This document shows, one piece after another, positions 1-64,000 of a stretch of 64,000 bases of DNA. The notes beneath the pieces were generated by a model, which was not told the DNA's origin, ran no database searches, and saw only the letters and a list, made by a program, of their open reading frames with translations. Each line of letters starts with the position of its first letter. Position 1 is the stretch's first letter. The DNA is from a virus: positions 1 to 64,000 of IMG/VR virus record IMGVR_UViG_3300027850_000002. The stretch is one strand, 5' to 3'. A program made the position numbers and the translations under genes.

Positions 1-161
1 CCAAGGTCCACTTGGTCGAGCAGGTTCAACCAGTCCGTGTTGGGCTCGCACATCGGCGTCCACTGGTTCGGGTCACTACGACCTCGCACCTCTATCTCGT
101 AGTGGATGACGCCTGCGATGTCACGCTTCAGGTTGAAGCTGATACTCCACGTTACCGTCAT
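1..161 (-). CDS. Partial HCxxC microprotein, runs off left edge
   Basis: The first 53 codons of a gene whose 3' end lies beyond base 1. Its ATG overlaps the stop of the preceding gene as ATGA. The protein shows A-G-V-I-H-Y followed about 20 residues later by P-M-C-E-P. These match the G-x-V-H and central Cys of the small zinc-type family that fills this arm. The diagnostic CxxC would lie outside the window, so membership is inferred from the first half only. Function unknown. Confidence 0.55.
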   Translation of the reverse strand, partial: MTVTWSISFNLKRDIAGVIHYEIEVRGRSDPNQWTPMCEPNTDWLNLLDQVDL

Positions 162-481
162 CTCGCTAGACATTCGAAACACGTGACCACGCGAACAGGA
201 TCATCGGCCTTTCGATTCTGCACCGCATGGAACACTGTCCATGAATGTGTAACGCCCTGCTCGTCCGTCCACGACGACGGAACGATGCCCTTCTCACGCC
301 ACCAATTCGGATGGTACTCCGTGCGACGGATGCACTCGGCTCCGATCGCCTCCATCTCGGCATGCACGATGGGCGGATAGAGCGAGCCCACCATCGTGTT
401 GTACAGCTCAGTTCGTTGTTCGAAGCCTCGAAGGAGGCTCTCGTTGTCCCACTTCATCAAGTCTTCAGACACGAGGACCAT
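158..481 (-). CDS. HCxxC-type small protein, 107 aa
   Basis: Ends in V-V-T-C-F-E-C-L-A (C101, C104), preceded by D-E-Q-G-V-T-H-S (H79). The usual Cys between the His and the CxxC is missing; C50 lies upstream instead. Two ATGs are available (487 and 481). The second is chosen because AAGGAG sits 6 nt before it. The N-terminal 70 residues are longer than in most family members and resemble nothing I recognise. Probably a zinc-binding phage accessory protein of unknown role. Confidence 0.65.
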   Translation of the reverse strand: MVLVSEDLMKWDNESLLRGFEQRTELYNTMVGSLYPPIVHAEMEAIGAECIRRTEYHPNWWREKGIVPSSWTDEQGVTHSWTVFHAVQNRKADDPVRVVTCFECLAR

Positions 482-533
482 AAACATCTCCTTCCCCGAT
501 GGAACGTTGGTCCGCTCCGCGGATCATCGATCA

Positions 534-719
534 TCACACCCACGCGGCCATGCACCGCAGGCACGTCACCGTTCGTTCCTCTATCGTCTGGAACCGTCGG
601 TGAATGGGTTCATCGCAATCCCCGATGTCGATGTTGCACAAGGTCCACCACGTGTTGCCCCAAAGGTTCACGAGGTGAACGAGGCCTTCATCGATAAGAA
701 GTACAGGTTGAACTTTCAT
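534..719 (-). CDS. HCxxC microprotein, 61 aa
   Basis: E-G-L-V-H-L near the N-terminus (H15), W-T-L-C (C28), then V-T-C-L-R-C-M-A-A (C53, C56). A four-ligand H-C-C-C zinc site is the simplest reading. The start is fixed by an ATGA overlap with the preceding gene, and in-frame ATGs further upstream are ignored for that reason. Function unknown. Confidence 0.75.
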   Translation of the reverse strand: MKVQPVLLIDEGLVHLVNLWGNTWWTLCNIDIGDCDEPIHRRFQTIEERTVTCLRCMAAWV

Positions 720-898
720 GACAATGGCACTTTGAAGAACGTGTCGTAGTAGATACGTGCGAGGCACGTCGGTGCATCACGGATGAGCTGCGTGTCTCTA
801 TCCGGTGCGTAGGGCCCGTAACACACCGGACGTGGGCCGAATGCTTTCATCTTCATGATGTGCACGAGCCCGTCGGAGCTTCGCCACTGTTGCTTCAT
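716..898 (-). CDS. HCxxC microprotein with broken CxxC, 60 aa
   Basis: D-G-L-V-H-I (H13) and P-V-C-Y-G (C26) are intact, but the end reads P-T-C-L-A-R: the second Cys of CxxC is Arg (codon CGT), which should weaken any metal site. Start chosen at the ATG overlapping the neighbour's stop (ATGA). The gene still forms part of the translationally coupled chain, so it may be decaying or may work with three ligands. Confidence 0.65.
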   Translation of the reverse strand: MKQQWRSSDGLVHIMKMKAFGPRPVCYGPYAPDRDTQLIRDAPTCLARIYYDTFFKVPLS

Positions 899-1077
899 GG
901 CCGTCGCATCCGCGTCGCAATGCACCACAGACATGTCGGCATGTCTTTGCTCAAGGCCTCACCTTCCTTGGGGTGGCGCTTCGAGTAGCAGATGGGCCAC
1001 ACGACGGACGGGTTGCGCCCTATAACCAGCATCGTCTCCACGATGTGGACGATGTCCTCGTGATCGCGCCACGTCAC
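895..1077 (-). CDS. HCxxC microprotein, 60 aa
   Basis: E-D-I-V-H-I (H11), W-P-I-C-Y (C30) and M-P-T-C-L-W-C-I-A (C49, C52). The start is a GTG overlapping the previous stop (GTGA); a second GTG one codon upstream is possible. A basic C-terminal tail (T-R-M-R-R-P) follows the CxxC. Function unknown. Confidence 0.75.
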   Translation of the reverse strand: MTWRDHEDIVHIVETMLVIGRNPSVVWPICYSKRHPKEGEALSKDMPTCLWCIATRMRRP

Positions 1078-1289
1078 CACTTGATGATCCCCGGTTCGCC
1101 ATCCTTACGAATGAGACCTGAATCGAAACGGTCGAACGAGTCCGCAATGCACCACAGACACGTCGGAACCGCGATGATCACGCGGTCGGGTGGCGGTCGG
1201 TAGTGACCCGTGCACGCCATCACAAATGAACCCCCGAGCAAGATGTGCACGAGACCATCACCGTCGATCCAGAAAAGTTCTGTGGTCAC
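1074..1289 (-). CDS. HCxxC microprotein, 71 aa
   Basis: G-D-G-L-V-H-I (H15), M-A-C-T-G (C26), V-P-T-C-L-W-C-I-A-D (C44, C47), then a charged tail of about 20 residues. The GTG start overlaps the upstream stop as GTGA. Predicted metal-binding small protein; role unknown. Confidence 0.75.
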   Translation of the reverse strand: MTTELFWIDGDGLVHILLGGSFVMACTGHYRPPPDRVIIAVPTCLWCIADSFDRFDSGLIRKDGEPGIIKW

Positions 1290-1483
1290 AGCGCGTCTAC
1301 CTTGGCGATGCACTGCAGACATGTGAGGACGACGTTAGCCCCGACCAGCTTGAACATGGAGCGGGTCCGAAGCGCGTAGCCTGACGTCGAGCATATGGTG
1401 TACGTATCCCACGTAACGTCGTCAGGGCCGAGGTGGACGAGACTGTTGTCGTCAACCCACTGTGCGTAACCGCTCAGGGTCAT
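1286..1483 (-). CDS. HCxxC microprotein heading a run of seven, 65 aa
   Basis: N-S-L-V-H-L (H17), Y-T-I-C-S (C31), V-L-T-C-L-Q-C-I-A-K (C55, C58). It has its own ribosome binding site (GAAAGGT) before the ATG and is first in a chain of overlapping family genes running leftwards to base 1. Its promoter should lie in the divergent gap 1484-1672, where a minus-strand CATAAACATC element sits 38 nt upstream. Confidence 0.75.
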   Translation of the reverse strand: MTLSGYAQWVDDNSLVHLGPDDVTWDTYTICSTSGYALRTRSMFKLVGANVVLTCLQCIAKVDAL

Positions 1484-1672
1484 AGTGTACCTTTCACACT
1501 GGTTTGTAGGGTATCCCCTAGATGTTTATGAAATAAGCACACGGTCGTCGGCATCGTGCAAATTTGACACATACGTAGAAAGCGCGAGACGCCGGCGCTC
1601 GGTTGGTTTACCCCATAAACAAGATTGTCAAGACCCTTGCAGTCCTAAAGAGGGATCTGCACAGTCGTCCTA
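1484..1672. promoter_or_regulatory. Divergent intergenic region with two ATAAAC elements
   Basis: This 189-nt gap separates the leftward microprotein run from the rightward response-regulator gene. It holds CATAAACATC on the minus strand (1521-1530) and CCCCATAAACAAG on the plus strand (1611-1623). The latter sits in an inverted repeat GTTTA-ccccA-TAAAC. Similar RTAAAC elements precede other lead genes in the window. A TTGACA occurs at 1564 but has no good -10 partner. Promoter role is inferred. Confidence 0.4.
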
Positions 1673-2221
1673 ATGGCAGACAGCACTCACCTGAACCCGG
1701 AACCGCGTGCCATGTCGCTTCTTGCAGGGCTTCAGCTCGCGAACAAGAACATTCCCGCAGCGGAGGAGCAGCTCGTCGAGCTGATCGCGTGGCTTGCGTT
1801 CGATCGACCGACAGCAATTCCGCCTGCGCCTACAGAGGACGATATTATGCGAATTCTCGTCGTGGATGATTATCCCGACACTGCTGAACTCATCTGTCAG
1901 CTCGCCTCACTCCTTGGCCATATCACGCGCCCTGCGTTCACGGGACGCGATGCCATCAAATACGCGCACGAGTTCCAACCGGACCTCGTCATTCTCGATA
2001 TAGGCCTACCCGACATTCGCGGTGATGAGGTCGCTCGGTTGTTGTTTGCGATGCCCAAACCTCCGCACATCGTCGCGATGTCTGGTTGGACGACGGGAGG
2101 ACACCGTGAACGAGCAATGGAAGCAGGGTGCAAACAGTTCTTCGTGAAGCCGTTCAACCTCGAGATGATGCGCAAGTTGCTCGAGAAGCCGGAACAGTTT
2201 TGGCTCGACCAACCGACGTAG
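1673..2221 (+). CDS. CheY-like response regulator with N-terminal extension
   Basis: A two-component receiver domain spans residues 59 to about 175. It has the acidic pair D65-D66 (I-L-V-V-D-D), the phosphoacceptor D109 in V-I-L-D-I-G-L-P-D, S137 in A-M-S-G-W and K159 in F-V-K-P-F, so every residue needed for phosphorylation is present. No DNA-binding domain follows. A 58-residue leader resembles the plus-strand protein at 10920-11159. An internal ATG at 1847 with GAGG upstream would give the receiver alone. A free-standing phage receiver could divert or read host phosphorelay signalling (inference). Confidence 0.85.
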   Translation: MADSTHLNPEPRAMSLLAGLQLANKNIPAAEEQLVELIAWLAFDRPTAIPPAPTEDDIMRILVVDDYPDTAELICQLASLLGHITRPAFTGRDAIKYAHEFQPDLVILDIGLPDIRGDEVARLLFAMPKPPHIVAMSGWTTGGHRERAMEAGCKQFFVKPFNLEMMRKLLEKPEQFWLDQPT

Positions 2222-2224
2222 ACA

Positions 2225-2646
2225 TCACGCGGAGAAACGTTCGATGGTGCGGCTGTACGCACGCATCAGACGCGGCGAGACAGTGATGGCCTTGATGCGG
2301 CGCAGGGCCATTGCCTTCGACGTCACGATGCTCTTTTGCTGACCTTCGGATTGGTAGCCAGCATCTTCGATGCCCCACCACACACTGTTGATGAGGGGCA
2401 CGAGCGGGATCTTCAGGACGTCGAACTGTAGACGGATGACCCGCAGCTCGTGAAGTTGCGCTCGGCCGCAGGTCATGGTTTCGAGGCACATGTTCATGTC
2501 CTCGATGTCATCCTTGCGTTTGCATGGCGGCTTTCGAAACAGCACGACGTAGTGCGCCAGCTCGTGGAGGCAGTAGTCGAGGTCTCCACTGGACCCGCGC
2601 TGCGTGTCGATTCTGTTGAAGTTGATGACGAGGTTGGTTTCGTTCA
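2225..2646 (-). CDS. HExxH-containing small putative metalloprotease-like protein
   Basis: The 140-residue product has C-L-H-E-L-A-H-Y-V-V around residue 30, the zinc-binding HExxH motif. No downstream third ligand is obvious. Start is the ATG in an ATGA overlap with the neighbour. It is the last gene of its leftward run and ends 3 nt from the oppositely oriented response-regulator gene. It could be a small metallopeptidase or a chance HExxH in a phage hypothetical protein. Confidence 0.6.
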
Positions 2647-2856
2647 TGGTGGATTCACAACCGAGAGACACCACAAACACGTCACAGGCGTGTCGGGCGG
2701 TAAGTCGAGGGGCTTCGTAGCGATCTCAGGACCAAAGTCCAAACACAGGCGATACCACACAGCGTCATCTATGATTTCATACTTCCACAGTACATGGACG
2801 ATACCGTTTACATCGATGACGCGCGCGTGCACGAGGGTGTAGTTTGGTTCACCCAT
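2644..2856 (-). CDS. HCxxC microprotein, 70 aa
   Basis: V-N-G-I-V-H-V (H21), Y-R-L-C-L (C38), P-V-T-C-L-W-C-L-S (C60, C63). The ATG overlaps the upstream stop by 8 nt. Aromatic residues flank the His. Function unknown. Confidence 0.75.
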   Translation of the reverse strand: MGEPNYTLVHARVIDVNGIVHVLWKYEIIDDAVWYRLCLDFGPEIATKPLDLPPDTPVTCLWCLSVVNPP

Positions 2857-3031
2857 CGCGAGCCACGCATTGCAGGCACGTTGCAAGCATGTAGGGCGGT
2901 TTCGGTCTGACCCACTTCTCGCCATGGCAATCGCCGCCACACAGGAAGTAGAACAACATACCGTTGTAGCCACGGTCCACGTGCTCTCGCACGACGTGCA
3001 CAAGGTTATTTTTGCGGTCGAAGAGTGTCAT
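2849..3031 (-). CDS. HCxxC microprotein, 60 aa
   Basis: N-N-L-V-H-V (H12), Y-F-L-C-G-G-D-C (C31, C35), L-A-T-C-L-Q-C-V-A (C52, C55). Start by ATGA overlap with the preceding gene. The central part has an extra Cys. Function unknown. Confidence 0.75.
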   Translation of the reverse strand: MTLFDRKNNLVHVVREHVDRGYNGMLFYFLCGGDCHGEKWVRPKPPYMLATCLQCVARDG

Positions 3032-3228
3032 GGGTTTCTTTTCGCGATGCACTCGAAGCACGTGGGAACTGCATCAGCGCACCAGCGCCACGCGAGAATC
3101 GTGTCTTCGCTGGCGCATTCGACGTAGACCGTGCTGCCTAGATGTTCGTGCTCGGTCTGAGAGGCGATATGGACCAGTCCGTCCTTGCGCTCGAGACTGC
3201 GGATGCTTCGGTAGTGGACGTCGGTCAC
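3028..3228 (-). CDS. HCxxC microprotein, 66 aa
   Basis: K-D-G-L-V-H-I (H20), Y-V-E-C-A (C38), V-P-T-C-F-E-C-I-A-K (C57, C60), plus an additional Cys at 50. GTG start in a GTGA overlap. A basic segment precedes the motif. Function unknown. Confidence 0.75.
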   Translation of the reverse strand: MTDVHYRSIRSLERKDGLVHIASQTEHEHLGSTVYVECASEDTILAWRWCADAVPTCFECIAKRNP

Positions 3229-3416
3229 AGGTCGAACATCCGCCCCGGGCGGTTCCCTAGACACGTCAGGCACGTTGGAAACCCTTTCTCATTCACGGTC
3301 TGAAGAAAGACCTTGGGCGCGTTGCACAAAACGTCGTAGTTCCATGGCTGCATGGGATCGACGATTGCGATGTGAACGACGTGGTTGCGGTCCCTAACCA
3401 GGACCGACGCCGACAA
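3225..3416 (-). CDS. HCxxC microprotein, TTG start, 63 aa
   Basis: N-H-V-V-H-I (H15), D-V-L-C-N (C31), F-P-T-C-L-T-C-L-G (C49, C52). No ATG or GTG lies close to the motif; the nearest canonical start is TTG at 3416, giving a 23-nt overlap with the upstream gene. Start therefore less certain than the gene itself. Confidence 0.65.
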   Translation of the reverse strand: MSASVLVRDRNHVVHIAIVDPMQPWNYDVLCNAPKVFLQTVNEKGFPTCLTCLGNRPGRMFDL

Positions 3417-3723
3417 GCTGCTCCTCGAGAAACGTGCGTGTGATGACGGCACTGCGTTTGGCCCACGCGTCGTCGGCGTCTTCATCGGGGATGGTGTTGC
3501 CAGGTCCAAACAACCGCCGCATCAGTTCGACGACGGGTCCCAGCCCTGTGTGGGACGTCCGCTTTTCAGGTACGTCGAACAGCGCGATCTCTGCGAGCAA
3601 CGCGAGCTGCAGGCCCAGCGATTCCTTGCTGCGGGCGTACATCGCGGGCCGCGTGCCCATTGCATCGATGCGTTCGTAGATGAATTCGCGTAGCGTCATT
3701 TCGTCACGTTTTGGTTCCGTCAT
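3394..3723 (-). CDS. Conserved phage-type small protein with TRPxMY motif
   Basis: A 109-residue protein with R-I-D-A-M-G-T-R-P-A-M-Y followed by a hydrophobic helix and an acidic C-terminal third. An R-P-x-M-Y signature occurs in many short phage and bacterial proteins of unknown function (general knowledge, not searched). ATG start with AAGGA 6 nt upstream. It heads the leftward run 2225-3723 and is divergent, with only 15 nt between, from the plus-strand gene at 3739. Confidence 0.7.
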   Translation of the reverse strand: MTEPKRDEMTLREFIYERIDAMGTRPAMYARSKESLGLQLALLAEIALFDVPEKRTSHTGLGPVVELMRRLFGPGNTIPDEDADDAWAKRSAVITRTFLEEQLVGVGPG

Positions 3724-3738
3724 TGCATTCCTTACAGG

Positions 3739-4051
3739 TATGTCGAAACGAACTACGCCCACATCTGAAGCCGTCTCCACACAAGGTCCCGAGACCACTC
3801 CGGATGTTGCAGAAAACCCGTTCCGTGCCGAGGCCGAGGCGAACATGGCCAAGATGGACCGGCTGCGTCTCGAGCACATCGCGCAGGAGCGCGGTGTCAC
3901 AGTCGCACAGCTGCTCGAGGCGGACGGGGCGCAGGCGCCCACCAAGCCCGCAGGTGACTCCCCTCGCAAGAAGGCTGTTACGGGCGTGCTGGAGGCTGTC
4001 GAGCATGTGAAGGAGTCGATTCGCGAATCCGAAAAACACGCACGGCACTAG
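3739..4051 (+). CDS. Hypothetical charged helical protein, 103 aa
   Basis: Mostly charged and Ala-rich with a central helix (residues 35-60) and a segment R-G-V-T-V-A-Q-L-L-E that could be one helix-turn-helix. No known domain recognised. Start at ATG 3739, 15 nt from the divergent gene. No strong ribosome binding site is seen. It ends in a 4-nt overlap with the convergent gene at 4048. Confidence 0.6.
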
Positions 4052-4323
4052 TCGTCATCGTCTTGATAGCTAGTGCCGTCTTCGTCAACGTCATCGAAGA
4101 GATCCCGTGACGGCGAATCGACGAACGTGAACCCGACGCACGTGAAGCAGGTGAGCACGGGCTCGTCTGTCACCTCAGCGTCTCGCACCACGCCGTCGTC
4201 GTGTTGGGGCGCGTACATACGGTCACTGCCGACACGCAACGCTGCGTGGATGAGTCCCTTGGAGCACTTCAGGTGCAGTACCGGGAACTTTGCGCCGTCG
4301 AGCGTGACGATGTCGCCGATCAG
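4048..4323 (-). CDS. HCxxC-related protein, probable CTG start, 91 aa
   Basis: Contains V-L-H-L-K-C-S-K-G-L-I-H-A (H17, C20, H26) and V-L-T-C-F-T-C-V-G (C59, C62), then an Asp-rich tail ending in D-D-D-D. A TTG at 4239 would cut off the His part. Upstream in frame the only plausible start is a CTG at 4323 that overlaps the previous stop as CTGA. This mirrors the ATGA, GTGA and TTGA junctions elsewhere in this arm. Start codon is an inference. Confidence 0.5.
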   Translation of the reverse strand: MIGDIVTLDGAKFPVLHLKCSKGLIHAALRVGSDRMYAPQHDDGVVRDAEVTDEPVLTCFTCVGFTFVDSPSRDLFDDVDEDGTSYQDDDD

Positions 4324-5195
4324 AATTCACCCAGCAGGCGACGAAACGCGTTGGTCAGCTGGTTTGCGTACCATTTGTAGTACGCCTGCTTGGTCCATCC
4401 ATCCTCGGGATCGTAGTTGTCCGCGAGCATGAAGCCCTGGTGGTCGACGTTGAAATGAACACCACGCTCGTTGACGTTCACTGACCAACGTTTGCCCTGT
4501 GGACATTCGCTACCTGCGAGTAGTGTTCTCTCGCGCGGCTTCGCTTTCAGGTGCGGCCTATATGCAAGCCAACCATCGACCGTCCAGTTGACGACCCACT
4601 TCTGCTTGGCGTCTGCCGCCCAGTCCGGCCCGATCAACTCACGCAGATGCTCTTCATCGGTGAGTCCAGGGTAGCGTGGCAAGTAGCCGAGCTTGGAAAT
4701 CAGCTCTTGGGTGAATTCCATCCAAGGCAGCCCGCCCTCGCGCGGTGCACTGTCATCGACGATGCACGCGTTGCAGCGAGATGTGCCTGTTGACTCGTGC
4801 ACGTGTTCCCACGGCAGCCCAGTCACGGCGTTGTAGAGCCACGGAGGCGATTTCTGCGTCGTTCCATGGTTGTCCGGATTCCGTGGGTATGTGGCCGCAT
4901 GGGGACGACTGATTTCAGCAACGTCCACGCACCACAATCCACATAGATCGCATTGCTCGTGGTCGGGCGTGCGGGGCTCGGTCGGCGCCTTTCGCTTTGC
5001 CTTGTTCGCCGCGTTCGCGCTCTTGTAGCTCTCGCGCTTCGGCTTCTTCGCTGGCACACAGATACATGGCGGCGTTCCGTCATGGATGGCACGACGTGCC
5101 TTGCACTTTACTTCAACGCGATCGTAGTGCCCCTCTCCCTGTGGGATCGATACGTATTGACGCTTGCGCGTCGTCTTCTTTTTCTTAGGTGTCAT
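4320..5195 (-). CDS. Hypothetical protein with basic N-terminus and Cys pairs, 291 aa
   Basis: Begins M-T-P-K-K-K-K-T-T-R-K-R. Two Cys clusters follow: C-I-C near residue 45 and C-D-L-C-G-L-W-C near residue 85, plus C-N-A-C further on, suggesting zinc binding. The C-terminal half is rich in Trp and Tyr. Start chosen at the ATG overlapping the upstream gene by 11 nt. Not a family I recognise; a nucleic-acid-binding role would fit the basic end. Confidence 0.65.
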   Translation of the reverse strand: MTPKKKKTTRKRQYVSIPQGEGHYDRVEVKCKARRAIHDGTPPCICVPAKKPKRESYKSANAANKAKRKAPTEPRTPDHEQCDLCGLWCVDVAEISRPHAATYPRNPDNHGTTQKSPPWLYNAVTGLPWEHVHESTGTSRCNACIVDDSAPREGGLPWMEFTQELISKLGYLPRYPGLTDEEHLRELIGPDWAADAKQKWVVNWTVDGWLAYRPHLKAKPRERTLLAGSECPQGKRWSVNVNERGVHFNVDHQGFMLADNYDPEDGWTKQAYYKWYANQLTNAFRRLLGEF

Positions 5196-5430
5196 CTTCG
5201 TCCTCCGAAGTCCAGACAACCACCACTGTTGTTACGGTTAGCTTGACGCCGTACCGCGTACCGCACTTCTCACATGTTACTGGACCGTGTCGGTTGACGT
5301 CCGTCAGGACGTCCGACGGCGCCTCCTCGAGTGTGTACTCCATGAGCAAGCAGTCGCCGCTCTTGGACTGAAAGCCCGCGACGGTTTGACACGTCGGACA
5401 CGGCACGTTGACGGTATCGAACATGCCCAT
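5185..5430 (-). CDS. Small zinc-ribbon protein, 81 aa
   Basis: Starts M-G-M-F-D-T-V and has V-P-C-P-T-C (two Cys) and V-T-C-E-K-C-G-T-R-Y (two Cys) about 45 residues apart, a four-Cys zinc ribbon. Short phage proteins beginning MGMFD with this layout are common (general knowledge). Ends in an acidic tail. Function unknown. Confidence 0.7.
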   Translation of the reverse strand: MGMFDTVNVPCPTCQTVAGFQSKSGDCLLMEYTLEEAPSDVLTDVNRHGPVTCEKCGTRYGVKLTVTTVVVVWTSEDEDDT

Positions 5431-5432
5431 GA

Positions 5433-5651
5433 CTACTTCTTCTTCCTCTTGGGCTTGGCCTTCGTCTTCACGGGACCAACGACGTCCCACTCCATCTCGC
5501 ATTCACCTTCCGAAGATAGACGGCGGTACACGTTGCTCTCGTCGACGAAGTTCTCGATGTCCATCCCGTTCTCGAGGTTGGCGAACTCAGCGTCCGTTAA
5601 CGCCTTCGTCAAACGCATTTCTAATCGCACAGTGACTTCGATGGTTTTCAT
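5433..5651 (-). CDS. Hypothetical protein, 72 aa, lysine-rich tail
   Basis: Starts M-K-T-I-E-V-T-V-R-L-E-M-R-L-T and ends K-P-K-R-K-K-K. Predicted alternating beta strand then acidic middle. ATG overlaps the stop of the preceding small gene (ATGA). No recognised domain. Confidence 0.65.
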   Translation of the reverse strand: MKTIEVTVRLEMRLTKALTDAEFANLENGMDIENFVDESNVYRRLSSEGECEMEWDVVGPVKTKAKPKRKKK

Positions 5652-5788
5652 GTTGCCTTCTTCAGCATCTTCCTAAACGTCGCCATGTTCTCAGGACATT
5701 GCATCGCTACGATATCGATCCAGCCACCGTCCATACCGAGCCATGTGGCAACGGCGTTGGCTGCCCAGTACATCATCTCACCGTCCAT
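5648..5788 (-). CDS. Small hypothetical protein, 46 aa
   Basis: A short frame beginning M-D-G-E-M-M-Y-W-A-A-N-A-V, fitted between neighbours and ending in an ATGA overlap with the next gene. A GTG ten codons upstream (5818) would extend it. Composition is protein-like, with several Trp and Met. No homology recognised. Confidence 0.5.
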   Translation of the reverse strand: MDGEMMYWAANAVATWLGMDGGWIDIVAMQCPENMATFRKMLKKAT

Positions 5789-5833
5789 CTGTGTATCTTT
5801 TCCGTAGTGCGACCGCACTACCGTCAAGATGAT

Positions 5834-5938
5834 TCAAGCAGTGCCGTCCGCTTGCATCATGCCTTGAGTTCCGAGCGTCGCCTTCTTCGCAGCGCGCTTG
5901 TCTTTCTTGGTTAGCGTGAGCGTTGCGTCTCTGTTCAT
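5834..5938 (-). CDS. Small basic protein, 34 aa
   Basis: M-N-R-D-A-T-L-T-L-T-K-K-D-K-R-A-A-K-K followed by a short neutral tail. A strong ribosome binding site (GGAGGA) precedes the ATG, which also overlaps the previous stop as TAATG. The size and positive charge would suit a nucleic-acid or protein inhibitor; this is a guess. Confidence 0.55.
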   Translation of the reverse strand: MNRDATLTLTKKDKRAAKKATLGTQGMMQADGTA

Positions 5939-6042
5939 TATGGCTTCCTCCAGTAGCGGGTGACCTTGACGACTCCGTGGAGCCGCGTGTGAGCCTTGAC
6001 GCGGGTCAGAAACCCGAGCCACTGCATGACGATGTTTATCAT
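5938..6042 (-). CDS. Small basic protein, 34 aa
   Basis: Starts M-I-N-I-V-M-Q-W-L-G-F-L-T-R-V-K and is rich in Arg, Lys, His and Trp. ATG is preceded by GAAAGG; the stop overlaps the next ATG (TAATG). Amphipathic N-terminal helix likely. Function unknown. Confidence 0.5.
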   Translation of the reverse strand: MINIVMQWLGFLTRVKAHTRLHGVVKVTRYWRKP

Positions 6043-6051
6043 GTAAACCTT

Positions 6052-6267
6052 TCAAGCGAGCGCACACACGAAGCACGTCGGAACACGGGGTTCTTTCGTC
6101 TTCGCAAAACTACGCGGAGAAATCGTTACGACGTAGACGGGTTCACACGGCAGGTACACAACCGTGGCCTTGCCAAACGATTCCCAGTCCGTGACAACGT
6201 GCACGAGCCCATCGCGCTCGAAGTAGCGACGCTTCTTGTTAGGGTCGAGAACGCGCGGGTTTTTCAC
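6052..6267 (-). CDS. HCxxC microprotein, 71 aa
   Basis: R-D-G-L-V-H-V (H23), Y-L-P-C-E (C41), V-P-T-C-F-V-C-A (C65, C68). GTG start in a GTGA overlap, with AGGG nearby. A basic stretch P-N-K-K-R-R-Y precedes the motif. Function unknown. Confidence 0.72.
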   Translation of the reverse strand: MKNPRVLDPNKKRRYFERDGLVHVVTDWESFGKATVVYLPCEPVYVVTISPRSFAKTKEPRVPTCFVCALA

Positions 6268-6453
6268 GGCCGCCCTTTTCGCCGATGTTCCGCGATGCAC
6301 CAGAAGCAGGTGGCCTCGGGCGCGTCATCGTCCGCGTGGCATTGGTTCAGGTAGAGCGCGTACTCCGAGAGACACCACGCGACTTTTGAGCCGTTTGCTA
6401 TCAGGTACCGCGTGATGTGCGATGCCGGTTGAATCGATCCATCGAATGACCAT
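6264..6453 (-). pseudogene. Frameshifted HCxxC microprotein
   Basis: From ATG 6453 one frame gives M-V-I-R-W-I-D-S-T-G-I-A-H-H and runs to a stop at 6325. The matching second half, V-A-W-C-L-S then E-A-T-C-F-W-C-I-A-E-H, lies in another frame that ends at 6264. Together they make one typical family member, so a single-base indel around 6370-6410 is likely. A long upstream extension of the second frame would cross the terminator at 6468-6498 and is not believed. A programmed shift cannot be excluded. Confidence 0.5.
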
Positions 6454-6467
6454 CGGCCTCCGTGTCG

Positions 6468-6498
6468 AAAAAAGAAGGCGCCGCATTCCTGCGACGCC
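6468..6498 (-). terminator. Rho-independent terminator, minus strand
   Basis: On the minus strand GGCGTCGC and GCGGCGCC form an 8-bp stem (one G-U pair) around a 6-nt loop, followed by TTCTTTTTT. It would end leftward transcripts coming through the non-coding array at 6505-7727, just before the microprotein genes at 6453 and below. Confidence 0.75.
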
Positions 6499-6548
6499 TC
6501 CAGTATAGCCCCTCCAGTGATCACTAGACCAATCCGCTCACAGCGTTT

Positions 6549-7681
6549 CCAATGCAGCATATCCAGTCATTCGCATGCACGTCCTCACCTCCGTCGTCCG
6601 TTCTATCACCGCGTTTCCAGTCATCCCCGCCACCATGCATGACCATTCCTTTGGCGTTACCGCCATTGTTTCCCGTTTAACACCCATCCAATCACCCCAA
6701 ACCCATTGCAGCCATTCCGGTGCGGTGTGCTCCCATCAGAGCCAAGCCTTCACGGCCCGTTCCGGTGCAGCCATACCATTGCTCTCCGAAGCATTGAATG
6801 CCCCGAGTTTCCCCTGCAGCTGTCCCCCTGTATCGTAGCCCTAACATCACCCGTGCACGCCTATGCGGCCCTACATCTCCAGTGCTTTCCTTCGACGCCT
6901 ACCGTAGGCCGCTCCGCTCCAATGCCGCCGTTCCTTTATCTTGCGGACCACTCGACGCCTCACGCTTCCTATGCAGCCATTCCTAACCGCCTACTTTCCC
7001 CACGCCTCCGTGCCCCACCTGTGACCTCGCCGCCTCTGCAGCTTCTCCACTCGTCACAGTGCCAACCATCACCCGACATTTCCTTTGCAGCCTTTCCGAT
7101 GTGCTCCACGCGAGACAAGTCCTACGTTGTCCACTGCCGCCGGTCCGTTGCCGCCCCGCCCTCTCCACGCGCATCGCACCTAGTCCATAGTACGCTTCGC
7201 GCACCCGCCCCAATGCTGCCTTTCCATCCCTCAACTTTCACTACCTATCAGGTCATTTCCGGTGCTGCCGTTCCAATGCGTCCACTTCATATCCCATGAC
7301 GTCCTGTCGCAATGCGGCAAGTCCGCCCGGCACCACTGCTCGCTCTTCCTCACGCAACCTATACAGCCTATCCACTCCACGCAGTTGACGTCGCACCCTT
7401 ACACCTCATCCACGCTCCACTGCCGCCCTCGCAATCGCGCCCTTCGACTCCTTACATCCACAATCCGATGCAGCATCTCCATTAAGATCCAACACGGTCC
7501 TGACCCATCAGGTCCGGTCGCCTCCCCTGCCGCCACTCACTCAAAAAACAACCCGCAAATCGAATCCATTGCTCTCCGATGCGATCGTTTCCTCACCCTT
7601 CAGAACCAACCCCACGCCGCCTATCCAATGACGTCCGGTGAAGATCGAACCAGCCTAGACGTTCCCTCTGCAGCCACTCAC
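6549..7681. repeat. Ladder of degenerate 16-bp motifs in a 1.2-kb non-coding region
   Basis: No gene is supported between 6505 and 7727. The plus strand is pyrimidine-rich and carries the motif CC-NN-TGC-N-GCC-N-TTCC again and again. Taking the TGC as anchor, copies start near 6707, 6766, 6815, 6864, 6923, 6972, 7037, 7086, 7135, 7214, 7263, 7313, 7362, 7421, 7469, 7528, 7580 and 7629, plus looser ones at 6553, 6636 and 7669. Steps are mostly 49 or 59 nt. Half-copies 14 nt after a main copy occur at 6721, 7149 and 7277. The sequence between motifs is not conserved. The minus-strand terminator at 6468-6498 lies at the left end. Confidence 0.7.
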
Positions 7682-7727
7682 CCTCACGCCGCGTTGCTGT
7701 CGAGGCAACGAAGCGTAAAGCCGCTGG

Positions 7728-8258
7728 CTACTTCTTCTTCGTCTTGGCCTTCTTCACCGAAGCCTTGACCGCACGCATCGCAGCCATGATGCCAGGCATC
7801 GCAGCCTTGGCCCACCCGTACTTCGCGTGCCGCGCCTTCCACGCCTCGAGCTGCGCGAGCGCCTGCTCGATGACCTGGTCGGCCAGGTCCGGCGTGTCGA
7901 ACACGAACGTTGCGGCCTCGTAGCTGCGATGGTTTTCCGAGTCCCGTACGTTGAAGTACATTTTCATCGGGACCTTCTTGCCCTTGGCGTCCTCGAGCAC
8001 CACCTCGATGGAACGGAGCAGAGCACGCGCCTGCGTCAGCCGAAACTGATGGGCTGCTTTGTGATCGTCCCATTCGAAGTAGCGGTACATCGGCGAGCCG
8101 GTTTTGCTCGCCTCATTGAGCACACGCTCTGCCGTCAACAGTCCGGTCTTCTTGAGCTGCTCGAAGATCTGGCCGAGCACCGGAGCATCCGATTCGCGTA
8201 CCCGAGAGCCGGGCGCGACGCGAAAGGTCATCTTCACGCCTGGTTTTCCTGCCGTCAT
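7728..8258 (-). CDS. Conserved phage protein, FEWDD/QAR motif, 176 aa
   Basis: Residues 37-75 carry L-T-A-E-R-V-L-N-E-A, then S-P-M-Y-R-Y-F-E-W-D-D-H-K-A-A and F-R-L-T-Q-A-R-A-L-L-R-S. Proteins with this arrangement occur widely in phages and prophages without a known function (general knowledge). The C-terminus is Lys-rich and ends K-T-K-K-K. AAGGAG 6 nt before the ATG. Downstream lies the non-coding array; no terminator is seen right after the stop, so its transcript may run through the array. Confidence 0.75.
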   Translation of the reverse strand: MTAGKPGVKMTFRVAPGSRVRESDAPVLGQIFEQLKKTGLLTAERVLNEASKTGSPMYRYFEWDDHKAAHQFRLTQARALLRSIEVVLEDAKGKKVPMKMYFNVRDSENHRSYEAATFVFDTPDLADQVIEQALAQLEAWKARHAKYGWAKAAMPGIMAAMRAVKASVKKAKTKKK

Positions 8259-8279
8259 TCATTTCTCCTTGGTCAACAA

Positions 8280-9281
8280 TCACAACCCGAAGTTCTTGCG
8301 CATCTTTGCGATCTGCTCGGGCGTCGCGTTCGCGACCAGGTCTTTGAAGCTCCCGTCCAACTTCTCCAACTTCGGGCGACCCGGCGGACGACCGGGCGGA
8401 CGCTTCAGCACCTTGTTGGCCACGGTCACACCGTTGCTCTCGCTCTTCTTGGGGCGCCCCGGCTTGCGCTTCATCGGCGGCGCATCATCGAGAGCCGAAG
8501 CCTCGACCACCTTCTTCGGGCGACCCAGCTTCTTCTTCGGCGCATCCACGACCTCGATGCCATCCTTCGCAGCCTTGGCCCGACCACGTGCCACCTTGGC
8601 GTCGTCCTTGGCGGCCTGCGCTGCCATCGTTTCCTTTGCAGCGATCTGAGCAGCTGCGCGGGCCTGCTCGATGATCTTCTTGCTGGCACCTGCCGGGAAC
8701 ACGTCGAACCGACCGTAGTCACCGCCCTTCTGCGGGCGCCACTCACCGACGCCGTTCTTGGCACCGGCATGCGCGAGCAGCGTGACCACCTGGTGCGGTG
8801 TCAGGACGGAGGCGTCGAAGCCGATGCGGAGCTTGCAGCTCCAGCCCGGGAACTCGGGGCGATAGGCCAACGAGGTCTTCGCCATGCCGCCTTGACCGAC
8901 ACGGACACGTGCCGTGTTCATGATCGGCTTCTTGCCCGTGAACTTGATCGGGATGAGGTCGCCGACCACGTAGACGCCCTGTTCGACGTTGCCACGTGGG
9001 ATCTGGAAGTAGCCGCCCATTGCGGCCATGCCCTTCTTGAACCAGATCGCCTTGACGCAATCCTCGCCCTTGGTGTTCTTGATGCGCGCGCGCTCGCACT
9101 CTTCCTCAGGCACGCGCGGTGCCTTGGTGCGCGAGGCGTTGCCGCCCTGCTTGCGTGCGATGTCGTCCTGCGTCTTCTCGTCGAAGCGCTTCACGAGCAG
9201 GCTGGTGCGGCCGACAATGTCGACCTCCAGTTCCGTGGTCTGAATGTCAGGGACGATGATTCCGAGAGTGTTCTTTGCCAT
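8280..9281 (-). CDS. Phage protein with AT-hook-rich C-terminus, 333 aa
   Basis: Residues 75-185 match a layout common in phages: A-I-W-F-K-K-G-M, V-V-G-D-L-I-P-I, R-V-R-V-G, Y-R-P-E-F-P-G-W-S and V-G-E-W-R-P-Q-K-G-G. The core is of unknown function. Residues 200-310 are Ala/Lys-rich with three AT-hook-like motifs: K-K-L-G-R-P-K-K, K-R-K-P-G-R-P-K-K and P-P-G-R-P-P-G-R-P-K. These bind the DNA minor groove, so a DNA-organising or recombination-related role is inferred. GGAG precedes the ATG. Confidence 0.75.
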   Translation of the reverse strand: MAKNTLGIIVPDIQTTELEVDIVGRTSLLVKRFDEKTQDDIARKQGGNASRTKAPRVPEEECERARIKNTKGEDCVKAIWFKKGMAAMGGYFQIPRGNVEQGVYVVGDLIPIKFTGKKPIMNTARVRVGQGGMAKTSLAYRPEFPGWSCKLRIGFDASVLTPHQVVTLLAHAGAKNGVGEWRPQKGGDYGRFDVFPAGASKKIIEQARAAAQIAAKETMAAQAAKDDAKVARGRAKAAKDGIEVVDAPKKKLGRPKKVVEASALDDAPPMKRKPGRPKKSESNGVTVANKVLKRPPGRPPGRPKLEKLDGSFKDLVANATPEQIAKMRKNFGL

Positions 9282-9317
9282 TGCCGTTGCTCCATTGAAA
9301 TAACATTGGCGAACCTC

Positions 9318-9334
9318 GTTGAAAGAATTTCAAC
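9318..9334. promoter_or_regulatory. Perfect inverted repeat upstream of AT-hook gene
   Basis: GTTGAAA-gaa-TTTCAAC is a 7-bp perfect inverted repeat in the 89-nt gap between the AT-hook gene (start 9281) and the stop of the gene upstream (9371). The size and spacing suit a dimeric repressor operator. No convincing -35/-10 pair is seen around it. Confidence 0.4.
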
Positions 9335-9370
9335 CAGGCCGCGGGGTCCGTACACATTCTTATGTCATGT

Positions 9371-9562
9371 CTATGGCGCAAGCTTAGGAACGGCCGACGT
9401 CGCGTTTTCACGGGCGATGCATGCAAGACACGTCACGAGCTTTGGTTCGAGGTCGATGACGACAGGCGCCTCGTCTTGCCAGGTACGGATCCACTCGCAC
9501 CACTCGTTGCTTACGTAGTGGACGAGACCTCCTGTATCCGTACATGTCACCAAGGTTTCCAC
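9371..9562 (-). CDS. HCxxC microprotein, 63 aa
   Basis: T-G-G-L-V-H-Y (H15), E-W-C-E-W (C22), L-V-T-C-L-A-C-I-A-R (C45, C48). The spacing from His to central Cys is unusually short. GTG start at 9562 overlaps the preceding gene by 16 nt. Function unknown. Confidence 0.72.
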   Translation of the reverse strand: METLVTCTDTGGLVHYVSNEWCEWIRTWQDEAPVVIDLEPKLVTCLACIARENATSAVPKLAP

Positions 9563-9711
9563 AATCGACTAATAACGCACCAGAAACAGGTAGGGAAGCG
9601 CGCAGACCCTTGCTCGGGTACGCCATCCATCCGCTTGTTGCAACACGTCCAGTCGGGGAACCGTTTCGTAACAACGTGAACTACGCCTTCATGATCAGTG
9701 TACGTAGTCAC
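9547..9711 (-). CDS. HCxxC microprotein, 54 aa
   Basis: H-E-G-V-V-H-V-V (H12), D-W-T-C-C-N (C23, C24), F-P-T-C-F-W-C-V-I (C42, C45). The smallest complete member. GTG start at 9711 overlaps the end of the gene upstream by 17 nt. Found by reading the gap directly. Confidence 0.7.
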   Translation of the reverse strand: MTTYTDHEGVVHVVTKRFPDWTCCNKRMDGVPEQGSARFPTCFWCVISRLWKPW

Positions 9712-10240
9712 GCAGGTCTTCCTTAGCGAGGCACTGCAGACACGTGATCATGACTTGGTCGCGGACCAACTGAAGCTTGGCGTACCGCTCGGTGGTCATC
9801 TCGTTGACGTAAAGTAGGCGTCCGTTGCGTTCACAAAGAGGGTAGAGGTCAAGAGGCTTCCGCGCATGGACGATCCCGGCTACGTCAGCCATTGGGACGG
9901 CCCCTGCCCGAAAGTCTTGGACGATGAGCTTTCCCCTGCGTGTCAGCGTACGTTCGTGGTCAACGTAATCAGATTTGACCAATCGTTCGAGGGCTCCTCG
10001 ACTCAATGAGAATGTTTCCCCTCGTGCATTCGTTTCTAGCCACAACCGTGCACGCGAGGACATCGTGAGCGGGTTGTCCATCTTCAAACAACCCGGACAC
10101 GTTGGCGTCTTGTCACTGCGTTCACCTGTGTCGTAGTACGAACCGCACAAAGTCCAAACAGGGCCGGCGGCCTTCTGCGTCTTGGTCTCGTGGATGACGT
10201 GCCAGACGTACCCACGTTTAACCTTATAGGTTGTCTTCAT
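9695..10240 (-). CDS. Double HCxxC-module protein, 181 aa
   Basis: Two complete modules in one chain. Module 1 has Y-V-W-H-V (H14), W-T-L-C-G (C32) and P-T-C-P-G-C-L (C48, C51). Module 2 has A-G-I-V-H-A (H125), Y-P-L-C-E (C136) and I-T-C-L-Q-C-L-A (C167, C170). Between them a basic helical segment (residues 62-110) could form a winged-helix-like linker. AAGGAG 9 nt before the ATG and an ATGA overlap fix the start. Module 1 ends in CxxCLK rather than CxxCIA and looks like the least derived copy. Confidence 0.78.
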   Translation of the reverse strand: MKTTYKVKRGYVWHVIHETKTQKAAGPVWTLCGSYYDTGERSDKTPTCPGCLKMDNPLTMSSRARLWLETNARGETFSLSRGALERLVKSDYVDHERTLTRRGKLIVQDFRAGAVPMADVAGIVHARKPLDLYPLCERNGRLLYVNEMTTERYAKLQLVRDQVMITCLQCLAKEDLRDYVH

Positions 10241-10458
10241 GGTTCTGCGCTCCTTGCCAGACACGCGAAACATGTGGTTGGTGGAGGTGTTGTTACAACG
10301 AAACAGACTTCGTCGATCGTTCCACCGTTGTGTGAGAACGCTTCGATGATGTCAGGGTCTATAGTGAACAGAATTTCGCACACCGTCTTGCCCCAGTGAT
10401 CTTCATCCTCGGGCCGGAACTGTACGTGCGCGAGTCCGTCATCTGTCTTGATGAGCAC
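10237..10458 (-). CDS. HCxxC microprotein, 73 aa
   Basis: D-D-G-L-A-H-V (H11), K-T-V-C-E (C27), T-T-C-F-A-C-L-A-R (C63, C66) and an extra Cys at 52. GTG start, one base after the previous stop. Function unknown. Confidence 0.74.
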   Translation of the reverse strand: MLIKTDDGLAHVQFRPEDEDHWGKTVCEILFTIDPDIIEAFSHNGGTIDEVCFVVTTPPPTTCFACLARSAEP

Positions 10459-10459
10459 G

Positions 10460-10663
10460 TTACAACGGGCCTTTATCTAGCTCGCGATCCACCATCGCGA
10501 TGCATTGGATGCACATGGGGAACTGTCCAGGTTCTGGCTTGAACGAGCTGTTGAGGTATTGCTCTTTGCCGCAGACGAGGAGGATGCCTCGCATCTCGTA
10601 CTTCCAATGTGTGACACCGTAGTTGTCGGTGAAAAGTGTGATGTTGTGTACCGGCCTATCCAT
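10460..10663 (-). CDS. HCxxC microprotein, 67 aa
   Basis: N-Y-G-V-T-H-W (H19), L-L-V-C-G-K (C31), F-P-M-C-I-Q-C-I-A (C51, C54). The Thr before the CxxC is Met here. ATG overlaps the previous gene by 8 nt. Function unknown. Confidence 0.74.
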   Translation of the reverse strand: MDRPVHNITLFTDNYGVTHWKYEMRGILLVCGKEQYLNSSFKPEPGQFPMCIQCIAMVDRELDKGPL

Positions 10664-10838
10664 GCTTGAAGTTCCCGATGCACAAGAGGCACGTTAGGAT
10701 TTTGTCGCCGCCGAAGTATTTGGCCCCGATGATCGACTGCCCACACGCGGCCCAGATCGCATCCTTGTAGATGACGTGCTTCAAGCCGTCTTGGCCCATG
10801 TAGTAGCGGTCGAATGTCCAGGTTTTACGGCGTGCCAT
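10656..10838 (-). CDS. HCxxC microprotein, 60 aa
   Basis: Q-D-G-L-K-H-V (H21), A-A-C-G-Q (C32), I-L-T-C-L-L-C-I-G (C50, C53). The central C-G pair resembles module 1 of the double-module protein. ATG start three bases after the preceding micro-ORF. Function unknown. Confidence 0.74.
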   Translation of the reverse strand: MARRKTWTFDRYYMGQDGLKHVIYKDAIWAACGQSIIGAKYFGGDKILTCLLCIGNFKHG

Positions 10839-10841
10839 GGC

Positions 10842-10901
10842 TTACGGGTCTCGGAGGGATCGCAACAGGTAGTTGACGGCGTTAAGCGTGTCGTGCACCA
10901 T
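10842..10901 (-). CDS. Possible 19-residue leader micro-ORF
   Basis: ATG with GGAG-AGGGG upstream encodes M-V-H-D-T-L-N-A-V-N-Y-L-L and ends three bases before the next gene's ATG. It is the first frame of the run 9371-10901, whose promoter must sit in or near 10902-10953. Could be a leader peptide or a spurious frame; the ribosome binding site is its best support. Confidence 0.35.
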   Translation of the reverse strand: MVHDTLNAVNYLLRSLRDP

Positions 10902-10919
10902 GTTGATATCCCCTCTCCG

Positions 10920-11159
10920 ATGCGACGTTTACCCGATAATCTCGTGCCCGCCATGAAGCCCCTTTGCTTCTATTCCATGTTCTCGGCTGAGCAGTGCCCC
11001 AAGGCTCTGGCTTGGATGGCAGCGCTTTGCGCTTCCACGGGACGCGGACATGACGCTGAGCAGTGGCTGATCGAGCTGATCGAGTCGGTGCTGTTCACCC
11101 ACCAGAACGTCGTTCGGCCGACCGAGATTGCGCTGCGAGACACTGCAAGCATGTCGTGA
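10920..11159 (+). CDS. Small protein paralogous to the response-regulator leader domain
   Basis: Plus-strand gene inside a minus-strand block, 79 aa from ATG 10920 (or 68 aa from ATG 10953). C-P-K-A-L-A-W-M-A-A-L then A-E-Q-W-L-I-E-L-I-E-S-V-L-F aligns without gaps over 34 residues with the N-terminal extension of the receiver protein at 1673, about 11 identities by eye. So the domain exists alone and fused to CheY. Its 3' end overlaps the convergent gene at 11095 by 65 nt. Start uncertain. Confidence 0.5.
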   Translation: MRRLPDNLVPAMKPLCFYSMFSAEQCPKALAWMAALCASTGRGHDAEQWLIELIESVLFTHQNVVRPTEIALRDTASMS

Positions 11160-11310
11160 TCTTCCGACGGGTTGGCTCGAGCTGCGCTGACGGCCAGATG
11201 GAAACTTCGCCAGCGCCCTCATAGTTTTCGCAGGCGGTCACACGTACACCCAGCTCATGGTCTTGTGCATCGTGCACGAGCCCGTCGGGGTCTAGGTAGC
11301 GGCGAGGCAT
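11095..11310 (-). CDS. HCxxC microprotein, 71 aa
   Basis: P-D-G-L-V-H-D (H13), V-T-A-C-E (C27), I-T-T-C-L-Q-C-L-A-A (C54, C57), then a 12-residue Arg/Ser tail lying opposite the end of the plus-strand gene. ATG start 19 nt inside the upstream gene. Function unknown. Confidence 0.72.
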   Translation of the reverse strand: MPRRYLDPDGLVHDAQDHELGVRVTACENYEGAGEVSIWPSAQLEPTRRKITTCLQCLAAQSRSAERRSGG

Positions 11311-11489
11311 TGAAGACAGGTCACGGGTTGGTGAAAGACTTCTTCCATGTCCCGCATGTTGAGGTCAAACCCGCCGACGTCATCGGCTTCGCAGACCATG
11401 AGCGAGTTGGCTCCAAAGCTCCCACCGCAGACGTGAACGAGGCCTTTTCGGTCCCGGAACGTCTGTGGTTCACGCTTTTTCCACGTCAT
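11292..11489 (-). CDS. HCxxC microprotein, 65 aa
   Basis: R-K-G-L-V-H-V-C (H19, C21), L-M-V-C-E (C33), P-V-T-C-L-Q-C-L-A (C58, C61). ATG in an ATGA overlap with the upstream gene. Basic N-terminus. Function unknown. Confidence 0.74.
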   Translation of the reverse strand: MTWKKREPQTFRDRKGLVHVCGGSFGANSLMVCEADDVGGFDLNMRDMEEVFHQPVTCLQCLAAT

Positions 11490-11869
11490 GCACCCGCCTC
11501 CGCGATGCACCAGAAGCAGTAGACGGGGTCGTGCTCCCAGATCGCGTGGTCGTTGACGATCTCCTCGAGTTCGCCGGCTAGTTCCGTCAGGGCCGTGTGC
11601 ACCATGTCGTCGTAGTAACCGCCGCCCGCCATGAAGCTTTGCCTCGACTCGTACGCACATCCGCCGAGGTAGTCACTGCACGTAATGCCTTTGTACGTGG
11701 CCGACACTTTGACAATGCACCACGCCCATTCGTTGCCGCGAGCAAGCTGATCCCGAATCCACTCCACACATGTTGGGTCGTCAAACTCTCCAACATAGCT
11801 TCGGTCCTCGGGTTCGACGAAAAGTTTGACTGCCGCGACCTTTTTCAGCTTCTCTAGGTCGATCTTCAT
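11486..11869 (-). CDS. Hypothetical protein with CxxC end, 127 aa
   Basis: Ends H-D-P-V-Y-C-F-W-C-I-A-E-A, like the microprotein C-terminus, and has D-D-M-V-H-T in the middle, but the layout is different: C-I-V-K, I-T-C-S-D and G-G-C-A lie before the His. It may be a diverged relative fused to an N-terminal helical domain. ATG in an ATGA overlap. Function unknown. Confidence 0.65.
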   Translation of the reverse strand: MKIDLEKLKKVAAVKLFVEPEDRSYVGEFDDPTCVEWIRDQLARGNEWAWCIVKVSATYKGITCSDYLGGCAYESRQSFMAGGGYYDDMVHTALTELAGELEEIVNDHAIWEHDPVYCFWCIAEAGA

Positions 11870-12078
11870 CGTCCTTGCCACCGTTCTTCGACGATGCGAA
11901 CGGCGTCGTCCTGGTCCGCGGCGTCGCCCCATCCACCGCGAGCGTCTCGCCATCGCCATGCAGGCCCGGTCCCCCGGTTCACAGGCTCGAAGTTCTTGAA
12001 TTCGACTTCGCCGGTGACGACACCGTCGATCACAACCTCGGCGCACATGGTGCCGGGCTTCTTACGCAGCTCAGTCAT
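11866..12078 (-). CDS. Hypothetical protein, 70 aa
   Basis: M-T-E-L-R-K-K-P-G-T-M-C-A-E-V-V-I-D-G-V then a Trp/Arg-rich region and an acidic end. No CxxC. AAAGGA before the ATG, which also overlaps the upstream stop (ATGA). No known domain. Confidence 0.62.
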   Translation of the reverse strand: MTELRKKPGTMCAEVVIDGVVTGEVEFKNFEPVNRGTGPAWRWRDARGGWGDAADQDDAVRIVEERWQGR

Positions 12079-12500
12079 GGTTTTCCTTTCGCCCAATAGG
12101 CGATGCAGTCGAAGCACGTGACGGCTTCGACCTGCGGTCGTCGTCCGACAGCCGTTTCGATTCCGCATGAGAATTGAAACGTCGGATCCGCCCACGAGAT
12201 GCACTTGAACGCTTGATGGACAGTACCCTCGTGTTCGACGAGCATCTTCTCGCCGTTGTTGTAGTCTCTCGCGCGGACGGTTTGCTGCTCGCGGTCCTTC
12301 GTGATGATGTCTTCCGTTTCCTCGGACGCATACCAACCACGTTCCCGATCTTCGAGGTCGACGACTTCTTCTTCGTTGTACGGATTGATCTGGACGGCAC
12401 CACAGTGGCGGCATACGGCCGCAGTCACTTGTTGCATGCCGACGCCATTGTCGACGTACTCCGCGTCTGTATCACGCGAGCCGCACCAACCGCAGGTCAC
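12075..12500 (-). CDS. Zinc ribbon fused to an HCxxC module, 141 aa
   Basis: Residues 2-34 form a four-Cys ribbon (C-G-W-C-G and C-R-H-C-G). Residues 90-136 are a microprotein module: E-G-T-V-H-Q (H95), F-S-C-G-I (C112), A-V-T-C-F-D-C-I-A (C129, C132). An acidic linker joins them. The GTG at 12500 overlaps the upstream stop as GTGA; a GTG at 12521 is an alternative. Confidence 0.7.
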   Translation of the reverse strand: MTCGWCGSRDTDAEYVDNGVGMQQVTAAVCRHCGAVQINPYNEEEVVDLEDRERGWYASEETEDIITKDREQQTVRARDYNNGEKMLVEHEGTVHQAFKCISWADPTFQFSCGIETAVGRRPQVEAVTCFDCIAYWAKGKP

Positions 12501-12745
12501 CACTGGATGCAGGTCAGGCACGTGATTGACGGTGCGACCTCAAGCGAGCCGGGGTCGCCACTGTTGATCGCGCGGCAGGGGCACATGAAGTTGAGGTACG
12601 CAACGCCTTGCGCGACGTTCCACTCAACATTGTACACTGCCGTAATGACCAACATGTGTCCAAGTCCATCAGGTCCGATGACGATCTCGTGATCGCCGAC
12701 CTTGGGCAGTGTGCGTGCCTGCGCCAGGACTTCGTTGAGCTTCAT
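12497..12745 (-). CDS. HCxxC microprotein with helical leader, 82 aa
   Basis: P-D-G-L-G-H-M (H30), N-F-M-C-P-C (C55, C57), S-I-T-C-L-T-C-I-Q-W (C76, C79). The first 20 residues are a helix not seen in shorter members. ATG in an ATGA overlap. Function unknown. Confidence 0.73.
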   Translation of the reverse strand: MKLNEVLAQARTLPKVGDHEIVIGPDGLGHMLVITAVYNVEWNVAQGVAYLNFMCPCRAINSGDPGSLEVAPSITCLTCIQW

Positions 12746-12921
12746 GGCCACGTCTTTTCCTCGCTGATGGCCAGCTCGTAGTCTTCGTGGTTGAGGTTGA
12801 TCGCCATGCCACGTGCTGTGCGTGCCGCGTCCGTGCACGGACCGACCGCCTGGACGGACTCTCGCGTCTTCTTGTCGATGACGTGGACGTACTCAACGTC
12901 AGGCTTCTTTTTCTTCAGCAA
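12742..12921 (-). CDS. Small hypothetical protein, TTG start, 59 aa
   Basis: Basic start L-L-K-K-K-K-P-D-V then Y-V-H-V-I-D and V-G-P-C-T-D-A-A-R. It keeps a V-H and one Cys but no CxxC, so it is at most a distant relative. TTG start with AAAGGA 8 nt upstream; the stop overlaps the next ATG (ATGA). Confidence 0.5.
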   Translation of the reverse strand: MLKKKKPDVEYVHVIDKKTRESVQAVGPCTDAARTARGMAINLNHEDYELAISEEKTWP

Positions 12922-13057
12922 CGTTAGTTCCTTTCAGCGCGTCGAGCCGGCGTTTCGTCGGACCCGCCATCAACGCGTTCAGTTCACGATCCGTCTTTTC
13001 GCTGCCTTCGTTTGTGAGCATTGCGTAGAGCAGCTCGAGGACTTCGACGTCCCGCAT
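12899..13057 (-). CDS. Small helical protein, or C-terminal half of a frameshifted gene
   Basis: M-R-D-V-E-V-L-E-L-L-Y-A-M-L then a Lys/Arg-rich helix, 52 aa. It overlaps the upstream frame (12979-13143) by 79 nt, far more than other neighbours here. The upstream frame loses protein-like composition where this one begins. One frameshifted gene is as likely as two overlapping genes. Confidence 0.45.
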   Translation of the reverse strand: MRDVEVLELLYAMLTNEGSEKTDRELNALMAGPTKRRLDALKGTNVAEEKEA

Positions 13058-13143
13058 TCGAGAATCATATCGAGGGCGTCGCTCGGGTCTCGCGCCATGA
13101 CAGCGTAGATGCCGATGGCCACACGTCCCGTCTCTTCAGACAT
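12979..13143 (-). CDS. Small protein, or N-terminal half of a frameshifted gene
   Basis: M-S-E-E-T-G-R-V-A-I-G-I-Y-A-V-M-A then D-A-L-D-M-I-L-E, after which it turns Ser/Cys/Thr-rich. The ATG overlaps the previous stop by 8 nt. See the 12899 frame, which continues naturally from D-M-I-L-E. Confidence 0.42.
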   Translation of the reverse strand: MSEETGRVAIGIYAVMARDPSDALDMILECGTSKSSSCSTQCSQTKAAKRRIVN

Positions 13144-13546
13144 GGGACATGTTCGGCATCTCGTCGACGTCGTCGCAGACGACTTGGAGCCGTTCCCGTT
13201 GGGCGGCTTCTGCGCTCGACCGGGCGATCCCCTGGCGAAGCTTCAGCTCCCAGATCTCGCGAGCAAACGATGCTTGCGCGATGGTGAGCGGGTAGTCCCC
13301 GTGCGTGCTCACGAAGCCGTCGGAGACGCGACACAGAGATTCCGTTCGTTGCGCCATCTCGTAGTTGCAGAGCGCGACGTCATCGCGCATTCCTTCAACA
13401 CGGTCCTCGAGTAGTTCCGCGAGTGTCTCGTCGTTCTCGTTGCGTACGGACATTACGACGCAAACGACCGCGAACCCCGCGTCGTTCACGGGGCCGAAGT
13501 CCCGGCGATACTCCTTGGGCTTCGTCTTCTTGGTGTTCAAGCTCAT
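13136..13546 (-). CDS. Hypothetical protein, 136 aa
   Basis: M-S-L-N-T-K-K-T-K-P-K-E-Y-R-R-D-F-G-P-V, then a helical middle (T-L-A-E-L-L-E-D-R-V) and a C-terminal segment rich in Arg and Gln. ATG 13546 has GAGG 5 nt upstream. The reading frame stays open and protein-like for another 33 codons upstream, up to ATG 13645, except for one UGA at 13610-13612. The true start may therefore be 13645. No known domain. Confidence 0.6.
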   Translation of the reverse strand: MSLNTKKTKPKEYRRDFGPVNDAGFAVVCVVMSVRNENDETLAELLEDRVEGMRDDVALCNYEMAQRTESLCRVSDGFVSTHGDYPLTIAQASFAREIWELKLRQGIARSSAEAAQRERLQVVCDDVDEMPNMSHV

Positions 13547-13645
13547 CGCGACCTCGTGCGCATCGGAGAGCGTGTTGTAGATGCCGAGGTACCACTGTCC
13601 GTTACGAACTCAGTGCGTATGGGTGACCTTGTACTCTGTCGACAT
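13547..13645 (-). other. In-frame upstream extension carrying one UGA
   Basis: ATG 13645, with GAAGGG upstream, reads M-S-T-E-Y-K-V-T-H-T-H, then UGA, then V-R-N-G-Q-W-Y-L-G-I-Y-N-T-L-S-D-A-H-E-V-A straight into the gene at 13546 in the same frame. The part after the UGA looks like real protein. Either UGA is read through, a Trp, Arg or Gly codon mutated, or the sequence has an error. Confidence 0.5.
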
Positions 13646-13648
13646 GGC

Positions 13649-14005
13649 TCAACCCTTCTTTCGTGCGGCCAGGAGTTCGTTGATGTGGTCCTCGTAGGTC
13701 TTCAGCCCCGAGATCTCGAGCCCGACGGACTTGGCGTAGTTGACGAGCATCAAGGGATTCCAAGACCCGCCGCCTTCGATACGAAACCGCGTGCTCCGAA
13801 GGACCCGACGTTCCTCGAATGCATTGAAACCGTGGAGGAACACGAGCTGGTTGCCTTGCTTGCTCACTAGCAGCACGACATCGTTCGCCTTGAGCGCGAG
13901 CTTGTTGCCCGCGACCCCAAACTCTGGATGTTTTGCCAGGATCTCGAGCCAGTTCGTCAGCTCGCTCTTGCCGAAGTGACAGGTCGCGACATAGCGCAAC
14001 CTCAT
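13649..14005 (-). CDS. Hypothetical protein, 118 aa
   Basis: Begins M-R-L-R-Y-V-A-T-C-H-F-G-K-S-E-L and ends K-K-G. Alternating strands and helices; E-G-G-G-S-W-N-P in the middle. ATG one base after the upstream stop. No family recognised. Confidence 0.65.
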   Translation of the reverse strand: MRLRYVATCHFGKSELTNWLEILAKHPEFGVAGNKLALKANDVVLLVSKQGNQLVFLHGFNAFEERRVLRSTRFRIEGGGSWNPLMLVNYAKSVGLEISGLKTYEDHINELLAARKKG

Positions 14006-14006
14006 G

Positions 14007-14459
14007 TCACGCCGCCGTCCAGTGAGCGCCGGGTCCCCGTCCCTCGAGACCGATCAGACCGCGCTTCTTGAGCGTACGTGCTGCGCGCTTGACGATGTAC
14101 GTTGTCTGTCCTGTCTTCGCGATCAACTCCGCCGTCTTCGCCGTCTTCAGTTTCTTCAGCGCCGCAAGCACGCTCTGCTCACCTTCCGTCAGTTCTTCCG
14201 GGAGGTCGACGGCGAAGTTCACCGCAGGCGGCTTGGCTTTCGCTTTGGCTTTCGCCTTTTTGGACGTCTTACGTGCAGTGCTCGTCGGCAACTCCCCGCC
14301 GACCAGCACCTGCGCAATCTCTCTGCGCGCCTCCACGATGAGTTGTTTGGCCTGTTGCAGCTTCTTGAAAGCGCTCTCGAGGCCGTGTGCGTGTTGTAGA
14401 AACGTGAGGTCGTCGTCGGTCAGGCTTACGCCTAGACCGTTGTCATTGGTGTTCGACAT
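14007..14459 (-). CDS. Winged-helix protein with lysine-rich linker, 150 aa
   Basis: An N-terminal helical part (about 70 aa), a K-A-K-A-K-A-K linker, and a C-terminal winged-helix candidate (residues 88-150): E-G-E-Q-S-V-L-A-A-L, T-A-E-L-I-A-K-T-G, K-R-A-A-R-T-L-K-K-R-G-L-I and a wing ending G-P-G-A-H-W. MarR-like folds have this order. Likely DNA-binding regulator. ATG at 14459; an in-frame ATG at 14561 would add 34 residues but would cross the inverted repeat at 14475-14493. Confidence 0.65.
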   Translation of the reverse strand: MSNTNDNGLGVSLTDDDLTFLQHAHGLESAFKKLQQAKQLIVEARREIAQVLVGGELPTSTARKTSKKAKAKAKAKPPAVNFAVDLPEELTEGEQSVLAALKKLKTAKTAELIAKTGQTTYIVKRAARTLKKRGLIGLEGRGPGAHWTAA

Positions 14460-14474
14460 GAATTTCTCAATTCG

Positions 14475-14493
14475 GCTTGGAACGATGCCAAGC
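14475..14493. promoter_or_regulatory. Inverted repeat upstream of the winged-helix gene
   Basis: GCTTGG-aacgatg-CCAAGC, a 6-bp perfect inverted repeat 16-34 nt upstream of the chosen ATG, in a 123-nt gap. Its position suits autoregulation by the winged-helix product. Inference only. Confidence 0.3.
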
Positions 14494-14582
14494 ACTGCAT
14501 CTAGCGCGAGGCGCGCCCGACGGGTTCGTTCTAAAATTTCACGGATACAAGGGCGCAACATGGAGCCCCGTTACGTGAGTAG

Positions 14583-14786
14583 TTAGCTGTCGCTGTCGCT
14601 GCGTTTGTCGACGAACTCGTCCATGAAGCGCCACGCAAGCTCCGCCTGCGCTACAGCCTCAGCGTCGTCCGTCTTCGTGTTCTTGATGAACAGTTCCATC
14701 GCCCTCGAGATACACGCGCTCGCCTGCTTCAGTGTTTGCAGGTCAATTCCGCGCGCTGATCCAGGACGGCGTGCCATCGCATTCAC
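14583..14786 (-). CDS. Hypothetical helical protein, 67 aa
   Basis: Predicted helices (Q-T-L-K-Q-A-S-A-C-I-S-R-A and A-E-A-V-A-Q-A-E-L-A-W-R-F) and an acidic end D-S-D-S. GTG at 14786 overlaps the upstream stop (GTGA); an ATG follows three codons later. Function unknown. Confidence 0.6.
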   Translation of the reverse strand: MNAMARRPGSARGIDLQTLKQASACISRAMELFIKNTKTDDAEAVAQAELAWRFMDEFVDKRSDSDS

Positions 14787-15253
14787 GAAACTGTGTTCTT
14801 GCCGCCAAGGTACTCTTTCCACGGGATGTGAGTTCCCGTGTTCGAGTCCTTGAAGCCCCAGCTGCCGACGTTGGTACCCGCGACGAACAGGCTCCAGCTG
14901 CCCTTTGCAGGGTTGAGCAGGTCCACGCGGTGGTAGTCGTTTTGCCGGATGATGTTCACCATACCCGGCTTGAATGTCCGTACGTCCATCCCCCGCTCTT
15001 CGGTGTACCCGCCCTTGAGAATGAGCGCGATGGAGCGACCCCACGGATGGTTGTGCTGATCTCGATCTTCGTCGCTTCGATGGAAGAAGTGGATGAAGAC
15101 GGCGAACGGGGCCTTAGGTGTGACCTCGTCGTCGGCGGTCCGTGGACTGGACGGCCAGACGTACCACCGCGTCAGATAGGGACGCCCCTCCGGATCTGCA
15201 ATGGTCCAGTGGTTCAGACGAACGACGATCTTCTTCAGGAGCCACTCAATCAC
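14783..15253 (-). CDS. Cupin-like phage protein, 156 aa
   Basis: F-F-H-R-S-D, D-Q-H-N-H-P-W-G and L-K-G-G-Y-T-E-E, then N-D-Y-H-R-V-D-L-L and W-S-L-F-V-A-G. This is the two-strand-motif layout of small RmlC/cupin-fold proteins with His metal ligands. Similar phage proteins are known but their substrate is not. GTG start overlaps the upstream gene by 8 nt. Confidence 0.65.
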   Translation of the reverse strand: MIEWLLKKIVVRLNHWTIADPEGRPYLTRWYVWPSSPRTADDEVTPKAPFAVFIHFFHRSDEDRDQHNHPWGRSIALILKGGYTEERGMDVRTFKPGMVNIIRQNDYHRVDLLNPAKGSWSLFVAGTNVGSWGFKDSNTGTHIPWKEYLGGKNTVS

Positions 15254-15425
15254 GGCAGGACCTCCGCTTCCGTGTATAGCGGAAACGGGAGATGCCGATC
15301 AAGGCAGGATATGTCGGCCAGATAACCCCGCCGCCGATTGCACGACGCCAGGAAGCCCCCAGGTACCTCTTGGCACCTGTGGCGATCGCTGCGCCAACAC
15401 CTAGCCAGATTGCTACGAGCGTCAT
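15246..15425 (-). CDS. Small membrane protein, 59 aa
   Basis: M-T-L-V-A-I-W-L-G-V-G-A-A-I-A-T-G-A forms one N-terminal membrane segment; the C-terminus is strongly basic (R-Y-T-R-K-R-R), predicting a cytoplasmic tail. ATG in an ATGA overlap. Could be a holin-like or inner-membrane accessory protein; no evidence for which. Confidence 0.55.
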   Translation of the reverse strand: MTLVAIWLGVGAAIATGAKRYLGASWRRAIGGGVIWPTYPALIGISRFRYTRKRRSCRD

Positions 15426-15790
15426 CCGTCCCCCATTTCCCACGAATGCAGTTCCGCACCCTCGTGATAGTCGATGAATTCCTGGTGCGTGCCGAACACG
15501 GAAACCTTGTCCGGCTTCATACGCGGAAAATTTCGGTCTCGGGGAAGTTTGCTCATGTTCGCAGACATGATCAGGGCACCTGCGCAGATGTTGCCCGTCT
15601 TCTGGGCTTCCCACTTCTCCTTCCAGTCCGGATCTGCGTAGTCCATCGTCTGGTGACACGGTAACGGTTGTTCTATTGAAATGTTGACGATGAAGCTCCG
15701 CGGATTGGCAGCCCCAAGCCAGCCCGGCATCGCCTTGCGGCGGAACGGACAGTCGTTGCACGGAACCTTGGTCGGCTCGCGATACGTCAC
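15422..15790 (-). CDS. DUF6283-like Cys protein, 122 aa
   Basis: V-P-C-N-D-C-P-F-R, L-P-C-H-Q-T and I-C-A-G-A-L-I make the C-x2-C-P-[FW]-R ... C-H ... C-x-G-A signature. The gene at 19057 shares it. It recalls DUF6283 proteins (from memory). A metal or Fe-S site is likely. GTG 15790 overlaps the upstream stop (GTGA) with AGGGG before it. ATG 15943 also has a decent ribosome binding site but would overlap the upstream gene by 157 nt. Confidence 0.62.
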   Translation of the reverse strand: MTYREPTKVPCNDCPFRRKAMPGWLGAANPRSFIVNISIEQPLPCHQTMDYADPDWKEKWEAQKTGNICAGALIMSANMSKLPRDRNFPRMKPDKVSVFGTHQEFIDYHEGAELHSWEMGDG

Positions 15791-16305
15791 AAGGCCCCTG
15801 GGTTGAACAACATGTTCGCGAACATCCCCAGCGCCACCGACCCGCCCAGACACAGTTGTAACGGTCTGCGTCGACCTCTTGGCTTTCCGAGCCAGTGCCT
15901 TAGCGCTGCTTCGAGTGTTCTTTTTGTTCGTGGAACGGGCCATAACTTCTTCCTTCGGAGTAGCGCGGTCGCACGGTCCTCATGAATTGGGTCTACGAGA
16001 TCAATGTCCGAAGTCTCTTCGAACTCCAGGTGTGCAAGGCGAGGGTGCCCAGCCGCCGCGAGCAGTCGGCTCGAGATGCGCATTGCTGCGACTTCGTACG
16101 TGTCACACAGGTGGTTGTGGCAATGACAGAATGCGATCGGACAGTGGCCGTAGTCGGGTTTGTTCCAACGGTCGCGTGTCTCGATGAGTGCGTGGCCTAG
16201 CTCATGTGCAGGGCCCCAACTTTGACTCGTCTCGAGCAGGTGAGGTCACGCCGCTTTCTTTGGGCACCACCTATTGGCTAGCTCGTAGAAGTCATACAGG
16301 TTCAA
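15787..16305 (-). CDS. HELGH protein interrupted by one in-frame UGA
   Basis: From TTG 16305 the frame reads N-L-Y-D-F-Y-E-L-A-N-R-W-C-P-K-K-A-A, then UGA (16246-16248), then P-H-L-L-E-T-S-Q-S-W-G-P-A-H-E-L-G-H-A-L-I-E. After that come a Cys/His cluster (G-H-C-P, C-H-C-H, L-C-D-T) and V-A-A-M-R-I-S-S-R-L-L. HExxH in this setting suggests a zinc metallopeptidase-like phage protein. No start codon exists between the UGA and the HELGH motif, so the part after the UGA cannot be a normal separate gene. Its stop forms GTGA with the next gene. Confidence 0.55.
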
Positions 16306-16507
16306 CGTATTTGACGCGGCGGTGGCACGCCGTGCACTCGAAGCCTTCATGACCAAGACCTTCCTCTAGGCGGGAGAGGGTAATGCGATTCATGACGCCG
16401 CCGCAGTCACCGCCGCCTTTGGCGGGCGGAACACCGCCACGAACCGTTCGTCCTTTCGAACCACAGGCGACACCGACAGGCTTGCGAACAACAACCATCG
16501 GCTTCAT
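16292..16507 (-). CDS. Cys-rich small protein, 71 aa
   Basis: V-A-C-G-S-K-G and G-D-C-G-G in the middle, then E-E-G-L-G-H-E-G-F-E-C-T-A-C-H-R-R at the end. Cys and His are enough for one or two zinc sites. G-L-G-H recalls the microproteins, but the order of ligands differs. ATG in an ATGA overlap. Confidence 0.6.
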   Translation of the reverse strand: MKPMVVVRKPVGVACGSKGRTVRGGVPPAKGGGDCGGVMNRITLSRLEEGLGHEGFECTACHRRVKYVEPV

Positions 16508-16692
16508 CCGAAGTATCCCCGGACCCGCATCGCGATCATGCAATCTGTGATGTCGATGACGGAGTCCAGCTCTGAGATCGTGCCGCTGTTGGACATGTGT
16601 TCGGCGACCTCGGCGGCGCTTGCGCCTTTACCGTTGTTCTTCTTGGACACTGCTTCGTAGGCGTCCATGATTTTGCGTTCGTACGCGGTCAT
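16504..16692 (-). CDS. Possible helix-turn-helix protein, 62 aa
   Basis: T-A-Y-E-R-K-I-M-D-A-Y, then A-S-A-A-E-V-A-E-H-M-S-N-S-G, which fits one helix-turn-helix, then a second helix region. ATG in an ATGA overlap. Function unknown. Confidence 0.55.
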   Translation of the reverse strand: MTAYERKIMDAYEAVSKKNNGKGASAAEVAEHMSNSGTISELDSVIDITDCMIAMRVRGYFG

Positions 16693-16868
16693 GGCTTCTT
16701 TTTGAACTCCTTGAGACCGTAGTGGAGACGGACTTTTTCAACGGCAGTCGCTGTTTTGGGGTCACGTCCGTTGAGACGGTCCGGGTCGTACGACAACGTC
16801 ATGTCCATCGCCAGGTCGTACAGCGCCTGGAGCGCCTTGAGTGGTGTGTATGCATTCCGACTCTTCAT
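16689..16868 (-). CDS. Hypothetical protein, 59 aa
   Basis: L-K-A-L-Q-A-L-Y-D-L-A-M-D-M helix and a basic end K-E-F-K-K-K-P. ATG overlaps the stop of the endonuclease-like gene (ATGA). No recognised family. Confidence 0.55.
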   Translation of the reverse strand: MKSRNAYTPLKALQALYDLAMDMTLSYDPDRLNGRDPKTATAVEKVRLHYGLKEFKKKP

Positions 16869-17509
16869 TTTATCTTTCGTACAGGTGTTGTGAATGCCCG
16901 GTCCACAGGCCACCCACGTGAAACGATACGACGGTGCAATTCTTTGTAGGGCAGTTTGAGTACGGCGGCCCAGTCCAAGAGGAGCTTCCTTTGTCCTTGG
17001 TAGGAAACGAAACGGTTGTTTCGTTTGTTACGAGCTTGCGTCGAACGCGTCGCCCAGACGCAGTTGGAGGGTGAATAGTCCAACTTGTTCTTCTTGCGTT
17101 CAATCGAATGATTGACAGTAGGCGGTTCTTTCATATCACTAATAAAACGTTCGAATCCGCCTAAACCTTGCCAACGTTTGCAAACCCGTATTCCACGTCC
17201 ACCGTAACGTTCCCAGTTTGAGCACGTTTTGTCAGAGCACCGCTGAAGCATTGCTCTGTAAACCGCGTACAAACGGTCCCTTGATCTCCCGTGTGTCGTA
17301 TTTACTTCACTCGTGCGTTCTCGATTCAAACATTTGCACGACTGAATCTGACCACCTATCAAGTGAGACGAGCGCACATTGACAGTGTCCCCGCAAATAC
17401 ACCGACAAACCCACATGATTTTCCCGTTGGTCCGTTGCCCAGAGTCACGAAGCACCGTTAACCGACCGAACTTTTGACCCTTCAAATCGATTGCACGGTT
17501 ACTTCGCAT
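16865..17509 (-). CDS. HNH/homing-endonuclease-like protein, 214 aa
   Basis: The N-terminal module (about 60 aa) has D-L-K-G-Q-K-F-G-R-L-T-V, W-V-C-R-C-I-C-G and I-Q-S-C-K-C-L, a Cys-rich fold shared with the endonuclease at 57659. The C-terminal part has Y-G-G-R-G-I-R-V-C-K-R-W and S-I-E-R-K-K-N, Y-S-P-S-N-C-V-W-A-T, typical of phage homing endonuclease-like proteins. Likely a selfish insertion between dcd and small genes. ATG 17509 with AAAGA upstream. Confidence 0.78.
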   Translation of the reverse strand: MRSNRAIDLKGQKFGRLTVLRDSGQRTNGKIMWVCRCICGDTVNVRSSHLIGGQIQSCKCLNRERTSEVNTTHGRSRDRLYAVYRAMLQRCSDKTCSNWERYGGRGIRVCKRWQGLGGFERFISDMKEPPTVNHSIERKKNKLDYSPSNCVWATRSTQARNKRNNRFVSYQGQRKLLLDWAAVLKLPYKELHRRIVSRGWPVDRAFTTPVRKIK

Positions 17510-17517
17510 TGGTCTTT

Positions 17518-18105
17518 CTATTTGTGAAAGTTCATCCACATGCGACTAGCCTGTGGTCTTGGATCACGTCCGTCGCGGTATTTAGCGTTCGGTTTGCTGT
17601 CGTAACCCTGTTCCGGCGCCCCGGTTTCAAAGTAGATGAGTTGCCCGATAGGCATGCCTGCGTAGACTCGGACAGGTTGGACGACATGTATTTCAAGAGT
17701 CCAATGACCTTTGTATAATACATCGCCACGTCCCGCAGTACAGTGGATCGTGATTCCGAGCCGCCCGATACTGCTTTTCCCGTCGAGGAAGGGAACGTGC
17801 TTGAGGCTCTCGGTGTACTCGCTCGTCGAGCCGAGATAGAGCGTGCCCGGAATCAGCACGATTCCATCCGTCCCGATTTCGTATGCGTGCGTTTCATGCT
17901 CGACTTTGCAGTCGAGCAGTCGGGGCACCAGGTTCGGCGTCGTGCGGCCTTCGTTGATGTCGGGATAGCCTGTGGCGTACGTCAGGATTGTTGACCCTAA
18001 GTGCACGTCGTACGAGTTGCTTCCAAGTGCACTTGGGTCAAACGGGTCGATAACGATGTCACCCTTCGCCATCGCCTCCTTGATCATCTTGTCGCTTAGG
18101 ATCAT
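17518..18105 (-). CDS. dcd: dCTP deaminase / dUTPase-family protein
   Basis: 195 aa. Catalyses deamination of dCTP to dUTP (known of the family), feeding dTMP synthesis with the ThyX-like enzyme encoded at 27.6 kb. Seen: I-L-S-D-K-M-I-K near the start, G-S-N-S-Y-D-V-H-L-G, D-G-K-S-S-I-G-R-L-G-I (conserved Ser/Arg loop), A-G-x-G-D region and W-T-L-E-I with the catalytic-type Glu, then A-G-M-P-I-G-Q-L. Length fits bacterial Dcd. Overlapped by 47 nt with the gene upstream and followed directly by an endonuclease gene. Confidence 0.88.
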   Translation of the reverse strand: MILSDKMIKEAMAKGDIVIDPFDPSALGSNSYDVHLGSTILTYATGYPDINEGRTTPNLVPRLLDCKVEHETHAYEIGTDGIVLIPGTLYLGSTSEYTESLKHVPFLDGKSSIGRLGITIHCTAGRGDVLYKGHWTLEIHVVQPVRVYAGMPIGQLIYFETGAPEQGYDSKPNAKYRDGRDPRPQASRMWMNFHK

Positions 18106-18295
18106 TTTTCACAGGCTCCCATTCCAGGTACCAAGCAGTGATACCGATTTCGCGTGCGCTCTCGCAATCCGAGTGACCACATCTCTTGCCCTTGCATGGG
18201 AAGAAAGTTCCGCAGACCTCACACTTCTCGAACTTGTCGCCGCGGATTGCACGCCAGACATGCTTACTGTTCGAGCAGAGAGGTTGGCGAGGCAT
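18059..18295 (-). CDS. Cys-rich zinc-binding small protein, 78 aa
   Basis: K-C-E-V-C-G, F-P-C-K-G-K-R-C and H-S-D-C give five or six ligands in 25 residues, enough for two zinc ions. The last 15 residues (charged, Gly-rich) overlap dcd by 47 nt. ATG overlaps the preceding stop (TGATG). Confidence 0.62.
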   Translation of the reverse strand: MPRQPLCSNSKHVWRAIRGDKFEKCEVCGTFFPCKGKRCGHSDCESAREIGITAWYLEWEPVKNDPKRQDDQGGDGEG

Positions 18296-18579
18296 CAGCG
18301 TCGGGTGGGTTTGGTGGTCGCGTTACGTACGAGCCACGTTTCAACGAGGTCGTCGACGGTTTTGAGGATGTCCTTGTCCTCGTTGGCAAGCACGATGGTC
18401 GCTTCCAGCGCCACATCATCCATACGGGCTTTGACGCGGTACTGGTAAGCCGTGTAGCCGAGGACCAGCACGCCGACGTCGCACTTGTCGGGGAACACGA
18501 ATCCCTTGATGCGCTCGACGTCGAGCGAACGCCTGACCTGGTCTCCGAACTTCTGGGTCACTTCTTCTTTGTTGAGCAT
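18295..18579 (-). CDS. Hypothetical protein, 94 aa
   Basis: M-L-N-K-E-E-V-T-Q-K-F-G, then alternating strands (F-V-F-P-D-K-C-D-V-G-V-L-V-L) and an acidic helix. GGAAGGA before the ATG. No recognised family. Confidence 0.65.
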   Translation of the reverse strand: MLNKEEVTQKFGDQVRRSLDVERIKGFVFPDKCDVGVLVLGYTAYQYRVKARMDDVALEATIVLANEDKDILKTVDDLVETWLVRNATTKPTRR

Positions 18580-18809
18580 CGATAGTCCTTCCCAAACGCG
18601 TCGACAATGAGGCACTCCGTACAGGTTGGAGGACCTGGTGTGATTCGATTTTGGCTGCCGGGGTTCAGCTTGGCGTGACGACCACATGCAAGCTCCGCTT
18701 GGCGATTGGGGTCGAGTCCCACGCCGTTTGCGTCGATCCGAACGTCTTGTTCGAATCCGGACCAGCTGAGCCAGCGCAGGACGATGTGAACGCCGTCGTG
18801 ACGTTTCAT
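18558..18809 (-). CDS. HCxxC protein, 83 aa
   Basis: R-H-D-G-V-H-I-V (H8), L-A-C-G-R-H (C42), P-P-T-C-T-E-C-L-I-V (C63, C66), Lys tail. The C-G and C-x-x-C-L pairs resemble the less derived module at 9695. ATG in an ATGA overlap; an earlier in-frame ATG at 18845 is disfavoured. Confidence 0.72.
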   Translation of the reverse strand: MKRHDGVHIVLRWLSWSGFEQDVRIDANGVGLDPNRQAELACGRHAKLNPGSQNRITPGPPTCTECLIVDAFGKDYRCSTKKK

Positions 18810-19060
18810 GTACCAGGGAGGCCGCGCGACAGACAAAACAGACATGTGACGACCTCCTTGGTTGGGGTTCCGTTTGACGGGTCTTGCATCCAGAGCCCGC
18901 GTTCGCGGCATGTGAAGCGTAGGTTCAACGGCAACACTGAGCGTGGAGCGTCGACAGCCTTGCGCAGTGAGAATTCAACAGGAACCCGTTCTCCCACGAT
19001 GTCCCAAGCCTCAGTGACGATATGGACGACTCCATCCGGATCTTGAAACCGTCGGCTCAC
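18806..19060 (-). CDS. HCxxC protein, 84 aa
   Basis: P-D-G-V-V-H-I-V (H13), R-F-T-C-R-E (C51), V-V-T-C-L-F-C-L-S (C73, C76). The His-to-Cys loop is the longest in the family (38 residues). GTG start in a GTGA overlap. Function unknown. Confidence 0.72.
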   Translation of the reverse strand: MSRRFQDPDGVVHIVTEAWDIVGERVPVEFSLRKAVDAPRSVLPLNLRFTCRERGLWMQDPSNGTPTKEVVTCLFCLSRGLPGT

Positions 19061-19545
19061 TTGCGATCGATCACTGGATAGCCGATTTTCACGTCGCCGA
19101 GGTTTGGCCGCGACATCGCGACGGGGTTTAGAACGCTTCCACCGAACACCGCGCGTTCCATCAAAGCGATCAGGCTGCTACGCATCAGGCCGTTCGGACG
19201 CAGCTTGCGGTACTGCTGCAGCGTCTTGCCTTTGGGGTCGGCTTCGCACATCCCTTGGAAGACCATCCACTCGCGCTGCACGACTACGAGAGCGCCTGTA
19301 CACTCGTTGATCGTGTCTCGCTCGGCGAGTGCCTCATAACCCGAGAACACCGCCATTCGCGGGTCCGTTGGATGGCACGACATACGTGCTCCGTTGCGCA
19401 AGCCTTTCCATAACCGCGCCAAGTTGGCGGGAGTATAGAATTTATATGGGTCGGGTTTTGAGCTTTGATTGGCAAGACGCCATGGACAGTGCTTGCACGG
19501 CACCAGACACGCGGCTTTGACTGTGGCTGTCGACTTCAGAACCAC
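19057..19545 (-). CDS. DUF6283-like Cys protein, 162 aa
   Basis: V-P-C-K-H-C-P-W-R-L, M-S-C-H-P-T-D and N-E-C-T-G-A-L-V-V: the same spaced Cys/His signature as the 15422 gene, with a longer C-terminal helical extension. Start uncertain: GTG 19545 is taken, TTG further upstream is possible. A role in metal or Fe-S binding is inferred. Confidence 0.62.
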   Translation of the reverse strand: MVLKSTATVKAACLVPCKHCPWRLANQSSKPDPYKFYTPANLARLWKGLRNGARMSCHPTDPRMAVFSGYEALAERDTINECTGALVVVQREWMVFQGMCEADPKGKTLQQYRKLRPNGLMRSSLIALMERAVFGGSVLNPVAMSRPNLGDVKIGYPVIDRK

Positions 19546-19601
19546 CCTCTTTCTTCGGCGAGAGGCGCAGAGCCCCAACACCAGATTGTTTCGATGTTCA
19601 T
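19536..19601 (-). CDS. Possible 21-residue micro-ORF
   Basis: ATG reads M-N-I-E-T-I-W-C-W-G-S-A-P-L-A-E-E-R and stops just inside the next gene's start region. No ribosome binding site. Fills the only gap between the flanking genes, so it may be real; low support. Confidence 0.25.
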   Translation of the reverse strand: MNIETIWCWGSAPLAEERGWF

Positions 19602-19620
19602 CGGCTTGCGCCGCGGACCG

Positions 19621-19968
19621 TCATGGCGTCTTCGCCGTCCGGTTGATACAGCCCATGTGGGCGTAGGTCGACCGCGTCTCATCGAACCGTTGGATCTGTG
19701 TCACGTGGCTCGCGCTCGGCCCTTGGTCGAGGGGCAGCCTGCAGACCGGACAGGTCTCGGGCTTCTCCCAAATCTCGCTTCGGTCGAGCGGGACGGGACG
19801 CAGCTTGACGTCGAACTTGCGCAGCACGGCATCGATGCAGCCCCGTAGGTCCGAGTGGCTTTGCGGATAGTTGAGGTCGGCGCGCCACTCATGGAGACCG
19901 GCGATCATCGTCTCCATCAGGTCACTCGCGAGTGTTGAGAACGGTTCGCGGAGAAACGGCTTAGGCAT
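19621..19968 (-). CDS. Hypothetical protein with Cys/His cluster, 115 aa
   Basis: A helical N-terminal half, then E-T-C-P-V-C-R-L-P and A-S-H, Y-A-H-M-G-C-I near the end, a likely C-C-H-C zinc site. ATG in a TAATG overlap with the HNH remnant. Function unknown. Confidence 0.6.
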   Translation of the reverse strand: MPKPFLREPFSTLASDLMETMIAGLHEWRADLNYPQSHSDLRGCIDAVLRKFDVKLRPVPLDRSEIWEKPETCPVCRLPLDQGPSASHVTQIQRFDETRSTYAHMGCINRTAKTP

Positions 19969-20285
19969 TAAATGTGTTTCCACTGTTTCCGGTTAACGAT
20001 GAGCGTCACCTGTTTTTGACTGACGCCAAAACGTACCGCGAGCACACGGTGTAGCGCGCCATTGGCGTGCGTCTTACGCATCGCGATTACTTGCGGTGCT
20101 GTTAGCTTGGACATTCCACTACGTTCTCCGAGGGGCGGATTTCCTCGGCCCTTACGAAGCATGTCCAGACAATTGTCTCGAGTGGTACCTTTGAACAAGT
20201 GTTTAAGGTTCACACACCATGGATTGTCACACGTATGAAGTGCCTTTTTGTTCCCTAAAGGTCCATGACGCAGTTCCCACATCAC
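19968..20285 (-). pseudogene. HNH endonuclease, N-terminally truncated
   Basis: Keeps the second half of a phage HNH homing endonuclease: A-H-R-V-M-W-E-L (partly before the first start codon), L-H-T-C-D-N-P-W-C-V-N-L-K-H-L, G-T-T-R-D-N-C-L-D-M-L and a C-terminal helix-turn-helix (V-L-A-V-R-F-G-V-S-Q-K-Q-V). The frame upstream is closed by a stop and joins a mazG-like fragment. A GTG at 20285 overlapping that stop (GTGA) could still start it. Probably inactive. Confidence 0.6.
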
Positions 20286-20470
20286 ACGGTGGGCCAGACC
20301 ATGTCCTGTAGTTCACCCGCTTCTGTGCAGATGCCGATCATGCCGTGGAGGAGTCGCGCGAGCATGCGGTCCTGGTCACTCAACACGGTCTCGGTTGAAG
20401 CGGATGTGTTGACGAAATTCGGTGTCTTCTCCGAACGGAGTCAATCCTGTTGAAATTCATTTGGCGTCAT
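20282..20470 (-). pseudogene. mazG: mazG-like fragment with one in-frame UGA
   Basis: From ATG 20470: M-T-P-N-E-F-Q-Q-D, UGA (20441-20443), L-R-S-E-K-T-P-N-F-V, then R-L-L-H-G-M-I-G-I-C-T-E-A-G-E-L-Q-D-M-V and a stop. L-L-H-x-x-x-G-x-x-T-E-A-G-E is the metal-binding helix of MazG-type nucleotide pyrophosphohydrolases. The second half of the domain is missing, replaced by the HNH remnant. Both the UGA and the truncation argue for a dead gene. Confidence 0.55.
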
Positions 20471-20517
20471 CGAAGCCTGATACCATAACGAGACCCCAAT
20501 TCGTTAACGAGATAAAC

Positions 20518-20934
20518 CTACGTTCGACGCCAGTGTTCCAGTATCAGCTGTTCGAACGCCCTTGTTGTTGCAGCATCGGCACCTGCGTCCCGCAGCACCC
20601 GTGCGATCTCCTCGACGGGAACGCATTTGGGGTTGTCGTAGAGCTGATGGAACTTTTCATTCCAGCCAACCAGTGGCTCGAACGTCACGCTAGCTCCCTT
20701 GAGCTTTTCGCAAACGCCTTTGCACTCGTCGCAGAGCGACATCGCGCCTTTGCGTCCGTCCTTGCCCGCTTCTGCTTCACGGGCGTACCAGGTCGGTTTA
20801 TTGGTACAGCGACCCCAACGTCCGCCGACGTCCCCGCCCATGATCCACGGGTTGTACGCTGATTTCACGTCCGCTTGGCAGCGTGCGTGATCGACGGACT
20901 CGAGTGGCGCGAGCTGGTTCGTAGCCTTGGTCAT
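20518..20934 (-). CDS. Hypothetical Cys-containing protein, 138 aa
   Basis: H-A-R-C-Q-A-D-V, G-R-C-T-N-K-P-T-W-Y and S-L-C-D-E-C-K-G-V-C form a zinc-type site in the first 70 residues. The rest is helical. ATG in an ATGA overlap. No family recognised. Confidence 0.65.
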   Translation of the reverse strand: MTKATNQLAPLESVDHARCQADVKSAYNPWIMGGDVGGRWGRCTNKPTWYAREAEAGKDGRKGAMSLCDECKGVCEKLKGASVTFEPLVGWNEKFHQLYDNPKCVPVEEIARVLRDAGADAATTRAFEQLILEHWRRT

Positions 20935-21389
20935 GTGAGTCCTCGCAGCTTGGCCTCGACGTTGAGCACTTCGAGCCATTCCTTCCAGTCCTTCTTGAAC
21001 TCGCCCTCGTCACGCGTCAGCTTCGCGATGGAGTTGCGCAAGTGTTGTTCGTCCATCTCGAACACATAGAGCTTGCGACCGTCCTTGGTCTCCCACTTCC
21101 CGAGCCGCACGGTCTCCTCTCGGATGTAGCCCGGCACGCACGCAGGACAGCCGCGGCAGATCACACATTTCATGCACGACGGACCGTCGTACACGACGAG
21201 CGTTGGACCGAAGTGAATCCTGCAGCAGGTCAGGTATGAATCCCCGCCCTCGAGCCACGCACACGTGTGAATCAGACCGTCGTCGAATTTGTGGAAGTCA
21301 CGCGCAACGTTGTAGGGTGGTTCGTAGTTGCCTGGAACGACGCTGTTGCGTGTTGTGTGCAACAGTCGACGAGACTTCGTCGCCGTCAT
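20931..21389 (-). CDS. HCxxC module with extra Cys cluster and helical tail, 152 aa
   Basis: F-D-D-G-L-I-H-T (H41), Y-L-T-C-C-R (C55, C56), then P-S-C-M-K-C-V-I-C-R-G-C-P-A-C (five Cys in 13 residues), replacing the simple CxxC. The C-terminal 60 residues are charged helices. The cluster could hold two metals. ATG start near a short gap. Confidence 0.65.
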   Translation of the reverse strand: MTATKSRRLLHTTRNSVVPGNYEPPYNVARDFHKFDDGLIHTCAWLEGGDSYLTCCRIHFGPTLVVYDGPSCMKCVICRGCPACVPGYIREETVRLGKWETKDGRKLYVFEMDEQHLRNSIAKLTRDEGEFKKDWKEWLEVLNVEAKLRGLT

Positions 21390-21393
21390 GGCA

Positions 21394-21630
21394 CTAGTAG
21401 CCAAACCCAGACTCCGCCAGGTCGGCGCAACGGTCGCACTGGTACCCGCATTCCCGATCCGCCGGCGTCAGCACGTTCGGCGTTTTGCAGTTGGGACACG
21501 GCAGGTTTCGGGGATTCGTCGGCGTCTCGGCGCGCAACGCGCTATTGCCGCCGGGGTCCGCGAACTGAATGCCGCCGTCTCCGTCGTCGGGCTCGTACAC
21601 GTCCTCGTCGTAACCTTCGTCATCGTTCAC
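21394..21630 (-). CDS. Small zinc-ribbon protein with acidic N-terminus, 78 aa
   Basis: The first 25 residues are Asp/Glu-rich; then L-P-C-P-N-C-K-T and Y-Q-C-D-R-C-A-D, a four-Cys ribbon. GTG start with AAAGGA upstream, overlapping the preceding gene by 11 nt. Function unknown. Confidence 0.65.
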   Translation of the reverse strand: MNDDEGYDEDVYEPDDGDGGIQFADPGGNSALRAETPTNPRNLPCPNCKTPNVLTPADRECGYQCDRCADLAESGFGY

Positions 21631-21952
21631 GGGGTTTTCCTTTCGAACGTTTCAGGGCGTTGTCGACGGTCTTGCCTGCCTCGCGCAGGGCCGTTTCAGG
21701 GTCAAGACCTTCTTTCCAAGCACGACCGGCGGCACCGGCAGGTGCAGCACAGTCCGAACGCACGCCGTAGATCGCCGCCGTCAGCGCCATGGTGATCGCC
21801 GCGGTGTCGAGGGCGGCGCCGGCACGCTCTCGACCGAGCGTGTTGGTCTTCGGCGTCTTGGCGTAGACGTGCGCGGCATGTCGAAGTGCAGTCCGTGCCT
21901 TCTGGAGTTCCTCGAATAGCTGACCGCCTTCGTTCATGACGACGGTGGACAT
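21620..21952 (-). CDS. Alanine-rich helical protein, 110 aa
   Basis: M-S-T-V-V-M-N-E-G-G-Q-L-F-E-E-L then helices with A-A-I-T-M-A-L-T-A-A and a basic end K-G-K-P-R-E-R. Start ATG directly follows the stop of the ParB-like gene. No recognised domain. Confidence 0.62.
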   Translation of the reverse strand: MSTVVMNEGGQLFEELQKARTALRHAAHVYAKTPKTNTLGRERAGAALDTAAITMALTAAIYGVRSDCAAPAGAAGRAWKEGLDPETALREAGKTVDNALKRSKGKPRER

Positions 21953-22918
21953 CTACTTCTTGGCCTTCTGCGCCGCCTTGTTGTCCGCGTAGACCTGCTT
22001 GAGGATCGCCTTGAGGCGGTCGTCGACGTCCTTCTCGCCGATGACCAACTTCAACATGTCTTCGGCACCTTCCCACCAAGCGAGCGTCTTCTCGCTGGTG
22101 TTGTGCGGGTGCGGGGTGTTCTGAACGCCGTCGAGCAGCTTCTTGAGCGTGCGCTTGTCGGTCACACCTGTGATGACACTGCTGCCGGTGCCCGCCGCTG
22201 CGATCTTGGCCGCACGCGGAGAACTCCGACCGCCCGCATGGACGTGTGTCATCAGCTCGTCGAGAGCCTCCTTCTGCTTCTCCGGCTCCTTGATCCGCGC
22301 CAGTGTCATGGCTGCACTGACCGAGACCTTGCCTGTCTCGACCGCCTTCTTGGTGGCGGCGAGCGCGTTGTCGTCGAATGCCAGCCAGGTCTTGACGGTT
22401 GGCAAGGTCACGTTGAACCGAATGGCCGCGTCTTCGGGCGAGACGCCCTTGTTCAGAAGGCGCTTGAGCTTGTTGATCTTCGTCATCACGTCGTCGTCGC
22501 GACGCGCTTCGTTCTCGGAGATCATCGTCCCCATGAGGCCGACGTCGGAGTCCCGCTTGATCTTGCAGTCGACCTTGATGAGCGGCTCGCCCTTCTCAGT
22601 GCGGCGCTGATTCGCCAGACGCGCAGCACGGACGCGAGAACGACCCACAACGACGGCAGCGAGTCCGTCGATCTTCGCAATGATGATGGGCGTGTCGACA
22701 CCCACAGCGTAGATGTTGTTGACGAACTCCGGGGTCAACGGTTCGTGGAGACGGACGTCGTAGAGTGCGTTCTCCTCGTCTTCCTCTGTGTCGTTGGGTC
22801 CTTGTTCGCCTTTGGGCAGGCACTTGCCGCCAACGATGCACAGGTCGAGAGGTTCGACGGAGTACATGGAGTTGCGGGCGAAGTCGAACGCCTGCTTCTT
22901 GGTCTTCGTAGCGGTCAT
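21953..22918 (-). CDS. ParB/Srx-like nuclease-domain protein, 321 aa
   Basis: An N-terminal ParB/sulfiredoxin-like domain is suggested by P-I-I-I-A-K-I-D-G-L-A-A-V-V-V-G-R-S-R-V-R-A-A-R (G-x-x-R-x-x-A-A). A helix-turn-helix follows (G-V-S-P-E-D-A-A-I-R-F-N-V-T), then a helical C-terminus ending in Lys. KorB/ParB proteins bind DNA and, in phages, serve in partition, regulation or nicking. AAAGGA precedes the ATG; ATGA overlap with the GP88-like gene. No parS site was identified near it. Confidence 0.72.
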   Translation of the reverse strand: MTATKTKKQAFDFARNSMYSVEPLDLCIVGGKCLPKGEQGPNDTEEDEENALYDVRLHEPLTPEFVNNIYAVGVDTPIIIAKIDGLAAVVVGRSRVRAARLANQRRTEKGEPLIKVDCKIKRDSDVGLMGTMISENEARRDDDVMTKINKLKRLLNKGVSPEDAAIRFNVTLPTVKTWLAFDDNALAATKKAVETGKVSVSAAMTLARIKEPEKQKEALDELMTHVHAGGRSSPRAAKIAAAGTGSSVITGVTDKRTLKKLLDGVQNTPHPHNTSEKTLAWWEGAEDMLKLVIGEKDVDDRLKAILKQVYADNKAAQKAKK

Positions 22919-23727
22919 CGGCGGGTTCCTTTCAATTGGATCAGTGGCGATCCCGTCGTTCGTTTCTTGGTGTCGAAGCAGTACTGGCACTTCTGACATG
23001 CACCCTCCAGCTCAGCAGAGCTGTCATACGATTCGTGAATGGTTGCGGGACAAGCCCGTCGTTCGGGTTCGCGATTAGCACGACCAGCGCCCGCGCGGTG
23101 CTCTTCGAACACTACGCTCACCCAGTCCGGAATCTTCTCGTCGACTGAACAGCGGACCCATGCCGCAAAGAACTGCGGCCGACGCTTGGCCATGAGCTTG
23201 AGCCCCGCGGTTCGGTGTCGGGGCAGTGTCGTCGAGTCGAAGCTGAGCATCACGTGGAGGTTGGGTGAGTCGACGAGCTTGGCCGCCAAGTCGAACTTCC
23301 GCGTCGAGACCCAGATTTTGAACTTTGGCTTGATTGCCTTGGCGTACGTCGCCAGCTGGTTGATGAAGTAGACGCTCCCGAGCTGCAGGTCCCCGACCCC
23401 AAACATCCGCAGGAAGTCCTGCTGACGAGAAACCACATGCGCGATGTCCATCGCTTCGTCGGCGAGCTGTCCCCATTCCCCGTCTTCGACGGAAAAGAAC
23501 GCCGAATTCTCCGCCTGTCGCTGGAGTGCAGCCGGTAGCCGGATACGTCCACCCAAGCCGTAGCAGTAGACGCTACATGCACGTGTCATCGCGGTGCACG
23601 TTCGCGCGATGCTCGCGTTGATCGAGATGCCGGTCTTGTCGTTCTTTGAAAGGAACAGCCGATCGGGTACGTCGTCTGCGTCGATGACAGGCGTCGCCTG
23701 TCGGAGCTGTTTCATCTTAGTCGACAT
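22915..23727 (-). CDS. GP88-like cysteine-rich phage protein, 270 aa
   Basis: An N-terminal C-x6-C-x3-C arrangement (C-T-A-M-T-R-A-C-S-V-Y-C-Y), then R-M-F-G-V-G-D-L-Q-L-G-S-V-Y, K-I-W-V-S-T-R-K-F-D-L-A and H-V-M-L-S-F-D-S-T-T. C-terminal C-Q-K-C-Q-Y-C-F-D is a second cluster. This order recalls the phage gene-product-88 family, whose biochemical role is not established. Fe-S or zinc binding is likely. Confidence 0.65.
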   Translation of the reverse strand: MSTKMKQLRQATPVIDADDVPDRLFLSKNDKTGISINASIARTCTAMTRACSVYCYGLGGRIRLPAALQRQAENSAFFSVEDGEWGQLADEAMDIAHVVSRQQDFLRMFGVGDLQLGSVYFINQLATYAKAIKPKFKIWVSTRKFDLAAKLVDSPNLHVMLSFDSTTLPRHRTAGLKLMAKRRPQFFAAWVRCSVDEKIPDWVSVVFEEHRAGAGRANREPERRACPATIHESYDSSAELEGACQKCQYCFDTKKRTTGSPLIQLKGTRR

Positions 23728-24211
23728 GGAAGCCGTCCCAGATCATGGCGCCGCAAGAGCCACACTCGAGGCGCGCTGCGTCGATGACCTGTTCCTTGAC
23801 ACGGTTGAGCGCGCCGTCGCGCTCCCCCGAGATGTCTTTGTCGTTGTGTGACAAGTGAGCCTTCCATTGATGAGCCACGAGATACGTCTCGACGATTGCA
23901 CAAGCTCTCCGAAGGTCCTTCTTGCATTTAGGACACCGTCCAGGAATTACAACCTTGCGTGTCGTGATGCGTACGTGCGCGACTTCTATTGAGTGTGCCT
24001 TCCCACGTATGGGAACCACGTTCTCGGCAGAGTTGACGTCCACTGCGTCTACTTTGCCTGGGACAATGCCCGCAAACAGGATTCCCGCTTCGGCCTTACG
24101 AAGGGCCTTAGATTGCGCTTCCTGCCAGGTTTTGGCTTCGAAATGGTCTACGTAAGATTGTTCGTTATCGTCGTAGACGGCAAAGACCGTCCACCATTGT
24201 TTAGTAGCCAA
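23717..24211 (-). CDS. Hypothetical zinc-ribbon protein, 164 aa
   Basis: A first half of strands and helix (W-T-V-F-A-V-Y-D-D-N-E, then A-K-T-W-Q-E-A-Q-S-K-A-L, a layout common in small phage proteins). G-R-C-P-K-C-K-K and L-E-C-G-S-C-G-A give a split four-Cys ribbon. TTG start directly after the previous stop. Function unknown. Confidence 0.62.
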   Translation of the reverse strand: MATKQWWTVFAVYDDNEQSYVDHFEAKTWQEAQSKALRKAEAGILFAGIVPGKVDAVDVNSAENVVPIRGKAHSIEVAHVRITTRKVVIPGRCPKCKKDLRRACAIVETYLVAHQWKAHLSHNDKDISGERDGALNRVKEQVIDAARLECGSCGAMIWDGFHVD

Positions 24212-24475
24212 TTAACACCAAAGGAGTACATGCCAAGCGCCGGCGTCCTTGCACTCGATGTACTTCGTGATGAAGTCTTCGGTACAACCACCCTCACGCA
24301 TTTCGGTAACAAGAAATTGCCAATACGGGATGCCTGTATCGATAGGTTCTCCGATATGGAGAATGAATTCGCACCATTCTCTATGAACGAACGTTGCATT
24401 CTCCTTGCACCATTTCCAGTTGGTGTCGTCTTCAGCGAAGTCCCATTCGACTTCAGCTAATTGCTTCATCTCCAT
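24212..24475 (-). CDS. Hypothetical protein, 87 aa
   Basis: Rich in Trp, Cys and acidic residues (W-D-F-A-E-D-D-T-N-W-K-W-C). ATG overlaps the upstream gene by 23 nt. No family recognised. Confidence 0.6.
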   Translation of the reverse strand: MEMKQLAEVEWDFAEDDTNWKWCKENATFVHREWCEFILHIGEPIDTGIPYWQFLVTEMREGGCTEDFITKYIECKDAGAWHVLLWC

Positions 24476-24710
24476 GTGATTCACGGACCTCACGCACCGC
24501 GATAGCGATGCGCAGCATGTCGATTTCATCGGCCACCGATACGCCACGGCCTCCGTGGGCGTTGAATGTTTCAACGGCGGTTTCAAGGGTTTCGCGCATT
24601 GCCTCGAGCGGTGTCTCAGACCACTTCTGCAACGCAACCATGATGTCGTGCACAGGTAGATCCCACCCGACAGCCTCTTCGGCTGCCGTGCGTTCCTTCG
24701 TCGTGATCAT
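24453..24710 (-). CDS. Hypothetical helical protein, 85 aa
   Basis: Two acidic helices around V-A-L-Q-K-W-S-E-T-P-L-E-A-M. An excellent Shine-Dalgarno (TAGGAGG) 3 nt before the ATG. Function unknown. Confidence 0.65.
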   Translation of the reverse strand: MITTKERTAAEEAVGWDLPVHDIMVALQKWSETPLEAMRETLETAVETFNAHGGRGVSVADEIDMLRIAIAVREVRESHGDEAIS

Positions 24711-24717
24711 TCGCCTC

Positions 24718-25473
24718 CTAGGCGAGCGAGAACTCACGCACCAATTCCCAACCGTGCCACGGCAGGGAGATCAGCGCGGAGATTCTTGCAATAGGGACGC
24801 ATTTGCAGTCAGGACATGCGGCCCGGTGTTCAATCGGTTTCACCGTGGCGCCCTCAGGAACATTCTCGCGGACCGCTTGCAGTTTCGAGAACTGAAACGA
24901 GTCCATGTACTTTGGCGGGCCGACGTCGAACGTGACCCGGTGCGCGCAGCTGCACTCGCAGGCGTCGCCACGTCGCAGCGGCTCGTAGACGTTGAAGCCC
25001 GCGATGTCCAATAGCTCGTCGGTCACCGCGTCGAGGATCTCATCCTCAGGCAGGAACCCCTCCGCCATACGTGCTCTCTGCTCATCGTCGCCGTGCTTCT
25101 CGATCCAACTCCGCAGGGCCCGTGACCGCGCGTTGTCCTTGGCCGTGACGTCCCGCGATGCCACCGCCGCAAGCTCAGCTTTGCGGGCATCGTCGATGCG
25201 TTTGGCCTCCTCGAGACGTTTGCGTTGCGTCGCACGAAGTTCGAGCACAGGTCGAATCGAAGACAGCGACGCTTCGATAACAGCGGGCTCGTTTGGATTT
25301 TCCCCGATGGGCTGGTTCGCTTCGTAAGCCAACGCCAGCTCGAAACGCAGCTCGTCAGGCAGTTCTTTCAACGCTTCCTCGGTGAGGTTGAAGGACAGAG
25401 TGCCGACGCTCGTACGTCCCGCCATGATGGCAGCACGCGGGGACACAAAAACGTTGATGGTCAGCACAGGCAT
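24718..25473 (-). CDS. Hypothetical coiled-coil protein with Cys motifs, 251 aa
   Basis: Strand-rich start, a central charged helix region (R-K-R-L-E-E-A-K-R-I-D-D-A-R-K-A-E-L), then C-E-C-S-C near residue 180 and A-A-C-P-D-C-K-C near residue 225. Coiled coil plus zinc-type Cys. Start ATG 25473. Not recognised. Confidence 0.62.
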   Translation of the reverse strand: MPVLTINVFVSPRAAIMAGRTSVGTLSFNLTEEALKELPDELRFELALAYEANQPIGENPNEPAVIEASLSSIRPVLELRATQRKRLEEAKRIDDARKAELAAVASRDVTAKDNARSRALRSWIEKHGDDEQRARMAEGFLPEDEILDAVTDELLDIAGFNVYEPLRRGDACECSCAHRVTFDVGPPKYMDSFQFSKLQAVRENVPEGATVKPIEHRAACPDCKCVPIARISALISLPWHGWELVREFSLA

Positions 25474-25477
25474 GGCA

Positions 25478-25627
25478 TCACATGAACAGAGACCAAAGCG
25501 TCAACGTGACCAAGCCTAGGCAGATGGCAATCATGACGAGACTTACGAGAACCTGCCAGGCCGTTAGACGTGGCGGGTCCTTGGGTGCCGCCATGAGTGC
25601 CGGGAACGGAAGAAGGTTGTTCTTCAA
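25478..25627 (-). CDS. Small single-pass membrane protein, 49 aa
   Basis: W-Q-V-L-V-S-L-V-M-I-A-I-C-L-G-L-V-T-L is a clear membrane helix near the C-terminus. TTG 25627 overlaps the upstream stop as TTGA; ATG 25594 would give a 38-residue form. Holin-like size but no second segment. Confidence 0.5.
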   Translation of the reverse strand: MKNNLLPFPALMAAPKDPPRLTAWQVLVSLVMIAICLGLVTLTLWSLFM

Positions 25628-25878
25628 GTTGGACTTCTCGGCTTCTTGCAGTCTTGGCACAGGACTTCCTCGTCGAGGGTTGGCTTGTGGTCTTCGAACG
25701 TGAACGGGTCTCCACAGACGCCGCAGGGTCCTACCGCACCGTGCGCTACGAGGTAAGCGTCGAGCCCTGCTTGCGTTGGATTGTTGATCTCGGCGATGAC
25801 CTTGTCGACAACATCCTGCGTGCCGCCTTCAGCGATGGCGTCGTAGAGCCCTGCCAAGTACATGTCGAAGTACTTCAT
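25624..25878 (-). CDS. Small zinc-ribbon protein, 84 aa
   Basis: A helical N-terminus, then G-P-C-G-V-C-G-D and V-L-C-Q-D-C-K-K: four-Cys ribbon. ATG in an ATGA overlap. Function unknown. Confidence 0.65.
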   Translation of the reverse strand: MKYFDMYLAGLYDAIAEGGTQDVVDKVIAEINNPTQAGLDAYLVAHGAVGPCGVCGDPFTFEDHKPTLDEEVLCQDCKKPRSPT

Positions 25879-26561
25879 GCTGCCGTCCGTCCCATCTTAG
25901 CTTCGCGCTTCTGCCAGCGTGCCTTGGCAGCGTCGTCGATGAACCGTTTCTCCCAGCGACCATCCACCCAATCGCCAGTGAACCAGTGCCAGCTGACGCC
26001 ATCTCCCACAATCTCGTGGCGGACCTTGTCGTACTGACGAACCAAGTTGTGGTCGTATGCTTGACCGCAAAACCAGGGGGATCCGTCAATCATCGAGACC
26101 CACGGTACACCCGCTGCGAAGCGTTTGAACATGTCCTCGGCGAAGCCTGCACCGCGATTCGGTACGACCCGCTTATTGTAGCGGTCGGACTTCGTCCAGT
26201 CGAAAGGCCGGGCTGCGTCTCCATCGAGACTTCGCATGCTCACAAACAGGGCGGCTTGGAGGGCATACCTCCACCCGTTCAAGTTGCGATCCGTGGTCAT
26301 GCTGTATCCGGTGTATCCAAAGTCGGTGACCCTGTCACGGTCAAAATCGACGTGCATCACGCGACTTTCGTGGTGCCAGAACGAGAGCTGACCGGATGCA
26401 GTCCAGTAGCGGCCTTCGAATGTGATTAGTGGGAACACCTCACCTTCGAAGAAGATTTTAACGTTGGTGCGGTTGTTGACGCATTTCCCTTTTTGCAACG
26501 CCGTCTGGATCTGCGTCCAGGAAACATCAGACCGAACTGCGCCTGCATAGCCGCCACTCAC
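25875..26561 (-). CDS. Hypothetical Trp-rich protein, 228 aa
   Basis: Aromatic throughout: F-W-H-H-E-S, N-L-N-G-W-R-Y-A-L, P-F-D-W-T-K-S-D-R-Y, S-W-H-W-F-T-G-D-W. GTG start in a GTGA overlap. Globular, no recognised domain. Confidence 0.6.
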   Translation of the reverse strand: MSGGYAGAVRSDVSWTQIQTALQKGKCVNNRTNVKIFFEGEVFPLITFEGRYWTASGQLSFWHHESRVMHVDFDRDRVTDFGYTGYSMTTDRNLNGWRYALQAALFVSMRSLDGDAARPFDWTKSDRYNKRVVPNRGAGFAEDMFKRFAAGVPWVSMIDGSPWFCGQAYDHNLVRQYDKVRHEIVGDGVSWHWFTGDWVDGRWEKRFIDDAAKARWQKREAKMGRTAA

Positions 26562-26974
26562 GGGACCGCCCTCAAGCGTTCTTCGTCCTTGCGGATTCGT
26601 TCTTTCGCAATCGGAAGTCGTGCAAGCCAGGCATCGAGTCGGGTCTTCAACGGAACCTGCGAATGCACGGTCCGTACGTAACGGTAGTTCTCCGCATTGC
26701 CGCGCAGCGCCCATTCGATCAAGTCGCTCGTACATAGCGGGCACCGCATCGCAGGTGCCTCACGGTTCTGTTCGAACTGGTTGTTGCCGCAGTCCAGGAT
26801 CAGAAGCTCGCCGCCGCCGACTTCGACCGCGGTGGAGCCGCAACAATTGAACCGCCAACCGTTGCCGCCTTGGCTGATTGCGCACGCCATGGTCACGGGG
26901 CACGAGCCACAATCGACGGCGCTGATTTTCTTCTCCGGAAGGTCGAGCAACGCCAGAATCTTCAAGGGTTTCAT
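26558..26974 (-). CDS. Hypothetical Cys-rich protein, 138 aa
   Basis: D-C-G-S-C-P-V-T-M-A-C, F-N-C-C-G-S, L-D-C-G-N-N and R-C-P-L-C-T: enough for two metal sites. C-x-x-C-x5-C also occurs in the next gene (C-S-G-C-T-I-S-I-A-C), suggesting related modules. ATG in an ATGA overlap. Confidence 0.62.
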   Translation of the reverse strand: MKPLKILALLDLPEKKISAVDCGSCPVTMACAISQGGNGWRFNCCGSTAVEVGGGELLILDCGNNQFEQNREAPAMRCPLCTSDLIEWALRGNAENYRYVRTVHSQVPLKTRLDAWLARLPIAKERIRKDEERLRAVP

Positions 26975-27546
26975 AACGTCAAATCCTTCGCCTGGACCTT
27001 GTACGTACCGCGAGGGTGCGTGCAGGTCACGGTCACGGTGTTCTTGGAGATCTTCACAGGCGTCACGCACGCTTTACCTCTCGACAGGCGCGCTAGCTGG
27101 TAGGAACCGTCTTCGCGCTGATGCGCACCGACGGGCGGTCCTTTCTCGAAACACTCGGCGGGCGAACTGTAGTTTTTGGCGATGCACGCGATCGAGATCG
27201 TGCAGCCCGAACAGATCTCGGCCGGATCTCTGATGAGCTTTGCAGGCGAGACCGACATGGCCGTCTCGTCTTGTATGGCCCTGCGAACCACGGCCCTGCT
27301 TACTCCGTCCTGGACGTGTTCGCTGATTGCCGCCCTCAACTCAGGGCTGAGCCTTAGACCCTCGTCCATTCTTTCGATGGCGCCTGTTTCCACGTGCGAG
27401 TTTCGAACAATGGTCGCAGCGTAGAGCACACGTTCCACCGCTTCCCTGGACAGCTCGAGGACACGCGCGATCACTTCAGTTACATCTTCTTCGGCATCGC
27501 CCCACTTCGCTTCGAAGAGCGCTTGCTCGAGGTCATCCAATGACAT
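26971..27546 (-). CDS. Hypothetical protein with Cys module, 191 aa
   Basis: An acidic helical N-terminal half, then C-S-G-C-T-I-S-I-A-C-I-A-K and two further Cys before a strand-rich end. AGGAG 6 nt before the ATG. It heads the long leftward run below 27.5 kb and is divergent from thyX. Confidence 0.65.
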   Translation of the reverse strand: MSLDDLEQALFEAKWGDAEEDVTEVIARVLELSREAVERVLYAATIVRNSHVETGAIERMDEGLRLSPELRAAISEHVQDGVSRAVVRRAIQDETAMSVSPAKLIRDPAEICSGCTISIACIAKNYSSPAECFEKGPPVGAHQREDGSYQLARLSRGKACVTPVKISKNTVTVTCTHPRGTYKVQAKDLTL

Positions 27547-27572
27547 AGCGTGCTCCTGTTCTAAGGCTTATA

Positions 27573-27583
27573 CCGTAAACATC
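27573..27583 (+). promoter_or_regulatory. CCGTAAACATC element upstream of thyX
   Basis: An RTAAACATC element 14-24 nt before the ThyX ATG in the 50-nt divergent gap. It matches elements before other lead genes (1521, 30295, 36069, 57644). Promoter or operator, inferred from recurrence. Confidence 0.35.
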
Positions 27584-27596
27584 ACAGAGGATACGA

Positions 27597-28484
27597 ATGA
27601 CCAATCGCCCGCAAGCAACCATTGTTGCCGACGCGCCCATCGTCGCGCCCATCGGCCAGATGGCGCTCATGCCCGAAGGCATTCTGACGATGGCCGAGTG
27701 GATCAAGAAGTACCGTCCCGACTGCGTACCTGATGGCGGATTCAGCAGCGTCTATGACTTGCTCCCGCATGACGGTTATGACGACGATCCGTTCATTGTG
27801 CCGTCCGAGGGCAGCTCTGTGCCCCAGCGCAAGGTTTCCGATAACGAGCTGCTCGCGGAGCTGGCTGGCCGCAAGTGCTACGACAGCTTCGCGGACGCTG
27901 GCAAGAAACGCTCGAACAACGAGTACCTCCATTCGATGTGGGATGGTCGCATTCCACACCGTTCGACCGGGTACCACGCGCAGATGTCGTTCTTCATCGC
28001 GCACGTCAGTCGCCGCGTCAGCCACGAGCTGATCCGCAACTACGTCGGCCACTCCAAGGACGAAGAGGGCATCCCCTCACAGGAGTCGACACGATTCACC
28101 CACCATCCAGGCATGTACATCGCACACCCGTACTACCTCGGCGAGCCCGATGAATTCGCCGAGTTCGAGCGACGTGCGCAGCGCAACTACGAGGACTACG
28201 TTGCCACGATTCAACGCAAGGTCGAACGCTACGTAGCCAAACAAGGACATCCGCCCAAGGGTCTCGATAAGAAGCGCATCTACGAGTCGTCGTCCGGAGA
28301 TCTTCTCATGAGCTGTGGGACCTCGTTCATCTGGACGACCAACCCAATGGCGATGACGAAGTTTTTCCATGAGCGTCACGACGAAGCTTCCGACATGGAA
28401 ATGTCACGCTTCGCCGCCACCTGGAAGAAGGTCTGCTTTCAGCACTGGCCCAACCTCTTCAGCGATTTCCACCCCAAGAAGTGA
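27597..28484 (+). CDS. thyX: ThyX-like flavin-dependent thymidylate synthase, altered motif
   Basis: 295 aa. ThyX methylates dUMP to dTMP using FAD and methylene-tetrahydrofolate. Seen: V-S-R-R-V-S-H-E-L-I-R (138-147) and S-Q-E-S-T-R-F (161-167), matching V-S-R-x-x-x-H-x-L-V-R-H-R ... S-Q-x-S-x-R-Y. The signature R-H-R is R147-N148-Y149, followed by an insertion (about 152-159). So either an unusual active site or a ThyX-fold protein with changed activity. GAGG before the ATG. Nearby dNMP kinase and dcd support a role in dTTP supply. Confidence 0.75.
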   Translation: MTNRPQATIVADAPIVAPIGQMALMPEGILTMAEWIKKYRPDCVPDGGFSSVYDLLPHDGYDDDPFIVPSEGSSVPQRKVSDNELLAELAGRKCYDSFADAGKKRSNNEYLHSMWDGRIPHRSTGYHAQMSFFIAHVSRRVSHELIRNYVGHSKDEEGIPSQESTRFTHHPGMYIAHPYYLGEPDEFAEFERRAQRNYEDYVATIQRKVERYVAKQGHPPKGLDKKRIYESSSGDLLMSCGTSFIWTTNPMAMTKFFHERHDEASDMEMSRFAATWKKVCFQHWPNLFSDFHPKK

Positions 28485-28866
28485 ATCGATGGTGCGGCGG
28501 TGCAATTGTTGGTTTGTGGTCCAGTGCGTTGCACCGTTCGTCCGACCATATTGACTCAAGCAGCTCTTCCTCGTCGTGTGTCCAGACTAGTAGTTCGTAA
28601 GCACGGACACCGTAGTCATCAAAGCCGTCCATCCCATAGACCTCGATGTTTTGAATCCGCGGTCCTTCGAACGTTATCAACGTGTAGAGCTGTCTGAGAC
28701 AACCTACACAGATGTCGTTGGTGGTGTCGTGGTCGGTTCGATACTCGCAACCACAATCCAGACAGCCCGGACAGTAGACCTTACCGTCATGCCATTGAAC
28801 GAGGTCAACCTCGTTCTTGCAACGTGAGCACGCAGGCTCAGAACGGGATGGTTTCCGGCGTGGCAT
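28459..28866 (-). CDS. Zinc-ribbon protein, 135 aa
   Basis: A-C-S-R-C-K, Y-C-P-G-C-L-D-C-G-C and I-C-V-G-C-L within the first 60 residues, probably two zinc sites. An acidic C-terminal half follows. It overlaps the GHKL gene upstream by 29 nt and the end of thyX by 26 nt. Confidence 0.65.
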   Translation of the reverse strand: MPRRKPSRSEPACSRCKNEVDLVQWHDGKVYCPGCLDCGCEYRTDHDTTNDICVGCLRQLYTLITFEGPRIQNIEVYGMDGFDDYGVRAYELLVWTHDEEELLESIWSDERCNALDHKPTIAPPHHRFTSWGGNR

Positions 28867-30265
28867 TGGAGGGAGTATGTAGCGAGCACGAATGGTGGTG
28901 GTGCATGTTCACCATCGAAGGCGTGCTTCCTGGGATAGCCTTGCTGCACTTGTCGCAGACTTCGTGGTCCGTAACATCTGACACCAACGTCTCCTTCTCA
29001 CGGGCGACGTGTTCAAGCAGGATGTCGATCGGGAACACGTTACGGCGCTTGGCCTCCGCCGCTAGAGCTGATGTCAGAAGCTTTTTGAACGGCTCCAAGA
29101 GCAGTCGCCGTTCGACGCCCACGATGCCGCCATCGTCGATCAGGCGGCATGCCGTCTTGGTCCCACGGAACGTGACAACGACGAACGACGCCACAATTTG
29201 CTCGAGACGGTCAGAGGTTTCGCGCTCTTCGAGCGTGAGGTCAGATGGAGCGAAACGCGCCTCAACGGTTCCTTCCATCTTGGCCGCGATGGTTTCCGCG
29301 GACAGGCCGCCCTTCTCAAGCAGTTCCTGAAGCGTGTTGGACACTACGACCGGCTTGGCGCCGATGCTTTCGGCTTCCTTGGCCGCGCGCATCGACGTGA
29401 CCGGGGACGCGTCTACGCCGTTTTCAGCTTCGAACCTGTCCCGTACGCTCTTCAGCAGCTTGTCGTCGGCGTGGTACTTGAGCTGCCGTATTTCGGCGGC
29501 GTCTGCCTTCGCCATCTCGTAGACGCGAGGCGCCGCCAGTTCTGGTTTCTGTGTGCAGACCTGTTGCCACAAGTTACCGAGCGCGTAGTGCAGGTCCCAC
29601 TCGTCGACCATACGTCGGTCTCGGTCGAGCTTGAGCGACTTCATGTCGTACCCGCATGACAGGTCACTGAACGCTCGAACGAAGATGCCGCGAGCGAACA
29701 CCTGACCGACACGATCCTTCGACAGGAGAAGGGTCCCGCTGGACATTTCCACGACGTCAGCAGGTTTGGGTGGTTCCAAGAACAGGAACAACTTCTTGAG
29801 CGCATCCCAGATGCCTGTCGTGATTCCTTCGATTTCGATTTTGAAGTCAACCTCGCGGATCGAGATTTTGCGGGACTTGAACGTCAGAAGCTCTTGACCC
29901 TCGAACGGATGGCCTACGTCAGGTTCTTCGAACGACACGCTCCAGGACAGGTCCCCGTTCTGAAACTTCACATCGTGCCCCTTGCGCAACAGTGCCAGGC
30001 AGCCGAGCACGAAACCCTCACCGAACTGGCCGCGCTTCTCGCCTGGCGTCTTGTCCGACTTCCCGAGGATGAGGAGCTTGGCGGGATCCACGTAGATCTG
30101 CGCGTTGGAGATCTCAAGACGTGACGTTCGAGGAAAGTGATCGATCGTCATCTTGTAGCCGTCTTCGTCCGCGTCCTTAGCGTTTTGCAAGAACTCCCGG
30201 CAGCCCTCGAAAACGCTCCAGGAGGCGCAGTAATTCTTGTCGATCGCGAGTGGGATCTTAGCCAT
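28838..30265 (-). CDS. GHKL-type ATPase, 475 aa
   Basis: A Bergerat-fold ATP-binding domain: C-R-E-F-L-Q-N-A-K-D-A (N-box, N28) and L-G-K-S-D-K-T ... R-G-Q-F-G-E-G-F (G-box, residues 68-85). Phages encode such ATPases (rIIA is one) with poorly known functions. The middle is mixed alpha/beta. Near the end C-D-K-C plus four consecutive His suggest a metal site. It is divergent from the 30311 gene. Confidence 0.75.
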   Translation of the reverse strand: MAKIPLAIDKNYCASWSVFEGCREFLQNAKDADEDGYKMTIDHFPRTSRLEISNAQIYVDPAKLLILGKSDKTPGEKRGQFGEGFVLGCLALLRKGHDVKFQNGDLSWSVSFEEPDVGHPFEGQELLTFKSRKISIREVDFKIEIEGITTGIWDALKKLFLFLEPPKPADVVEMSSGTLLLSKDRVGQVFARGIFVRAFSDLSCGYDMKSLKLDRDRRMVDEWDLHYALGNLWQQVCTQKPELAAPRVYEMAKADAAEIRQLKYHADDKLLKSVRDRFEAENGVDASPVTSMRAAKEAESIGAKPVVVSNTLQELLEKGGLSAETIAAKMEGTVEARFAPSDLTLEERETSDRLEQIVASFVVVTFRGTKTACRLIDDGGIVGVERRLLLEPFKKLLTSALAAEAKRRNVFPIDILLEHVAREKETLVSDVTDHEVCDKCSKAIPGSTPSMVNMHHHHSCSLHTPSNATPETIPF

Positions 30266-30284
30266 GACCTATCTTTCGTTTGCG

Positions 30285-30305
30285 TTGTGATTGTGTGATA
30301 AACGT
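30285..30305 (+). promoter_or_regulatory. 21-nt element shared with 57644-57664
   Basis: TTGTGATTG-T-G-T-G-A-TAAACGT here differs at only three positions from the minus-strand element at 57644-57664. It sits in the gap between the GHKL gene and the plus-strand gene at 30311. Likely promoter or operator for a middle-class gene set (inference). Confidence 0.45.
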
Positions 30306-30310
30306 GTTGC

Positions 30311-30706
30311 GTGTGGAAGCCAGTGAGCAAGTTGAATTGGACACCGTTGGCGTCCGATGGGCGTTTCGTTGTGGTCACGAACACCGCGATTGTGAGTGAC
30401 CGTTGGCACGCACGCGCATGTGCCGCGATCACTGATTCGGCCTACGCCGTTCGTGACGTCGTGCGAGATATCCTTGCGAACCCTCAGGTCAGGGCCGTCG
30501 TGTTCGATGGCCCTGCGCTCAATCGTGCCGAGTTCGATAAGTTCTGGCTCGGGGAGAACGACATCTCCTGGCGTATCGATAAGGAACATCTCGACCTGGT
30601 CCGCCAGTTTGTCGATCTGTTCGACGACGATTGTATGTGGCGTGTGCCGCCGCAGCCGTTCTGGCCTGCGCGCGTTATGTACCTCGAAGAAATGGAAGCC
30701 AAATGA
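30311..30706 (+). CDS. Hypothetical protein next to nucleotide genes, 131 aa
   Basis: R-F-V-V-V-T-N-T-A, then V-R-D-V-V-R-D-I-L-A-N-P-Q-V-R-A-V-V-F-D-G. The N-P-x-[IV]-R-x-[LV]-[VI]-x-x-G pattern recalls DUF4346/MtrA-like domains sometimes linked to thymidylate synthases; a weak recollection, not a firm assignment. GTG start at 30311 or 30323. ATGA overlap with the kinase gene suggests co-translation. Confidence 0.55.
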   Translation: MWKPVSKLNWTPLASDGRFVVVTNTAIVSDRWHARACAAITDSAYAVRDVVRDILANPQVRAVVFDGPALNRAEFDKFWLGENDISWRIDKEHLDLVRQFVDLFDDDCMWRVPPQPFWPARVMYLEEMEAK

Positions 30707-31380
30707 GACTGATCGCGTTGATGGGCAAGAGCAAGAGTGGCAAGGATACGGTTGGACAGATGCTTCTGGACGCCGATCCACGAGGTGTCACCATCGCGTT
30801 CGCAGACAAGTTGAAGGAAGTCTGCATGGACCTCTTCGACCTGTCTCACGACGATGTCTACACCGAGGAGGGCAAGAACCGGGTCACGGATTTCCCCTGC
30901 TACAAGTGTCCGGCCTGTGGCTCTATCGACGCGACGCTCGAGGCACCGACGCAGGTCGTGTGCAAGGGCTGTACTGCCGTCGGAGCACCTTCAGCCTTCG
31001 CATCGTTTTGGACAGTGCGGATGATTTTGCAACACGTCGGGACAGAAGGTTGCCGTCGTGTGTGCGACACCGTTTGGGTTCGACAGGCGATCAAACGCAT
31101 CAAGGCGCAGTACGCCGACAAACCCTTCGTAGCCATCACGGATTGTCGCTTCAAGTCGGAAGCAGACATGGTGTGGAAGACCGAAGGTGAAGTGTGGCGT
31201 ATCCGTCGTCCCGAGACGGACCACAAGGCGCAAGGTCTCGCGAAGCACAGCTCGGAGACCCAGATGGACACGATCCCGGACACGTTGTTTCAACTCACGC
31301 TGAACAACGACAGCACTCTCGAGAATCTACGACACAAAGTCGTGGGTGGGCTCGAGCGGTTCCTCGCTGCACGTGCGTAG
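30703..31380 (+). CDS. Deoxynucleoside monophosphate kinase-like protein with zinc insert
   Basis: 225 aa. P-loop G-K-S-K-S-G-K-D-T (8-16); V-R-M-I-L-Q-H-V-G-T-E and V-W-V-R-Q-A match phage dNMP kinases (R-x-L-x-Q-x-x-G-T-E). Phosphorylates dNMPs to dNDPs in the family. Unusual: residues 66-90 carry C-Y-K-C-P-A-C and C-K-G-C, a five-Cys zinc-ribbon-like insert before the R-x-x-x-Q helix. Start by ATGA overlap. Confidence 0.8.
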   Translation: MRLIALMGKSKSGKDTVGQMLLDADPRGVTIAFADKLKEVCMDLFDLSHDDVYTEEGKNRVTDFPCYKCPACGSIDATLEAPTQVVCKGCTAVGAPSAFASFWTVRMILQHVGTEGCRRVCDTVWVRQAIKRIKAQYADKPFVAITDCRFKSEADMVWKTEGEVWRIRRPETDHKAQGLAKHSSETQMDTIPDTLFQLTLNNDSTLENLRHKVVGGLERFLAARA

Positions 31381-31596
31381 AACGCTTGGACGGTAGCGAT
31401 ATCGGTCTGCTGCCTTCTGCATCGCCGCATTCAGCGCGAGCCGCGCGTCTTGGTAGCCCTGCTCGTACGCCAAGCGGATCTTCTCGTTCGTGTGCGTCGT
31501 GAACGCAGGGTCGAGCGGCTTGCTCGAGGCTCCAGCGACCCAACCCTTGCGGTACGACTGCCACTGGTTCGCGGCGTCGGGATCAGCGATTGGCAT
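31327..31596 (-). CDS. Small phage protein with GWxAG/HxxxxIxxAY motif, 89 aa
   Basis: Y-R-K-G-W-V-A-G, D-P-A-F-T-T-H-T and I-R-L-A-Y-E-Q-G-Y-Q-D-A-R, a layout common to short phage proteins of unknown role. Its end overlaps the convergent kinase gene by 54 nt. Confidence 0.65.
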   Translation of the reverse strand: MPIADPDAANQWQSYRKGWVAGASSKPLDPAFTTHTNEKIRLAYEQGYQDARLALNAAMQKAADRYRYRPSVLRTCSEEPLEPTHDFVS

Positions 31597-31885
31597 CGTA
31601 GTACTTCCGAGCTTCCACAGCGACGCGGTCGAACATCGCCTTACCGCCGAACTTCTCAGGGAGGTTCTCTCGGTAGTTGATGGTCACGAGCGCCAGCGCA
31701 AACACGCACTGTTCAGGGGAGAATCCCATCTCGCCCCACTGCTCGTTCAACCATCTGATGATGGTTTCACCGTTACCTGCGGCCTCGAGCGCATGATCGT
31801 TCATCGCGCTTGCGGCCATCTGTTTCTTCATCGCCTCGATGGCCTCGGACGACTTCGATATGTTCTCGGCGAATTTCTCGTTCAT
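31583..31885 (-). CDS. Hypothetical protein, 100 aa
   Basis: A helical start (E-K-F-A-E-N-I-S-K-S-S-E-A-I-E) and a C-terminal half with P-E-Q-C-V-F-A-L-A-L-V. ATG in a TGATG overlap. No family recognised. Confidence 0.62.
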   Translation of the reverse strand: MNEKFAENISKSSEAIEAMKKQMAASAMNDHALEAAGNGETIIRWLNEQWGEMGFSPEQCVFALALVTINYRENLPEKFGGKAMFDRVAVEARKYYDANR

Positions 31886-32154
31886 CAACGTCTCACGGGT
31901 TGCTTGGGAACAGCCTTTGGAATCGGCTTATCGCGGAATAGACCGCAGCCTCGAACAACTTCAGCACCCACCACGATGACCGGCTTGGCCAGCTCACCGT
32001 CAGGCGCGCGTTCTACGCCGGGCGGGAACATTTGTCCTCGCTGTTCGGTCGCAGGGTAGGTCGACTGCACAGCACAGCGCCCGTGACGACCTTCTTTGAC
32101 GCCCCGGATGATGGGGTCGTAATTTTGACATTGAGAACAAGGTTTATCGGCCAC
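31885..32154 (-). CDS. Cys-containing small protein, 89 aa
   Basis: K-P-C-S-Q-C-Q-N-Y, G-R-C-A-V and R-G-C-G-L-F: a four-Cys pattern seen in small phage zinc proteins. GTG start with AGGAG 5 nt upstream. Confidence 0.62.
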   Translation of the reverse strand: MADKPCSQCQNYDPIIRGVKEGRHGRCAVQSTYPATEQRGQMFPPGVERAPDGELAKPVIVVGAEVVRGCGLFRDKPIPKAVPKQPVRR

Positions 32155-32162
32155 AGAGTCTC

Positions 32163-32654
32163 CTAGCTGGCGGTCATCATGACGACGATGCCGAAACGAC
32201 GCAAGATCGGAGCTGCGAAGGACGTACGAAGTACCTTGGCGAGCGCCAGCATTCCACGGTCGAGTGGTTGCCCGATGAACCAGAGCACGGACGCATCACT
32301 CTTGAGAGTAGATGCAGGTGCCCCTTCGGACGGAGCGTTCAACACGGTGTCGTTGTATCGAACGCCAATCCCCGCATCCACCAACATCGTGCTCACGCCC
32401 TGCACCATGAACAAGTCTGCAACGCAGTTGGCTAGGACATCGAGCGCGTCGTTGTCGGTTTGTACACGTGTCGACGTCACATCGAACCCCACATGCTTCG
32501 ACCGAATGACGTGTTTGTTTGGAATCGCCATGTCGGCGTCCCGGTCTATCTCGTCTAGGTTGATACGAGCACGTGATGATGGCTCGACGCGGACGGGTTG
32601 ACGTAACGGTTCAACCGTTCGCCATGGGTCCACGATTCCGCGTTTCTTGGTCAT
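32163..32654 (-). CDS. Hypothetical protein, 163 aa
   Basis: A basic, Pro/Arg-rich first third; later hydrophobic helices (L-D-V-L-A-N-C-V-A-D-L-F-M-V). ATG in an ATGA overlap. No recognised domain. Confidence 0.6.
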   Translation of the reverse strand: MTKKRGIVDPWRTVEPLRQPVRVEPSSRARINLDEIDRDADMAIPNKHVIRSKHVGFDVTSTRVQTDNDALDVLANCVADLFMVQGVSTMLVDAGIGVRYNDTVLNAPSEGAPASTLKSDASVLWFIGQPLDRGMLALAKVLRTSFAAPILRRFGIVVMMTAS

Positions 32655-32878
32655 GTCGTCACTACGATGCGGCCATCGAGCCCTGGATCCACGCAGGACG
32701 CATGGACGAACTCGAACTCCCCCGACATGTGAATCCCCATCTCTTGTGTTTGAGGATCTCGCGCATTCGGGTCGTAGATGATGTGTGCAGGCATGACGCG
32801 ATCGCCCGCCTTGAACAACTTACGACACCGCGCGCAGGTTGTATGCGGGACCCGTTGATTGAGGGTGTTGACCGGCAT
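32651..32878 (-). CDS. Small zinc-type protein, 75 aa
   Basis: T-C-A-R-C-R-K-L-F-K-A-G-D-R-V near the start and F-V-H-A-S-C-V at the end form a C-x2-C ... H-x2-C site, typical of small treble-clef proteins. ATG in a TGATG overlap with rnhB. Confidence 0.65.
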   Translation of the reverse strand: MPVNTLNQRVPHTTCARCRKLFKAGDRVMPAHIIYDPNARDPQTQEMGIHMSGEFEFVHASCVDPGLDGRIVVTT

Positions 32879-33546
32879 CAATCCTCGATGCCTTGGGCAC
32901 GCAGCATGACCGCACGTACAGGTCGATAGGATTTACGATGTGCCATCGTAGGTCCACGCTTGGCCAAGAGCGCCTTGTGTTCGCGTGTTGGATACCCGCG
33001 GCTCTTGTCGAAGCCCCAGTTCGGATACTCTTTGTGCAGCTCGTCGATCCGCTTGTCATGGGTCGTCTTCGCGACGATCGACGCAGCGCCGATGTGCCAG
33101 TCGGTCCTGTCTCCGTCAGGGATACATTTGACAGGACACGGCAGGTTGGGTCGTTCGAGGTCTCCGTCGATCAAGACGAGAAAATCCTCGGGCTGGAGTG
33201 TCGGGTCGAGCGTCTTGAGCCGTTCGAGGCAGCGTGATGCTGCTAGCTTGATCGCTTCTGGAAACACTGTTCCGAAGAGCCTCGCGTCAATTTCAGCAGC
33301 GGTCTTTTCGATGATGACGACGGCAGCACAGGTCGCTTGAACGGCGATGGAGAGTGCGGCTCGGTGCGCTGGATTTTTGATGCCCTTGGAGTCGCCTGCT
33401 ACCAAGGCCTTGTCGGCGTAGACACCTTTCCACATCGAGGTAACGCGCTCCGCGTCGATCGGAAACGCGACAGCAACCACGACAAGGGGTCCAACCAGAG
33501 CCCCACATCCCGCCTCGTCCACACCGACAACATATTTGGGAATCAT
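32878..33546 (-). CDS. rnhB: Ribonuclease HII-like
   Basis: 222 aa. Cuts the RNA strand of RNA-DNA hybrids, including single embedded ribonucleotides (family). G-V-D-E-A-G-C-G-A-L-V-G-P-L has the catalytic D10-E11. Further L-I-D-G-D and S-I-V-A-K-T-T-H-D ... G-Y-P-T-x-x-H ... H-R-x-S-Y-R-P-V match RNase HII. C replaces the usual R after D-E-A-G. An uncommon gene for a phage; it may process primers with the nearby helicase. Confidence 0.88.
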   Translation of the reverse strand: MIPKYVVGVDEAGCGALVGPLVVVAVAFPIDAERVTSMWKGVYADKALVAGDSKGIKNPAHRAALSIAVQATCAAVVIIEKTAAEIDARLFGTVFPEAIKLAASRCLERLKTLDPTLQPEDFLVLIDGDLERPNLPCPVKCIPDGDRTDWHIGAASIVAKTTHDKRIDELHKEYPNWGFDKSRGYPTREHKALLAKRGPTMAHRKSYRPVRAVMLRAQGIED

Positions 33547-33692
33547 GTGACGGCCTTGATGCGTGGTTTCTTCTTGTTGAGGGACACGCGCCTGTCGCAA
33601 TTTATGCAGGCCGCAGTTTTTCCTTTACCGGTCACTCGCCACCCGCACGGGCACACGACGACCTTCGTGCCTTTGGGGCGGCCTGCCTTCAT
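33543..33692 (-). CDS. Small zinc-ribbon protein, 49 aa
   Basis: Basic start A-G-R-P-K-G-T-K-V, then V-C-P-C-G-W-R and A-C-I-N-C-D-R-R, then K-K-K-P-R. Four Cys, strongly basic; nucleic-acid binding plausible. ATGA overlaps at both ends make this gene likely despite its size. Confidence 0.62.
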   Translation of the reverse strand: MKAGRPKGTKVVVCPCGWRVTGKGKTAACINCDRRVSLNKKKPRIKAVT

Positions 33693-33910
33693 GCGCTGAT
33701 CGTCCAACTCGTTTTGAAGAACTTGGCCAACTTGTGTAGATGTCGCCAGTTTAGAAGGCTCCTACCCTGTTCGATCGCCGTGTACTGCGCCCGACTGAGT
33801 TGAATGCCGGCTGCTACCTGCGCCTGCGTCAGGTTTTTGGACAAGCGTTTGTCCCGCAGTTCTTTCAACAACGTTACATACGGATCGCGGCTCATATCGG
33901 ACAGAATCAT
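33689..33910 (-). CDS. XRE-family helix-turn-helix regulator, 73 aa
   Basis: L-R-D-K-R-L-S-K-N-L-T-Q-A-Q-V-A-A-G-I-Q-L-S-R-A-Q-Y, then I-E-Q-G-R-S, the Cro/CI-type HTH with its typical third helix. It lies between rnhB and the helicase gene. A minus-strand GCAATAAACCC element (33918-33931) lies just upstream. Probably a phage transcription switch. Confidence 0.82.
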   Translation of the reverse strand: MILSDMSRDPYVTLLKELRDKRLSKNLTQAQVAAGIQLSRAQYTAIEQGRSLLNWRHLHKLAKFFKTSWTISA

Positions 33911-33936
33911 AGGCGTTCAGGGTTTATTGCGCAAAC

Positions 33937-36042
33937 TCACGCGGCCGTAGTGCGCCGGAAGTGCTCGACGAAACGCGGAATGAATCGTTCGCACACCGCC
34001 ATGTCTGACGTGATCGCGTTGTTCGACCACGGCAGGGCTTTGCGCACGGCGCCTCCGTAGCTCTTGTCCCAGATGCGACTGTCGAGGATCGCAACGCACC
34101 CCCGGTCGTCTTTCGTACGAATCAATCGACCAACGCCCTGACGCAAGTCGATGAGCATGTCGACAAGTTGAACGTCGTGGAAGGCGTTCTTCCCTGCGAG
34201 CCGCTCGCGCGCCTTGATGATCGGGTCGTTGTATTGCGGAAACGGAAGCTTGGCCATGATGACCAGCCGAAGTGCGCCTCCCGGAACATCGACACCTTCC
34301 CAGAACGACTTCGAACCGACGAGGATCGAATCCGGCGTCGCTTTGAACTGCTTGAGCGCCGCGTTTGGGTCACCGTCCCACGGATTCTTCCGATGGCCCT
34401 GCGCGAACGTGCGACCAGGGAAGCGTTGCTTGAGCGCTGTCGCAAATGCGTCGAGTTCATCGTTCGCCGTCGTGAGAATGAAGGCGCCACCATCCGACAG
34501 CTCCACGAGACGGACCGCCATGTCGACGCGGCTCTGCATGACCTTGGCGTAGTCTGGATTCACTCGACCGATTGCGGGCAGGTTACGAGGTACGAACACG
34601 AAGCCCTGTGCGTCGTAGTTGAATGCCGTTGGCAGAACTTCTGCCTTTGCCGGTGACAGTCCCGTCATGCTGGTCACGTGCTCGAAGTCGCCGTTGACGG
34701 CGAGCGTCGCGCTGCACACCACGATCGTTTTGATCGCCGAGAAGTACTTTCCTGCGATGCCGCCAACACTCACAGGCGCGCAGTTGATGCCGAAGCGCCC
34801 GCGGTCGTCCTGTGTTGCGTAGATCGCCGTGTTGGCGAGAATGCGCTCGCGGCGCATCGCCTGCTGTTCGGGGTCTGTGATCTCGAGGTCGGGGTCCACC
34901 ATGCCCTGCGACGTCTGCAGCCCGCGCAAGAGGGAGTCAACGCGTCGCGTCGCCTGGGTAAGGAACGCGAGGTCCTTCGCTTTGTATTCCTCACTGCGCA
35001 CCTTCTCGATTGTCATGTCGACTTCGATGCCCTTCATCTCTTCATCGAACTCAGACAGGCCGTCGTCGGGGTGGTTGTACGTCCGCTCCTCTGGCTCCGA
35101 TTCAACAGGATCGGCGTTGAGTTCGGATGTTTTCTTGGTCAGTTCGACAGCTGCAGCACGAAGTCCGTCGATAGCCGCTCGCGCTAGCGCGTCGTCGAAT
35201 ACAGGAACATCCTTGGCGCTCGCATCCTGGTAGTGCTTGTTGGGCACCGCTTCGAACATCGCTTTCCACGGCTCGAGTAGTTCGCGGATGCGAGGGAACG
35301 AACCGCTCGTGCGCTTGAGCAAATCCACCAACCCTGAGATCGAGTCCTCGCTGACCCGGTGCGTGAACGCCGAACGGATTCCTGCAGCAAGCGTGTGCGC
35401 CTCATCAATGATGAGAACGTCGTAGGGCCCGCCCACGAGTTTGCCGTGGCCGAAGTACATCTCGGCACCGAGCACGTGATGGTTGATCACGATGAGCTTG
35501 GACTGCGTGGTGTCTCGCTTGAGGCGGATGTAGCCGCAGTCGTCAAAGAAATCGCACCGTTTGCCGACACAGTCTTCGGCCGATGCAGATCCCCACCAAC
35601 GAGGCGGCATGCCTGGGTACTCAGCCCGATCGCCGTAGAGGTTTCTGCGGATGAAGTCCATGTACGGAGCGCCGCCCTCGCCGCCTTTGTCGATGATTGA
35701 AACCGCCGACATCTGGCAGGCATAGTTGCCCTTGCCCTTGAGTGGGATGGCCGTCGCGAACGGCATGTTCAGGATGCGTTTCAGCGTCGGGAAATCCTTG
35801 CCGACGATCTGGTCCTGGAGGCCCTTCTTGGCCGTTGCAACGACGACCCGGCGTCCGGCAGCCAGAAGCGCCGGCAGGAGGTACGCGTACGTTTTGCCGG
35901 TGGCAACCGGCGCCTCGCAGAAGTAGGCTCCCCCGTCACGGAGAACTTCTTCGATGGAGGCGGCCATCGAGAGCTGGGGCGGGCGCGCTTCGCGTACCAA
36001 GCCGTGTACGGGATCGGTCAGAAGGTCAGCTACCGTTCGCAT
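33937..36042 (-). CDS. DinG/XPD-like Fe-S helicase, 701 aa
   Basis: Superfamily 2 helicase. Walker A E-A-P-V-A-T-G-K-T (43-51), D-E-A-H (213-216), and four Cys placed as in Fe-S helicases (C109, C158, C163, C169). C-terminal motifs include G-S-K-S-F-W-E-G-V-D-V-P-G and Q-G-V-G-R-L-I-R. Unwinds forked or R-loop DNA in the family (5'-3'). No exonuclease domain. Divergent from the late tail block. Confidence 0.88.
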   Translation of the reverse strand: MRTVADLLTDPVHGLVREARPPQLSMAASIEEVLRDGGAYFCEAPVATGKTYAYLLPALLAAGRRVVVATAKKGLQDQIVGKDFPTLKRILNMPFATAIPLKGKGNYACQMSAVSIIDKGGEGGAPYMDFIRRNLYGDRAEYPGMPPRWWGSASAEDCVGKRCDFFDDCGYIRLKRDTTQSKLIVINHHVLGAEMYFGHGKLVGGPYDVLIIDEAHTLAAGIRSAFTHRVSEDSISGLVDLLKRTSGSFPRIRELLEPWKAMFEAVPNKHYQDASAKDVPVFDDALARAAIDGLRAAAVELTKKTSELNADPVESEPEERTYNHPDDGLSEFDEEMKGIEVDMTIEKVRSEEYKAKDLAFLTQATRRVDSLLRGLQTSQGMVDPDLEITDPEQQAMRRERILANTAIYATQDDRGRFGINCAPVSVGGIAGKYFSAIKTIVVCSATLAVNGDFEHVTSMTGLSPAKAEVLPTAFNYDAQGFVFVPRNLPAIGRVNPDYAKVMQSRVDMAVRLVELSDGGAFILTTANDELDAFATALKQRFPGRTFAQGHRKNPWDGDPNAALKQFKATPDSILVGSKSFWEGVDVPGGALRLVIMAKLPFPQYNDPIIKARERLAGKNAFHDVQLVDMLIDLRQGVGRLIRTKDDRGCVAILDSRIWDKSYGGAVRKALPWSNNAITSDMAVCERFIPRFVEHFRRTTAA

Positions 36043-36065
36043 AAGGCCTTTCAGTCTGCATTGCT

Positions 36066-36080
36066 TGTGGGATAAACATC
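36066..36080 (+). promoter_or_regulatory. TTGTGGGATAAACAT element before the late tail block
   Basis: C-TTGTGGGATAAACATC, about 50 nt upstream of ATG 36127 in the divergent gap, matches the TTGTG-x-GATAAAC-x-T core at 30292-30305 and 57644-57657. Confidence 0.4.
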
Positions 36081-36126
36081 AAGACGATCAGTTGCTTTCC
36101 TCGTCTGTTCCTTGTACCAAGATTCC

Positions 36127-36729
36127 ATGGCAACTACGGATGACGCTCGCATCGGTGACTTCACACGTCCTGTGGTCGATCCCCCCAAGACAGGTGCGTC
36201 GCCAACCAAGGACGCTCTCGACCGTGCAGAGCAGAATCTCGAGGACTCCGTTCAGAAAGACGAAGCCACGCTCAAGCCGATGATCTCGTACGAAGAACGG
36301 TTGAAAGAGATCGGGGTGACCAAAGCAAAGGCCGCGGAGATCATCGATGCGGTCTTGCTCAAGGGCTTCTACGCTGAAGACGTCCAGATCACGAAGTCTA
36401 TCAAGGCACGTTTCCGGACGCGGAACGCGCGCGATACTCGCCGTGCGCAAGAACAGATTGAAGCGCAGCGTCTTACGTACGACGTTCACTACAGCGAGAT
36501 GCTCGCCCGGCTCTTGCTCGCATCATCGCTTGAACGCTTCGGCGACGACAAGCTCACCCACGTCATGAAGGGCACGAAGAACGACGACGTCGAGAAAGCC
36601 TTCTTCAATCGCATGTCGTACGTCGAATCGCTGTCCGATCCTGCGATGCGCCTCCTCATCACCAAGCTTGCAAAGTTCGACCGCATGATCGGCATCGTTC
36701 TCGAGGAGGGTGCGATCGAAAATTTCTAG
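36127..36729 (+). CDS. Tail assembly chaperone, short form (gpG-like)
   Basis: 200 aa, charged and helical, with T-K-A-K-A-A-E-I-I-D-A-V-L and a C-terminal helical third. Identified by position: immediately before the tape-measure gene and ending in a -1 slippery sequence, the hallmark of gpG/gpGT pairs, which prevent premature tape-measure aggregation. ATG 36127; a start 15 nt upstream is possible. No sequence similarity claimed. Confidence 0.7.
   Translation: MATTDDARIGDFTRPVVDPPKTGASPTKDALDRAEQNLEDSVQKDEATLKPMISYEERLKEIGVTKAKAAEIIDAVLLKGFYAEDVQITKSIKARFRTRNARDTRRAQEQIEAQRLTYDVHYSEMLARLLLASSLERFGDDKLTHVMKGTKNDDVEKAFFNRMSYVESLSDPAMRLLITKLAKFDRMIGIVLEEGAIENF
36720..36726 (+). promoter_or_regulatory. 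-1 ribosomal frameshift heptamer A AAT TTC
   Basis: Codons GAA AAT TTC TAG contain A-AAT-TTC (X-XXY-YYZ) one codon before the stop. Slipping -1 continues into an open frame of 129 codons. TAGGAGG and GC-rich potential stems (CGGG...CCCG; CGACG...CGTCG) follow within 50 nt. Confidence 0.75.
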
Positions 36730-37115
36730 GAGGCCCGGGAGGTAACGCCCGCGCGACGTTGTACGCACGCGGCGTCGAACTCGCGCCCTACGGTTCCATC
36801 GAGGATCGCGTTCAGCGTGAGATGATCTTCCGGGAGCGCCAGGAGCGCGTGGCTCACGTGAATGCGATCGCGCAGATGATCGCGCGCGTGTTCAACGTGG
36901 ACGCTGGGAAAGCGTTCGCGGGGATCGTTTCGGAGTACGCGTCCGAGGTGTTCCAGGAGACGTACGACCCAGAGATCTTGAAGGCGAAGGTCTTCCGCCG
37001 GAAGGTTGCGCAGGCCGAGATCGTGGCCAAACGCCGACGCGACGAGGAGTTGATCCAGCGACTAAATCGGATGGGTGAGTACTACGATCGCCAAAACCCC
37101 AAGAATGCCAAGTAA
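36726..37115 (+). CDS. Tail assembly chaperone -1 extension (gpT-like part)
   Basis: Reading from the slip site: L-G-G-P-G-G-N-A-R-A-T-L-Y-A-R-G-V-E-L, then a charged helical stretch ending P-K-N-A-K. No good independent start exists: the first canonical codon is a TTG at 36759 lacking a ribosome binding site. The product should be a ~329-residue fusion made at low frequency, as for lambda gpGT. Confidence 0.75.
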   Translation, partial: LGGPGGNARATLYARGVELAPYGSIEDRVQREMIFRERQERVAHVNAIAQMIARVFNVDAGKAFAGIVSEYASEVFQETYDPEILKAKVFRRKVAQAEIVAKRRRDEELIQRLNRMGEYYDRQNPKNAK

Positions 37116-37129
37116 CTGCTTGATTCCCC

Positions 37130-37135
37130 TATAAT
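37130..37135 (+). promoter_or_regulatory. Late promoter candidate CCCTATAATAACCC
   Basis: TATAAT flanked by CCC on both sides, only 8 nt before the next ATG (37144). Same as 52658 and 61076. No -35 is apparent. If it is a -10, the mRNA starts at or next to the ATG (leaderless). Confidence 0.5.
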
Positions 37136-37143
37136 AACCCCAA

Positions 37144-40100
37144 ATGGCTGACCAACAGTCGAACGACACCATTCGCCAGATGATGTCGGGGTTCTCGGCG
37201 ATGCAATTCAATCTTGGATTGCTGCCGATGCCGCAAGCCCAAGCGATGGGTGGTGCAGGTTCGCAGTTCCAAGCTCCGCCGCCTCCGCCGCCGATCATGA
37301 GCCCTGGCGACTACGGGCAACAGGCGATGCAGCGACACGACGCGATGGTGCAACAGTCGCTGCAAGCTGCTCAGGTCACGCGATACCAGCCACCCCCATC
37401 GGCACCGACGCCCTCGGTCAGCGCGATGGTTGGAATGGGCGCGATGAATCCGTTCATGGCGCCGCCTGTCGGCGGTGGCTTCTCGAGTCCTGGTGGTGGC
37501 GGCGGAGGCGGTGGCTTCGGTGGTGGCGGCGGATTTGCCGGCGGTGGCACGTTTGCTAGTGGTGGATTCGCGGGTGGCGGACCGCCGCGTATGCCGTCGG
37601 TGTTCAATCCATTTGCACCAACGCACCCGACGTCTCACTTCGCGTCACCTGCGATGCGCAACCTGCAGATCATGCAGCACGCTCAGTCGTCGACGATGGG
37701 TACGATGGCTGGCGTCACCGAGGGTGTGATGGGTGTTGGCGGCGCTGTCGCCGGTGGCCTTCTCGGGTCCGCCTTCGGCCCAATGGGTACCGCTGCAGGT
37801 GCGTGGCTTGGCGGGAAGATTGGCGGCGCTGTTTCCGGGATGATGACGGGCCCCGTCACACAGGACTTCGCACGCGGTCGCCAGATTCAACAGATGACAT
37901 CACCGTTCATGGTGTCTGGACATTCAATGAATACGATGACTGGCCAAGGTATGGATGCGCATTCTGCGCGCCAGACTGCGACAGGCATTCGCAATCTTCA
38001 GCGCGATCATGACTTCGAGCGGACTGGGTTCAACACCCAGGACACCATGAAGATCATGCAGCAGTCCGGACAGCAAGGACTGCTGTCCGGTGCCCAGTCA
38101 CCCGATCAACTTGTTCAGAAGGTGAAAGACATCTCAAAGACCATCAAGGTCTTGATGAAAATCACCGGCGATCCGGATGTGCAGAGCGCCATCCAATCAC
38201 TTGGGCAAATGCGTGACATGGGTTTCCAGGGGCTCGCGGCGCAAGGCGGCGCTGTCGCGAACCGCACCGCGTTCGCGCGTATGGCCGGCGTCTCCCAAGG
38301 CCAGATGCATCAATACGGTCAGATGGGCGCGGGCATGGCGCAGGGCATGGGGCTCGCTGGCGCAACAGGTTATGGCGCGGGCATGGTCGGCGCCGCTTCT
38401 GCGAACATCGCGGTTTCCACCAGCGCACTCAACGATCTACAGCTCTCACGTGCGGGCGGCAAGGAGGGTGTCGCCCAGATCATGACGAAGGCCCAACTCG
38501 ACGCAATGGACAACAGCCCTTATCTTGCGGCGTCGTTGACGCGCGACAAGAACGGCGCGATGACGGTCGATCCGAACCTTTATCGCAAAGCTCATGGTCT
38601 TTCGTTCCAAGAAGTCTCGCAGATGGCTGCGACGAAACTTCGGGAGATTGGTGTTTCGGGCAACCTCGAGTTCGCGAACCGGATCGCAGAATTCAAGGAT
38701 CAGATTTCACAGAAGCTCGACCCGCTCGAGAAGCAGACGATGGCGTTTCGTCAGGCACAGGTCCTGGCGCAGAAGATCGGAAACGGTGCTGACCTCGCCG
38801 CGGGATTCCGTGAGATGGGTATGTCCGAGACCGAAGCCCGCACCATAGGCAAGATAGGCGAGAGTCGGAAGTTTTGGGACGGTGAAATCGAACAGCTCAA
38901 AGTCCAACGGATCACGGCGTCCGAGCAAGACTCGGCGAAGCGGGAGCAGTACCGCACACCGGGCGTGATGCTCCGAATGGATCGTGGTGTTCGCGGCTTT
39001 TTCAATGACGCCAGCGACACCGTGTCTTCTCCGTTCCGTTTGCTCTCCGAACACATGGATCGCACGAACGAGAACGAAGAGGCGGCAGGTCGCGGACTGC
39101 GTATCAATCGCTACAGCGAGCTGCAGGTCGTCAAGGACGACTCAGACCGCATGATGATGCGCGCCGCGTATCGTGACCGAGATTTCCAGCGCACCCTGAA
39201 ACAGGCGGGCTCCAACTTCATGGACGAGCAGGATGGATCACTCGGCGGTGCGTTCAAGCGGTCCGCAGGCCGGCAGTTGAACCGTATGGGTAGTTTTTTG
39301 GGTTTGTCTTCTCTCAGCAACGAGAACCGCATCACAGACATCGCGAGCCGGATCGACGGTTCGTACACCGGCTTGCATCCGTTCTCGACGTTCGGTGATC
39401 CGCAGGAAGCGATGAAACGCGTGCAAGGAGTTGTCGGCGCAGCACGCGCGTTCACAGACGCAGAATCGTTCTCTGCGGCCAAATCTGTCGCAGCCACAGC
39501 CGAGGTTGAAGCTCACATCCGCGGCATGGACGGAGACAAGATGAAGGGCGTGTCAGGCGCACAGATCATGGAGGCCGCGTCCAACAACTTCATTCGTACG
39601 TTGAAGGGCTACAAAGCCGGGACTATCAAGGGCGCGACTGCTGCATCAGAGAATGACATCCGTGAGGCTGTCATCAAGGCGGGCACCGACAACAAGATGT
39701 CGCGTGCTGAAGCCGAAGCAATGTACGAGAAGAGCAAGCACAAGTTCGGCGCCTTCATGGCGAAGGACGTCTTGGCGAGCGGCGACGAGAAGTTGATCGA
39801 GGTCGGCGCCAAGGCTCAAGAGCTTGCTTCAGAGGCAGGTACAGTCAGCCAGCTGCGTAGCCGTGAAGCGATCAGCGACGACATCAAGCTCACCGACGAG
39901 ATGCTCGGCCTCGATGACGAGAGCAGCGAGACGATGCTTGAGATCAAGGCGGTCCTCAAGCGCGGTGACGACGACGTCGTTGGATTGGCTGGCGCCCTGA
40001 ACGCGTCCAACTCCAAGGACGAGCGGACGCAGGAGTTAGGACAGCAGCTTCTCAAGAGCTATGAAGCGAAGCTCGGCGGTGACTACTCCAAGAAGAGAGC

Positions 40101-40725
40101 TGAAGCGACCGACCTCATGATGAACATGAGCGAGGACGCGAAGGACGCGCTCACCAACACGGTGACGACGACCGGAACCGTGAGTGCTGACGCGATGTCA
40201 GGCCTCATTGGCAAGAATCTGCGCAATCGGTTTGGCAAGGAGATGCTCGGCGCCGCACAGGAGGAGGCGCTCGAGAACCTCGAAGACGTGCAATCAGGAT
40301 TGAGCGGTTCGGATGACATCAAGGAGGCGCTCGGGAAGTTGTCGTTCGCGTCCATTGATGCCCTTCGTGAGAGGGGTCAGGGCGCTCGCGCGGATAAGCT
40401 CGAGAAGGCCAAGAAGGCGCTCGCTGCAGGCGGTGGCGATGCAGAGGTCGAGGACATGCTCGTCAGTGAAGCACCTAAGACCATGAAGACGGTGCATGGC
40501 GGCGGTGAAGGCGCTGCAACATCTGCAATCGACGCGCAAATTGATGCGGTGACGCGGGCACGAGACGAACTGGCCAAAAAAGGTGGCGACGCGAGCGATA
40601 CAGACATTGCGCAGGCGCAGGCGGATTCGTCAGTGCTGTTCTCGTCCTCGGTGAAGGACTTCCACGAATCGATCACGACGCTCGCGCAAGTGATCGCTCA
40701 CCCGAACTTCCAGTCGAGGAGGTGA
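37144..40725 (+). CDS. Probable tail tape measure / inner tail protein, 1193 aa
   Basis: Second longest gene in the block, directly after the frameshifted chaperone, the usual tape-measure place. Pro-rich (six consecutive Pro), Gly-rich low-complexity segments before residue 160, then a hydrophobic Gly/Ala stretch (G-G-A-V-A-G-G-L-L-G-S-A-F-G) near residue 200 and long helical regions. If it is the tape measure, ~1.5 angstrom per residue gives a tail near 180 nm (rule of thumb). No Shine-Dalgarno before ATG. Confidence 0.65.
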   Translation: MADQQSNDTIRQMMSGFSAMQFNLGLLPMPQAQAMGGAGSQFQAPPPPPPIMSPGDYGQQAMQRHDAMVQQSLQAAQVTRYQPPPSAPTPSVSAMVGMGAMNPFMAPPVGGGFSSPGGGGGGGGFGGGGGFAGGGTFASGGFAGGGPPRMPSVFNPFAPTHPTSHFASPAMRNLQIMQHAQSSTMGTMAGVTEGVMGVGGAVAGGLLGSAFGPMGTAAGAWLGGKIGGAVSGMMTGPVTQDFARGRQIQQMTSPFMVSGHSMNTMTGQGMDAHSARQTATGIRNLQRDHDFERTGFNTQDTMKIMQQSGQQGLLSGAQSPDQLVQKVKDISKTIKVLMKITGDPDVQSAIQSLGQMRDMGFQGLAAQGGAVANRTAFARMAGVSQGQMHQYGQMGAGMAQGMGLAGATGYGAGMVGAASANIAVSTSALNDLQLSRAGGKEGVAQIMTKAQLDAMDNSPYLAASLTRDKNGAMTVDPNLYRKAHGLSFQEVSQMAATKLREIGVSGNLEFANRIAEFKDQISQKLDPLEKQTMAFRQAQVLAQKIGNGADLAAGFREMGMSETEARTIGKIGESRKFWDGEIEQLKVQRITASEQDSAKREQYRTPGVMLRMDRGVRGFFNDASDTVSSPFRLLSEHMDRTNENEEAAGRGLRINRYSELQVVKDDSDRMMMRAAYRDRDFQRTLKQAGSNFMDEQDGSLGGAFKRSAGRQLNRMGSFLGLSSLSNENRITDIASRIDGSYTGLHPFSTFGDPQEAMKRVQGVVGAARAFTDAESFSAAKSVAATAEVEAHIRGMDGDKMKGVSGAQIMEAASNNFIRTLKGYKAGTIKGATAASENDIREAVIKAGTDNKMSRAEAEAMYEKSKHKFGAFMAKDVLASGDEKLIEVGAKAQELASEAGTVSQLRSREAISDDIKLTDEMLGLDDESSETMLEIKAVLKRGDDDVVGLAGALNASNSKDERTQELGQQLLKSYEAKLGGDYSKKRAEATDLMMNMSEDAKDALTNTVTTTGTVSADAMSGLIGKNLRNRFGKEMLGAAQEEALENLEDVQSGLSGSDDIKEALGKLSFASIDALRERGQGARADKLEKAKKALAAGGGDAEVEDMLVSEAPKTMKTVHGGGEGAATSAIDAQIDAVTRARDELAKKGGDASDTDIAQAQADSSVLFSSSVKDFHESITTLAQVIAHPNFQSRR

Positions 40726-40730
40726 TAACT

Positions 40731-41849
40731 ATGGCAAATCCGTTGGACTTCGGACAGTACGAGCCCGCAAACGTCAAAGGGCGCGATGCGCTCGACGACG
40801 GCACCGTCGGTGGAGCCTTCACACAGGGTCGCGTGACCAACGCGCTCGCGGCGTCGCGCGAACGCCCGTCGATGTACAACCCGGGCCAGCAGGGCGTCTT
40901 CGGGGCCAACCCGTTGATGACGCCGAAGTACGCGCGCAACAACAGCAACGGTGTTGCTCGTGATGCCGAGTACCGCGAGACGATGGCGCGGCTCTACATC
41001 TCCCTCGCGGACGTTGGTTCAACGGCCATCTCGAACTACCTCGCGGGATTGCCCGATCAGCAGACGAAGGCGCTCGCGCAGGTCTTGCTCGCCAGTAACA
41101 ACAAAGGCTCAGGCGGCACTGGCTTCATCGACTTTTTCCTGACGTCAGCCAACGAAGCGTTCCAAGAGGTGATGCAGGTCGACAAGGTCTTGGCCGACGA
41201 CTATGTGGCTTTCTACTACGGACAGAGCCCGCCGATTTTTCAGTACTCGGGCGTCCTGCTCAACTCGATGCAGGACGACCACCGATCAGGGTTTGCGCGT
41301 GCGTACCTCGAGCTACTTCGTGGAACACAACTCGCACGTCGCGGCGCACTTGCACGTCTTCGTTATGACTCGGTCATCGTGTCCGGCACGATGAACACAC
41401 ACCAGCAGGTGTTGGTCGCCGAGAACGAACTTGCGGTCCAGTTCTCTTTCACCTTCTTGGTGAAGGAATACATCATCCTGCCCAACGCGAAGTTCACGAA
41501 GATGCGTCCCGAGGACTATGTGAAGCTCGCGGCGCAGGCGGAAGTCACCAAGCTCGGACCGACGGGCGTGGCCAATGATGTGCGTGTGCGTACCATCTCA
41601 GTCACTACACCGTCGCCCGCAGGCCAGTCGATCGCAGGCTCTCCTCCGCCTACAACGGTCGTCGACACGAGTGTCAACACTATGCAGCAGCTGACCACCG
41701 CAGGGAACACCGCTAAAACCCCGCAAAGCCCGACCTCGAACATCAAAGGCACGGTTCAGACACCTCCGCCCAATCCGCCTCCGTCGTTCGCCTCTGCCAA
41801 TCCAGCCAGCAACTTTCTGGCTCCCACGCCTTCATTCGCGAGGCTCTGA
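40731..41849 (+). CDS. Structural tail protein, 372 aa
   Basis: Perfect Shine-Dalgarno GGAGGTGATAACT before the ATG, overlapping the previous stop. Middle part contains hydrophobic strands; the last 80 residues are Pro/Thr/Ser-rich (low complexity). No family recognised; virion role from position between tape measure and hub. Confidence 0.65.
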   Translation: MANPLDFGQYEPANVKGRDALDDGTVGGAFTQGRVTNALAASRERPSMYNPGQQGVFGANPLMTPKYARNNSNGVARDAEYRETMARLYISLADVGSTAISNYLAGLPDQQTKALAQVLLASNNKGSGGTGFIDFFLTSANEAFQEVMQVDKVLADDYVAFYYGQSPPIFQYSGVLLNSMQDDHRSGFARAYLELLRGTQLARRGALARLRYDSVIVSGTMNTHQQVLVAENELAVQFSFTFLVKEYIILPNAKFTKMRPEDYVKLAAQAEVTKLGPTGVANDVRVRTISVTTPSPAGQSIAGSPPPTTVVDTSVNTMQQLTTAGNTAKTPQSPTSNIKGTVQTPPPNPPPSFASANPASNFLAPTPSFARL

Positions 41850-41868
41850 TCCGCGATAAGGATAGGTC

Positions 41869-42363
41869 ATGCAATATCCACTGACGATACCATTCTTCTT
41901 CGGCGGGCCTCAGCCCACTGTAGACGCGGACGGCTGTTGGATTGGGTTGCCAACCGAGTTCGAGGTTCTGTTGCTGCAACCGATGGCAACATACCCACTT
42001 GAACAACTGCGTCAGCGTTTCATGTTTGCGTTGACTACCAACCATGACCGCATCAAAGGTGCACGTGTTTGTCTACAGATGGCGTTTGAGATCGATACAC
42101 GCTCATACTTGAACAAGCTCATCGATCTTCCGCTCGAGGTGCCGCAGTCCAAAGTGTGTGAACGTCGTCGGTTTCTGGATATCGATAAGGACATGCGGTT
42201 GCAGCGTTACTTGGTTGGCCCTGCGATTGAGTCGCTCGCAACGATTCCAGCGATCCCGGTATCGTACGTTGAGCTGATCCGTAGGTACGCAATGGCGAAC
42301 TACGCCCGTTATCGAACCTGTGCGTTGGCGGCAGCGCTTTGCACAGCGAAGGCAGTGCAGTGA
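41869..42363 (+). CDS. Small tail-cluster protein, 164 aa
   Basis: Begins M-Q-Y-P-L-T-I-P-F-F-F-G-G-P-Q and is helical later (V-S-Y-V-E-L-I-R-R-Y-A). GATAAGGATAGG precedes the ATG. Stop overlaps the next GTG (GTGA). Probably a virion or assembly protein. Confidence 0.62.
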   Translation: MQYPLTIPFFFGGPQPTVDADGCWIGLPTEFEVLLLQPMATYPLEQLRQRFMFALTTNHDRIKGARVCLQMAFEIDTRSYLNKLIDLPLEVPQSKVCERRRFLDIDKDMRLQRYLVGPAIESLATIPAIPVSYVELIRRYAMANYARYRTCALAAALCTAKAVQ

Positions 42364-45300
42364 CCGCGCCCATCAGCAAGACATCCTTTGCAGCGAGTCA
42401 GCCAAGACAGGCTGCGTTCATCGTTTACATCAACGGCATCGAAGTCCCCGCGAAGTCCGTGAACCTGCGGTTCGGCGTCTGGCAGATGCCCGAGATGCAA
42501 ATCGAGATGACCGCGGACCCGGTGCTAATGCGCTTGGGCGCAGAAGACCGTGTTCAGGTTGTGGTGTTCTACCTCGATGACTGCGACGTCGTGCCCGGAG
42601 TTAAACCTGAGTTTCGTCTGTTTGGCGAAGGCGAAATCACTGGATGGGGCTACCGCAACACGGGCGCTAGCCGCTCGATCATGTTCACGGTCGTCAATCA
42701 GATTGCGATCTACACGCAGTTGACGGTCAGTTTTCTGAACACGTTCGAGGACCTCGTTGGCGATGCGCGCGACCCCGCGCGAGGTGTAATAAATCTTTCA
42801 ACACCATCGTCGCGTCTGGTCTACCCGCTCGCGCTGTTTACGCAAGGGCTTCTCGAGACAGGTGATGCGAAGGCTGATTTCATCAAACGGCCCTTCGACT
42901 TCCTCTACAACACTGTTCGCGGAATGATCGACGCGCGCATTCCAGAAGCGCATCAGGCCATCCCCGCCTCGAACTTCTTCGCACGTTGGTCGAGGCTGAC
43001 GAACTTCCACAATCGGTTCGTAGCGTCCCCGTTCTTCGATGAGGTCGCGGCAGGCAGTGACAACATCTTCCCGGTCTTGAAGGCGGTGCAGAGCGTCTCG
43101 GCTGTTAGCGCAATCGTCAAAAACCTCATCCCGAACGTTCAGAACTCGGGGTCCATCTGGGACATGCTCGAGGTGGTCATCCAGACCCTCTTGACCGAGA
43201 TCGCGATGATTCCGTCGATGCCGCTGGTTACGGTCGACCTTGCGACGAGTCTCATCCTTCCGACCAACTTCAACGAACACATCCTCGTTCAGGCGCCTGG
43301 GTACACGGATGAGCTGCTTACCGTGATCGGTGGTCAGGTTCGTACGTTCGGCGGCACACCGATCACAGGACTCGTCAACGGGCACGCTATTGACGTCGAT
43401 CCATTCACAGGTGCGGCCACCGACGGGGTAACGGGCGCGCCCATCGAGTACAGCGATACGCTCGAGAGCGCTTCAGCGAAGGCGAACGCTCGGAAGTGGG
43501 TTCCCGCGCTCAGCATCGACAGCCGTAAAACGGCCCCCAAGCGGATCCCAAACTACTTTGTGAAGCCGCAGAGCCTGTTCAGCATCCCACCGTCCTGTAA
43601 TGCGATCTTCCCGTCGCAGCTCCTCGACATGAGCTACCAGGAGAACTACGCGACGCAGCCGACGCGTCTGTACTTCAACGACGGCACCATCAATCGGCTC
43701 CTGCACCAGGTGGGCCCTTATGCGAATGCCGTCATGGATGCGCTCGCGATCGGGTATCCGCCTGAAGTAGACCTGCTTGAACGTCAGCGCCCAGCATCTG
43801 CCACCTACAACGCGAAGAATTTTCTCATCTTCCCCGAGGAGTTCTTCAAAGGTCCCGTAATGGACCGTCGCGACATCCCCCCGTGGATGTTCTTTCTCAG
43901 CGCACAGGAAAACCACATCAATCCAAAGCCCGCGGACGGAAGCGCGCCTGCGTCCCCGCCGCCCGCACGCACGAGCGCGACGCCGCCTCCACAACCGTTC
44001 ACACCCGCACCGCCTCTGCCGACCGTGGCCACCGGAAACACCAATCCGACGTTACCGCTTCAAGGTCGTTGGGTTTGGCCCGTCTCGATGTACAACGGCC
44101 GAAAGCCCATCGTTAGCCAAGGTTTCAATCGGAATCCAGGAAGCGAACGCGGCGTCATACATCCGGGACAAGACTTCTTCTTCGAACGAATTCGGTCAGA
44201 CCCATACCCTGACCGCACGCCCAATCGGTCCAAGAACTTCGTCATGCCCAATGGCGTGTCGGTCCTTGCTGCGGCTGACGGAGTCATCTGGTCAGCAGGT
44301 AAGACGGGGGTCGGTTATAGTATTGTTATCAGTCACGAACCGCTCAAGGTCGCAACGTATTATACACACATGACATCCATGTTTGTGGAACCTACACAAC
44401 GTGCGAACTCAGGTCAACGCGTCAAGGCAGGCACGCCCCTCGGCATCATCGGATACAGTCCGACGGATGAAGCCAAGCTGATGCACCTGCATTTTGAGCT
44501 GTGGTTCGGTGGTGCAACAGACTTCGTCGATCCCGCGCGTTTCCAGAAGAACTGGGAATACATGACGGCGGGGCAACCGCTGCCCGCAGCAGCGCCGCCG
44601 CCCGCTACGCCGCAGTCGTCAACGTCTGTTCAGCCCCCACCCGCGGCACCCACGTCTCCTGCGCCTTCACCGGCTGCCTATGACACAGCTCAAGAGGCAA
44701 GCGATACAGTCTACAAGCTTTACGCTAAGTTCGAGTACTTCCGTGAACGTTACGCCAAGCGGAACGGCTCAGCCTCTGTTGCGTGGAATCCATACGTTGT
44801 TGCAGGCTTTCCCGGCGTCATTCTTGATCAACGCGCGTCGCGCGTTGACCTGTTCTGTTACATCACAACAGTGCAGCAGACTATGTCTCACGACGGGCGT
44901 CGTGGAACGCAACTTTCATTTTCGTACGGACGCCAACTCCAGGAGATGTTCCAGCAACTGAGTGACGAGTTCTCGTTGAACGACGCGACTGCACGAGGAT
45001 CGGCCCCCCAGGAGCCCATTCGTGATGTCAGCAAGGTGCTTCAGTCGTTCCCACAGGCTGAAACGTACTATCAAAACCTGTTCTACGGTGCGCAGCCTCT
45101 TTACGGTAAGGACGCGTCTTTCGATTTCCGAAACATGCTTGCGTACGCACCTAAGGTACCAGGCGCCTCTCCGGAACAAATCTATGTCGACGGACCCGAT
45201 GCGGTAGTCGACGATGCGGTTGTTCAAGCGACCCAGGTCTACGCGAATTTATTGGCTGAACGGACACCGCTCAGTGAAAAGGTCGTGTTGCTTCAAAGCC

Positions 45301-45965
45301 AGATCCAGATTCAACTGGATATTATCTTTGTCAACACGTTATCGTTTGGATCAACTCAAACAAGCGATAGTTCGCCGCTCGATGCAAACAACAATCCAAA
45401 CGCTTTGGTCTCCATCATTAAGGAGCAGCAAACAGCGACAGCCGACACAACCCTCGCTGACCTGAATCCACAACTCAAACGCGCACAAGCAGACCTTGCT
45501 GCTCTTGATACACGCATCAACAGTACGTTGTTGGTCAAAAACCAGACGTCGGTGAACTCCGTAACACGTGTATCGCACAACCTCGGTGGTGCGAACGCGA
45601 ACCGAGAGCTGGTTCCTACACCACGCTCAGCGCAGTTCTTCAACAGCCGAGATGCGGCGATGCGTTACAACTGGCGCCCGATCTGCACACTTGATGAGTA
45701 CGTCGTTTTCCTCAATTCTGCGGGGGAAGGAGCCGTGCCTTCGTTTGGCCATGCACACAGTGTTGGTGCTCGATATTTCCAACGTATTCGACGTATCGAA
45801 TACCAGCCGTTGCCTTTGGATCCCCCGCCGGGCGTTACGGGCCTGGACTCACCTGCCGTCACGGGTTTGACGTCGACAAGCTTCTCCCAAACACGTAGCG
45901 ACTGGGATACGGCACTGCTCGCCTATCGCAACAACGTCCTGGCCATCAAGACGCCGAGAACCTAG
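42360..45965 (+). CDS. Large baseplate/tail hub protein with M23 peptidase domain, 1201 aa
   Basis: N-terminal ~550 residues are strand-rich, like baseplate hubs. Residues ~570-727 are an M23 (LytM) metallopeptidase: H-P-G-Q-D (H601, D605) and H-L-H-F-E (H709, H711) supply the zinc site; such domains cut peptidoglycan cross-links at entry. Pro/Ala linkers flank it (around 535-565 and 740-780). C-terminal 420 residues are helical and strand mix. GTG start via GTGA overlap. Confidence 0.8.
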   Translation: MTAPISKTSFAASQPRQAAFIVYINGIEVPAKSVNLRFGVWQMPEMQIEMTADPVLMRLGAEDRVQVVVFYLDDCDVVPGVKPEFRLFGEGEITGWGYRNTGASRSIMFTVVNQIAIYTQLTVSFLNTFEDLVGDARDPARGVINLSTPSSRLVYPLALFTQGLLETGDAKADFIKRPFDFLYNTVRGMIDARIPEAHQAIPASNFFARWSRLTNFHNRFVASPFFDEVAAGSDNIFPVLKAVQSVSAVSAIVKNLIPNVQNSGSIWDMLEVVIQTLLTEIAMIPSMPLVTVDLATSLILPTNFNEHILVQAPGYTDELLTVIGGQVRTFGGTPITGLVNGHAIDVDPFTGAATDGVTGAPIEYSDTLESASAKANARKWVPALSIDSRKTAPKRIPNYFVKPQSLFSIPPSCNAIFPSQLLDMSYQENYATQPTRLYFNDGTINRLLHQVGPYANAVMDALAIGYPPEVDLLERQRPASATYNAKNFLIFPEEFFKGPVMDRRDIPPWMFFLSAQENHINPKPADGSAPASPPPARTSATPPPQPFTPAPPLPTVATGNTNPTLPLQGRWVWPVSMYNGRKPIVSQGFNRNPGSERGVIHPGQDFFFERIRSDPYPDRTPNRSKNFVMPNGVSVLAAADGVIWSAGKTGVGYSIVISHEPLKVATYYTHMTSMFVEPTQRANSGQRVKAGTPLGIIGYSPTDEAKLMHLHFELWFGGATDFVDPARFQKNWEYMTAGQPLPAAAPPPATPQSSTSVQPPPAAPTSPAPSPAAYDTAQEASDTVYKLYAKFEYFRERYAKRNGSASVAWNPYVVAGFPGVILDQRASRVDLFCYITTVQQTMSHDGRRGTQLSFSYGRQLQEMFQQLSDEFSLNDATARGSAPQEPIRDVSKVLQSFPQAETYYQNLFYGAQPLYGKDASFDFRNMLAYAPKVPGASPEQIYVDGPDAVVDDAVVQATQVYANLLAERTPLSEKVVLLQSQIQIQLDIIFVNTLSFGSTQTSDSSPLDANNNPNALVSIIKEQQTATADTTLADLNPQLKRAQADLAALDTRINSTLLVKNQTSVNSVTRVSHNLGGANANRELVPTPRSAQFFNSRDAAMRYNWRPICTLDEYVVFLNSAGEGAVPSFGHAHSVGARYFQRIRRIEYQPLPLDPPPGVTGLDSPAVTGLTSTSFSQTRSDWDTALLAYRNNVLAIKTPRT

Positions 45966-45969
45966 TACG

Positions 45970-46722
45970 ATGGCCTCTATGACGAACACGCTGTCTCGTT
46001 TTGCAAAGCTGGCGGTAACGAATCGCCAGACGCAAGACATTGATGCGTGGCATGCGTGGAAGAAGAGTCCGACGGACGCAAACGCGTCTGCTTTGCTCTC
46101 GCACGTTTCGCCGCTCATTCATCGTGAGGCGAACAAATGGGCGGGCACGATGGCTCGTCCTCTCTTGGAATCTGAAGGCAAGCGTCTCGCGATGGAGGCG
46201 TTCCACAACTACGATCCGAACAAGGGTGCGGCGCTCGGCACCCATGTCGTTAACCAACTTCAGCGGATGTCTCGGTTGTCGTACGCGAATCAGAACGTTG
46301 CACGGCTCCCTGAGAACAAGATGCTGCTCTACCACAGCTACAACGTTGCGCACTCGGACCTCTCGGACGCGCACGGACGCGCACCGACGACCGACGAGCT
46401 TGCGGATCATCTCGGATGGCCAATCCCTCATGTGGAGGCGTATCGGAAGTCGATTGGCCGCAGGGAGCTGCTCGAGTCAGGCGGTCTGTTCGAGACGGGT
46501 GACGCAGGGCTCTATGATGGAGACAAGCAGGAGCATGTTGTCGACTTCATTCACCACGCCCTGACGCCGCAACACAAAGCCATCTTCGAGCACTTGACAG
46601 GTTACGGAGGTGCCGAGCAGCTCTCGAATCAAGAGATCCAGAAGAAGCTCGGCATGACGCAGGGGCAATACTCCTACGCCAAGGCGAAACTCATCGAACA
46701 CGTGGAGAAGGTCCATGGCTGA
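45970..46722 (+). CDS. Sigma-70-family RNA polymerase sigma factor
   Basis: 250 aa. Region 2 has A-M-E-A-F-H-N-Y-D-P-N-K-G-A-A-L-G-T-H-V-V-N-Q-L-Q-R-M (F-x-x-Y-D-P-x-x-G-x-x-[FL]-x-T). A region-3-like segment R-A-P-T-T-D-E-L-A-D-H-L-G-W is followed by region 4 (L-S-N-Q-E-I-Q-K-K-L-G-M-T-Q-G-Q-Y), a C-terminal HTH. Lies between hub and baseplate genes and overlaps the next gene by 8 nt. Could recognise the CCCTATAAT elements (inference). Confidence 0.8.
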   Translation: MASMTNTLSRFAKLAVTNRQTQDIDAWHAWKKSPTDANASALLSHVSPLIHREANKWAGTMARPLLESEGKRLAMEAFHNYDPNKGAALGTHVVNQLQRMSRLSYANQNVARLPENKMLLYHSYNVAHSDLSDAHGRAPTTDELADHLGWPIPHVEAYRKSIGRRELLESGGLFETGDAGLYDGDKQEHVVDFIHHALTPQHKAIFEHLTGYGGAEQLSNQEIQKKLGMTQGQYSYAKAKLIEHVEKVHG

Positions 46723-47785
46723 TCCAAAGCCGCCCGATCCGTGGGAATCCGTCAAAGAAATGGGGACGGGGCTCGCTCGCGCGTCTTCAGCGCAGGGTGA
46801 TAAGTCGTCATCAGATGCCAACGCGCAGCGACCGGGCATCGAGTACGACCCCGATACCAAACAGCGCTTCTACGATACAGCGCCGGTCCCTACCAAACGT
46901 TTGCTAGGCTCCCCGCTCGCGCCCACAGGTCCGTTCTCGATCGGAAAGCAGCGTGAACGGTCATTGGTGCGCGGTTGGGATTCAGGACATCGGTCGCTGG
47001 ACTTCAACGCCGTCTCGGGCGAGCCCGTCTTCGCGATGGCCGATGGCACGGTCGTCTTCGTCGGATTCCAGTCAAAAACGATCGGGCTCGTGAACTTGGA
47101 GAGCGCGCACGCGGATTCCAAGGGCAACATCTACGGAGGCGGGTCCGACGCCGTCGCGACGCCTCGTGATGTTGGTGAAGGTGGCATCATCATCCAAATC
47201 CTCCACAGCGGGGATTTCGAAGGCTATCGCACCGAGTACTTCCGCCTCGACAGCGTCAGCGTCTCAGCCATCGCCCCGGGCAACCAAGTAACCGAGGGTC
47301 AGCAAATTGGAAAGGCCGGCGGTACCGGCGGTCCCGCAGGATTTTCGAAGAAAAATCCCGTGCTGCCCATCCAAGTCTCGTTCGTATCGGGCCCCATCGT
47401 AACCATCGTTCGTCCAACTGCCTTCGTTCCGAATGCCTGGCCCGGACATCAGGACTCGACGTCAGGTACAGGGTTAGGCAGCAGTATTGTGATGCCTATT
47501 TTGAATGCATTCGGTGCACAAACAATGGCGAGCGACGCCGCCGTTATTATCCAGAGCTTAGACCGGGCGACGTCGTTACAGAACCAAGACACGTCTGCCA
47601 CCAAATTGGCGCAATCACGGCACGACACCTTTATCCAACAGACGCTCAACAATCGACAGAGCACGCTGTATGCGGCGACGGCCGCGTTTAAGGAGCAGCC
47701 ATTCTCTAAGGTGACCGCTCCAATGGTGTTCGACTTCGAAAAGGGTGTGTGGGTGGTTGGCGGTATTGAACAAGGACCTCTCTAA
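46715..47785 (+). CDS. M23-like (degenerate) tail protein, 356 aa
   Basis: G-H-R-S-L-D-F, V-F-A-M-A-D-G-T-V-V-F-V-G, V-T-E-G-Q-Q-I-G-K-A-G and P-I-Q-V-S-F follow the LytM fold order. The second metal pair H-x-H is replaced (Q-V-S-F), so it is probably inactive and structural. Compare the intact domain in the 42360 gene. Confidence 0.68.
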   Translation: MADPKPPDPWESVKEMGTGLARASSAQGDKSSSDANAQRPGIEYDPDTKQRFYDTAPVPTKRLLGSPLAPTGPFSIGKQRERSLVRGWDSGHRSLDFNAVSGEPVFAMADGTVVFVGFQSKTIGLVNLESAHADSKGNIYGGGSDAVATPRDVGEGGIIIQILHSGDFEGYRTEYFRLDSVSVSAIAPGNQVTEGQQIGKAGGTGGPAGFSKKNPVLPIQVSFVSGPIVTIVRPTAFVPNAWPGHQDSTSGTGLGSSIVMPILNAFGAQTMASDAAVIIQSLDRATSLQNQDTSATKLAQSRHDTFIQQTLNNRQSTLYAATAAFKEQPFSKVTAPMVFDFEKGVWVVGGIEQGPL

Positions 47786-48231
47786 TGGCGTTTGACATCA
47801 ACATTCAGATCGTCCCCGCCTCGCGGTATACCGGAACTGCGTTTTATTCGTTCGGTCAAACACGTTCTCTGGGTGTACGGGGAATCCAGAAACTGGTGAA
47901 CATCTTTGCAAAGTACCTGTTGACGCCTGTAGGTACCGATCCTCTGGACATCACTTACGGAACCAATCTGACCAACCTCATCGGGTCCAATGTGTCCTTA
48001 AATGACGCCAGGGAAGTTTTGGACATGGCGGTCGAGAGTGCCGCCCAGGGCGTGCAAGCGTACCAATCGTTGCAGACGTCAGTAGATGACGACGAACGTC
48101 TCGCATCTGCCGTCGTGACCGACTACATTGCGATTCCAGACGGTCCTGGTTTCGCTGCTCAGGTCCTGATAACTAACGTCGCGAACCAGCAAATGCAGAT
48201 CGTGCTTCCCACGCTCGAGGTCCGCCAATGA
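47785..48231 (+). CDS. gp25/W-like baseplate wedge protein, 148 aa
   Basis: I-Q-K-L-V-N-I-F-A-K-Y-L-L-T-P-V-G, then P-L-D-I-T-Y-G-T-N-L and D-A-R-E-V-L-D-M-A-V-E match the gp25-like fold (IraD/gp25 family; phage T4 gp25 or P2 W). Sits just before the J-like protein, as in contractile phages. Confidence 0.75.
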   Translation: MAFDINIQIVPASRYTGTAFYSFGQTRSLGVRGIQKLVNIFAKYLLTPVGTDPLDITYGTNLTNLIGSNVSLNDAREVLDMAVESAAQGVQAYQSLQTSVDDDERLASAVVTDYIAIPDGPGFAAQVLITNVANQQMQIVLPTLEVRQ

Positions 48232-50261
48232 GTACGACGATAACCATCAACCCCTCGGACGTATCGACCGCTGCCGACTTCCTGGAACAGTTCCTCTCGG
48301 ATCAGGTCACTGACGGGGATTTCAGTCGCGGAACGGCACTACGCGATCTAACCGTGCAAGCGGTTGCCGCCGTCGTCACATTTCTACGCAGTGATGCTGC
48401 ACAGATCCGCAAGATGCAGTCGCTCTTGTCGGTACGGGAGGCGGTGAACTCGGTCGGAGGTGACTCCGAAGCGTTGACGGATGCCGTCACTGCGATCTTG
48501 TCCAACTTCTTCGTCACGCCCAAGAGCGGTACGACGGCACGTGGCTACGCCATTGGACACGCGTCACAACAGGTCGATATCTTCATTGCAACGACCGTCC
48601 GCTTTACGTACAGCCGTGGGATTGTGTTCTCGGTTGATGCGGCGGACACGTTGTTTATCCCGAAGTCCGAGCTGACACCGATCATCGACGCAGACAACAC
48701 GGTCCTGGATTACGAGTTTCGGATTCCACTCGTCGCAGTCACCTCTGGCGCGGACTACAACATCCAGCCAGGGCTGTTCTCAGCGTTCGATCGATTCAAC
48801 CCGTACATCACACGCATCGAGACCACTGCTGAATTTTCAGGGGGTCGTGGGCCTGAGACGGTCGAGGAGGTGCTCGCGCGCGCCCCCACCGTCGTCGCGG
48901 TTCGCAATCTGATCAACTCGAGATCCATAAACGCGACCCTCGAAGACAATTTTGACAGCATCGAAAACATTCTTGTGATTGGAATGGGCGACCGTGAAAT
49001 GCAACGGGACATCGTTCCAACGATCGCACCCAACCTCAAGTTTCACGTTGGTGGCGCTGTCGACATCTACCTACGCACGGCGCTCGTTGAGACGTCGTTC
49101 ACAGGCGCAGTAGGCGGGGCGTTCGCGCGTCCTAATGGAGTCTCGACGATCTTCCGAGATGGTTCGGTGAGCTTCGCGGCCGTACTTCCAGGCGACATCA
49201 TCCGGGTCACCGCAGGCCTGCCCTCCGTCCCTGCAGAATTTCTCGTCGTAGAGAATGCCAGTTCAAATCTCGTCGTAAGTAGCCAGTCGCCCTTTCCAAT
49301 CGCGACAGACGAAGGCTCGCCGCCCACGACCGTGAATTATGTGATTGGACGTATCGGCCCGACGTACAACGATGTTGTGTTCGGTCTAGGCGGACTTCCT
49401 TACACGACGGGTTCGACGTCACGTCAGATCGGTACGCCGGGCCGTATCACGATGCCGGGCGGTCCCGTCATGGACATTTTGGACGTCGCCCTCATCAACC
49501 CTCCGCCGCCCGAAGCTGCATACAAGTCGACGCTCGACGGATTCGTGCACTACCCCAACCACGTCAATCAGACGCCGCAGCAATCCGCGTCGCCGACGCA
49601 AGGGCTACAGTTTCAAACGGTCGTCCATGCGCCGCTCGAAGCGCAAAGCACTCTCCAGTGGATGGAGGTCGTCGTTGGTACGGACATGTTCCCGACGCGG
49701 TTTGATACCTACCGGCTGCGGGTCCGCTACCGTACCCTGCAGTCGTTTGCGGTCATTGATTCATTCGTGCGCGGAACCCGTGAGCGGGTAAGCGCGGCCT
49801 TCCAGTTGCCTCGAGGACACCACCCTGTCTTGGTGTCCATGTTCTTGACGTACACGCTCAAGAGTACGGCTGTGACGACGCTTGATAACGATGCCATCGC
49901 CCTGACCATCATCGATTACGTCAACGCATTCGACGCATCGATCTCCTCGATCGATGTCTCAACTGTGATTCAGCTCGTCAAGAACACGTACCCTGACATT
50001 GCCAACATTGTACCGTCTGCGCTTGGTCTTCCGTTGTTGCAGATTGACTACGCGTTGCGGGCACCCACAGGTGACGTGCTTTCGTACAGTACGGCGGATG
50101 TTGTGAGTGTTGAATTGAGTAAACAGGTCGCGGGGCCTATTCCTCCAACGTGGCTGTTTAACGGGTCTCCCGTAACACTCGAGAGTCTCGGCGTTACCAA
50201 CCGCACGCTTCGCTATATTGCCAATGAGACCAGCATCGTTGCGCAGCAGGACGGAACCTAA
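48228..50261 (+). CDS. Baseplate J-like protein, 677 aa
   Basis: N-terminus helical with G-T-A-L-R-D-L-T-V-Q-A-V-A, followed by strand-rich core, the layout of J/gp6-type wedge proteins that connect sheath and hub. ATGA overlap with the gp25-like gene supports the pair. Assigned by order and general pattern. Confidence 0.7.
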   Translation: MSTTITINPSDVSTAADFLEQFLSDQVTDGDFSRGTALRDLTVQAVAAVVTFLRSDAAQIRKMQSLLSVREAVNSVGGDSEALTDAVTAILSNFFVTPKSGTTARGYAIGHASQQVDIFIATTVRFTYSRGIVFSVDAADTLFIPKSELTPIIDADNTVLDYEFRIPLVAVTSGADYNIQPGLFSAFDRFNPYITRIETTAEFSGGRGPETVEEVLARAPTVVAVRNLINSRSINATLEDNFDSIENILVIGMGDREMQRDIVPTIAPNLKFHVGGAVDIYLRTALVETSFTGAVGGAFARPNGVSTIFRDGSVSFAAVLPGDIIRVTAGLPSVPAEFLVVENASSNLVVSSQSPFPIATDEGSPPTTVNYVIGRIGPTYNDVVFGLGGLPYTTGSTSRQIGTPGRITMPGGPVMDILDVALINPPPPEAAYKSTLDGFVHYPNHVNQTPQQSASPTQGLQFQTVVHAPLEAQSTLQWMEVVVGTDMFPTRFDTYRLRVRYRTLQSFAVIDSFVRGTRERVSAAFQLPRGHHPVLVSMFLTYTLKSTAVTTLDNDAIALTIIDYVNAFDASISSIDVSTVIQLVKNTYPDIANIVPSALGLPLLQIDYALRAPTGDVLSYSTADVVSVELSKQVAGPIPPTWLFNGSPVTLESLGVTNRTLRYIANETSIVAQQDGT

Positions 50262-52654
50262 TGCCAGCCGTCGGATATCAATACAATTTCATCTTAGGTC
50301 TGTCGGATTTCTGGCAGCGTTTCTTTGCGGATGCAGACCAGCTCGAGACGCTCTATCACGGCTCTGCGATTCTTATTGGTCAGGCGTATCTGGACCTAAT
50401 GTCAGCGACGCTCGGCATCTCTCTTCGAGATTCTGTTGCGCTTGATCGCGAATTTTATCACCTGCTCGCGATGCGCGAAGACGAGATCCGTTTCGTCGAA
50501 GGCGCTACGGTCAACGCTGACCGTTGGGCCTACACTCTTCCAGATCCTGTTGTCGCCTTCGTCTCGATTGACAACCGTGTTATCGAACCCACCGCGTCTC
50601 TCGAAGACCAGCGTGACTACGACGTCGTCAACCGTGTGGTCCTATTCAAGGTCGACCCCACGAACCCAACCAACAACGGTCTGCCCTTGGCGGGCTATGC
50701 TCGAAGGTCCCTCGATGTGTCCGTCGGTGGAAGTTTCACCGATCCGTTTGTCGCAGCGTGGGCATCAACCACACCCGTTAAGAAGGGCGACACACTACGT
50801 CTTCTTGACGTTGGAACCGACGGAGCACAGCGACGTCGTCAGGATTACCAAATCGTCGTCGTGCGAGAACCTGCCATCTTCGTGTCCAAAGATGTAGCGC
50901 TTCCTCCTCCTGCGTCCAATATCAACTACGTCATTCTACGATGCCCGGCGAACCCTGTAGTTATAGCCGAACCGTTCACTCTCGTTGCAGGTGTTCCATA
51001 TAACTACGCGCAACTGGCGCACACGCGCATCCATTACAAATCGGTGCGCGTGTTTGCCAAGAGGCTTTCGGACGGCCAGGACGTAGTTGAGGATGTCGAT
51101 TACATCATCAATTACGAAGGCGGGTTGATCTTCCAGGTCACGGCGTGGCAAGGCGCGAGTCCTTACGCAGTTGACTATACGTGGATGAAGGAGGTCTATC
51201 CGATTGCAGGTCCGGTGCCCCGTCTGTCCATGACAGGAAGGATCGTCGCATCCTCGACGGTCGTTCGCGTTCTGCAGATGGCGGCGTGGACCCCCGAGAC
51301 GTTGGTTGATCGTCGGACGCTCGCTAACAACTTCGGCGCGCTCATTGGACGTCAGTCTGATAGCAGCGAGTTGTACCGCTCGTTTCTCGAGGGGATTTTC
51401 CAGCTCTACATCCTTGGACCTGTACTCGAGCGCATCGAGAGCGCGCTCAACGTAGTGCTCAACCTTCCAGTGGTTCGTGATGACGGTGAGGTCTACATCG
51501 CCACCGATTTCTCTGATTCGATCGTCGATCGAGTCTTGACGACACGGCCTTCTACCAACCAGACCGCGACGTATGAGTTTCCCAAGGGAACACCGTTCCG
51601 CGTCGACCTAGTGCCCGGCCTTGTGCTCGAATCGTTCGAGCCCTTTACGACCGCCGTCGCCGTAACGGACTATGTTCAATCGCCGTCGTGGTGGTACGGC
51701 GAGATCATCCCAGAAAACTTGTTTTCGCCAGTTGCCGGAAGTGTGCCCCCGATCTTTCGACGTATCGCGAGCCCGTACTACGTCGAGAATGTGGTCGGCG
51801 CTCCTGACGATCCCCAAGTCGGAGACCCGGGTCTTCACGTAGGTACTGACGAAACGGGCGTCCCCTTGGTACCGACACCGACACGAATCTATCGACACCG
51901 TATGGCGTTCGTGTTGATGGACCGATATCTCAAATACCATACGTTCTCGGTCAAGTTCGACGCGCTTGCACTGTCCGCATCTGGTGGTGGCGGCTTTGCG
52001 CAAAGTCTGCGTGACTTGAATGAGTTGGTGTTATCGGCAAAGCCGTCGCACACATACGTGTTCACCACGCCCACAACTGCGTTTCGTGACGAAATACAAG
52101 TCAAGGAAGATTCCATATCCTTCAATCGATTGGTCGGTTCCCGTGTTTACGGTCCTGACAAGGTCCTTTTCACTGACGATCCGCCGGTGGTTGGTGCAGG
52201 TATCTGGAACGTGGGTGACTACTTCAAGTACGAGTCGTTCACAGTGTTGACTTTGTTGCCTTTGGCAGTGCCCGTGACATTGGCAAATACACCGGCATTG
52301 CCACATTTCGGACGTTTGGTCCGCGCGTTTATCGCTGGAGATGTCGCAGGTGTCGCGCTCGTCGAAAACGTCGACTACACCGTCAACTATGCGGCACGCC
52401 AAATCACGCGGCTGACCGCATGGACGACGGACACGGTCAACGTGACCTATACCCAGCTCAACATCGGGAATCTCGCTGACGCTCCGATCGCCGTCGCCAA
52501 TATGCCGCTCTTGGTGAACGGCGTCGATCCCGCGCACATCACGGGTGCGTTCAGTGCTTCCGCGGCTGGTTGGGATGGTGTTACAACGCCACCATCTGCT
52601 CCGCGGGACATCGGCATGGTGGAACGCGCGCTCATCGTGTACGCACACCCGTAA
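50261..52654 (+). CDS. Baseplate-associated protein, 797 aa
   Basis: Starts V-G-Y-Q-Y-N-F-I-L-G-L-S-D-F-W-Q-R-F-F-A-D, with aromatic residues throughout and repeated strand segments. Follows J-like gene (TAATG overlap), the place of gp53/gp7/I-type wedge proteins. Family not recognised. Confidence 0.6.
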   Translation: MPAVGYQYNFILGLSDFWQRFFADADQLETLYHGSAILIGQAYLDLMSATLGISLRDSVALDREFYHLLAMREDEIRFVEGATVNADRWAYTLPDPVVAFVSIDNRVIEPTASLEDQRDYDVVNRVVLFKVDPTNPTNNGLPLAGYARRSLDVSVGGSFTDPFVAAWASTTPVKKGDTLRLLDVGTDGAQRRRQDYQIVVVREPAIFVSKDVALPPPASNINYVILRCPANPVVIAEPFTLVAGVPYNYAQLAHTRIHYKSVRVFAKRLSDGQDVVEDVDYIINYEGGLIFQVTAWQGASPYAVDYTWMKEVYPIAGPVPRLSMTGRIVASSTVVRVLQMAAWTPETLVDRRTLANNFGALIGRQSDSSELYRSFLEGIFQLYILGPVLERIESALNVVLNLPVVRDDGEVYIATDFSDSIVDRVLTTRPSTNQTATYEFPKGTPFRVDLVPGLVLESFEPFTTAVAVTDYVQSPSWWYGEIIPENLFSPVAGSVPPIFRRIASPYYVENVVGAPDDPQVGDPGLHVGTDETGVPLVPTPTRIYRHRMAFVLMDRYLKYHTFSVKFDALALSASGGGGFAQSLRDLNELVLSAKPSHTYVFTTPTTAFRDEIQVKEDSISFNRLVGSRVYGPDKVLFTDDPPVVGAGIWNVGDYFKYESFTVLTLLPLAVPVTLANTPALPHFGRLVRAFIAGDVAGVALVENVDYTVNYAARQITRLTAWTTDTVNVTYTQLNIGNLADAPIAVANMPLLVNGVDPAHITGAFSASAAGWDGVTTPPSAPRDIGMVERALIVYAHP

Positions 52655-52657
52655 CCC

Positions 52658-52663
52658 TATAAT
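52658..52663 (+). promoter_or_regulatory. Late promoter candidate CCCTATAATTACCC
   Basis: TATAAT in the same CCC flanks as at 37130; 11 nt before ATG 52675. A leader of about 5 nt or none is implied. Confidence 0.5.
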
Positions 52664-52674
52664 TACCCGGAACC

Positions 52675-53211
52675 ATGCGAAAAACCCTACACGCCAGCGA
52701 AGGCCTTCCGATGATGGGGACCATCAGCATGGTCATTCGCGACGCGAAAACATTGAAGGTGCAGAAGCGGATCACGATCCGCAACAAAATCACCTTCCTT
52801 GCAGCAGACCTTCTGGTCGAGCTGATCGCACAACGCGCCACGGACCCCGTTCCTGGCCGGGACCTCATCTACTCGATGCGCATGGGCAGTTCAAACACTG
52901 CAGCTGCGCGCTCGGACACGAACCTTGGTGCATTCGTCGTCGGCAAGGTGATCGGTGACGTCGGTAAGGTCACCGGCGCCCCTGGCGAGATCAAGTTCAT
53001 CGCGACGCTTGATTCAGGTGATGCCAACGGTTTCACACTCCGAGAAGCGGGCCTTTTCACGGCAGGGGCGACGCCTTCAACGAACGACGCCCCGGGTAAC
53101 ACGCCAGGCGTCACCCGTATGTTCGCGCGTCAGGTCTATCCGGACGTGCCCAAGACAGTTGCAATCGTGATCGATTACAGCTGGACCATCGCATTCACTG
53201 CTGTTCCCTGA
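52675..53211 (+). CDS. Tail fibre/collar-type protein, 178 aa
   Basis: N-G-F-T-L-R-E-A-G-L-F-T-A-G and M-F-A-R-Q-V-Y, then D-Y-S-W-T-I-A-F-T match a phage tail-protein pattern (x-E-A-G-L-F ... F-A-R-Q ... Y-x-W-x-I). No clear Shine-Dalgarno. Probably baseplate distal or fibre base. Confidence 0.68.
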   Translation: MRKTLHASEGLPMMGTISMVIRDAKTLKVQKRITIRNKITFLAADLLVELIAQRATDPVPGRDLIYSMRMGSSNTAAARSDTNLGAFVVGKVIGDVGKVTGAPGEIKFIATLDSGDANGFTLREAGLFTAGATPSTNDAPGNTPGVTRMFARQVYPDVPKTVAIVIDYSWTIAFTAVP

Positions 53212-53235
53212 TCTTCGCCTTCAAGAGGTCTCCCC

Positions 53236-56200
53236 ATGCCCGGCCCTGTGAAACAGTTCCTTGACTACTCTTCGAACACGGCGAACGACACCGGCGAGAA
53301 CAACGCTGCGTCAGTCCAGCCGATTGCCAACGGCGAGACCGTTGAACAAACTGTTCTAAACCGGCCCGGCGAAAGTTTGCGTCAACGCACGGAAGCGATC
53401 CGCAACCTTGAGGCGGACAGCCTCTATCTGCGAGACGCGGACCGGCAGCTCATCCTTGCGGGCCCCGGCAAGGTCACCTGGCCGGGAAGCACGACCGCGG
53501 CGGCCTCCGGCATTCCTGTCATCGACAACAACCTCTTCCTGCTCCCGATGCTCACACCGGGATTTCCGCAGGTCACGCCGGTTCCGCCGGTGGCGTCCGC
53601 CTTCGGTGCGCTCCACCTCAAGCGCGCCAGCGACAGCATGAATTCGATCTCGGTCACCAGCCAGCGCCGGAGCTACGCGGCGGGTGATCAGATCAACGTC
53701 GTCGTCACGCCGGGCGCCGCGTTCTCGTGTGTGCTTGACGTCGAGACGACGTATCAACGGACGATCAAGATCGTCGGTGTGGTTGGCGTGACAACGCTCG
53801 CACAGACGATCACGGCCCTCAACGGGCTCACGCCGACCGCTCCCGACAACACACAGCTCGTACTCGCTGCACTCGAGGGTGGTGCCATTGGATCAGACCT
53901 CCTGCTGACGACGCAGGCCAAGCAGTACGTCACGGGCAACTACGACGGTGAAGGGCACACCATCACCCCCATGAATCTCGCGGGCTTCTTTGTTACGAAC
54001 CCGCTGCAGGCTTTGGGCGAAGGCGACAGCCTTTGCGTCAACTTCCCTATGGTCTCGGACACTGCATCCGTGGGCGGACGTCGACAAGCCCTCCCTGAGA
54101 ATTCGAACACCGCGATTGCGTCGGGTGCTTTTTTCAACAGTCGCGTCCATCCCGAGAACCTCGTCAACGCGCTGCCCATCTGCAAGGTTATCAACGGCAA
54201 CCTGGTGTTCGGCACTGGCGTTGAGATCCCTGCGGGCGCCACCAACGTGTCGCTCAGCACGGAAGACCTGGGTTCGCGCATCATGCGAAACGCGGGGTTC
54301 GAGCACGGCGTCACGCTCAGCACCGCGCGGTTCGGTATCTCCGACTGGGAGAACCGTTCGGACTTGGCAGTCAACGGCGGCTTTCGTTTGAATACGACGA
54401 CACCGCTCACAGGCGCCAAGCAGCTCGAGTTCAACCAAACAAGTGCTTCGGCGGCCACTGGACGCATCGAACAGCCACAGGAAATCGCCGTCAATCCAGG
54501 ACAGAACATTCGCGTCACTGCCGCCGTACGGCAGCTGATTGCCCCAACGGCTGGGCAGTACTCCGTTGTTTTGTACTGGGGCGATACGAACAGCGGTGCG
54601 TCGGGCAATACGACCATCGCGCTTCAGGTGCTTGCGTCCACGGACCCGACATACCGCCAGATCGCGCAGACGGTCGTGGTGCCCGCGGGCAAGCACTTCT
54701 TGAAGCACGTGACTATCGAAGTCACGGGCGTCACCCTCGGCGTGCCCGGTGTATCGCTGCTTGTTGACGATATCCAGGTCGTCGTCGAGACGCAGACGGG
54801 CATGACGCCCGCAGTCGACAACGTGCTCATGCGTCCTCAGACCGTGGACGCCGTGATCGTCGAGGACCCGACAACCTACGCACTTGGTCAGCTCGCCGCG
54901 TTGCTGCGTATGGACAAGGCCGTGCCTGCGTTGGAGGGTCGAACGATCCTCGAGCGTAAGGACCAGGATTACACCGCCGGGAATCTGCCGCCGGCGCTAG
55001 CGCTGTTCGGCCGTCTGTTCCAACTCGGATCCAAGTTGCTGGATTCGGAAGCTCACGCACTCAAGCCGCGTGTGTCCGCGGACTTTGCCGCGCTCGCGGG
55101 CGTGGACTTTACGCTCATGTGGGAATCTGGTCGTGAAGGTGAAGTTGCGGGTACGTACACGCAGCCTGTAACCCGTCTTTACACATCAAACGACGGGCAG
55201 TGGATTCACACGTCCAATGCCGCGTGGGGCGGCGCTACTTGGACCAAAGATGTCGCGGGGCAACCTGCCACCAAGTTCGGCATGGGCAAGGACGGACTGC
55301 GTATTCAAACGCGGGTCAGTGATGTCGCGTGGAATGATGCAGCATGGGCAGCCACGTACCGATTCACGAATCCGCTCGAAAGCGCATCCGACGCACGCAC
55401 TCCGCGCATGACGATGACGGGGTTCGACGGTGCTTCTGTTAACGAGTTCACTCAGTTGTTCGCCCTCAATTTCACAGGGTACACGCTCCGACTTTACGTT
55501 GGGCACCTGACTGACAACGTCGACCTTGCTCTAACGTTCAATGCACAGTGGAACGGGACTGGCTGGGTCAAGGACACCTCGGGCAAAGTTTCAACACGTA
55601 TCTACATAGGCTCTCTTGGTGCAACGTCTGCAGATACAAGCCGACTCAACATCTACCATCAGACGTGCAAGACGACGGATACGTTCCCAGAGTCTGATTG
55701 GACGGCGTCGCCGACCACGGCAACACCGACGGGAACGGGCGGCACGCTCATCACAGGACGTGTGTATGGCGGGGCCACGGCAACGGGCAGCACACCCAAC
55801 CCGCAAGGCCGACTCACTGCAGCGCCTGACGGGTTTGGCGACGGCGTCACATCGTCCTCGTTCGTTATCGATTCGCTCGAGTGCATTGAGACCCCGAACG
55901 TCGCGGTAGGAACCTACGGCGACCTCTGGTCCAACGGCGGAATGATCTTCGAGGAGTTCTTCAACAACGTTGCGCCCAGCGGTTGGCAGGCCGCGACATC
56001 AGGCGCAGGTGTCGTCGAATTCAACTACGAAAACCTTTCTCGCATCCGGTTGAACCCAGGCGCTTCTGATTCGGCTGGAATCCGAACCAATGGATTGGTG
56101 TTTCAGGCTGCGTACAGCTCCTTCACGATCGAGATGCGATACGTCAACGTGCTCGGCAAGTCGCAAATCGGCTACATGGACAGCGCGGCAAATCCAGACA

Positions 56201-56547
56201 TCGCGTTCTTGCAGGACAGTGCAGTTTACGGTGATGAAAATATCCGATTGGTCGTGCGTACAGGCGCCGGACTCCAGGTTCTCAACACCGGCATCAACGT
56301 TTCAACAATCGCGGATGACTGGGTCAAGATGCGTGTATTTGCACGCGGTGGAACAGGCCTGATCACAACAACATCCGTCTTCTGGCGTATCCAGGCCAAA
56401 AAGGGCAGTGGAGGCGGTGTGTTTACGCCAGGCGGAACTGTTGTCAATCCGGGCGCCGGTCGTGTGTGGCGTGCGGACGCTCAAAACGGCGCGTTGGTTG
56501 TCATCGATCGCGTGAGTCTTGGCGGCAAGAGCAACTTCTCGTTGTAA
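53236..56547 (+). CDS. Putative tail fibre / adhesin, 1103 aa
   Basis: Strand-rich, low-charge, Thr/Gly/Asn-rich over its length, with a N-terminal anchoring-like region (~100 aa) and G-G-G-x-x-T-P-G-G near the end. Such composition and position (last big gene of the tail block) suit a receptor-binding fibre. AGAGG 7 nt before the ATG. Confidence 0.62.
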   Translation: MPGPVKQFLDYSSNTANDTGENNAASVQPIANGETVEQTVLNRPGESLRQRTEAIRNLEADSLYLRDADRQLILAGPGKVTWPGSTTAAASGIPVIDNNLFLLPMLTPGFPQVTPVPPVASAFGALHLKRASDSMNSISVTSQRRSYAAGDQINVVVTPGAAFSCVLDVETTYQRTIKIVGVVGVTTLAQTITALNGLTPTAPDNTQLVLAALEGGAIGSDLLLTTQAKQYVTGNYDGEGHTITPMNLAGFFVTNPLQALGEGDSLCVNFPMVSDTASVGGRRQALPENSNTAIASGAFFNSRVHPENLVNALPICKVINGNLVFGTGVEIPAGATNVSLSTEDLGSRIMRNAGFEHGVTLSTARFGISDWENRSDLAVNGGFRLNTTTPLTGAKQLEFNQTSASAATGRIEQPQEIAVNPGQNIRVTAAVRQLIAPTAGQYSVVLYWGDTNSGASGNTTIALQVLASTDPTYRQIAQTVVVPAGKHFLKHVTIEVTGVTLGVPGVSLLVDDIQVVVETQTGMTPAVDNVLMRPQTVDAVIVEDPTTYALGQLAALLRMDKAVPALEGRTILERKDQDYTAGNLPPALALFGRLFQLGSKLLDSEAHALKPRVSADFAALAGVDFTLMWESGREGEVAGTYTQPVTRLYTSNDGQWIHTSNAAWGGATWTKDVAGQPATKFGMGKDGLRIQTRVSDVAWNDAAWAATYRFTNPLESASDARTPRMTMTGFDGASVNEFTQLFALNFTGYTLRLYVGHLTDNVDLALTFNAQWNGTGWVKDTSGKVSTRIYIGSLGATSADTSRLNIYHQTCKTTDTFPESDWTASPTTATPTGTGGTLITGRVYGGATATGSTPNPQGRLTAAPDGFGDGVTSSSFVIDSLECIETPNVAVGTYGDLWSNGGMIFEEFFNNVAPSGWQAATSGAGVVEFNYENLSRIRLNPGASDSAGIRTNGLVFQAAYSSFTIEMRYVNVLGKSQIGYMDSAANPDIAFLQDSAVYGDENIRLVVRTGAGLQVLNTGINVSTIADDWVKMRVFARGGTGLITTTSVFWRIQAKKGSGGGVFTPGGTVVNPGAGRVWRADAQNGALVVIDRVSLGGKSNFSL

Positions 56548-56557
56548 GAGGTGAAAC

Positions 56558-57133
56558 ATGTCCCACAGCATCAACATCGACCTGCTTGAACAAATCGGCG
56601 CGTGCCGCCCGCACTGCATCAAACTGCGCGAAATCTTCCCGAACGGAGTGGTCGCGTTTGATGCGGAACACTTCCCTGAACTTCAAGACAAGAAGGTTCA
56701 GGTCTTTTGGGGGACAGCGCTGCTGTCACGAGAGCAGCAAATAGCGCTCGCGCTGTCCTGGTACGACCGTGCCTTGACCGCTCAGACCCCGACGTGGAAG
56801 ACGGCGCTCCGTACGTTGATCCAAACACCTGAACTGTCAGCCGCTGCGTTGCAGTTGAGTGCACGTCTCATTGAGCGTCGTGCGGTAGCCGCTACAGACG
56901 TTGCTGCTACTGCAACCGCGGGTGTTGGATACGCTGCTGCCGCATTCGCAGGCAAGTTCGCTGAGACGGTTCCGGACATGGAGCGGCTACTGGCCGCTGT
57001 GATGGTGTTGGCGCAATGGTGCGCGCAAGCTGCATCAGTCGCCGAATCGAAGACAATGGACGAAGTGCTCGACGAGTTTCGTTCGGACGTGTGGACTGCG
57101 CTCGAGAAGCACGGCCCGACTCTTCCTGCCTAA
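56558..57133 (+). CDS. Alanine-rich protein after fibre gene, 191 aa
   Basis: Helical; A-A-T-A-T-A-G-V-G-Y-A-A-A-A-F-A-G in the middle. AGAGGTGAAAC before ATG. May be a fibre chaperone or structural protein (position only). Ends in a 4-nt overlap with the convergent gene. Confidence 0.55.
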   Translation: MSHSINIDLLEQIGACRPHCIKLREIFPNGVVAFDAEHFPELQDKKVQVFWGTALLSREQQIALALSWYDRALTAQTPTWKTALRTLIQTPELSAAALQLSARLIERRAVAATDVAATATAGVGYAAAAFAGKFAETVPDMERLLAAVMVLAQWCAQAASVAESKTMDEVLDEFRSDVWTALEKHGPTLPA

Positions 57134-57417
57134 GGAACTTCACGAACGATCGGTTCGCCGCCACCACCGACCACCCGGCAACCAAACTCCACCCAGCGCA
57201 CTCGCTTCCCTGCCCGGTGGAACTCGACAACGACGCCGCCCTGGCTGGGCAGCTCTTCGTTCATCGGCGTCTGCCAGTCGTACAGCGACTTTACGATGAC
57301 ACTGTCGTAGGCCGGATGGTCGCTCTCGTAGCAACCGAGGCCTTTCTGCAGGTAGTGGAACGCGTGCCGTTTCAACATGGGGGTCAGGCCCAGCTTGTGG
57401 TCGATCCGAGACGTCAT
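57130..57417 (-). CDS. Hypothetical protein, 95 aa
   Basis: M-T-S-R-I-D-H-K-L-G-L then hydrophilic; V-V-V-E-F-H-R-A-G-K-R-V. ATGA overlap upstream. No family. Confidence 0.6.
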   Translation of the reverse strand: MTSRIDHKLGLTPMLKRHAFHYLQKGLGCYESDHPAYDSVIVKSLYDWQTPMNEELPSQGGVVVEFHRAGKRVRWVEFGCRVVGGGGEPIVREVP

Positions 57418-57638
57418 CCTGCGCGCTTGGCGGTAGTCATGCCCCCGACCGTCTCAATGACGGAGAACTGCTCGTAGGTGAAGCTACCGATGTCACCCCG
57501 GCGAATCACCAGCTTGATGAGTCTCGCATTTGTCATGCAGCCATCACAAATGGCAGTCGCGGTCTTGCCCTTGGATGTGACGACGACGCCATCGTTGCTG
57601 GCGTCAAACGGCACGTTACAGTTGGAGCAAGTATGCAT
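57414..57638 (-). CDS. Small zinc-ribbon protein, 74 aa
   Basis: H-T-C-S-N-C-N and I-C-D-G-C-M form a C-x2-C ... C-x2-C ribbon. The 57644 element lies right upstream, so this is a lead gene. Confidence 0.65.
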   Translation of the reverse strand: MHTCSNCNVPFDASNDGVVVTSKGKTATAICDGCMTNARLIKLVIRRGDIGSFTYEQFSVIETVGGMTTAKRAG

Positions 57639-57643
57639 CTAGT

Positions 57644-57664
57644 ACGTTTACCGCGCAATCACAA
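57644..57664 (-). promoter_or_regulatory. 21-nt element shared with 30285-30305
   Basis: TTGTGATTG-C-G-C-G-G-TAAACGT, 6 nt before the ATG 57638. Only 3 differences in 21 from the plus-strand 30285 copy, including matching TTGTGATTG and TAAACGT ends. Overlaps the end of the HNH gene. Confidence 0.45.
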
Positions 57665-58225
57665 CATGTTGCAAGCAGAACGAAACGAAACGACATCGTC
57701 CAACCAACGAACGAAGTCGGCGTAAGACATTACGCCTTTGGCCCGGTTACACAACGCACAACTCGGGACCGTGTTCGCGTTCGTATACCCGGTTGTATTA
57801 TCGATTCGATCGATACCGTTGCACTTGATATGTTCCTTACGGGTGTTCCGCAACGGAGCCCTGCCGCAGTAGTGGCATTTATTCATTAGAAGACGGGCTG
57901 CGTCTTCCCAAGACAACTCCCAGACATGATTCCTACGTCGCGCATTCGTCATGTAGACGCCGATCACATGGTTAAGAGCAGGAACCACAGGGTCGGCGTA
58001 TCGAAAAGATGTCGGCGGAGTTCTGAGTCCGTTTTGTCGAGACTTCGAACGCCGTAAACAACCACAACTCTTAGTTCGACCACTTTTCAAATGGTGCGCA
58101 GCCACGCGCGTGGTGTTTCCGCATTCACAGCGACATACCCACATGCAGCTACGTCCGTTTGGATTGGTCTTTTCTACAACCGTTAGTTTTGTGTAAATCT
58201 GTCCGGTCAGGTCAATGAAACGCAT
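57659..58225 (-). CDS. HNH endonuclease, 188 aa
   Basis: The N-terminal Cys module (D-L-T-G-Q-I-Y-T-K-L-T-V, W-V-C-R-C-E-C-G, K-S-C-G-C-L) matches the 16865 gene. The C-terminal HNH has C-H-Y-C-G-R-A-P, N-G-I-D-R-I-D-N, Y-T-N-A-N-T-V-P-S-C and C-N-R-A-K-G. A homing-type nicking or cutting enzyme lying next to nrdJ. AAGG before ATG. Confidence 0.82.
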   Translation of the reverse strand: MRFIDLTGQIYTKLTVVEKTNPNGRSCMWVCRCECGNTTRVAAHHLKSGRTKSCGCLRRSKSRQNGLRTPPTSFRYADPVVPALNHVIGVYMTNARRRNHVWELSWEDAARLLMNKCHYCGRAPLRNTRKEHIKCNGIDRIDNTTGYTNANTVPSCALCNRAKGVMSYADFVRWLDDVVSFRSACNML

Positions 58226-58228
58226 ACC

Positions 58229-60481
58229 TTATGCAATGCTGCATGCGCCGCCTGCACATGCGGCCTCGCCCGTCAGGTTCGTGCCGTCTTCGGCCTCGAA
58301 CACCGAGAGGTAGTCGATTGGCGTGTAGCTGGCGACCAACTCGTTCCAGCGTCGTTCTTGTGCCTCCGTTTTGACCGCCTCAAACGGAGCAAAGGCATAA
58401 AGCATGTCCCCGGAGTCCGGAAGTAGTGACACGCCTGTGAAGTCGTTACGGTGCGTCCACAGGTAGTCGGCAACCGACGCCCACTCGTCTGGACGGACGG
58501 TGATGGTGTTTGAGACGTTGTGCGAGAGTCCAGGTACCTGACTTGGACGAGTCGCTCCGGGGACCACCCAGTTTTGCTGGGTTGATCGCACTGTGTCCAT
58601 GAACACCTCGGCCGAGAGGTCCTCTTTGAGGGCTGCACCCTCAGGGGCCTCGACCGGAAATTCAATGACCCACTTTCCGTCCGGTTTACGAACACACATT
58701 GCAGGGTTCACTGTTTGGAACGCTTGGAACACAGTCTCAAGAGCGTCAGCGGTGACGCGACGGATGTAGCGCCGTGCGTGGTGTGGATGGATGCCCGAGC
58801 CGACGTTGCCTAGCTCGAGAGACGTCGTGCCTGACGGCTTCACGCACGTCGTGCGCGCTGCCTGATTGATACCAAGGAGAGCGGCGTACTCACGGTTCCA
58901 TTCGACAACCTGTGCGGCAACCTTGCGCTGGAACTCTGGGTCACACGCGATGTGAGGCGCATCCTGCATCCCCGTCATGCCGATGCCGAGCAGCGCATCA
59001 CGACGGACGATCGCTTCGGTGACCTTGCCCAGAAACGGCATATCGGTGTACGTCGCCTGCATCGTGCCGATGAGCGTTGCCGCCCAGGCAGCCTCGGAGA
59101 AGTCCTCGAATGAAGTGAGCTTCGCCGCGTTGATCTCGCAGAGGTTGCACATCGCCCAGCCGGTTGACGTCGAGCCGTCGTCATTGACGAGGAGCGGGTC
59201 GAGGCCGATTTCGGCGCAGGGGTTGGTGACGTGGTTGTAGTCGCTGACGAACAGGACGCCTGGCTCGCCGAAGTTCCGCGTCATCCCGAAGATGCGTTTG
59301 AACTGCTTCTCCTTGACCTCGTCACGTTTGAGCACGACGGAGTTGTTGGCGTTGGCCAGCCATGGTTCCTTGGCGTACCAATCACGGTCCGTCTTGATGT
59401 GCATCAATTCGCTGTCCTCGATCGAGAACAAACAGATCATCGCACTGCGACGAATGCCGCCCGAGAGCACAGCATCTGCCGCGTGGCACAGGATGCGATG
59501 GCATTCGACGGGACGGAGCTGCCGGCCTTGCGCGCTGTGGAGGATCTTGCGGATCTGTTCGAGGGCGAGCTTGAGCTTGCGATGTCCGGGTGCTCGGCCG
59601 CCGCTGGTCTTGAGCGGCGTGCCTGCCGCACGGATTTGGTTGTACGCGAATTCGACGTGGTAGCCGCCGATGTAGCCGTTGATCAACGCATCGAGTGCGT
59701 TGGCCCAGCCTTCGATAGTGTCGTCGATGAGGTGGTGGACGACCTTCTTCTCGTCGACGTCGGCAAGTGCAGGCAACTTCTCGACGTGCTCGATCTGCAC
59801 GGAGTACCCAACACCGCAGCCTGATAAGAGCAGGAACATCGCTTCAGCGAAAACGCGAGGGCGGTCAACGAGCGATGCGGAGCAGTTGTAGATGCGGTTG
59901 TGGTTGGCTTCGATAGCTGTTCCGCCAAATTGCATCGAACGCATCGACGGAAGAACTTCTTTGCGACGGACTGCTTCGTGCGCTCGTTTGATGAGCGGCA
60001 GCAGTTCGGGTATGTGAGCGAAGCGCCGCAGGTGCATGCCTTCTTCGCGGTCGACTGTCTCGTCGTAAACTTCGCGGCGCAGCAGATCGGGGACGTACCG
60101 TGCGTACTTGCTCGCGTGGATGTAGTCGGCGACCGCGGTAGCGTCAGGCTTGCGTTGGGCTGCGCGCGCCTCGGTCCGCTTCTGACGGTAGATGATGTAC
60201 GCCTTGGCAACCTTGAATTGCTTGGCGCGCATGAGCGCAACTTCGACGGCATCCTGAATCTGCTCGACGTTGGCGATGTCCGCACGCAGCGTTGCTGCAA
60301 CGAACGTTGCGACGCGCTGGAGTCCTTCCTCGTCGACAGCGCCTTCAGCCTCCAACCACGCTTTCCGCACCGCGCTCACAATCTTTCCCACGTCGAAGGG
60401 CTGAACCGTTTGTCCATCGCGCTTGCGCACGGTTCCTGGTTGAATGACGGGAAGGGTGAACGTTGTGTCAGCAGATTGCAC
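58229..60481 (-). CDS. nrdJ: Class II (B12-type) ribonucleotide reductase, 750 aa
   Basis: Reduces ribonucleotides to deoxyribonucleotides. Seen: ATP-cone at residues ~17-110 (V-R-K-R-D-G-Q-T-V-Q-P-F-D), C-S-A-S-L, G-G-I-R-R-S-A-M-I, N-P-C-A-E-I-G-L (active-site Cys and Glu), K-P-S-G-T-T-S, and a C-terminal C-A-G-G-A-C pair for disulfide exchange. No small-subunit gene is seen, which fits class II, so host cobalamin would be needed. GTG start with AAGGAG 7 nt upstream. Confidence 0.88.
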   Translation of the reverse strand: MQSADTTFTLPVIQPGTVRKRDGQTVQPFDVGKIVSAVRKAWLEAEGAVDEEGLQRVATFVAATLRADIANVEQIQDAVEVALMRAKQFKVAKAYIIYRQKRTEARAAQRKPDATAVADYIHASKYARYVPDLLRREVYDETVDREEGMHLRRFAHIPELLPLIKRAHEAVRRKEVLPSMRSMQFGGTAIEANHNRIYNCSASLVDRPRVFAEAMFLLLSGCGVGYSVQIEHVEKLPALADVDEKKVVHHLIDDTIEGWANALDALINGYIGGYHVEFAYNQIRAAGTPLKTSGGRAPGHRKLKLALEQIRKILHSAQGRQLRPVECHRILCHAADAVLSGGIRRSAMICLFSIEDSELMHIKTDRDWYAKEPWLANANNSVVLKRDEVKEKQFKRIFGMTRNFGEPGVLFVSDYNHVTNPCAEIGLDPLLVNDDGSTSTGWAMCNLCEINAAKLTSFEDFSEAAWAATLIGTMQATYTDMPFLGKVTEAIVRRDALLGIGMTGMQDAPHIACDPEFQRKVAAQVVEWNREYAALLGINQAARTTCVKPSGTTSLELGNVGSGIHPHHARRYIRRVTADALETVFQAFQTVNPAMCVRKPDGKWVIEFPVEAPEGAALKEDLSAEVFMDTVRSTQQNWVVPGATRPSQVPGLSHNVSNTITVRPDEWASVADYLWTHRNDFTGVSLLPDSGDMLYAFAPFEAVKTEAQERRWNELVASYTPIDYLSVFEAEDGTNLTGEAACAGGACSIA

Positions 60482-60500
60482 GATGGGGCTCCTTCGGTTG

Positions 60501-61052
60501 TCAGATCGCGTTCTTGATCAAACGACGCAGGTGGCGTCGGGGCTTCTTGTTTTTCCCGGGGTTTCGAAGCGTATGGAGAACGTCCATTTCGCAACGATGA
60601 CGGGCAATGTTCTTCGCATAGGTCCGAGCGATACAGGCCAAAAAAAAGGCGTCGGCTTGATCGTCGTTGGCACCGAAATCGTGGCCCTGGCTGGCGGCTG
60701 CAGCCAGCATGGCGTCCTTGCTAGCGTGAACCGATCCCGTAGCAAATTTCTTGACAAGCACGGGCGCTACCACGACGTAGGGAACGTGGTGCTCGTGGAG
60801 CAGCACTTTGAGGACTCCGCCTATCTCGCCGAGTTCAAACACGCGCCCCACAGAATCATAGGAGTAGCCCTCCAGCGTCGCAAACTCGACGCCGGCGAGA
60901 AAGTTCGCCACTGCGGTCTTGATGTAAACCAGGCGTTCTCCGTCCCGGAGGTCGTCTGTGGTGACCGTTGCGGACGCAACCAGGTCCCCTGCATCCGAAA
61001 GGATGCAGATGCCGGTGCCCGTCAGCGATTGATCGATCCCCAGGAACGCCAT
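60501..61052 (-). CDS. RuvC-like Holliday junction resolvase, 183 aa
   Basis: RNase H fold: L-G-I-D-Q-S-L-T-G-T-G (D7), L-E-G-Y-S-Y (E61) and N-D-D-Q-A-D-A (D130, D131, D134) provide the metal-binding acidic residues. Basic C-terminus. Resolves branched DNA before packaging in phages of this kind. Confidence 0.8.
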   Translation of the reverse strand: MAFLGIDQSLTGTGICILSDAGDLVASATVTTDDLRDGERLVYIKTAVANFLAGVEFATLEGYSYDSVGRVFELGEIGGVLKVLLHEHHVPYVVVAPVLVKKFATGSVHASKDAMLAAAASQGHDFGANDDQADAFFLACIARTYAKNIARHRCEMDVLHTLRNPGKNKKPRRHLRRLIKNAI

Positions 61053-61075
61053 GCCACCCTAAGAGCCTGCCACCC

Positions 61076-61081
61076 TATAAT
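61076..61081 (+). promoter_or_regulatory. Late promoter candidate CCCTATAATTTCC
   Basis: Same CCCTATAAT core as 37130 and 52658. About 60 nt before GTG 61142, so here a normal leader exists. Confidence 0.5.
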
Positions 61082-61141
61082 TTCCAGGCGTAGCGTCGCA
61101 AGCAAAGCGCGCTCGCATCACCGAAAAAGTTGGGAGATCTC

Positions 61142-61510
61142 GTGGTTAGTTTCACGCTTCACCAAGTTACGGCCATTGTTGATGGGCCGGCGTACCAGGT
61201 AACCAACGAGGTCACTGCTGCAACCGGCGCGAGTGTCGCAACATACGTGTTCAAAACAGTTGACCAGGCGTTTAGCCACTACGCAACGCCTGCTGATATG
61301 ACACAGTGGCCTGACAGTTATGCCTTGGCACAGCTCGCGGGAGCGGCCTTCTACCGCTTGCCTAGTGTCATCCGGACATGGGACACCGTGGTCCTTATGA
61401 ACGAGGACTTGGCCATGTCGCTCCGGAGGCTTCAGTTCCTCGCGGACGAGATGAACGCTCAGCAGGGCGCTCTCATCGTGGACCGTACAACCCTGGTTCA
61501 GGGAGCCTGA
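61142..61510 (+). CDS. Putative virion protein, 122 aa
   Basis: V-S-F-T-L-H-Q-V-T-A-I-V-D-G then helical. GTG with GGGAGA 5 nt upstream (TTG 61130 possible). Followed at 1 nt by a structural-type gene under the same late promoter. Confidence 0.58.
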   Translation: MVSFTLHQVTAIVDGPAYQVTNEVTAATGASVATYVFKTVDQAFSHYATPADMTQWPDSYALAQLAGAAFYRLPSVIRTWDTVVLMNEDLAMSLRRLQFLADEMNAQQGALIVDRTTLVQGA

Positions 61511-61511
61511 G

Positions 61512-62492
61512 ATGGCTCTCTTTGAACAAGAGCGGCACGTCGAACTGGTCGAGAGCGCTGATCAGCTCTTCTTCGTTACGAGCCGGATAGTGTCTGCGGT
61601 TATCCCGGACCAACTCCCGCACCTGAACGTTTTTGTTCTCTCGGTTTCCAACGTCCTCGACCCGACCCAAGACGTGCTCGCTCGCGTTGCCAACCTGGCA
61701 GACCTTACGCTGATCCCAATTGGACGGGACCCTGGGATCGCTGCTCCCGGGATCAACGGCATCGAGTACCTGGCCGATACATCAACGAGTACGTACACCA
61801 CCCTCGAGACCGCCAACGATGCGGCCGTGGCCTTCCAGGACCGCGTCAACGCGCTCATCCAAGCGTGGATTACGTTCCGAACCGAGTTCAACGCGCCTGA
61901 GCCGACACCCGCGCTCTACACGTTCCCCACTGTCGATCCGTCTCAGTTGAACGCGTTGATTGCAGCGTACGCCGCAGCCAAGCAATTCGGCTACGCCCAG
62001 CTACAAACGAAACTCGCTGCTGACAACACGCTGCTCCTTGCACAAGCGGATTTCACATACAAACAAAGCCTGGTCCAAGGTGCGACGACCACGGTTTCTG
62101 ACACGACCAATGTCAGCAACAAGTTCATATCTACGGTCACGCAGTACGGCTCGCTTCTCACCGCGGCCAACACGTTCTACTCGTTGAACACGGGTGGCGC
62201 TGGTGCCGCGGCAATGGCCGCTGCCATCTCGACGGCGAATGCTCAACAGACGGCCATGCCGGGCTACCTGGCGGACGCGTTGGCTGCGATCACCAATGCC
62301 ACCAGCTATCTGACCAATCGTCAAAACGACATGAATGCGGCAGGCACGGTTCAAGCAACCGCGCAGTCCAACGCCATCACACAGACGCAACTTCTCACGG
62401 CTGCGAACGCGACAACGACTGCGGCTCTTGCGGCAGTCATCGCCATCTGTCCAGATTTCGACGCGACGACCATCGCGCTCGTCCCGGGCTGA
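61512..62492 (+). CDS. Putative structural protein, 326 aa
   Basis: Ala/Thr/Asn-rich, low charge: T-A-A-N-T-F-Y, A-A-A-M-A-A-A-I, A-N-A-T-T-T-A-A. GGGAG before ATG. Composition fits a virion or fibre accessory protein. No family recognised. Confidence 0.58.
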   Translation: MALFEQERHVELVESADQLFFVTSRIVSAVIPDQLPHLNVFVLSVSNVLDPTQDVLARVANLADLTLIPIGRDPGIAAPGINGIEYLADTSTSTYTTLETANDAAVAFQDRVNALIQAWITFRTEFNAPEPTPALYTFPTVDPSQLNALIAAYAAAKQFGYAQLQTKLAADNTLLLAQADFTYKQSLVQGATTTVSDTTNVSNKFISTVTQYGSLLTAANTFYSLNTGGAGAAAMAAAISTANAQQTAMPGYLADALAAITNATSYLTNRQNDMNAAGTVQATAQSNAITQTQLLTAANATTTAALAAVIAICPDFDATTIALVPG

Positions 62493-62494
62493 TC

Positions 62495-62569
62495 AAAAAA
62501 AACCGGCGCCCGCAAGAGTAACGCGGGTGGAACGTTGCTCTACACGGTGGGAACCGTGGCGTGCGCCGG
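62495..62569 (-). terminator. Branched terminator / structured RNA, minus strand
   Basis: On the minus strand an outer 7-bp stem (62503-62509 with 62563-62569, CCGGCGC/GCGCCGG) closes over two hairpins, CACGGT...ACCGTG (62543-62558) and CCGC...GCGG (62510-62525). A run of eight U (62495-62502) follows. It would end leftward transcripts from the DUF932-like gene. A further 6-bp hairpin (GTGTCG...CGACAC, 62598-62617) lies in the same gap. Nothing coding seen in 62493-62672. Confidence 0.6.
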
Positions 62570-62672
62570 CCAAAAGAGGGCTGGTGAAACAGGACAAGTG
62601 TCGGGCAGAAACGACACCCTATATCACCACGTTCATGTGTCTGCCAACCACACAAACGTTTGCCCAAAACGC

Positions 62673-62849
62673 TTACTTCATCACACGAATCTGCCACACC
62701 AGCTGCTTCACTAGAAGCGCAATTCCTGACGTCAGCGCTGCGTCTGCATCTTCGAGGATCTGAGACAGCTCTTCTTCGGTGAATCGCCGGTCAACCCTCT
62801 GCAGTTCGCGCGCAAGCTTCTTCAGGCGTGTCGCGGCGCATGCACTCAC
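62673..62849 (-). CDS. Small helical protein, 58 aa
   Basis: M-S-A-C-A-A-T-R-L-K-K-L-A-R-E-L, then E-E-E-L-S-Q-I-L-E-D and a hydrophobic L-L-V-K-Q-L-V-W. GTG in a GTGA overlap with the DUF932-like gene. Function unknown. Confidence 0.6.
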   Translation of the reverse strand: MSACAATRLKKLARELQRVDRRFTEEELSQILEDADAALTSGIALLVKQLVWQIRVMK

Positions 62850-63997
62850 GCTGCGATTTTCTCCTTGGGCGGGGCGAGCAACAACTGGCCGGCGATCTCC
62901 TCCAGCTCGAGTCGACGCTCTGCCGTCGGAGCGCTCTTGGCGAACCACGACACCGCGTTCGAGAGACGCGCTTGTGTGGTTCCACGCGGTAGCACCTCGA
63001 CGTCTCCGTCCATGAAGACCTCCTTGATCTTGTCGACCTCGCCCTTGAGCAAGCCCATCTTGGGCAGCTCCTGCCACGCCTGCTTCGGGTCGATGCGCGT
63101 CTCGAGTGCTTCACCGATGCAGCCCACGAGCGCGTTCACCTTGTCGGGTGCGAGCACCTGCTGGACCATGTCCTGAATGGCCGAGACCTGTGTCTTGGTG
63201 TCGAGCAGGTAGGTCTCCTTGCTGAACTCCATGTCGTCCGACAGACGTTTGCCGAGGTGAACTTGGCGCATGACCTGCTCGAGGGTCGCCGTGTTGGTGC
63301 ACACGAGACGCGTGCAGAACGCGTTGAGCCCGAGCACACCCTTGCCGAAGTCGGAATTCGACAACTGCAACCCGAACGCAAGGACCTCCTCCATGCCACG
63401 CTTGGCCGCCGGCTGAAACACCATCGGCAAGATGGCCTTCACCGCCCAGCGCAGGTCACCGCCAATGCCCTCGACAGGCACCGCACCGATCTTTCCACAC
63501 GCCTTCGCGAACGCTTCGATGATGGGTCCCGAGTCCATGCGCTTGAACGAGTTCGACAGCACGCCGCGGACCTGGTCATTGACCGACCGGACGAGGAACT
63601 TCTTGTTCTCCTCCTCCTTGAAGATGCGTGACAGGTTCTCGACGATCAGCTCGCGGCCGTAGGGCCTCTCGAGCAGACGGTTGACGTAGGTACCAGGGAC
63701 GCCGGCGCGCTCGCAGACTTGGTCGAGCGCGTTCTTGTGCAACCCCTCCTCGAAGTAGTTCTTGGCCTTCTTGTTGCGCAAGCCCATCACGATGGTCTTG
63801 GTGTCATTGCCGTCGACCATGAACTGCAGCGACGTCGAGTCGGCAACCCGGTCAACCGGCGTCTCGCGCTGGACCTTCTCGATGACGGACATCGCAGATG
63901 CCTGCGTCTTGTGGATCATCTCCTCGAGCTTGACCTTGAAGCCTGCGGTGGCCTCACCGAGAGCTACGTCGTAATCCTTTTCGCTGTGGTGGATCAT
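62846..63997 (-). CDS. DUF932-like phage/plasmid protein, 383 aa
   Basis: L-G-L-N-A-F-C-T-R-L-V-C-T-N-T and helical end (L-E-Q-V-M-R-Q-V-H-L-G-K-R-L) resemble DUF932 proteins, common on phages and plasmids near recombination genes (family recollection). ATG lies 3 nt from the right edge, so an upstream start is not excluded. Confidence 0.6.
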   Translation of the reverse strand: MIHHSEKDYDVALGEATAGFKVKLEEMIHKTQASAMSVIEKVQRETPVDRVADSTSLQFMVDGNDTKTIVMGLRNKKAKNYFEEGLHKNALDQVCERAGVPGTYVNRLLERPYGRELIVENLSRIFKEEENKKFLVRSVNDQVRGVLSNSFKRMDSGPIIEAFAKACGKIGAVPVEGIGGDLRWAVKAILPMVFQPAAKRGMEEVLAFGLQLSNSDFGKGVLGLNAFCTRLVCTNTATLEQVMRQVHLGKRLSDDMEFSKETYLLDTKTQVSAIQDMVQQVLAPDKVNALVGCIGEALETRIDPKQAWQELPKMGLLKGEVDKIKEVFMDGDVEVLPRGTTQARLSNAVSWFAKSAPTAERRLELEEIAGQLLLAPPKEKIAA

Positions 63998-64000
63998 TTT

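Follow-up and report, generated by a model that had tools for sequence, protein, structure and literature searches.

A lineage-wide family of H-C-CxxC microproteins in one accessory block of an uncultured phage: possibly a set of separate zinc-held binders

What could a phage do with several dozen diverged copies of one small protein, most of them carrying a single His and three Cys and nearly all crowded into one part of the genome? The question arises from the window, by which we mean the whole analysed stretch of 64,000 bases, that is, bases 1-64000 of a virus record of 175,415 bases, the remainder of which was read as loci L002-L007. The first-pass annotation claimed about 28 paralogues at the left side of this window, and that number holds. 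A profile (HMM) built from the clear window members and iterated, with regex scans run alongside, yields 26 domains in 25 genes, all of them minus-strand and lying at 158-21404; three weaker cases, namely 4048-4326, 11486-12046 and an ORF that is cut by the left edge of the window and has a fuller match in contig G015, raise the total to approximately 28. The final profile produced 0 matches per run in triplet-shuffled genomes and 0 matches on the plus strand. The same window-member profile unites the copies as one homologous family that is found also in the contigs of relatives. The individual features are as follows.

158-481, minus: member without the central Cys (VTHSW...VTCFECLAR); HMM; species B orthologue 61% identical
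534-719, minus: H-C-CxxC member, 4-bp overlap with upstream gene; HMM 1.5e-14
716-898, minus: degenerate member, last Cys lost (TCLAR; CLAR); HMM 6.5e-5
895-1077, minus: H-C-CxxC member; HMM 2e-18
1074-1289, minus: H-C-CxxC member; HMM 2e-12; species B orthologue
1286-1483, minus: H-C-CxxC member heading the first operon; HMM 8e-16; AlphaFold pLDDT 77
2644-2856, minus: H-C-CxxC member, start provisional; HMM 5e-14
2849-3031, minus: H-C-CxxC member; HMM 1e-15
3028-3228, minus: H-C-CxxC member; HMM 1.5e-16
3225-3416, minus: H-C-CxxC member; HMM 1e-15
4048-4326, minus: weak member without the central Cys (GLIH...LTCFTC), start provisional; regex, HMM 0.015
6052-6267, minus: H-C-CxxC member; HMM 1e-14
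6264-6560, minus: weak member, C-terminal ATCFWCIA, no recognisable GxxH; HMM 2e-4 with the broad profile
9371-9550, minus: H-C-CxxC member; HMM 4e-12
9547-9711, minus: shortest H-C-CxxC member (54 aa), AlphaFold-modelled, strongly conserved in species B and D; HMM 6e-18; orthologue 72% identical, dN/dS 0.11
9695-10240, minus: two H-C-CxxC domains in one protein; HMM 2e-13 and 6e-11
10237-10458, minus: H-C-CxxC member; HMM 6e-15
10460-10663, minus: H-C-CxxC member; HMM 2e-16
10656-10838, minus: H-C-CxxC member, operon head; HMM 3e-14
11095-11310, minus: H-C-CxxC member; HMM 3e-16
11292-11489, minus: H-C-CxxC member; HMM 4e-16
11486-12046, minus: possible remnant, an orphan protein keeping only the C-terminal CFWC (CFWCIAEAGA), start provisional; HMM 0.19
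12075-12500, minus: CxxC...CxxC stretch at the N-terminus, then an H-C-CxxC domain; HMM 2e-11; orthologue 78% identical
12497-12745, minus: H-C-CxxC member; HMM 2e-9; orthologues in species B, C and E
18558-18845, minus: divergent H-C-CxxC member; HMM 0.079; species B reciprocal best match
18806-19060, minus: H-C-CxxC member with a long first loop; HMM 3e-13
20931-21404, minus: longer protein with a variant domain (GLIH...CC...CMKC); regex; orthologue 55% identical

Pfam scans of the longer family members detected no partner domain. The head-to-tail coupled runs were also described correctly, coordinates included: among the 29 adjacent pairs in the genome, 22 have the next ATG or GTG in frame exactly 3 bases into the upstream stop, which makes a 4-bp overlap. 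The chance expectation for this exact overlap is about 1 in 60 by an arithmetic estimate, so that the runs have to be regarded as real, coupled operons. Two plus-strand genes lie among them. The gene at 1673-2221, which points away from the first operon, encodes a CheY-like response regulator receiver domain (Pfam Response_reg, 2e-18), and some of its N-terminal sequence is similar to the plus-strand protein at about 10951-11159 (repeat D7). The latter small protein (10951-11159; YSMFS-EQCPKALAWMAAL...DAEQWLVELI) lies next to the microprotein operon at 10656-10838 in divergent orientation, and species B, C, D and E have conserved it.

To what kind of genome do these operons belong? The record codes for a phage terminase, a DNA polymerase, a primase and a relative of tail-sheath proteins, and therefore appears to represent a contractile-tailed phage, a large and uncultured bacterial virus. 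The terminase shares approximately 29% identity with its counterparts in Salmonella phage Arash and Vibrio phage D69; megablast with an 8.8 kb structural stretch matched no named phage, and a search of bacterial genomes with the terminase and the ribonucleotide reductase found no host. The large terminase subunit itself (892 aa; L002:5045-7720, record 69045-71720), which several relatives match over about 1610 bp, has its domain split by an insert, possibly an intein, with a weak PHROG match to a thymidylate synthase family at 143-236.

The family does not end with the window. Across the whole genome the final profile finds 43 domains, including a second set at 156-166 kb of the record, so that the expansion is larger than was noted from the window, the count there being right. 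The 134 kb core contains a single match, at 63997-64158, which has counterparts in relatives; the other 42 lie in one block. The window portion of this block was initially taken for an accessory arm, a terminal reading that we reject given that contig G015 (36 kb, same species, 99.9% identical) bridges the last and first bases of the record: it covers 160,819 to the record end, adds 227 bases not present in the record and continues from base 1 as far as 21,582. The equivalent part of species B is unbroken, a single stretch at 25-71 kb. The joined ends in G015 and the unbroken species B region mean that the genome map is either circular or permuted and that the family occupies one accessory block of about 41 kb, of which the window holds half.

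A plus-strand run at 166-175 kb is also inside the block, and the other block proteins tested are mostly orphans. By eye, this run resembles tail-fibre genes, a resemblance that could be taken to suggest that the small proteins are accessory virion or assembly components. We consider such a role improbable, given that the minus-strand operons lie apart from the conserved head and tail genes and that the copy number varies among relatives.

So how old is the expansion? Relatives were found via baseplate, terminase and block proteins, with several contigs representing the same species (B: G009, G010 and G002; C: G006 and G007; D: G011; E: G004; F: G005; the present species is A), and the family is present in species B, C, D, E, F and others. 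With the iterated profile, the three best-covered species have 43 (A), 46 (B) and about 78 (C) copies; species D has 28 on partial data, and fewer are seen on fragments. Paralogues within species A are at most about 38% identical over their length, whereas in the comparison of A with B most copies can be paired as reciprocal best matches, 30-78% identical and following the same order; roughly a quarter have no partner. Since orthologues at such identity levels are collinear, most of the duplications predate the split of these species, and the retention of order and identity implies that duplication is old and that each copy has been maintained separately. Sequence comparison thus depicts a mostly ancient expansion with conserved order rather than a recent burst; in species C, the best match of 34 of the 78 copies lies within C itself, which suggests further expansion in that lineage. 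Furthermore, the length of the second loop is kept between orthologues (median difference 0, versus 6 for non-orthologues), and this, together with collinearity, indicates that the copies are not interchangeable.

Non-interchangeability bears on the notion that the copies form a metal or redox buffer, in which many Cys and His ligands would tie up zinc or neutralise oxidants in the infected cell. The idea is compatible with the four ligands conserved in each copy and with the large number of copies, but there is a single site per 55-80 residues, and mere dosage would require no distinct copies, yet sequence and loop length are specific to each copy and retained from one species to another; we regard buffering as very improbable.

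Are the copies under selection at all, and if so, of what kind? Pooled over 26 orthologue pairs, dN is 0.41 and dS 1.57, giving dN/dS of about 0.26; most of the clear cases among core genes have 0.07-0.15, with 0.2-0.25 in some. The ligand (motif) segments show about 0.17 (dN 0.24, dS 1.43) and the loops about 0.25 (dN 0.43, dS 1.72; pN 0.33, pS 0.67). Among the pairs with a computable ratio, none exceeds 1, with dS near saturation. The family is constrained, then, and evolves moderately fast compared with the core; at this near-saturated dS, the pattern is one of purifying and not of positive selection. Diversifying selection in the loops was looked for and not found, and fast loop diversification is thus not supported.

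These values also weigh on the null view that the copies are debris left by non-adaptive duplication, or else ORFs that a GC-rich genome yields by chance. The few degenerate copies (716-898, 11486-12046) are what one would expect of debris, as is an excess of amino-acid over silent differences in the family frames of two species A strains, which differ by about seven amino-acid and two synonymous changes, too few to weigh. The lack of matches in shuffled sequence or on the plus strand, the exact 4-bp overlaps and dN/dS of about 0.26 between species leave this view scarcely plausible. We have to conclude that this is a real, old, lineage-wide family of separately maintained paralogues in coupled operons.

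What is held constant in these proteins? The His and the three Cys (H...C...CxxC) are kept in 295 of 310 domains across the lineage, a set that includes duplicate contigs of species B and C, while the remainder of the domain has diverged to about 16-20% column identity. The spacing from His to Cys is 6-61 (median 18) and that from Cys to CxxC 14-55 (median 21). The proposal that all four ligands stay is thus borne out for the great majority of domains, the exceptions in the window being 158-481, 716-898, 4048-4326 and 6264-6560. Two AlphaFold models of moderate confidence (pLDDT 77 and 79, from 24 and 44 sequences) agree on a pair of strands at the front, the second of which has the His close to its beginning, and on a helix that starts at CxxC; the second model also sets the central Cys in a turn that links two short strands. 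The predicted fold can be written E-E-(E-knuckle-E)-H, with C24 at the knuckle and C42/C45 at the start of the helix. A treble-clef-like zinc site would be expected to have this appearance, but the models contain no metal and Foldseek matched them to nothing significant. A shared topology is predicted. A common scaffold that is probably zinc-held, most likely with one zinc per domain, has good support.

Could a known family provide further guidance? PHROGs gave no match below 0.018, NCBIfam and PDB sequences no credible match, PADLOC no match, Foldseek no significant match against solved and viral structures, and literature searches found no description of the present family. The best match to DUF3039 (PF11238), a small family of unknown function, reaches 18.3 bits at one place in the whole phage, short of the curated cut-off of 22.7; the member concerned resembles DUF3039 positions 24-51, whereas the other members scanned do not match. 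Compared with treble-clef and zinc-ribbon folds, the predicted domain would share the knuckle and the CxxC at the start of a helix but would differ in its single knuckle Cys and in a His contributed by the preceding strand. Occurrence as single genes in actinobacteria, which had been proposed, is confirmed for two Amycolatopsis plasmids, found by a consensus search and scoring 26-27 bits with the family profile (WP_123799281.1 and WP_219154750.1): these proteins have the same ligand pattern and motif (GTIHLVTGDWLPVCG...VTCVRC or VTCARC), but the search places them at one position per plasmid, in no array, and in actinobacterial hosts. Consensus tblastn against phages returned only Gordonia and mycobacterial matches with E of 1 or worse, which we take as chance, one genome of each having no profile match; phages Arash and D69, the nearest named phages by terminase, have no family member.

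Nucleic-acid binding is common among zinc knuckles and treble-clef-like folds, and this counts for a competing reading, namely that the copies are nucleic-acid-binding regulators (transcription factors or structural DNA-binding proteins), with a different recognition site for each. The nearest precedent found points the same way: Bacillus phage G encodes about 35 zinc ribbons (e.g. YP_009015343.1), thought by the authors of that study to be transcription factors or DNA-binding proteins (PMC7824862). The likeness lies in a very large, lineage-specific expansion of small Cys-rich proteins in a large phage, and an expansion of this kind is indeed seen here (43, 46 and about 78 copies in species A, B and C). 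By sequence, however, the phage G family is an unrelated zinc ribbon. The window profile has no match in the whole phage G genome, nor did a broad profile find anything significant among 19 phage G proteins; gp32, gp34, gp35 and gp46, which we identify by inference with the published family, have CPIC followed by a second Cys pair and no comparable His, and several of them carry WKENDRYLAK in a C-terminal stretch. Moreover, the net charge of our domains averages 0 (range -12 to +12), and orthologues do not keep it (r 0.07); a variety of protein targets would suit this better than one shared surface for nucleic acid, and 43-78 regulators would be very many for genomes of this size. We therefore consider the regulatory reading rather unlikely.

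The reading that we favour, and to which we give an even chance, is that the copies are diversified small binders built on a zinc scaffold and directed mainly against host or rival-phage proteins, in takeover or counter-defence. Under this hypothesis, the domain would consist of a pair of beta strands, a knuckle with its Cys and a helix with CxxC in its first turn, held together by one His and three Cys around, most likely, a single zinc ion; the zinc site would stand in for a hydrophobic core, so that the two loops would be free to vary in length and sequence. The copies, co-produced from the coupled operons, would act separately as inhibitors or adaptors, their targets being mainly proteins of the host or of rival phages during takeover or counter-defence. 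Retention of the ligands in 295 of 310 domains, the coupled operons, the collinear orthologues and the orphan-rich block are all compatible with this scheme. Against it stand the loops, where no dN/dS above 1 is seen, unlike the prediction of a strong arms race, though dS is near saturation, as well as the lack of a Foldseek match or of a match to any defence-system family. The use of separate small binders against host or rivals has moderate support as an inference. A more specific version, a repertoire of zinc-held microdomain effectors in which each of the 40 to almost 80 paralogues per genome would be kept for a target of its own in the host or a rival phage, is one we entertain tentatively. 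The original idea of diversified effectors survives in part, as separate binders: the homologous family, the H-C-CxxC core, the predicted shared topology and the maintained copies all stand, and rapid diversification of the loops has to be dropped.

If the copies are indeed separate binders, the phage would offer a natural library of small host-targeting proteins that share one scaffold, and with it a route to asking how a phage can maintain many effectors whose sequences do not change rapidly. None of the family databases searched names the H-C-CxxC family, which is a new one for annotators to name. In species C, it reaches nearly 80 domains in a phage of 188 kb, about twice the published copy number of the phage G zinc ribbons.

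Several further features deserve mention in their own right. Window 6541-7720 is a stretch of about 1.2 kb without a convincing gene, in which TGCAGC and CCATTCC words loosely recur and which has no blastn similarity to the available stretches of relatives; GC skew is about -0.27 between positions 6 and 8 kb of the window. The minus-strand genes at 16865-17539 and 57659-58225 look by eye like AP2/HNH-type homing endonucleases (GRLTV...WVCRCICG and similar), the protein of the former having no Pfam match. The species B block (G009, about 53-56 kb, L040) contains diverged repeats of 140-620 bp with 75-84% identity.
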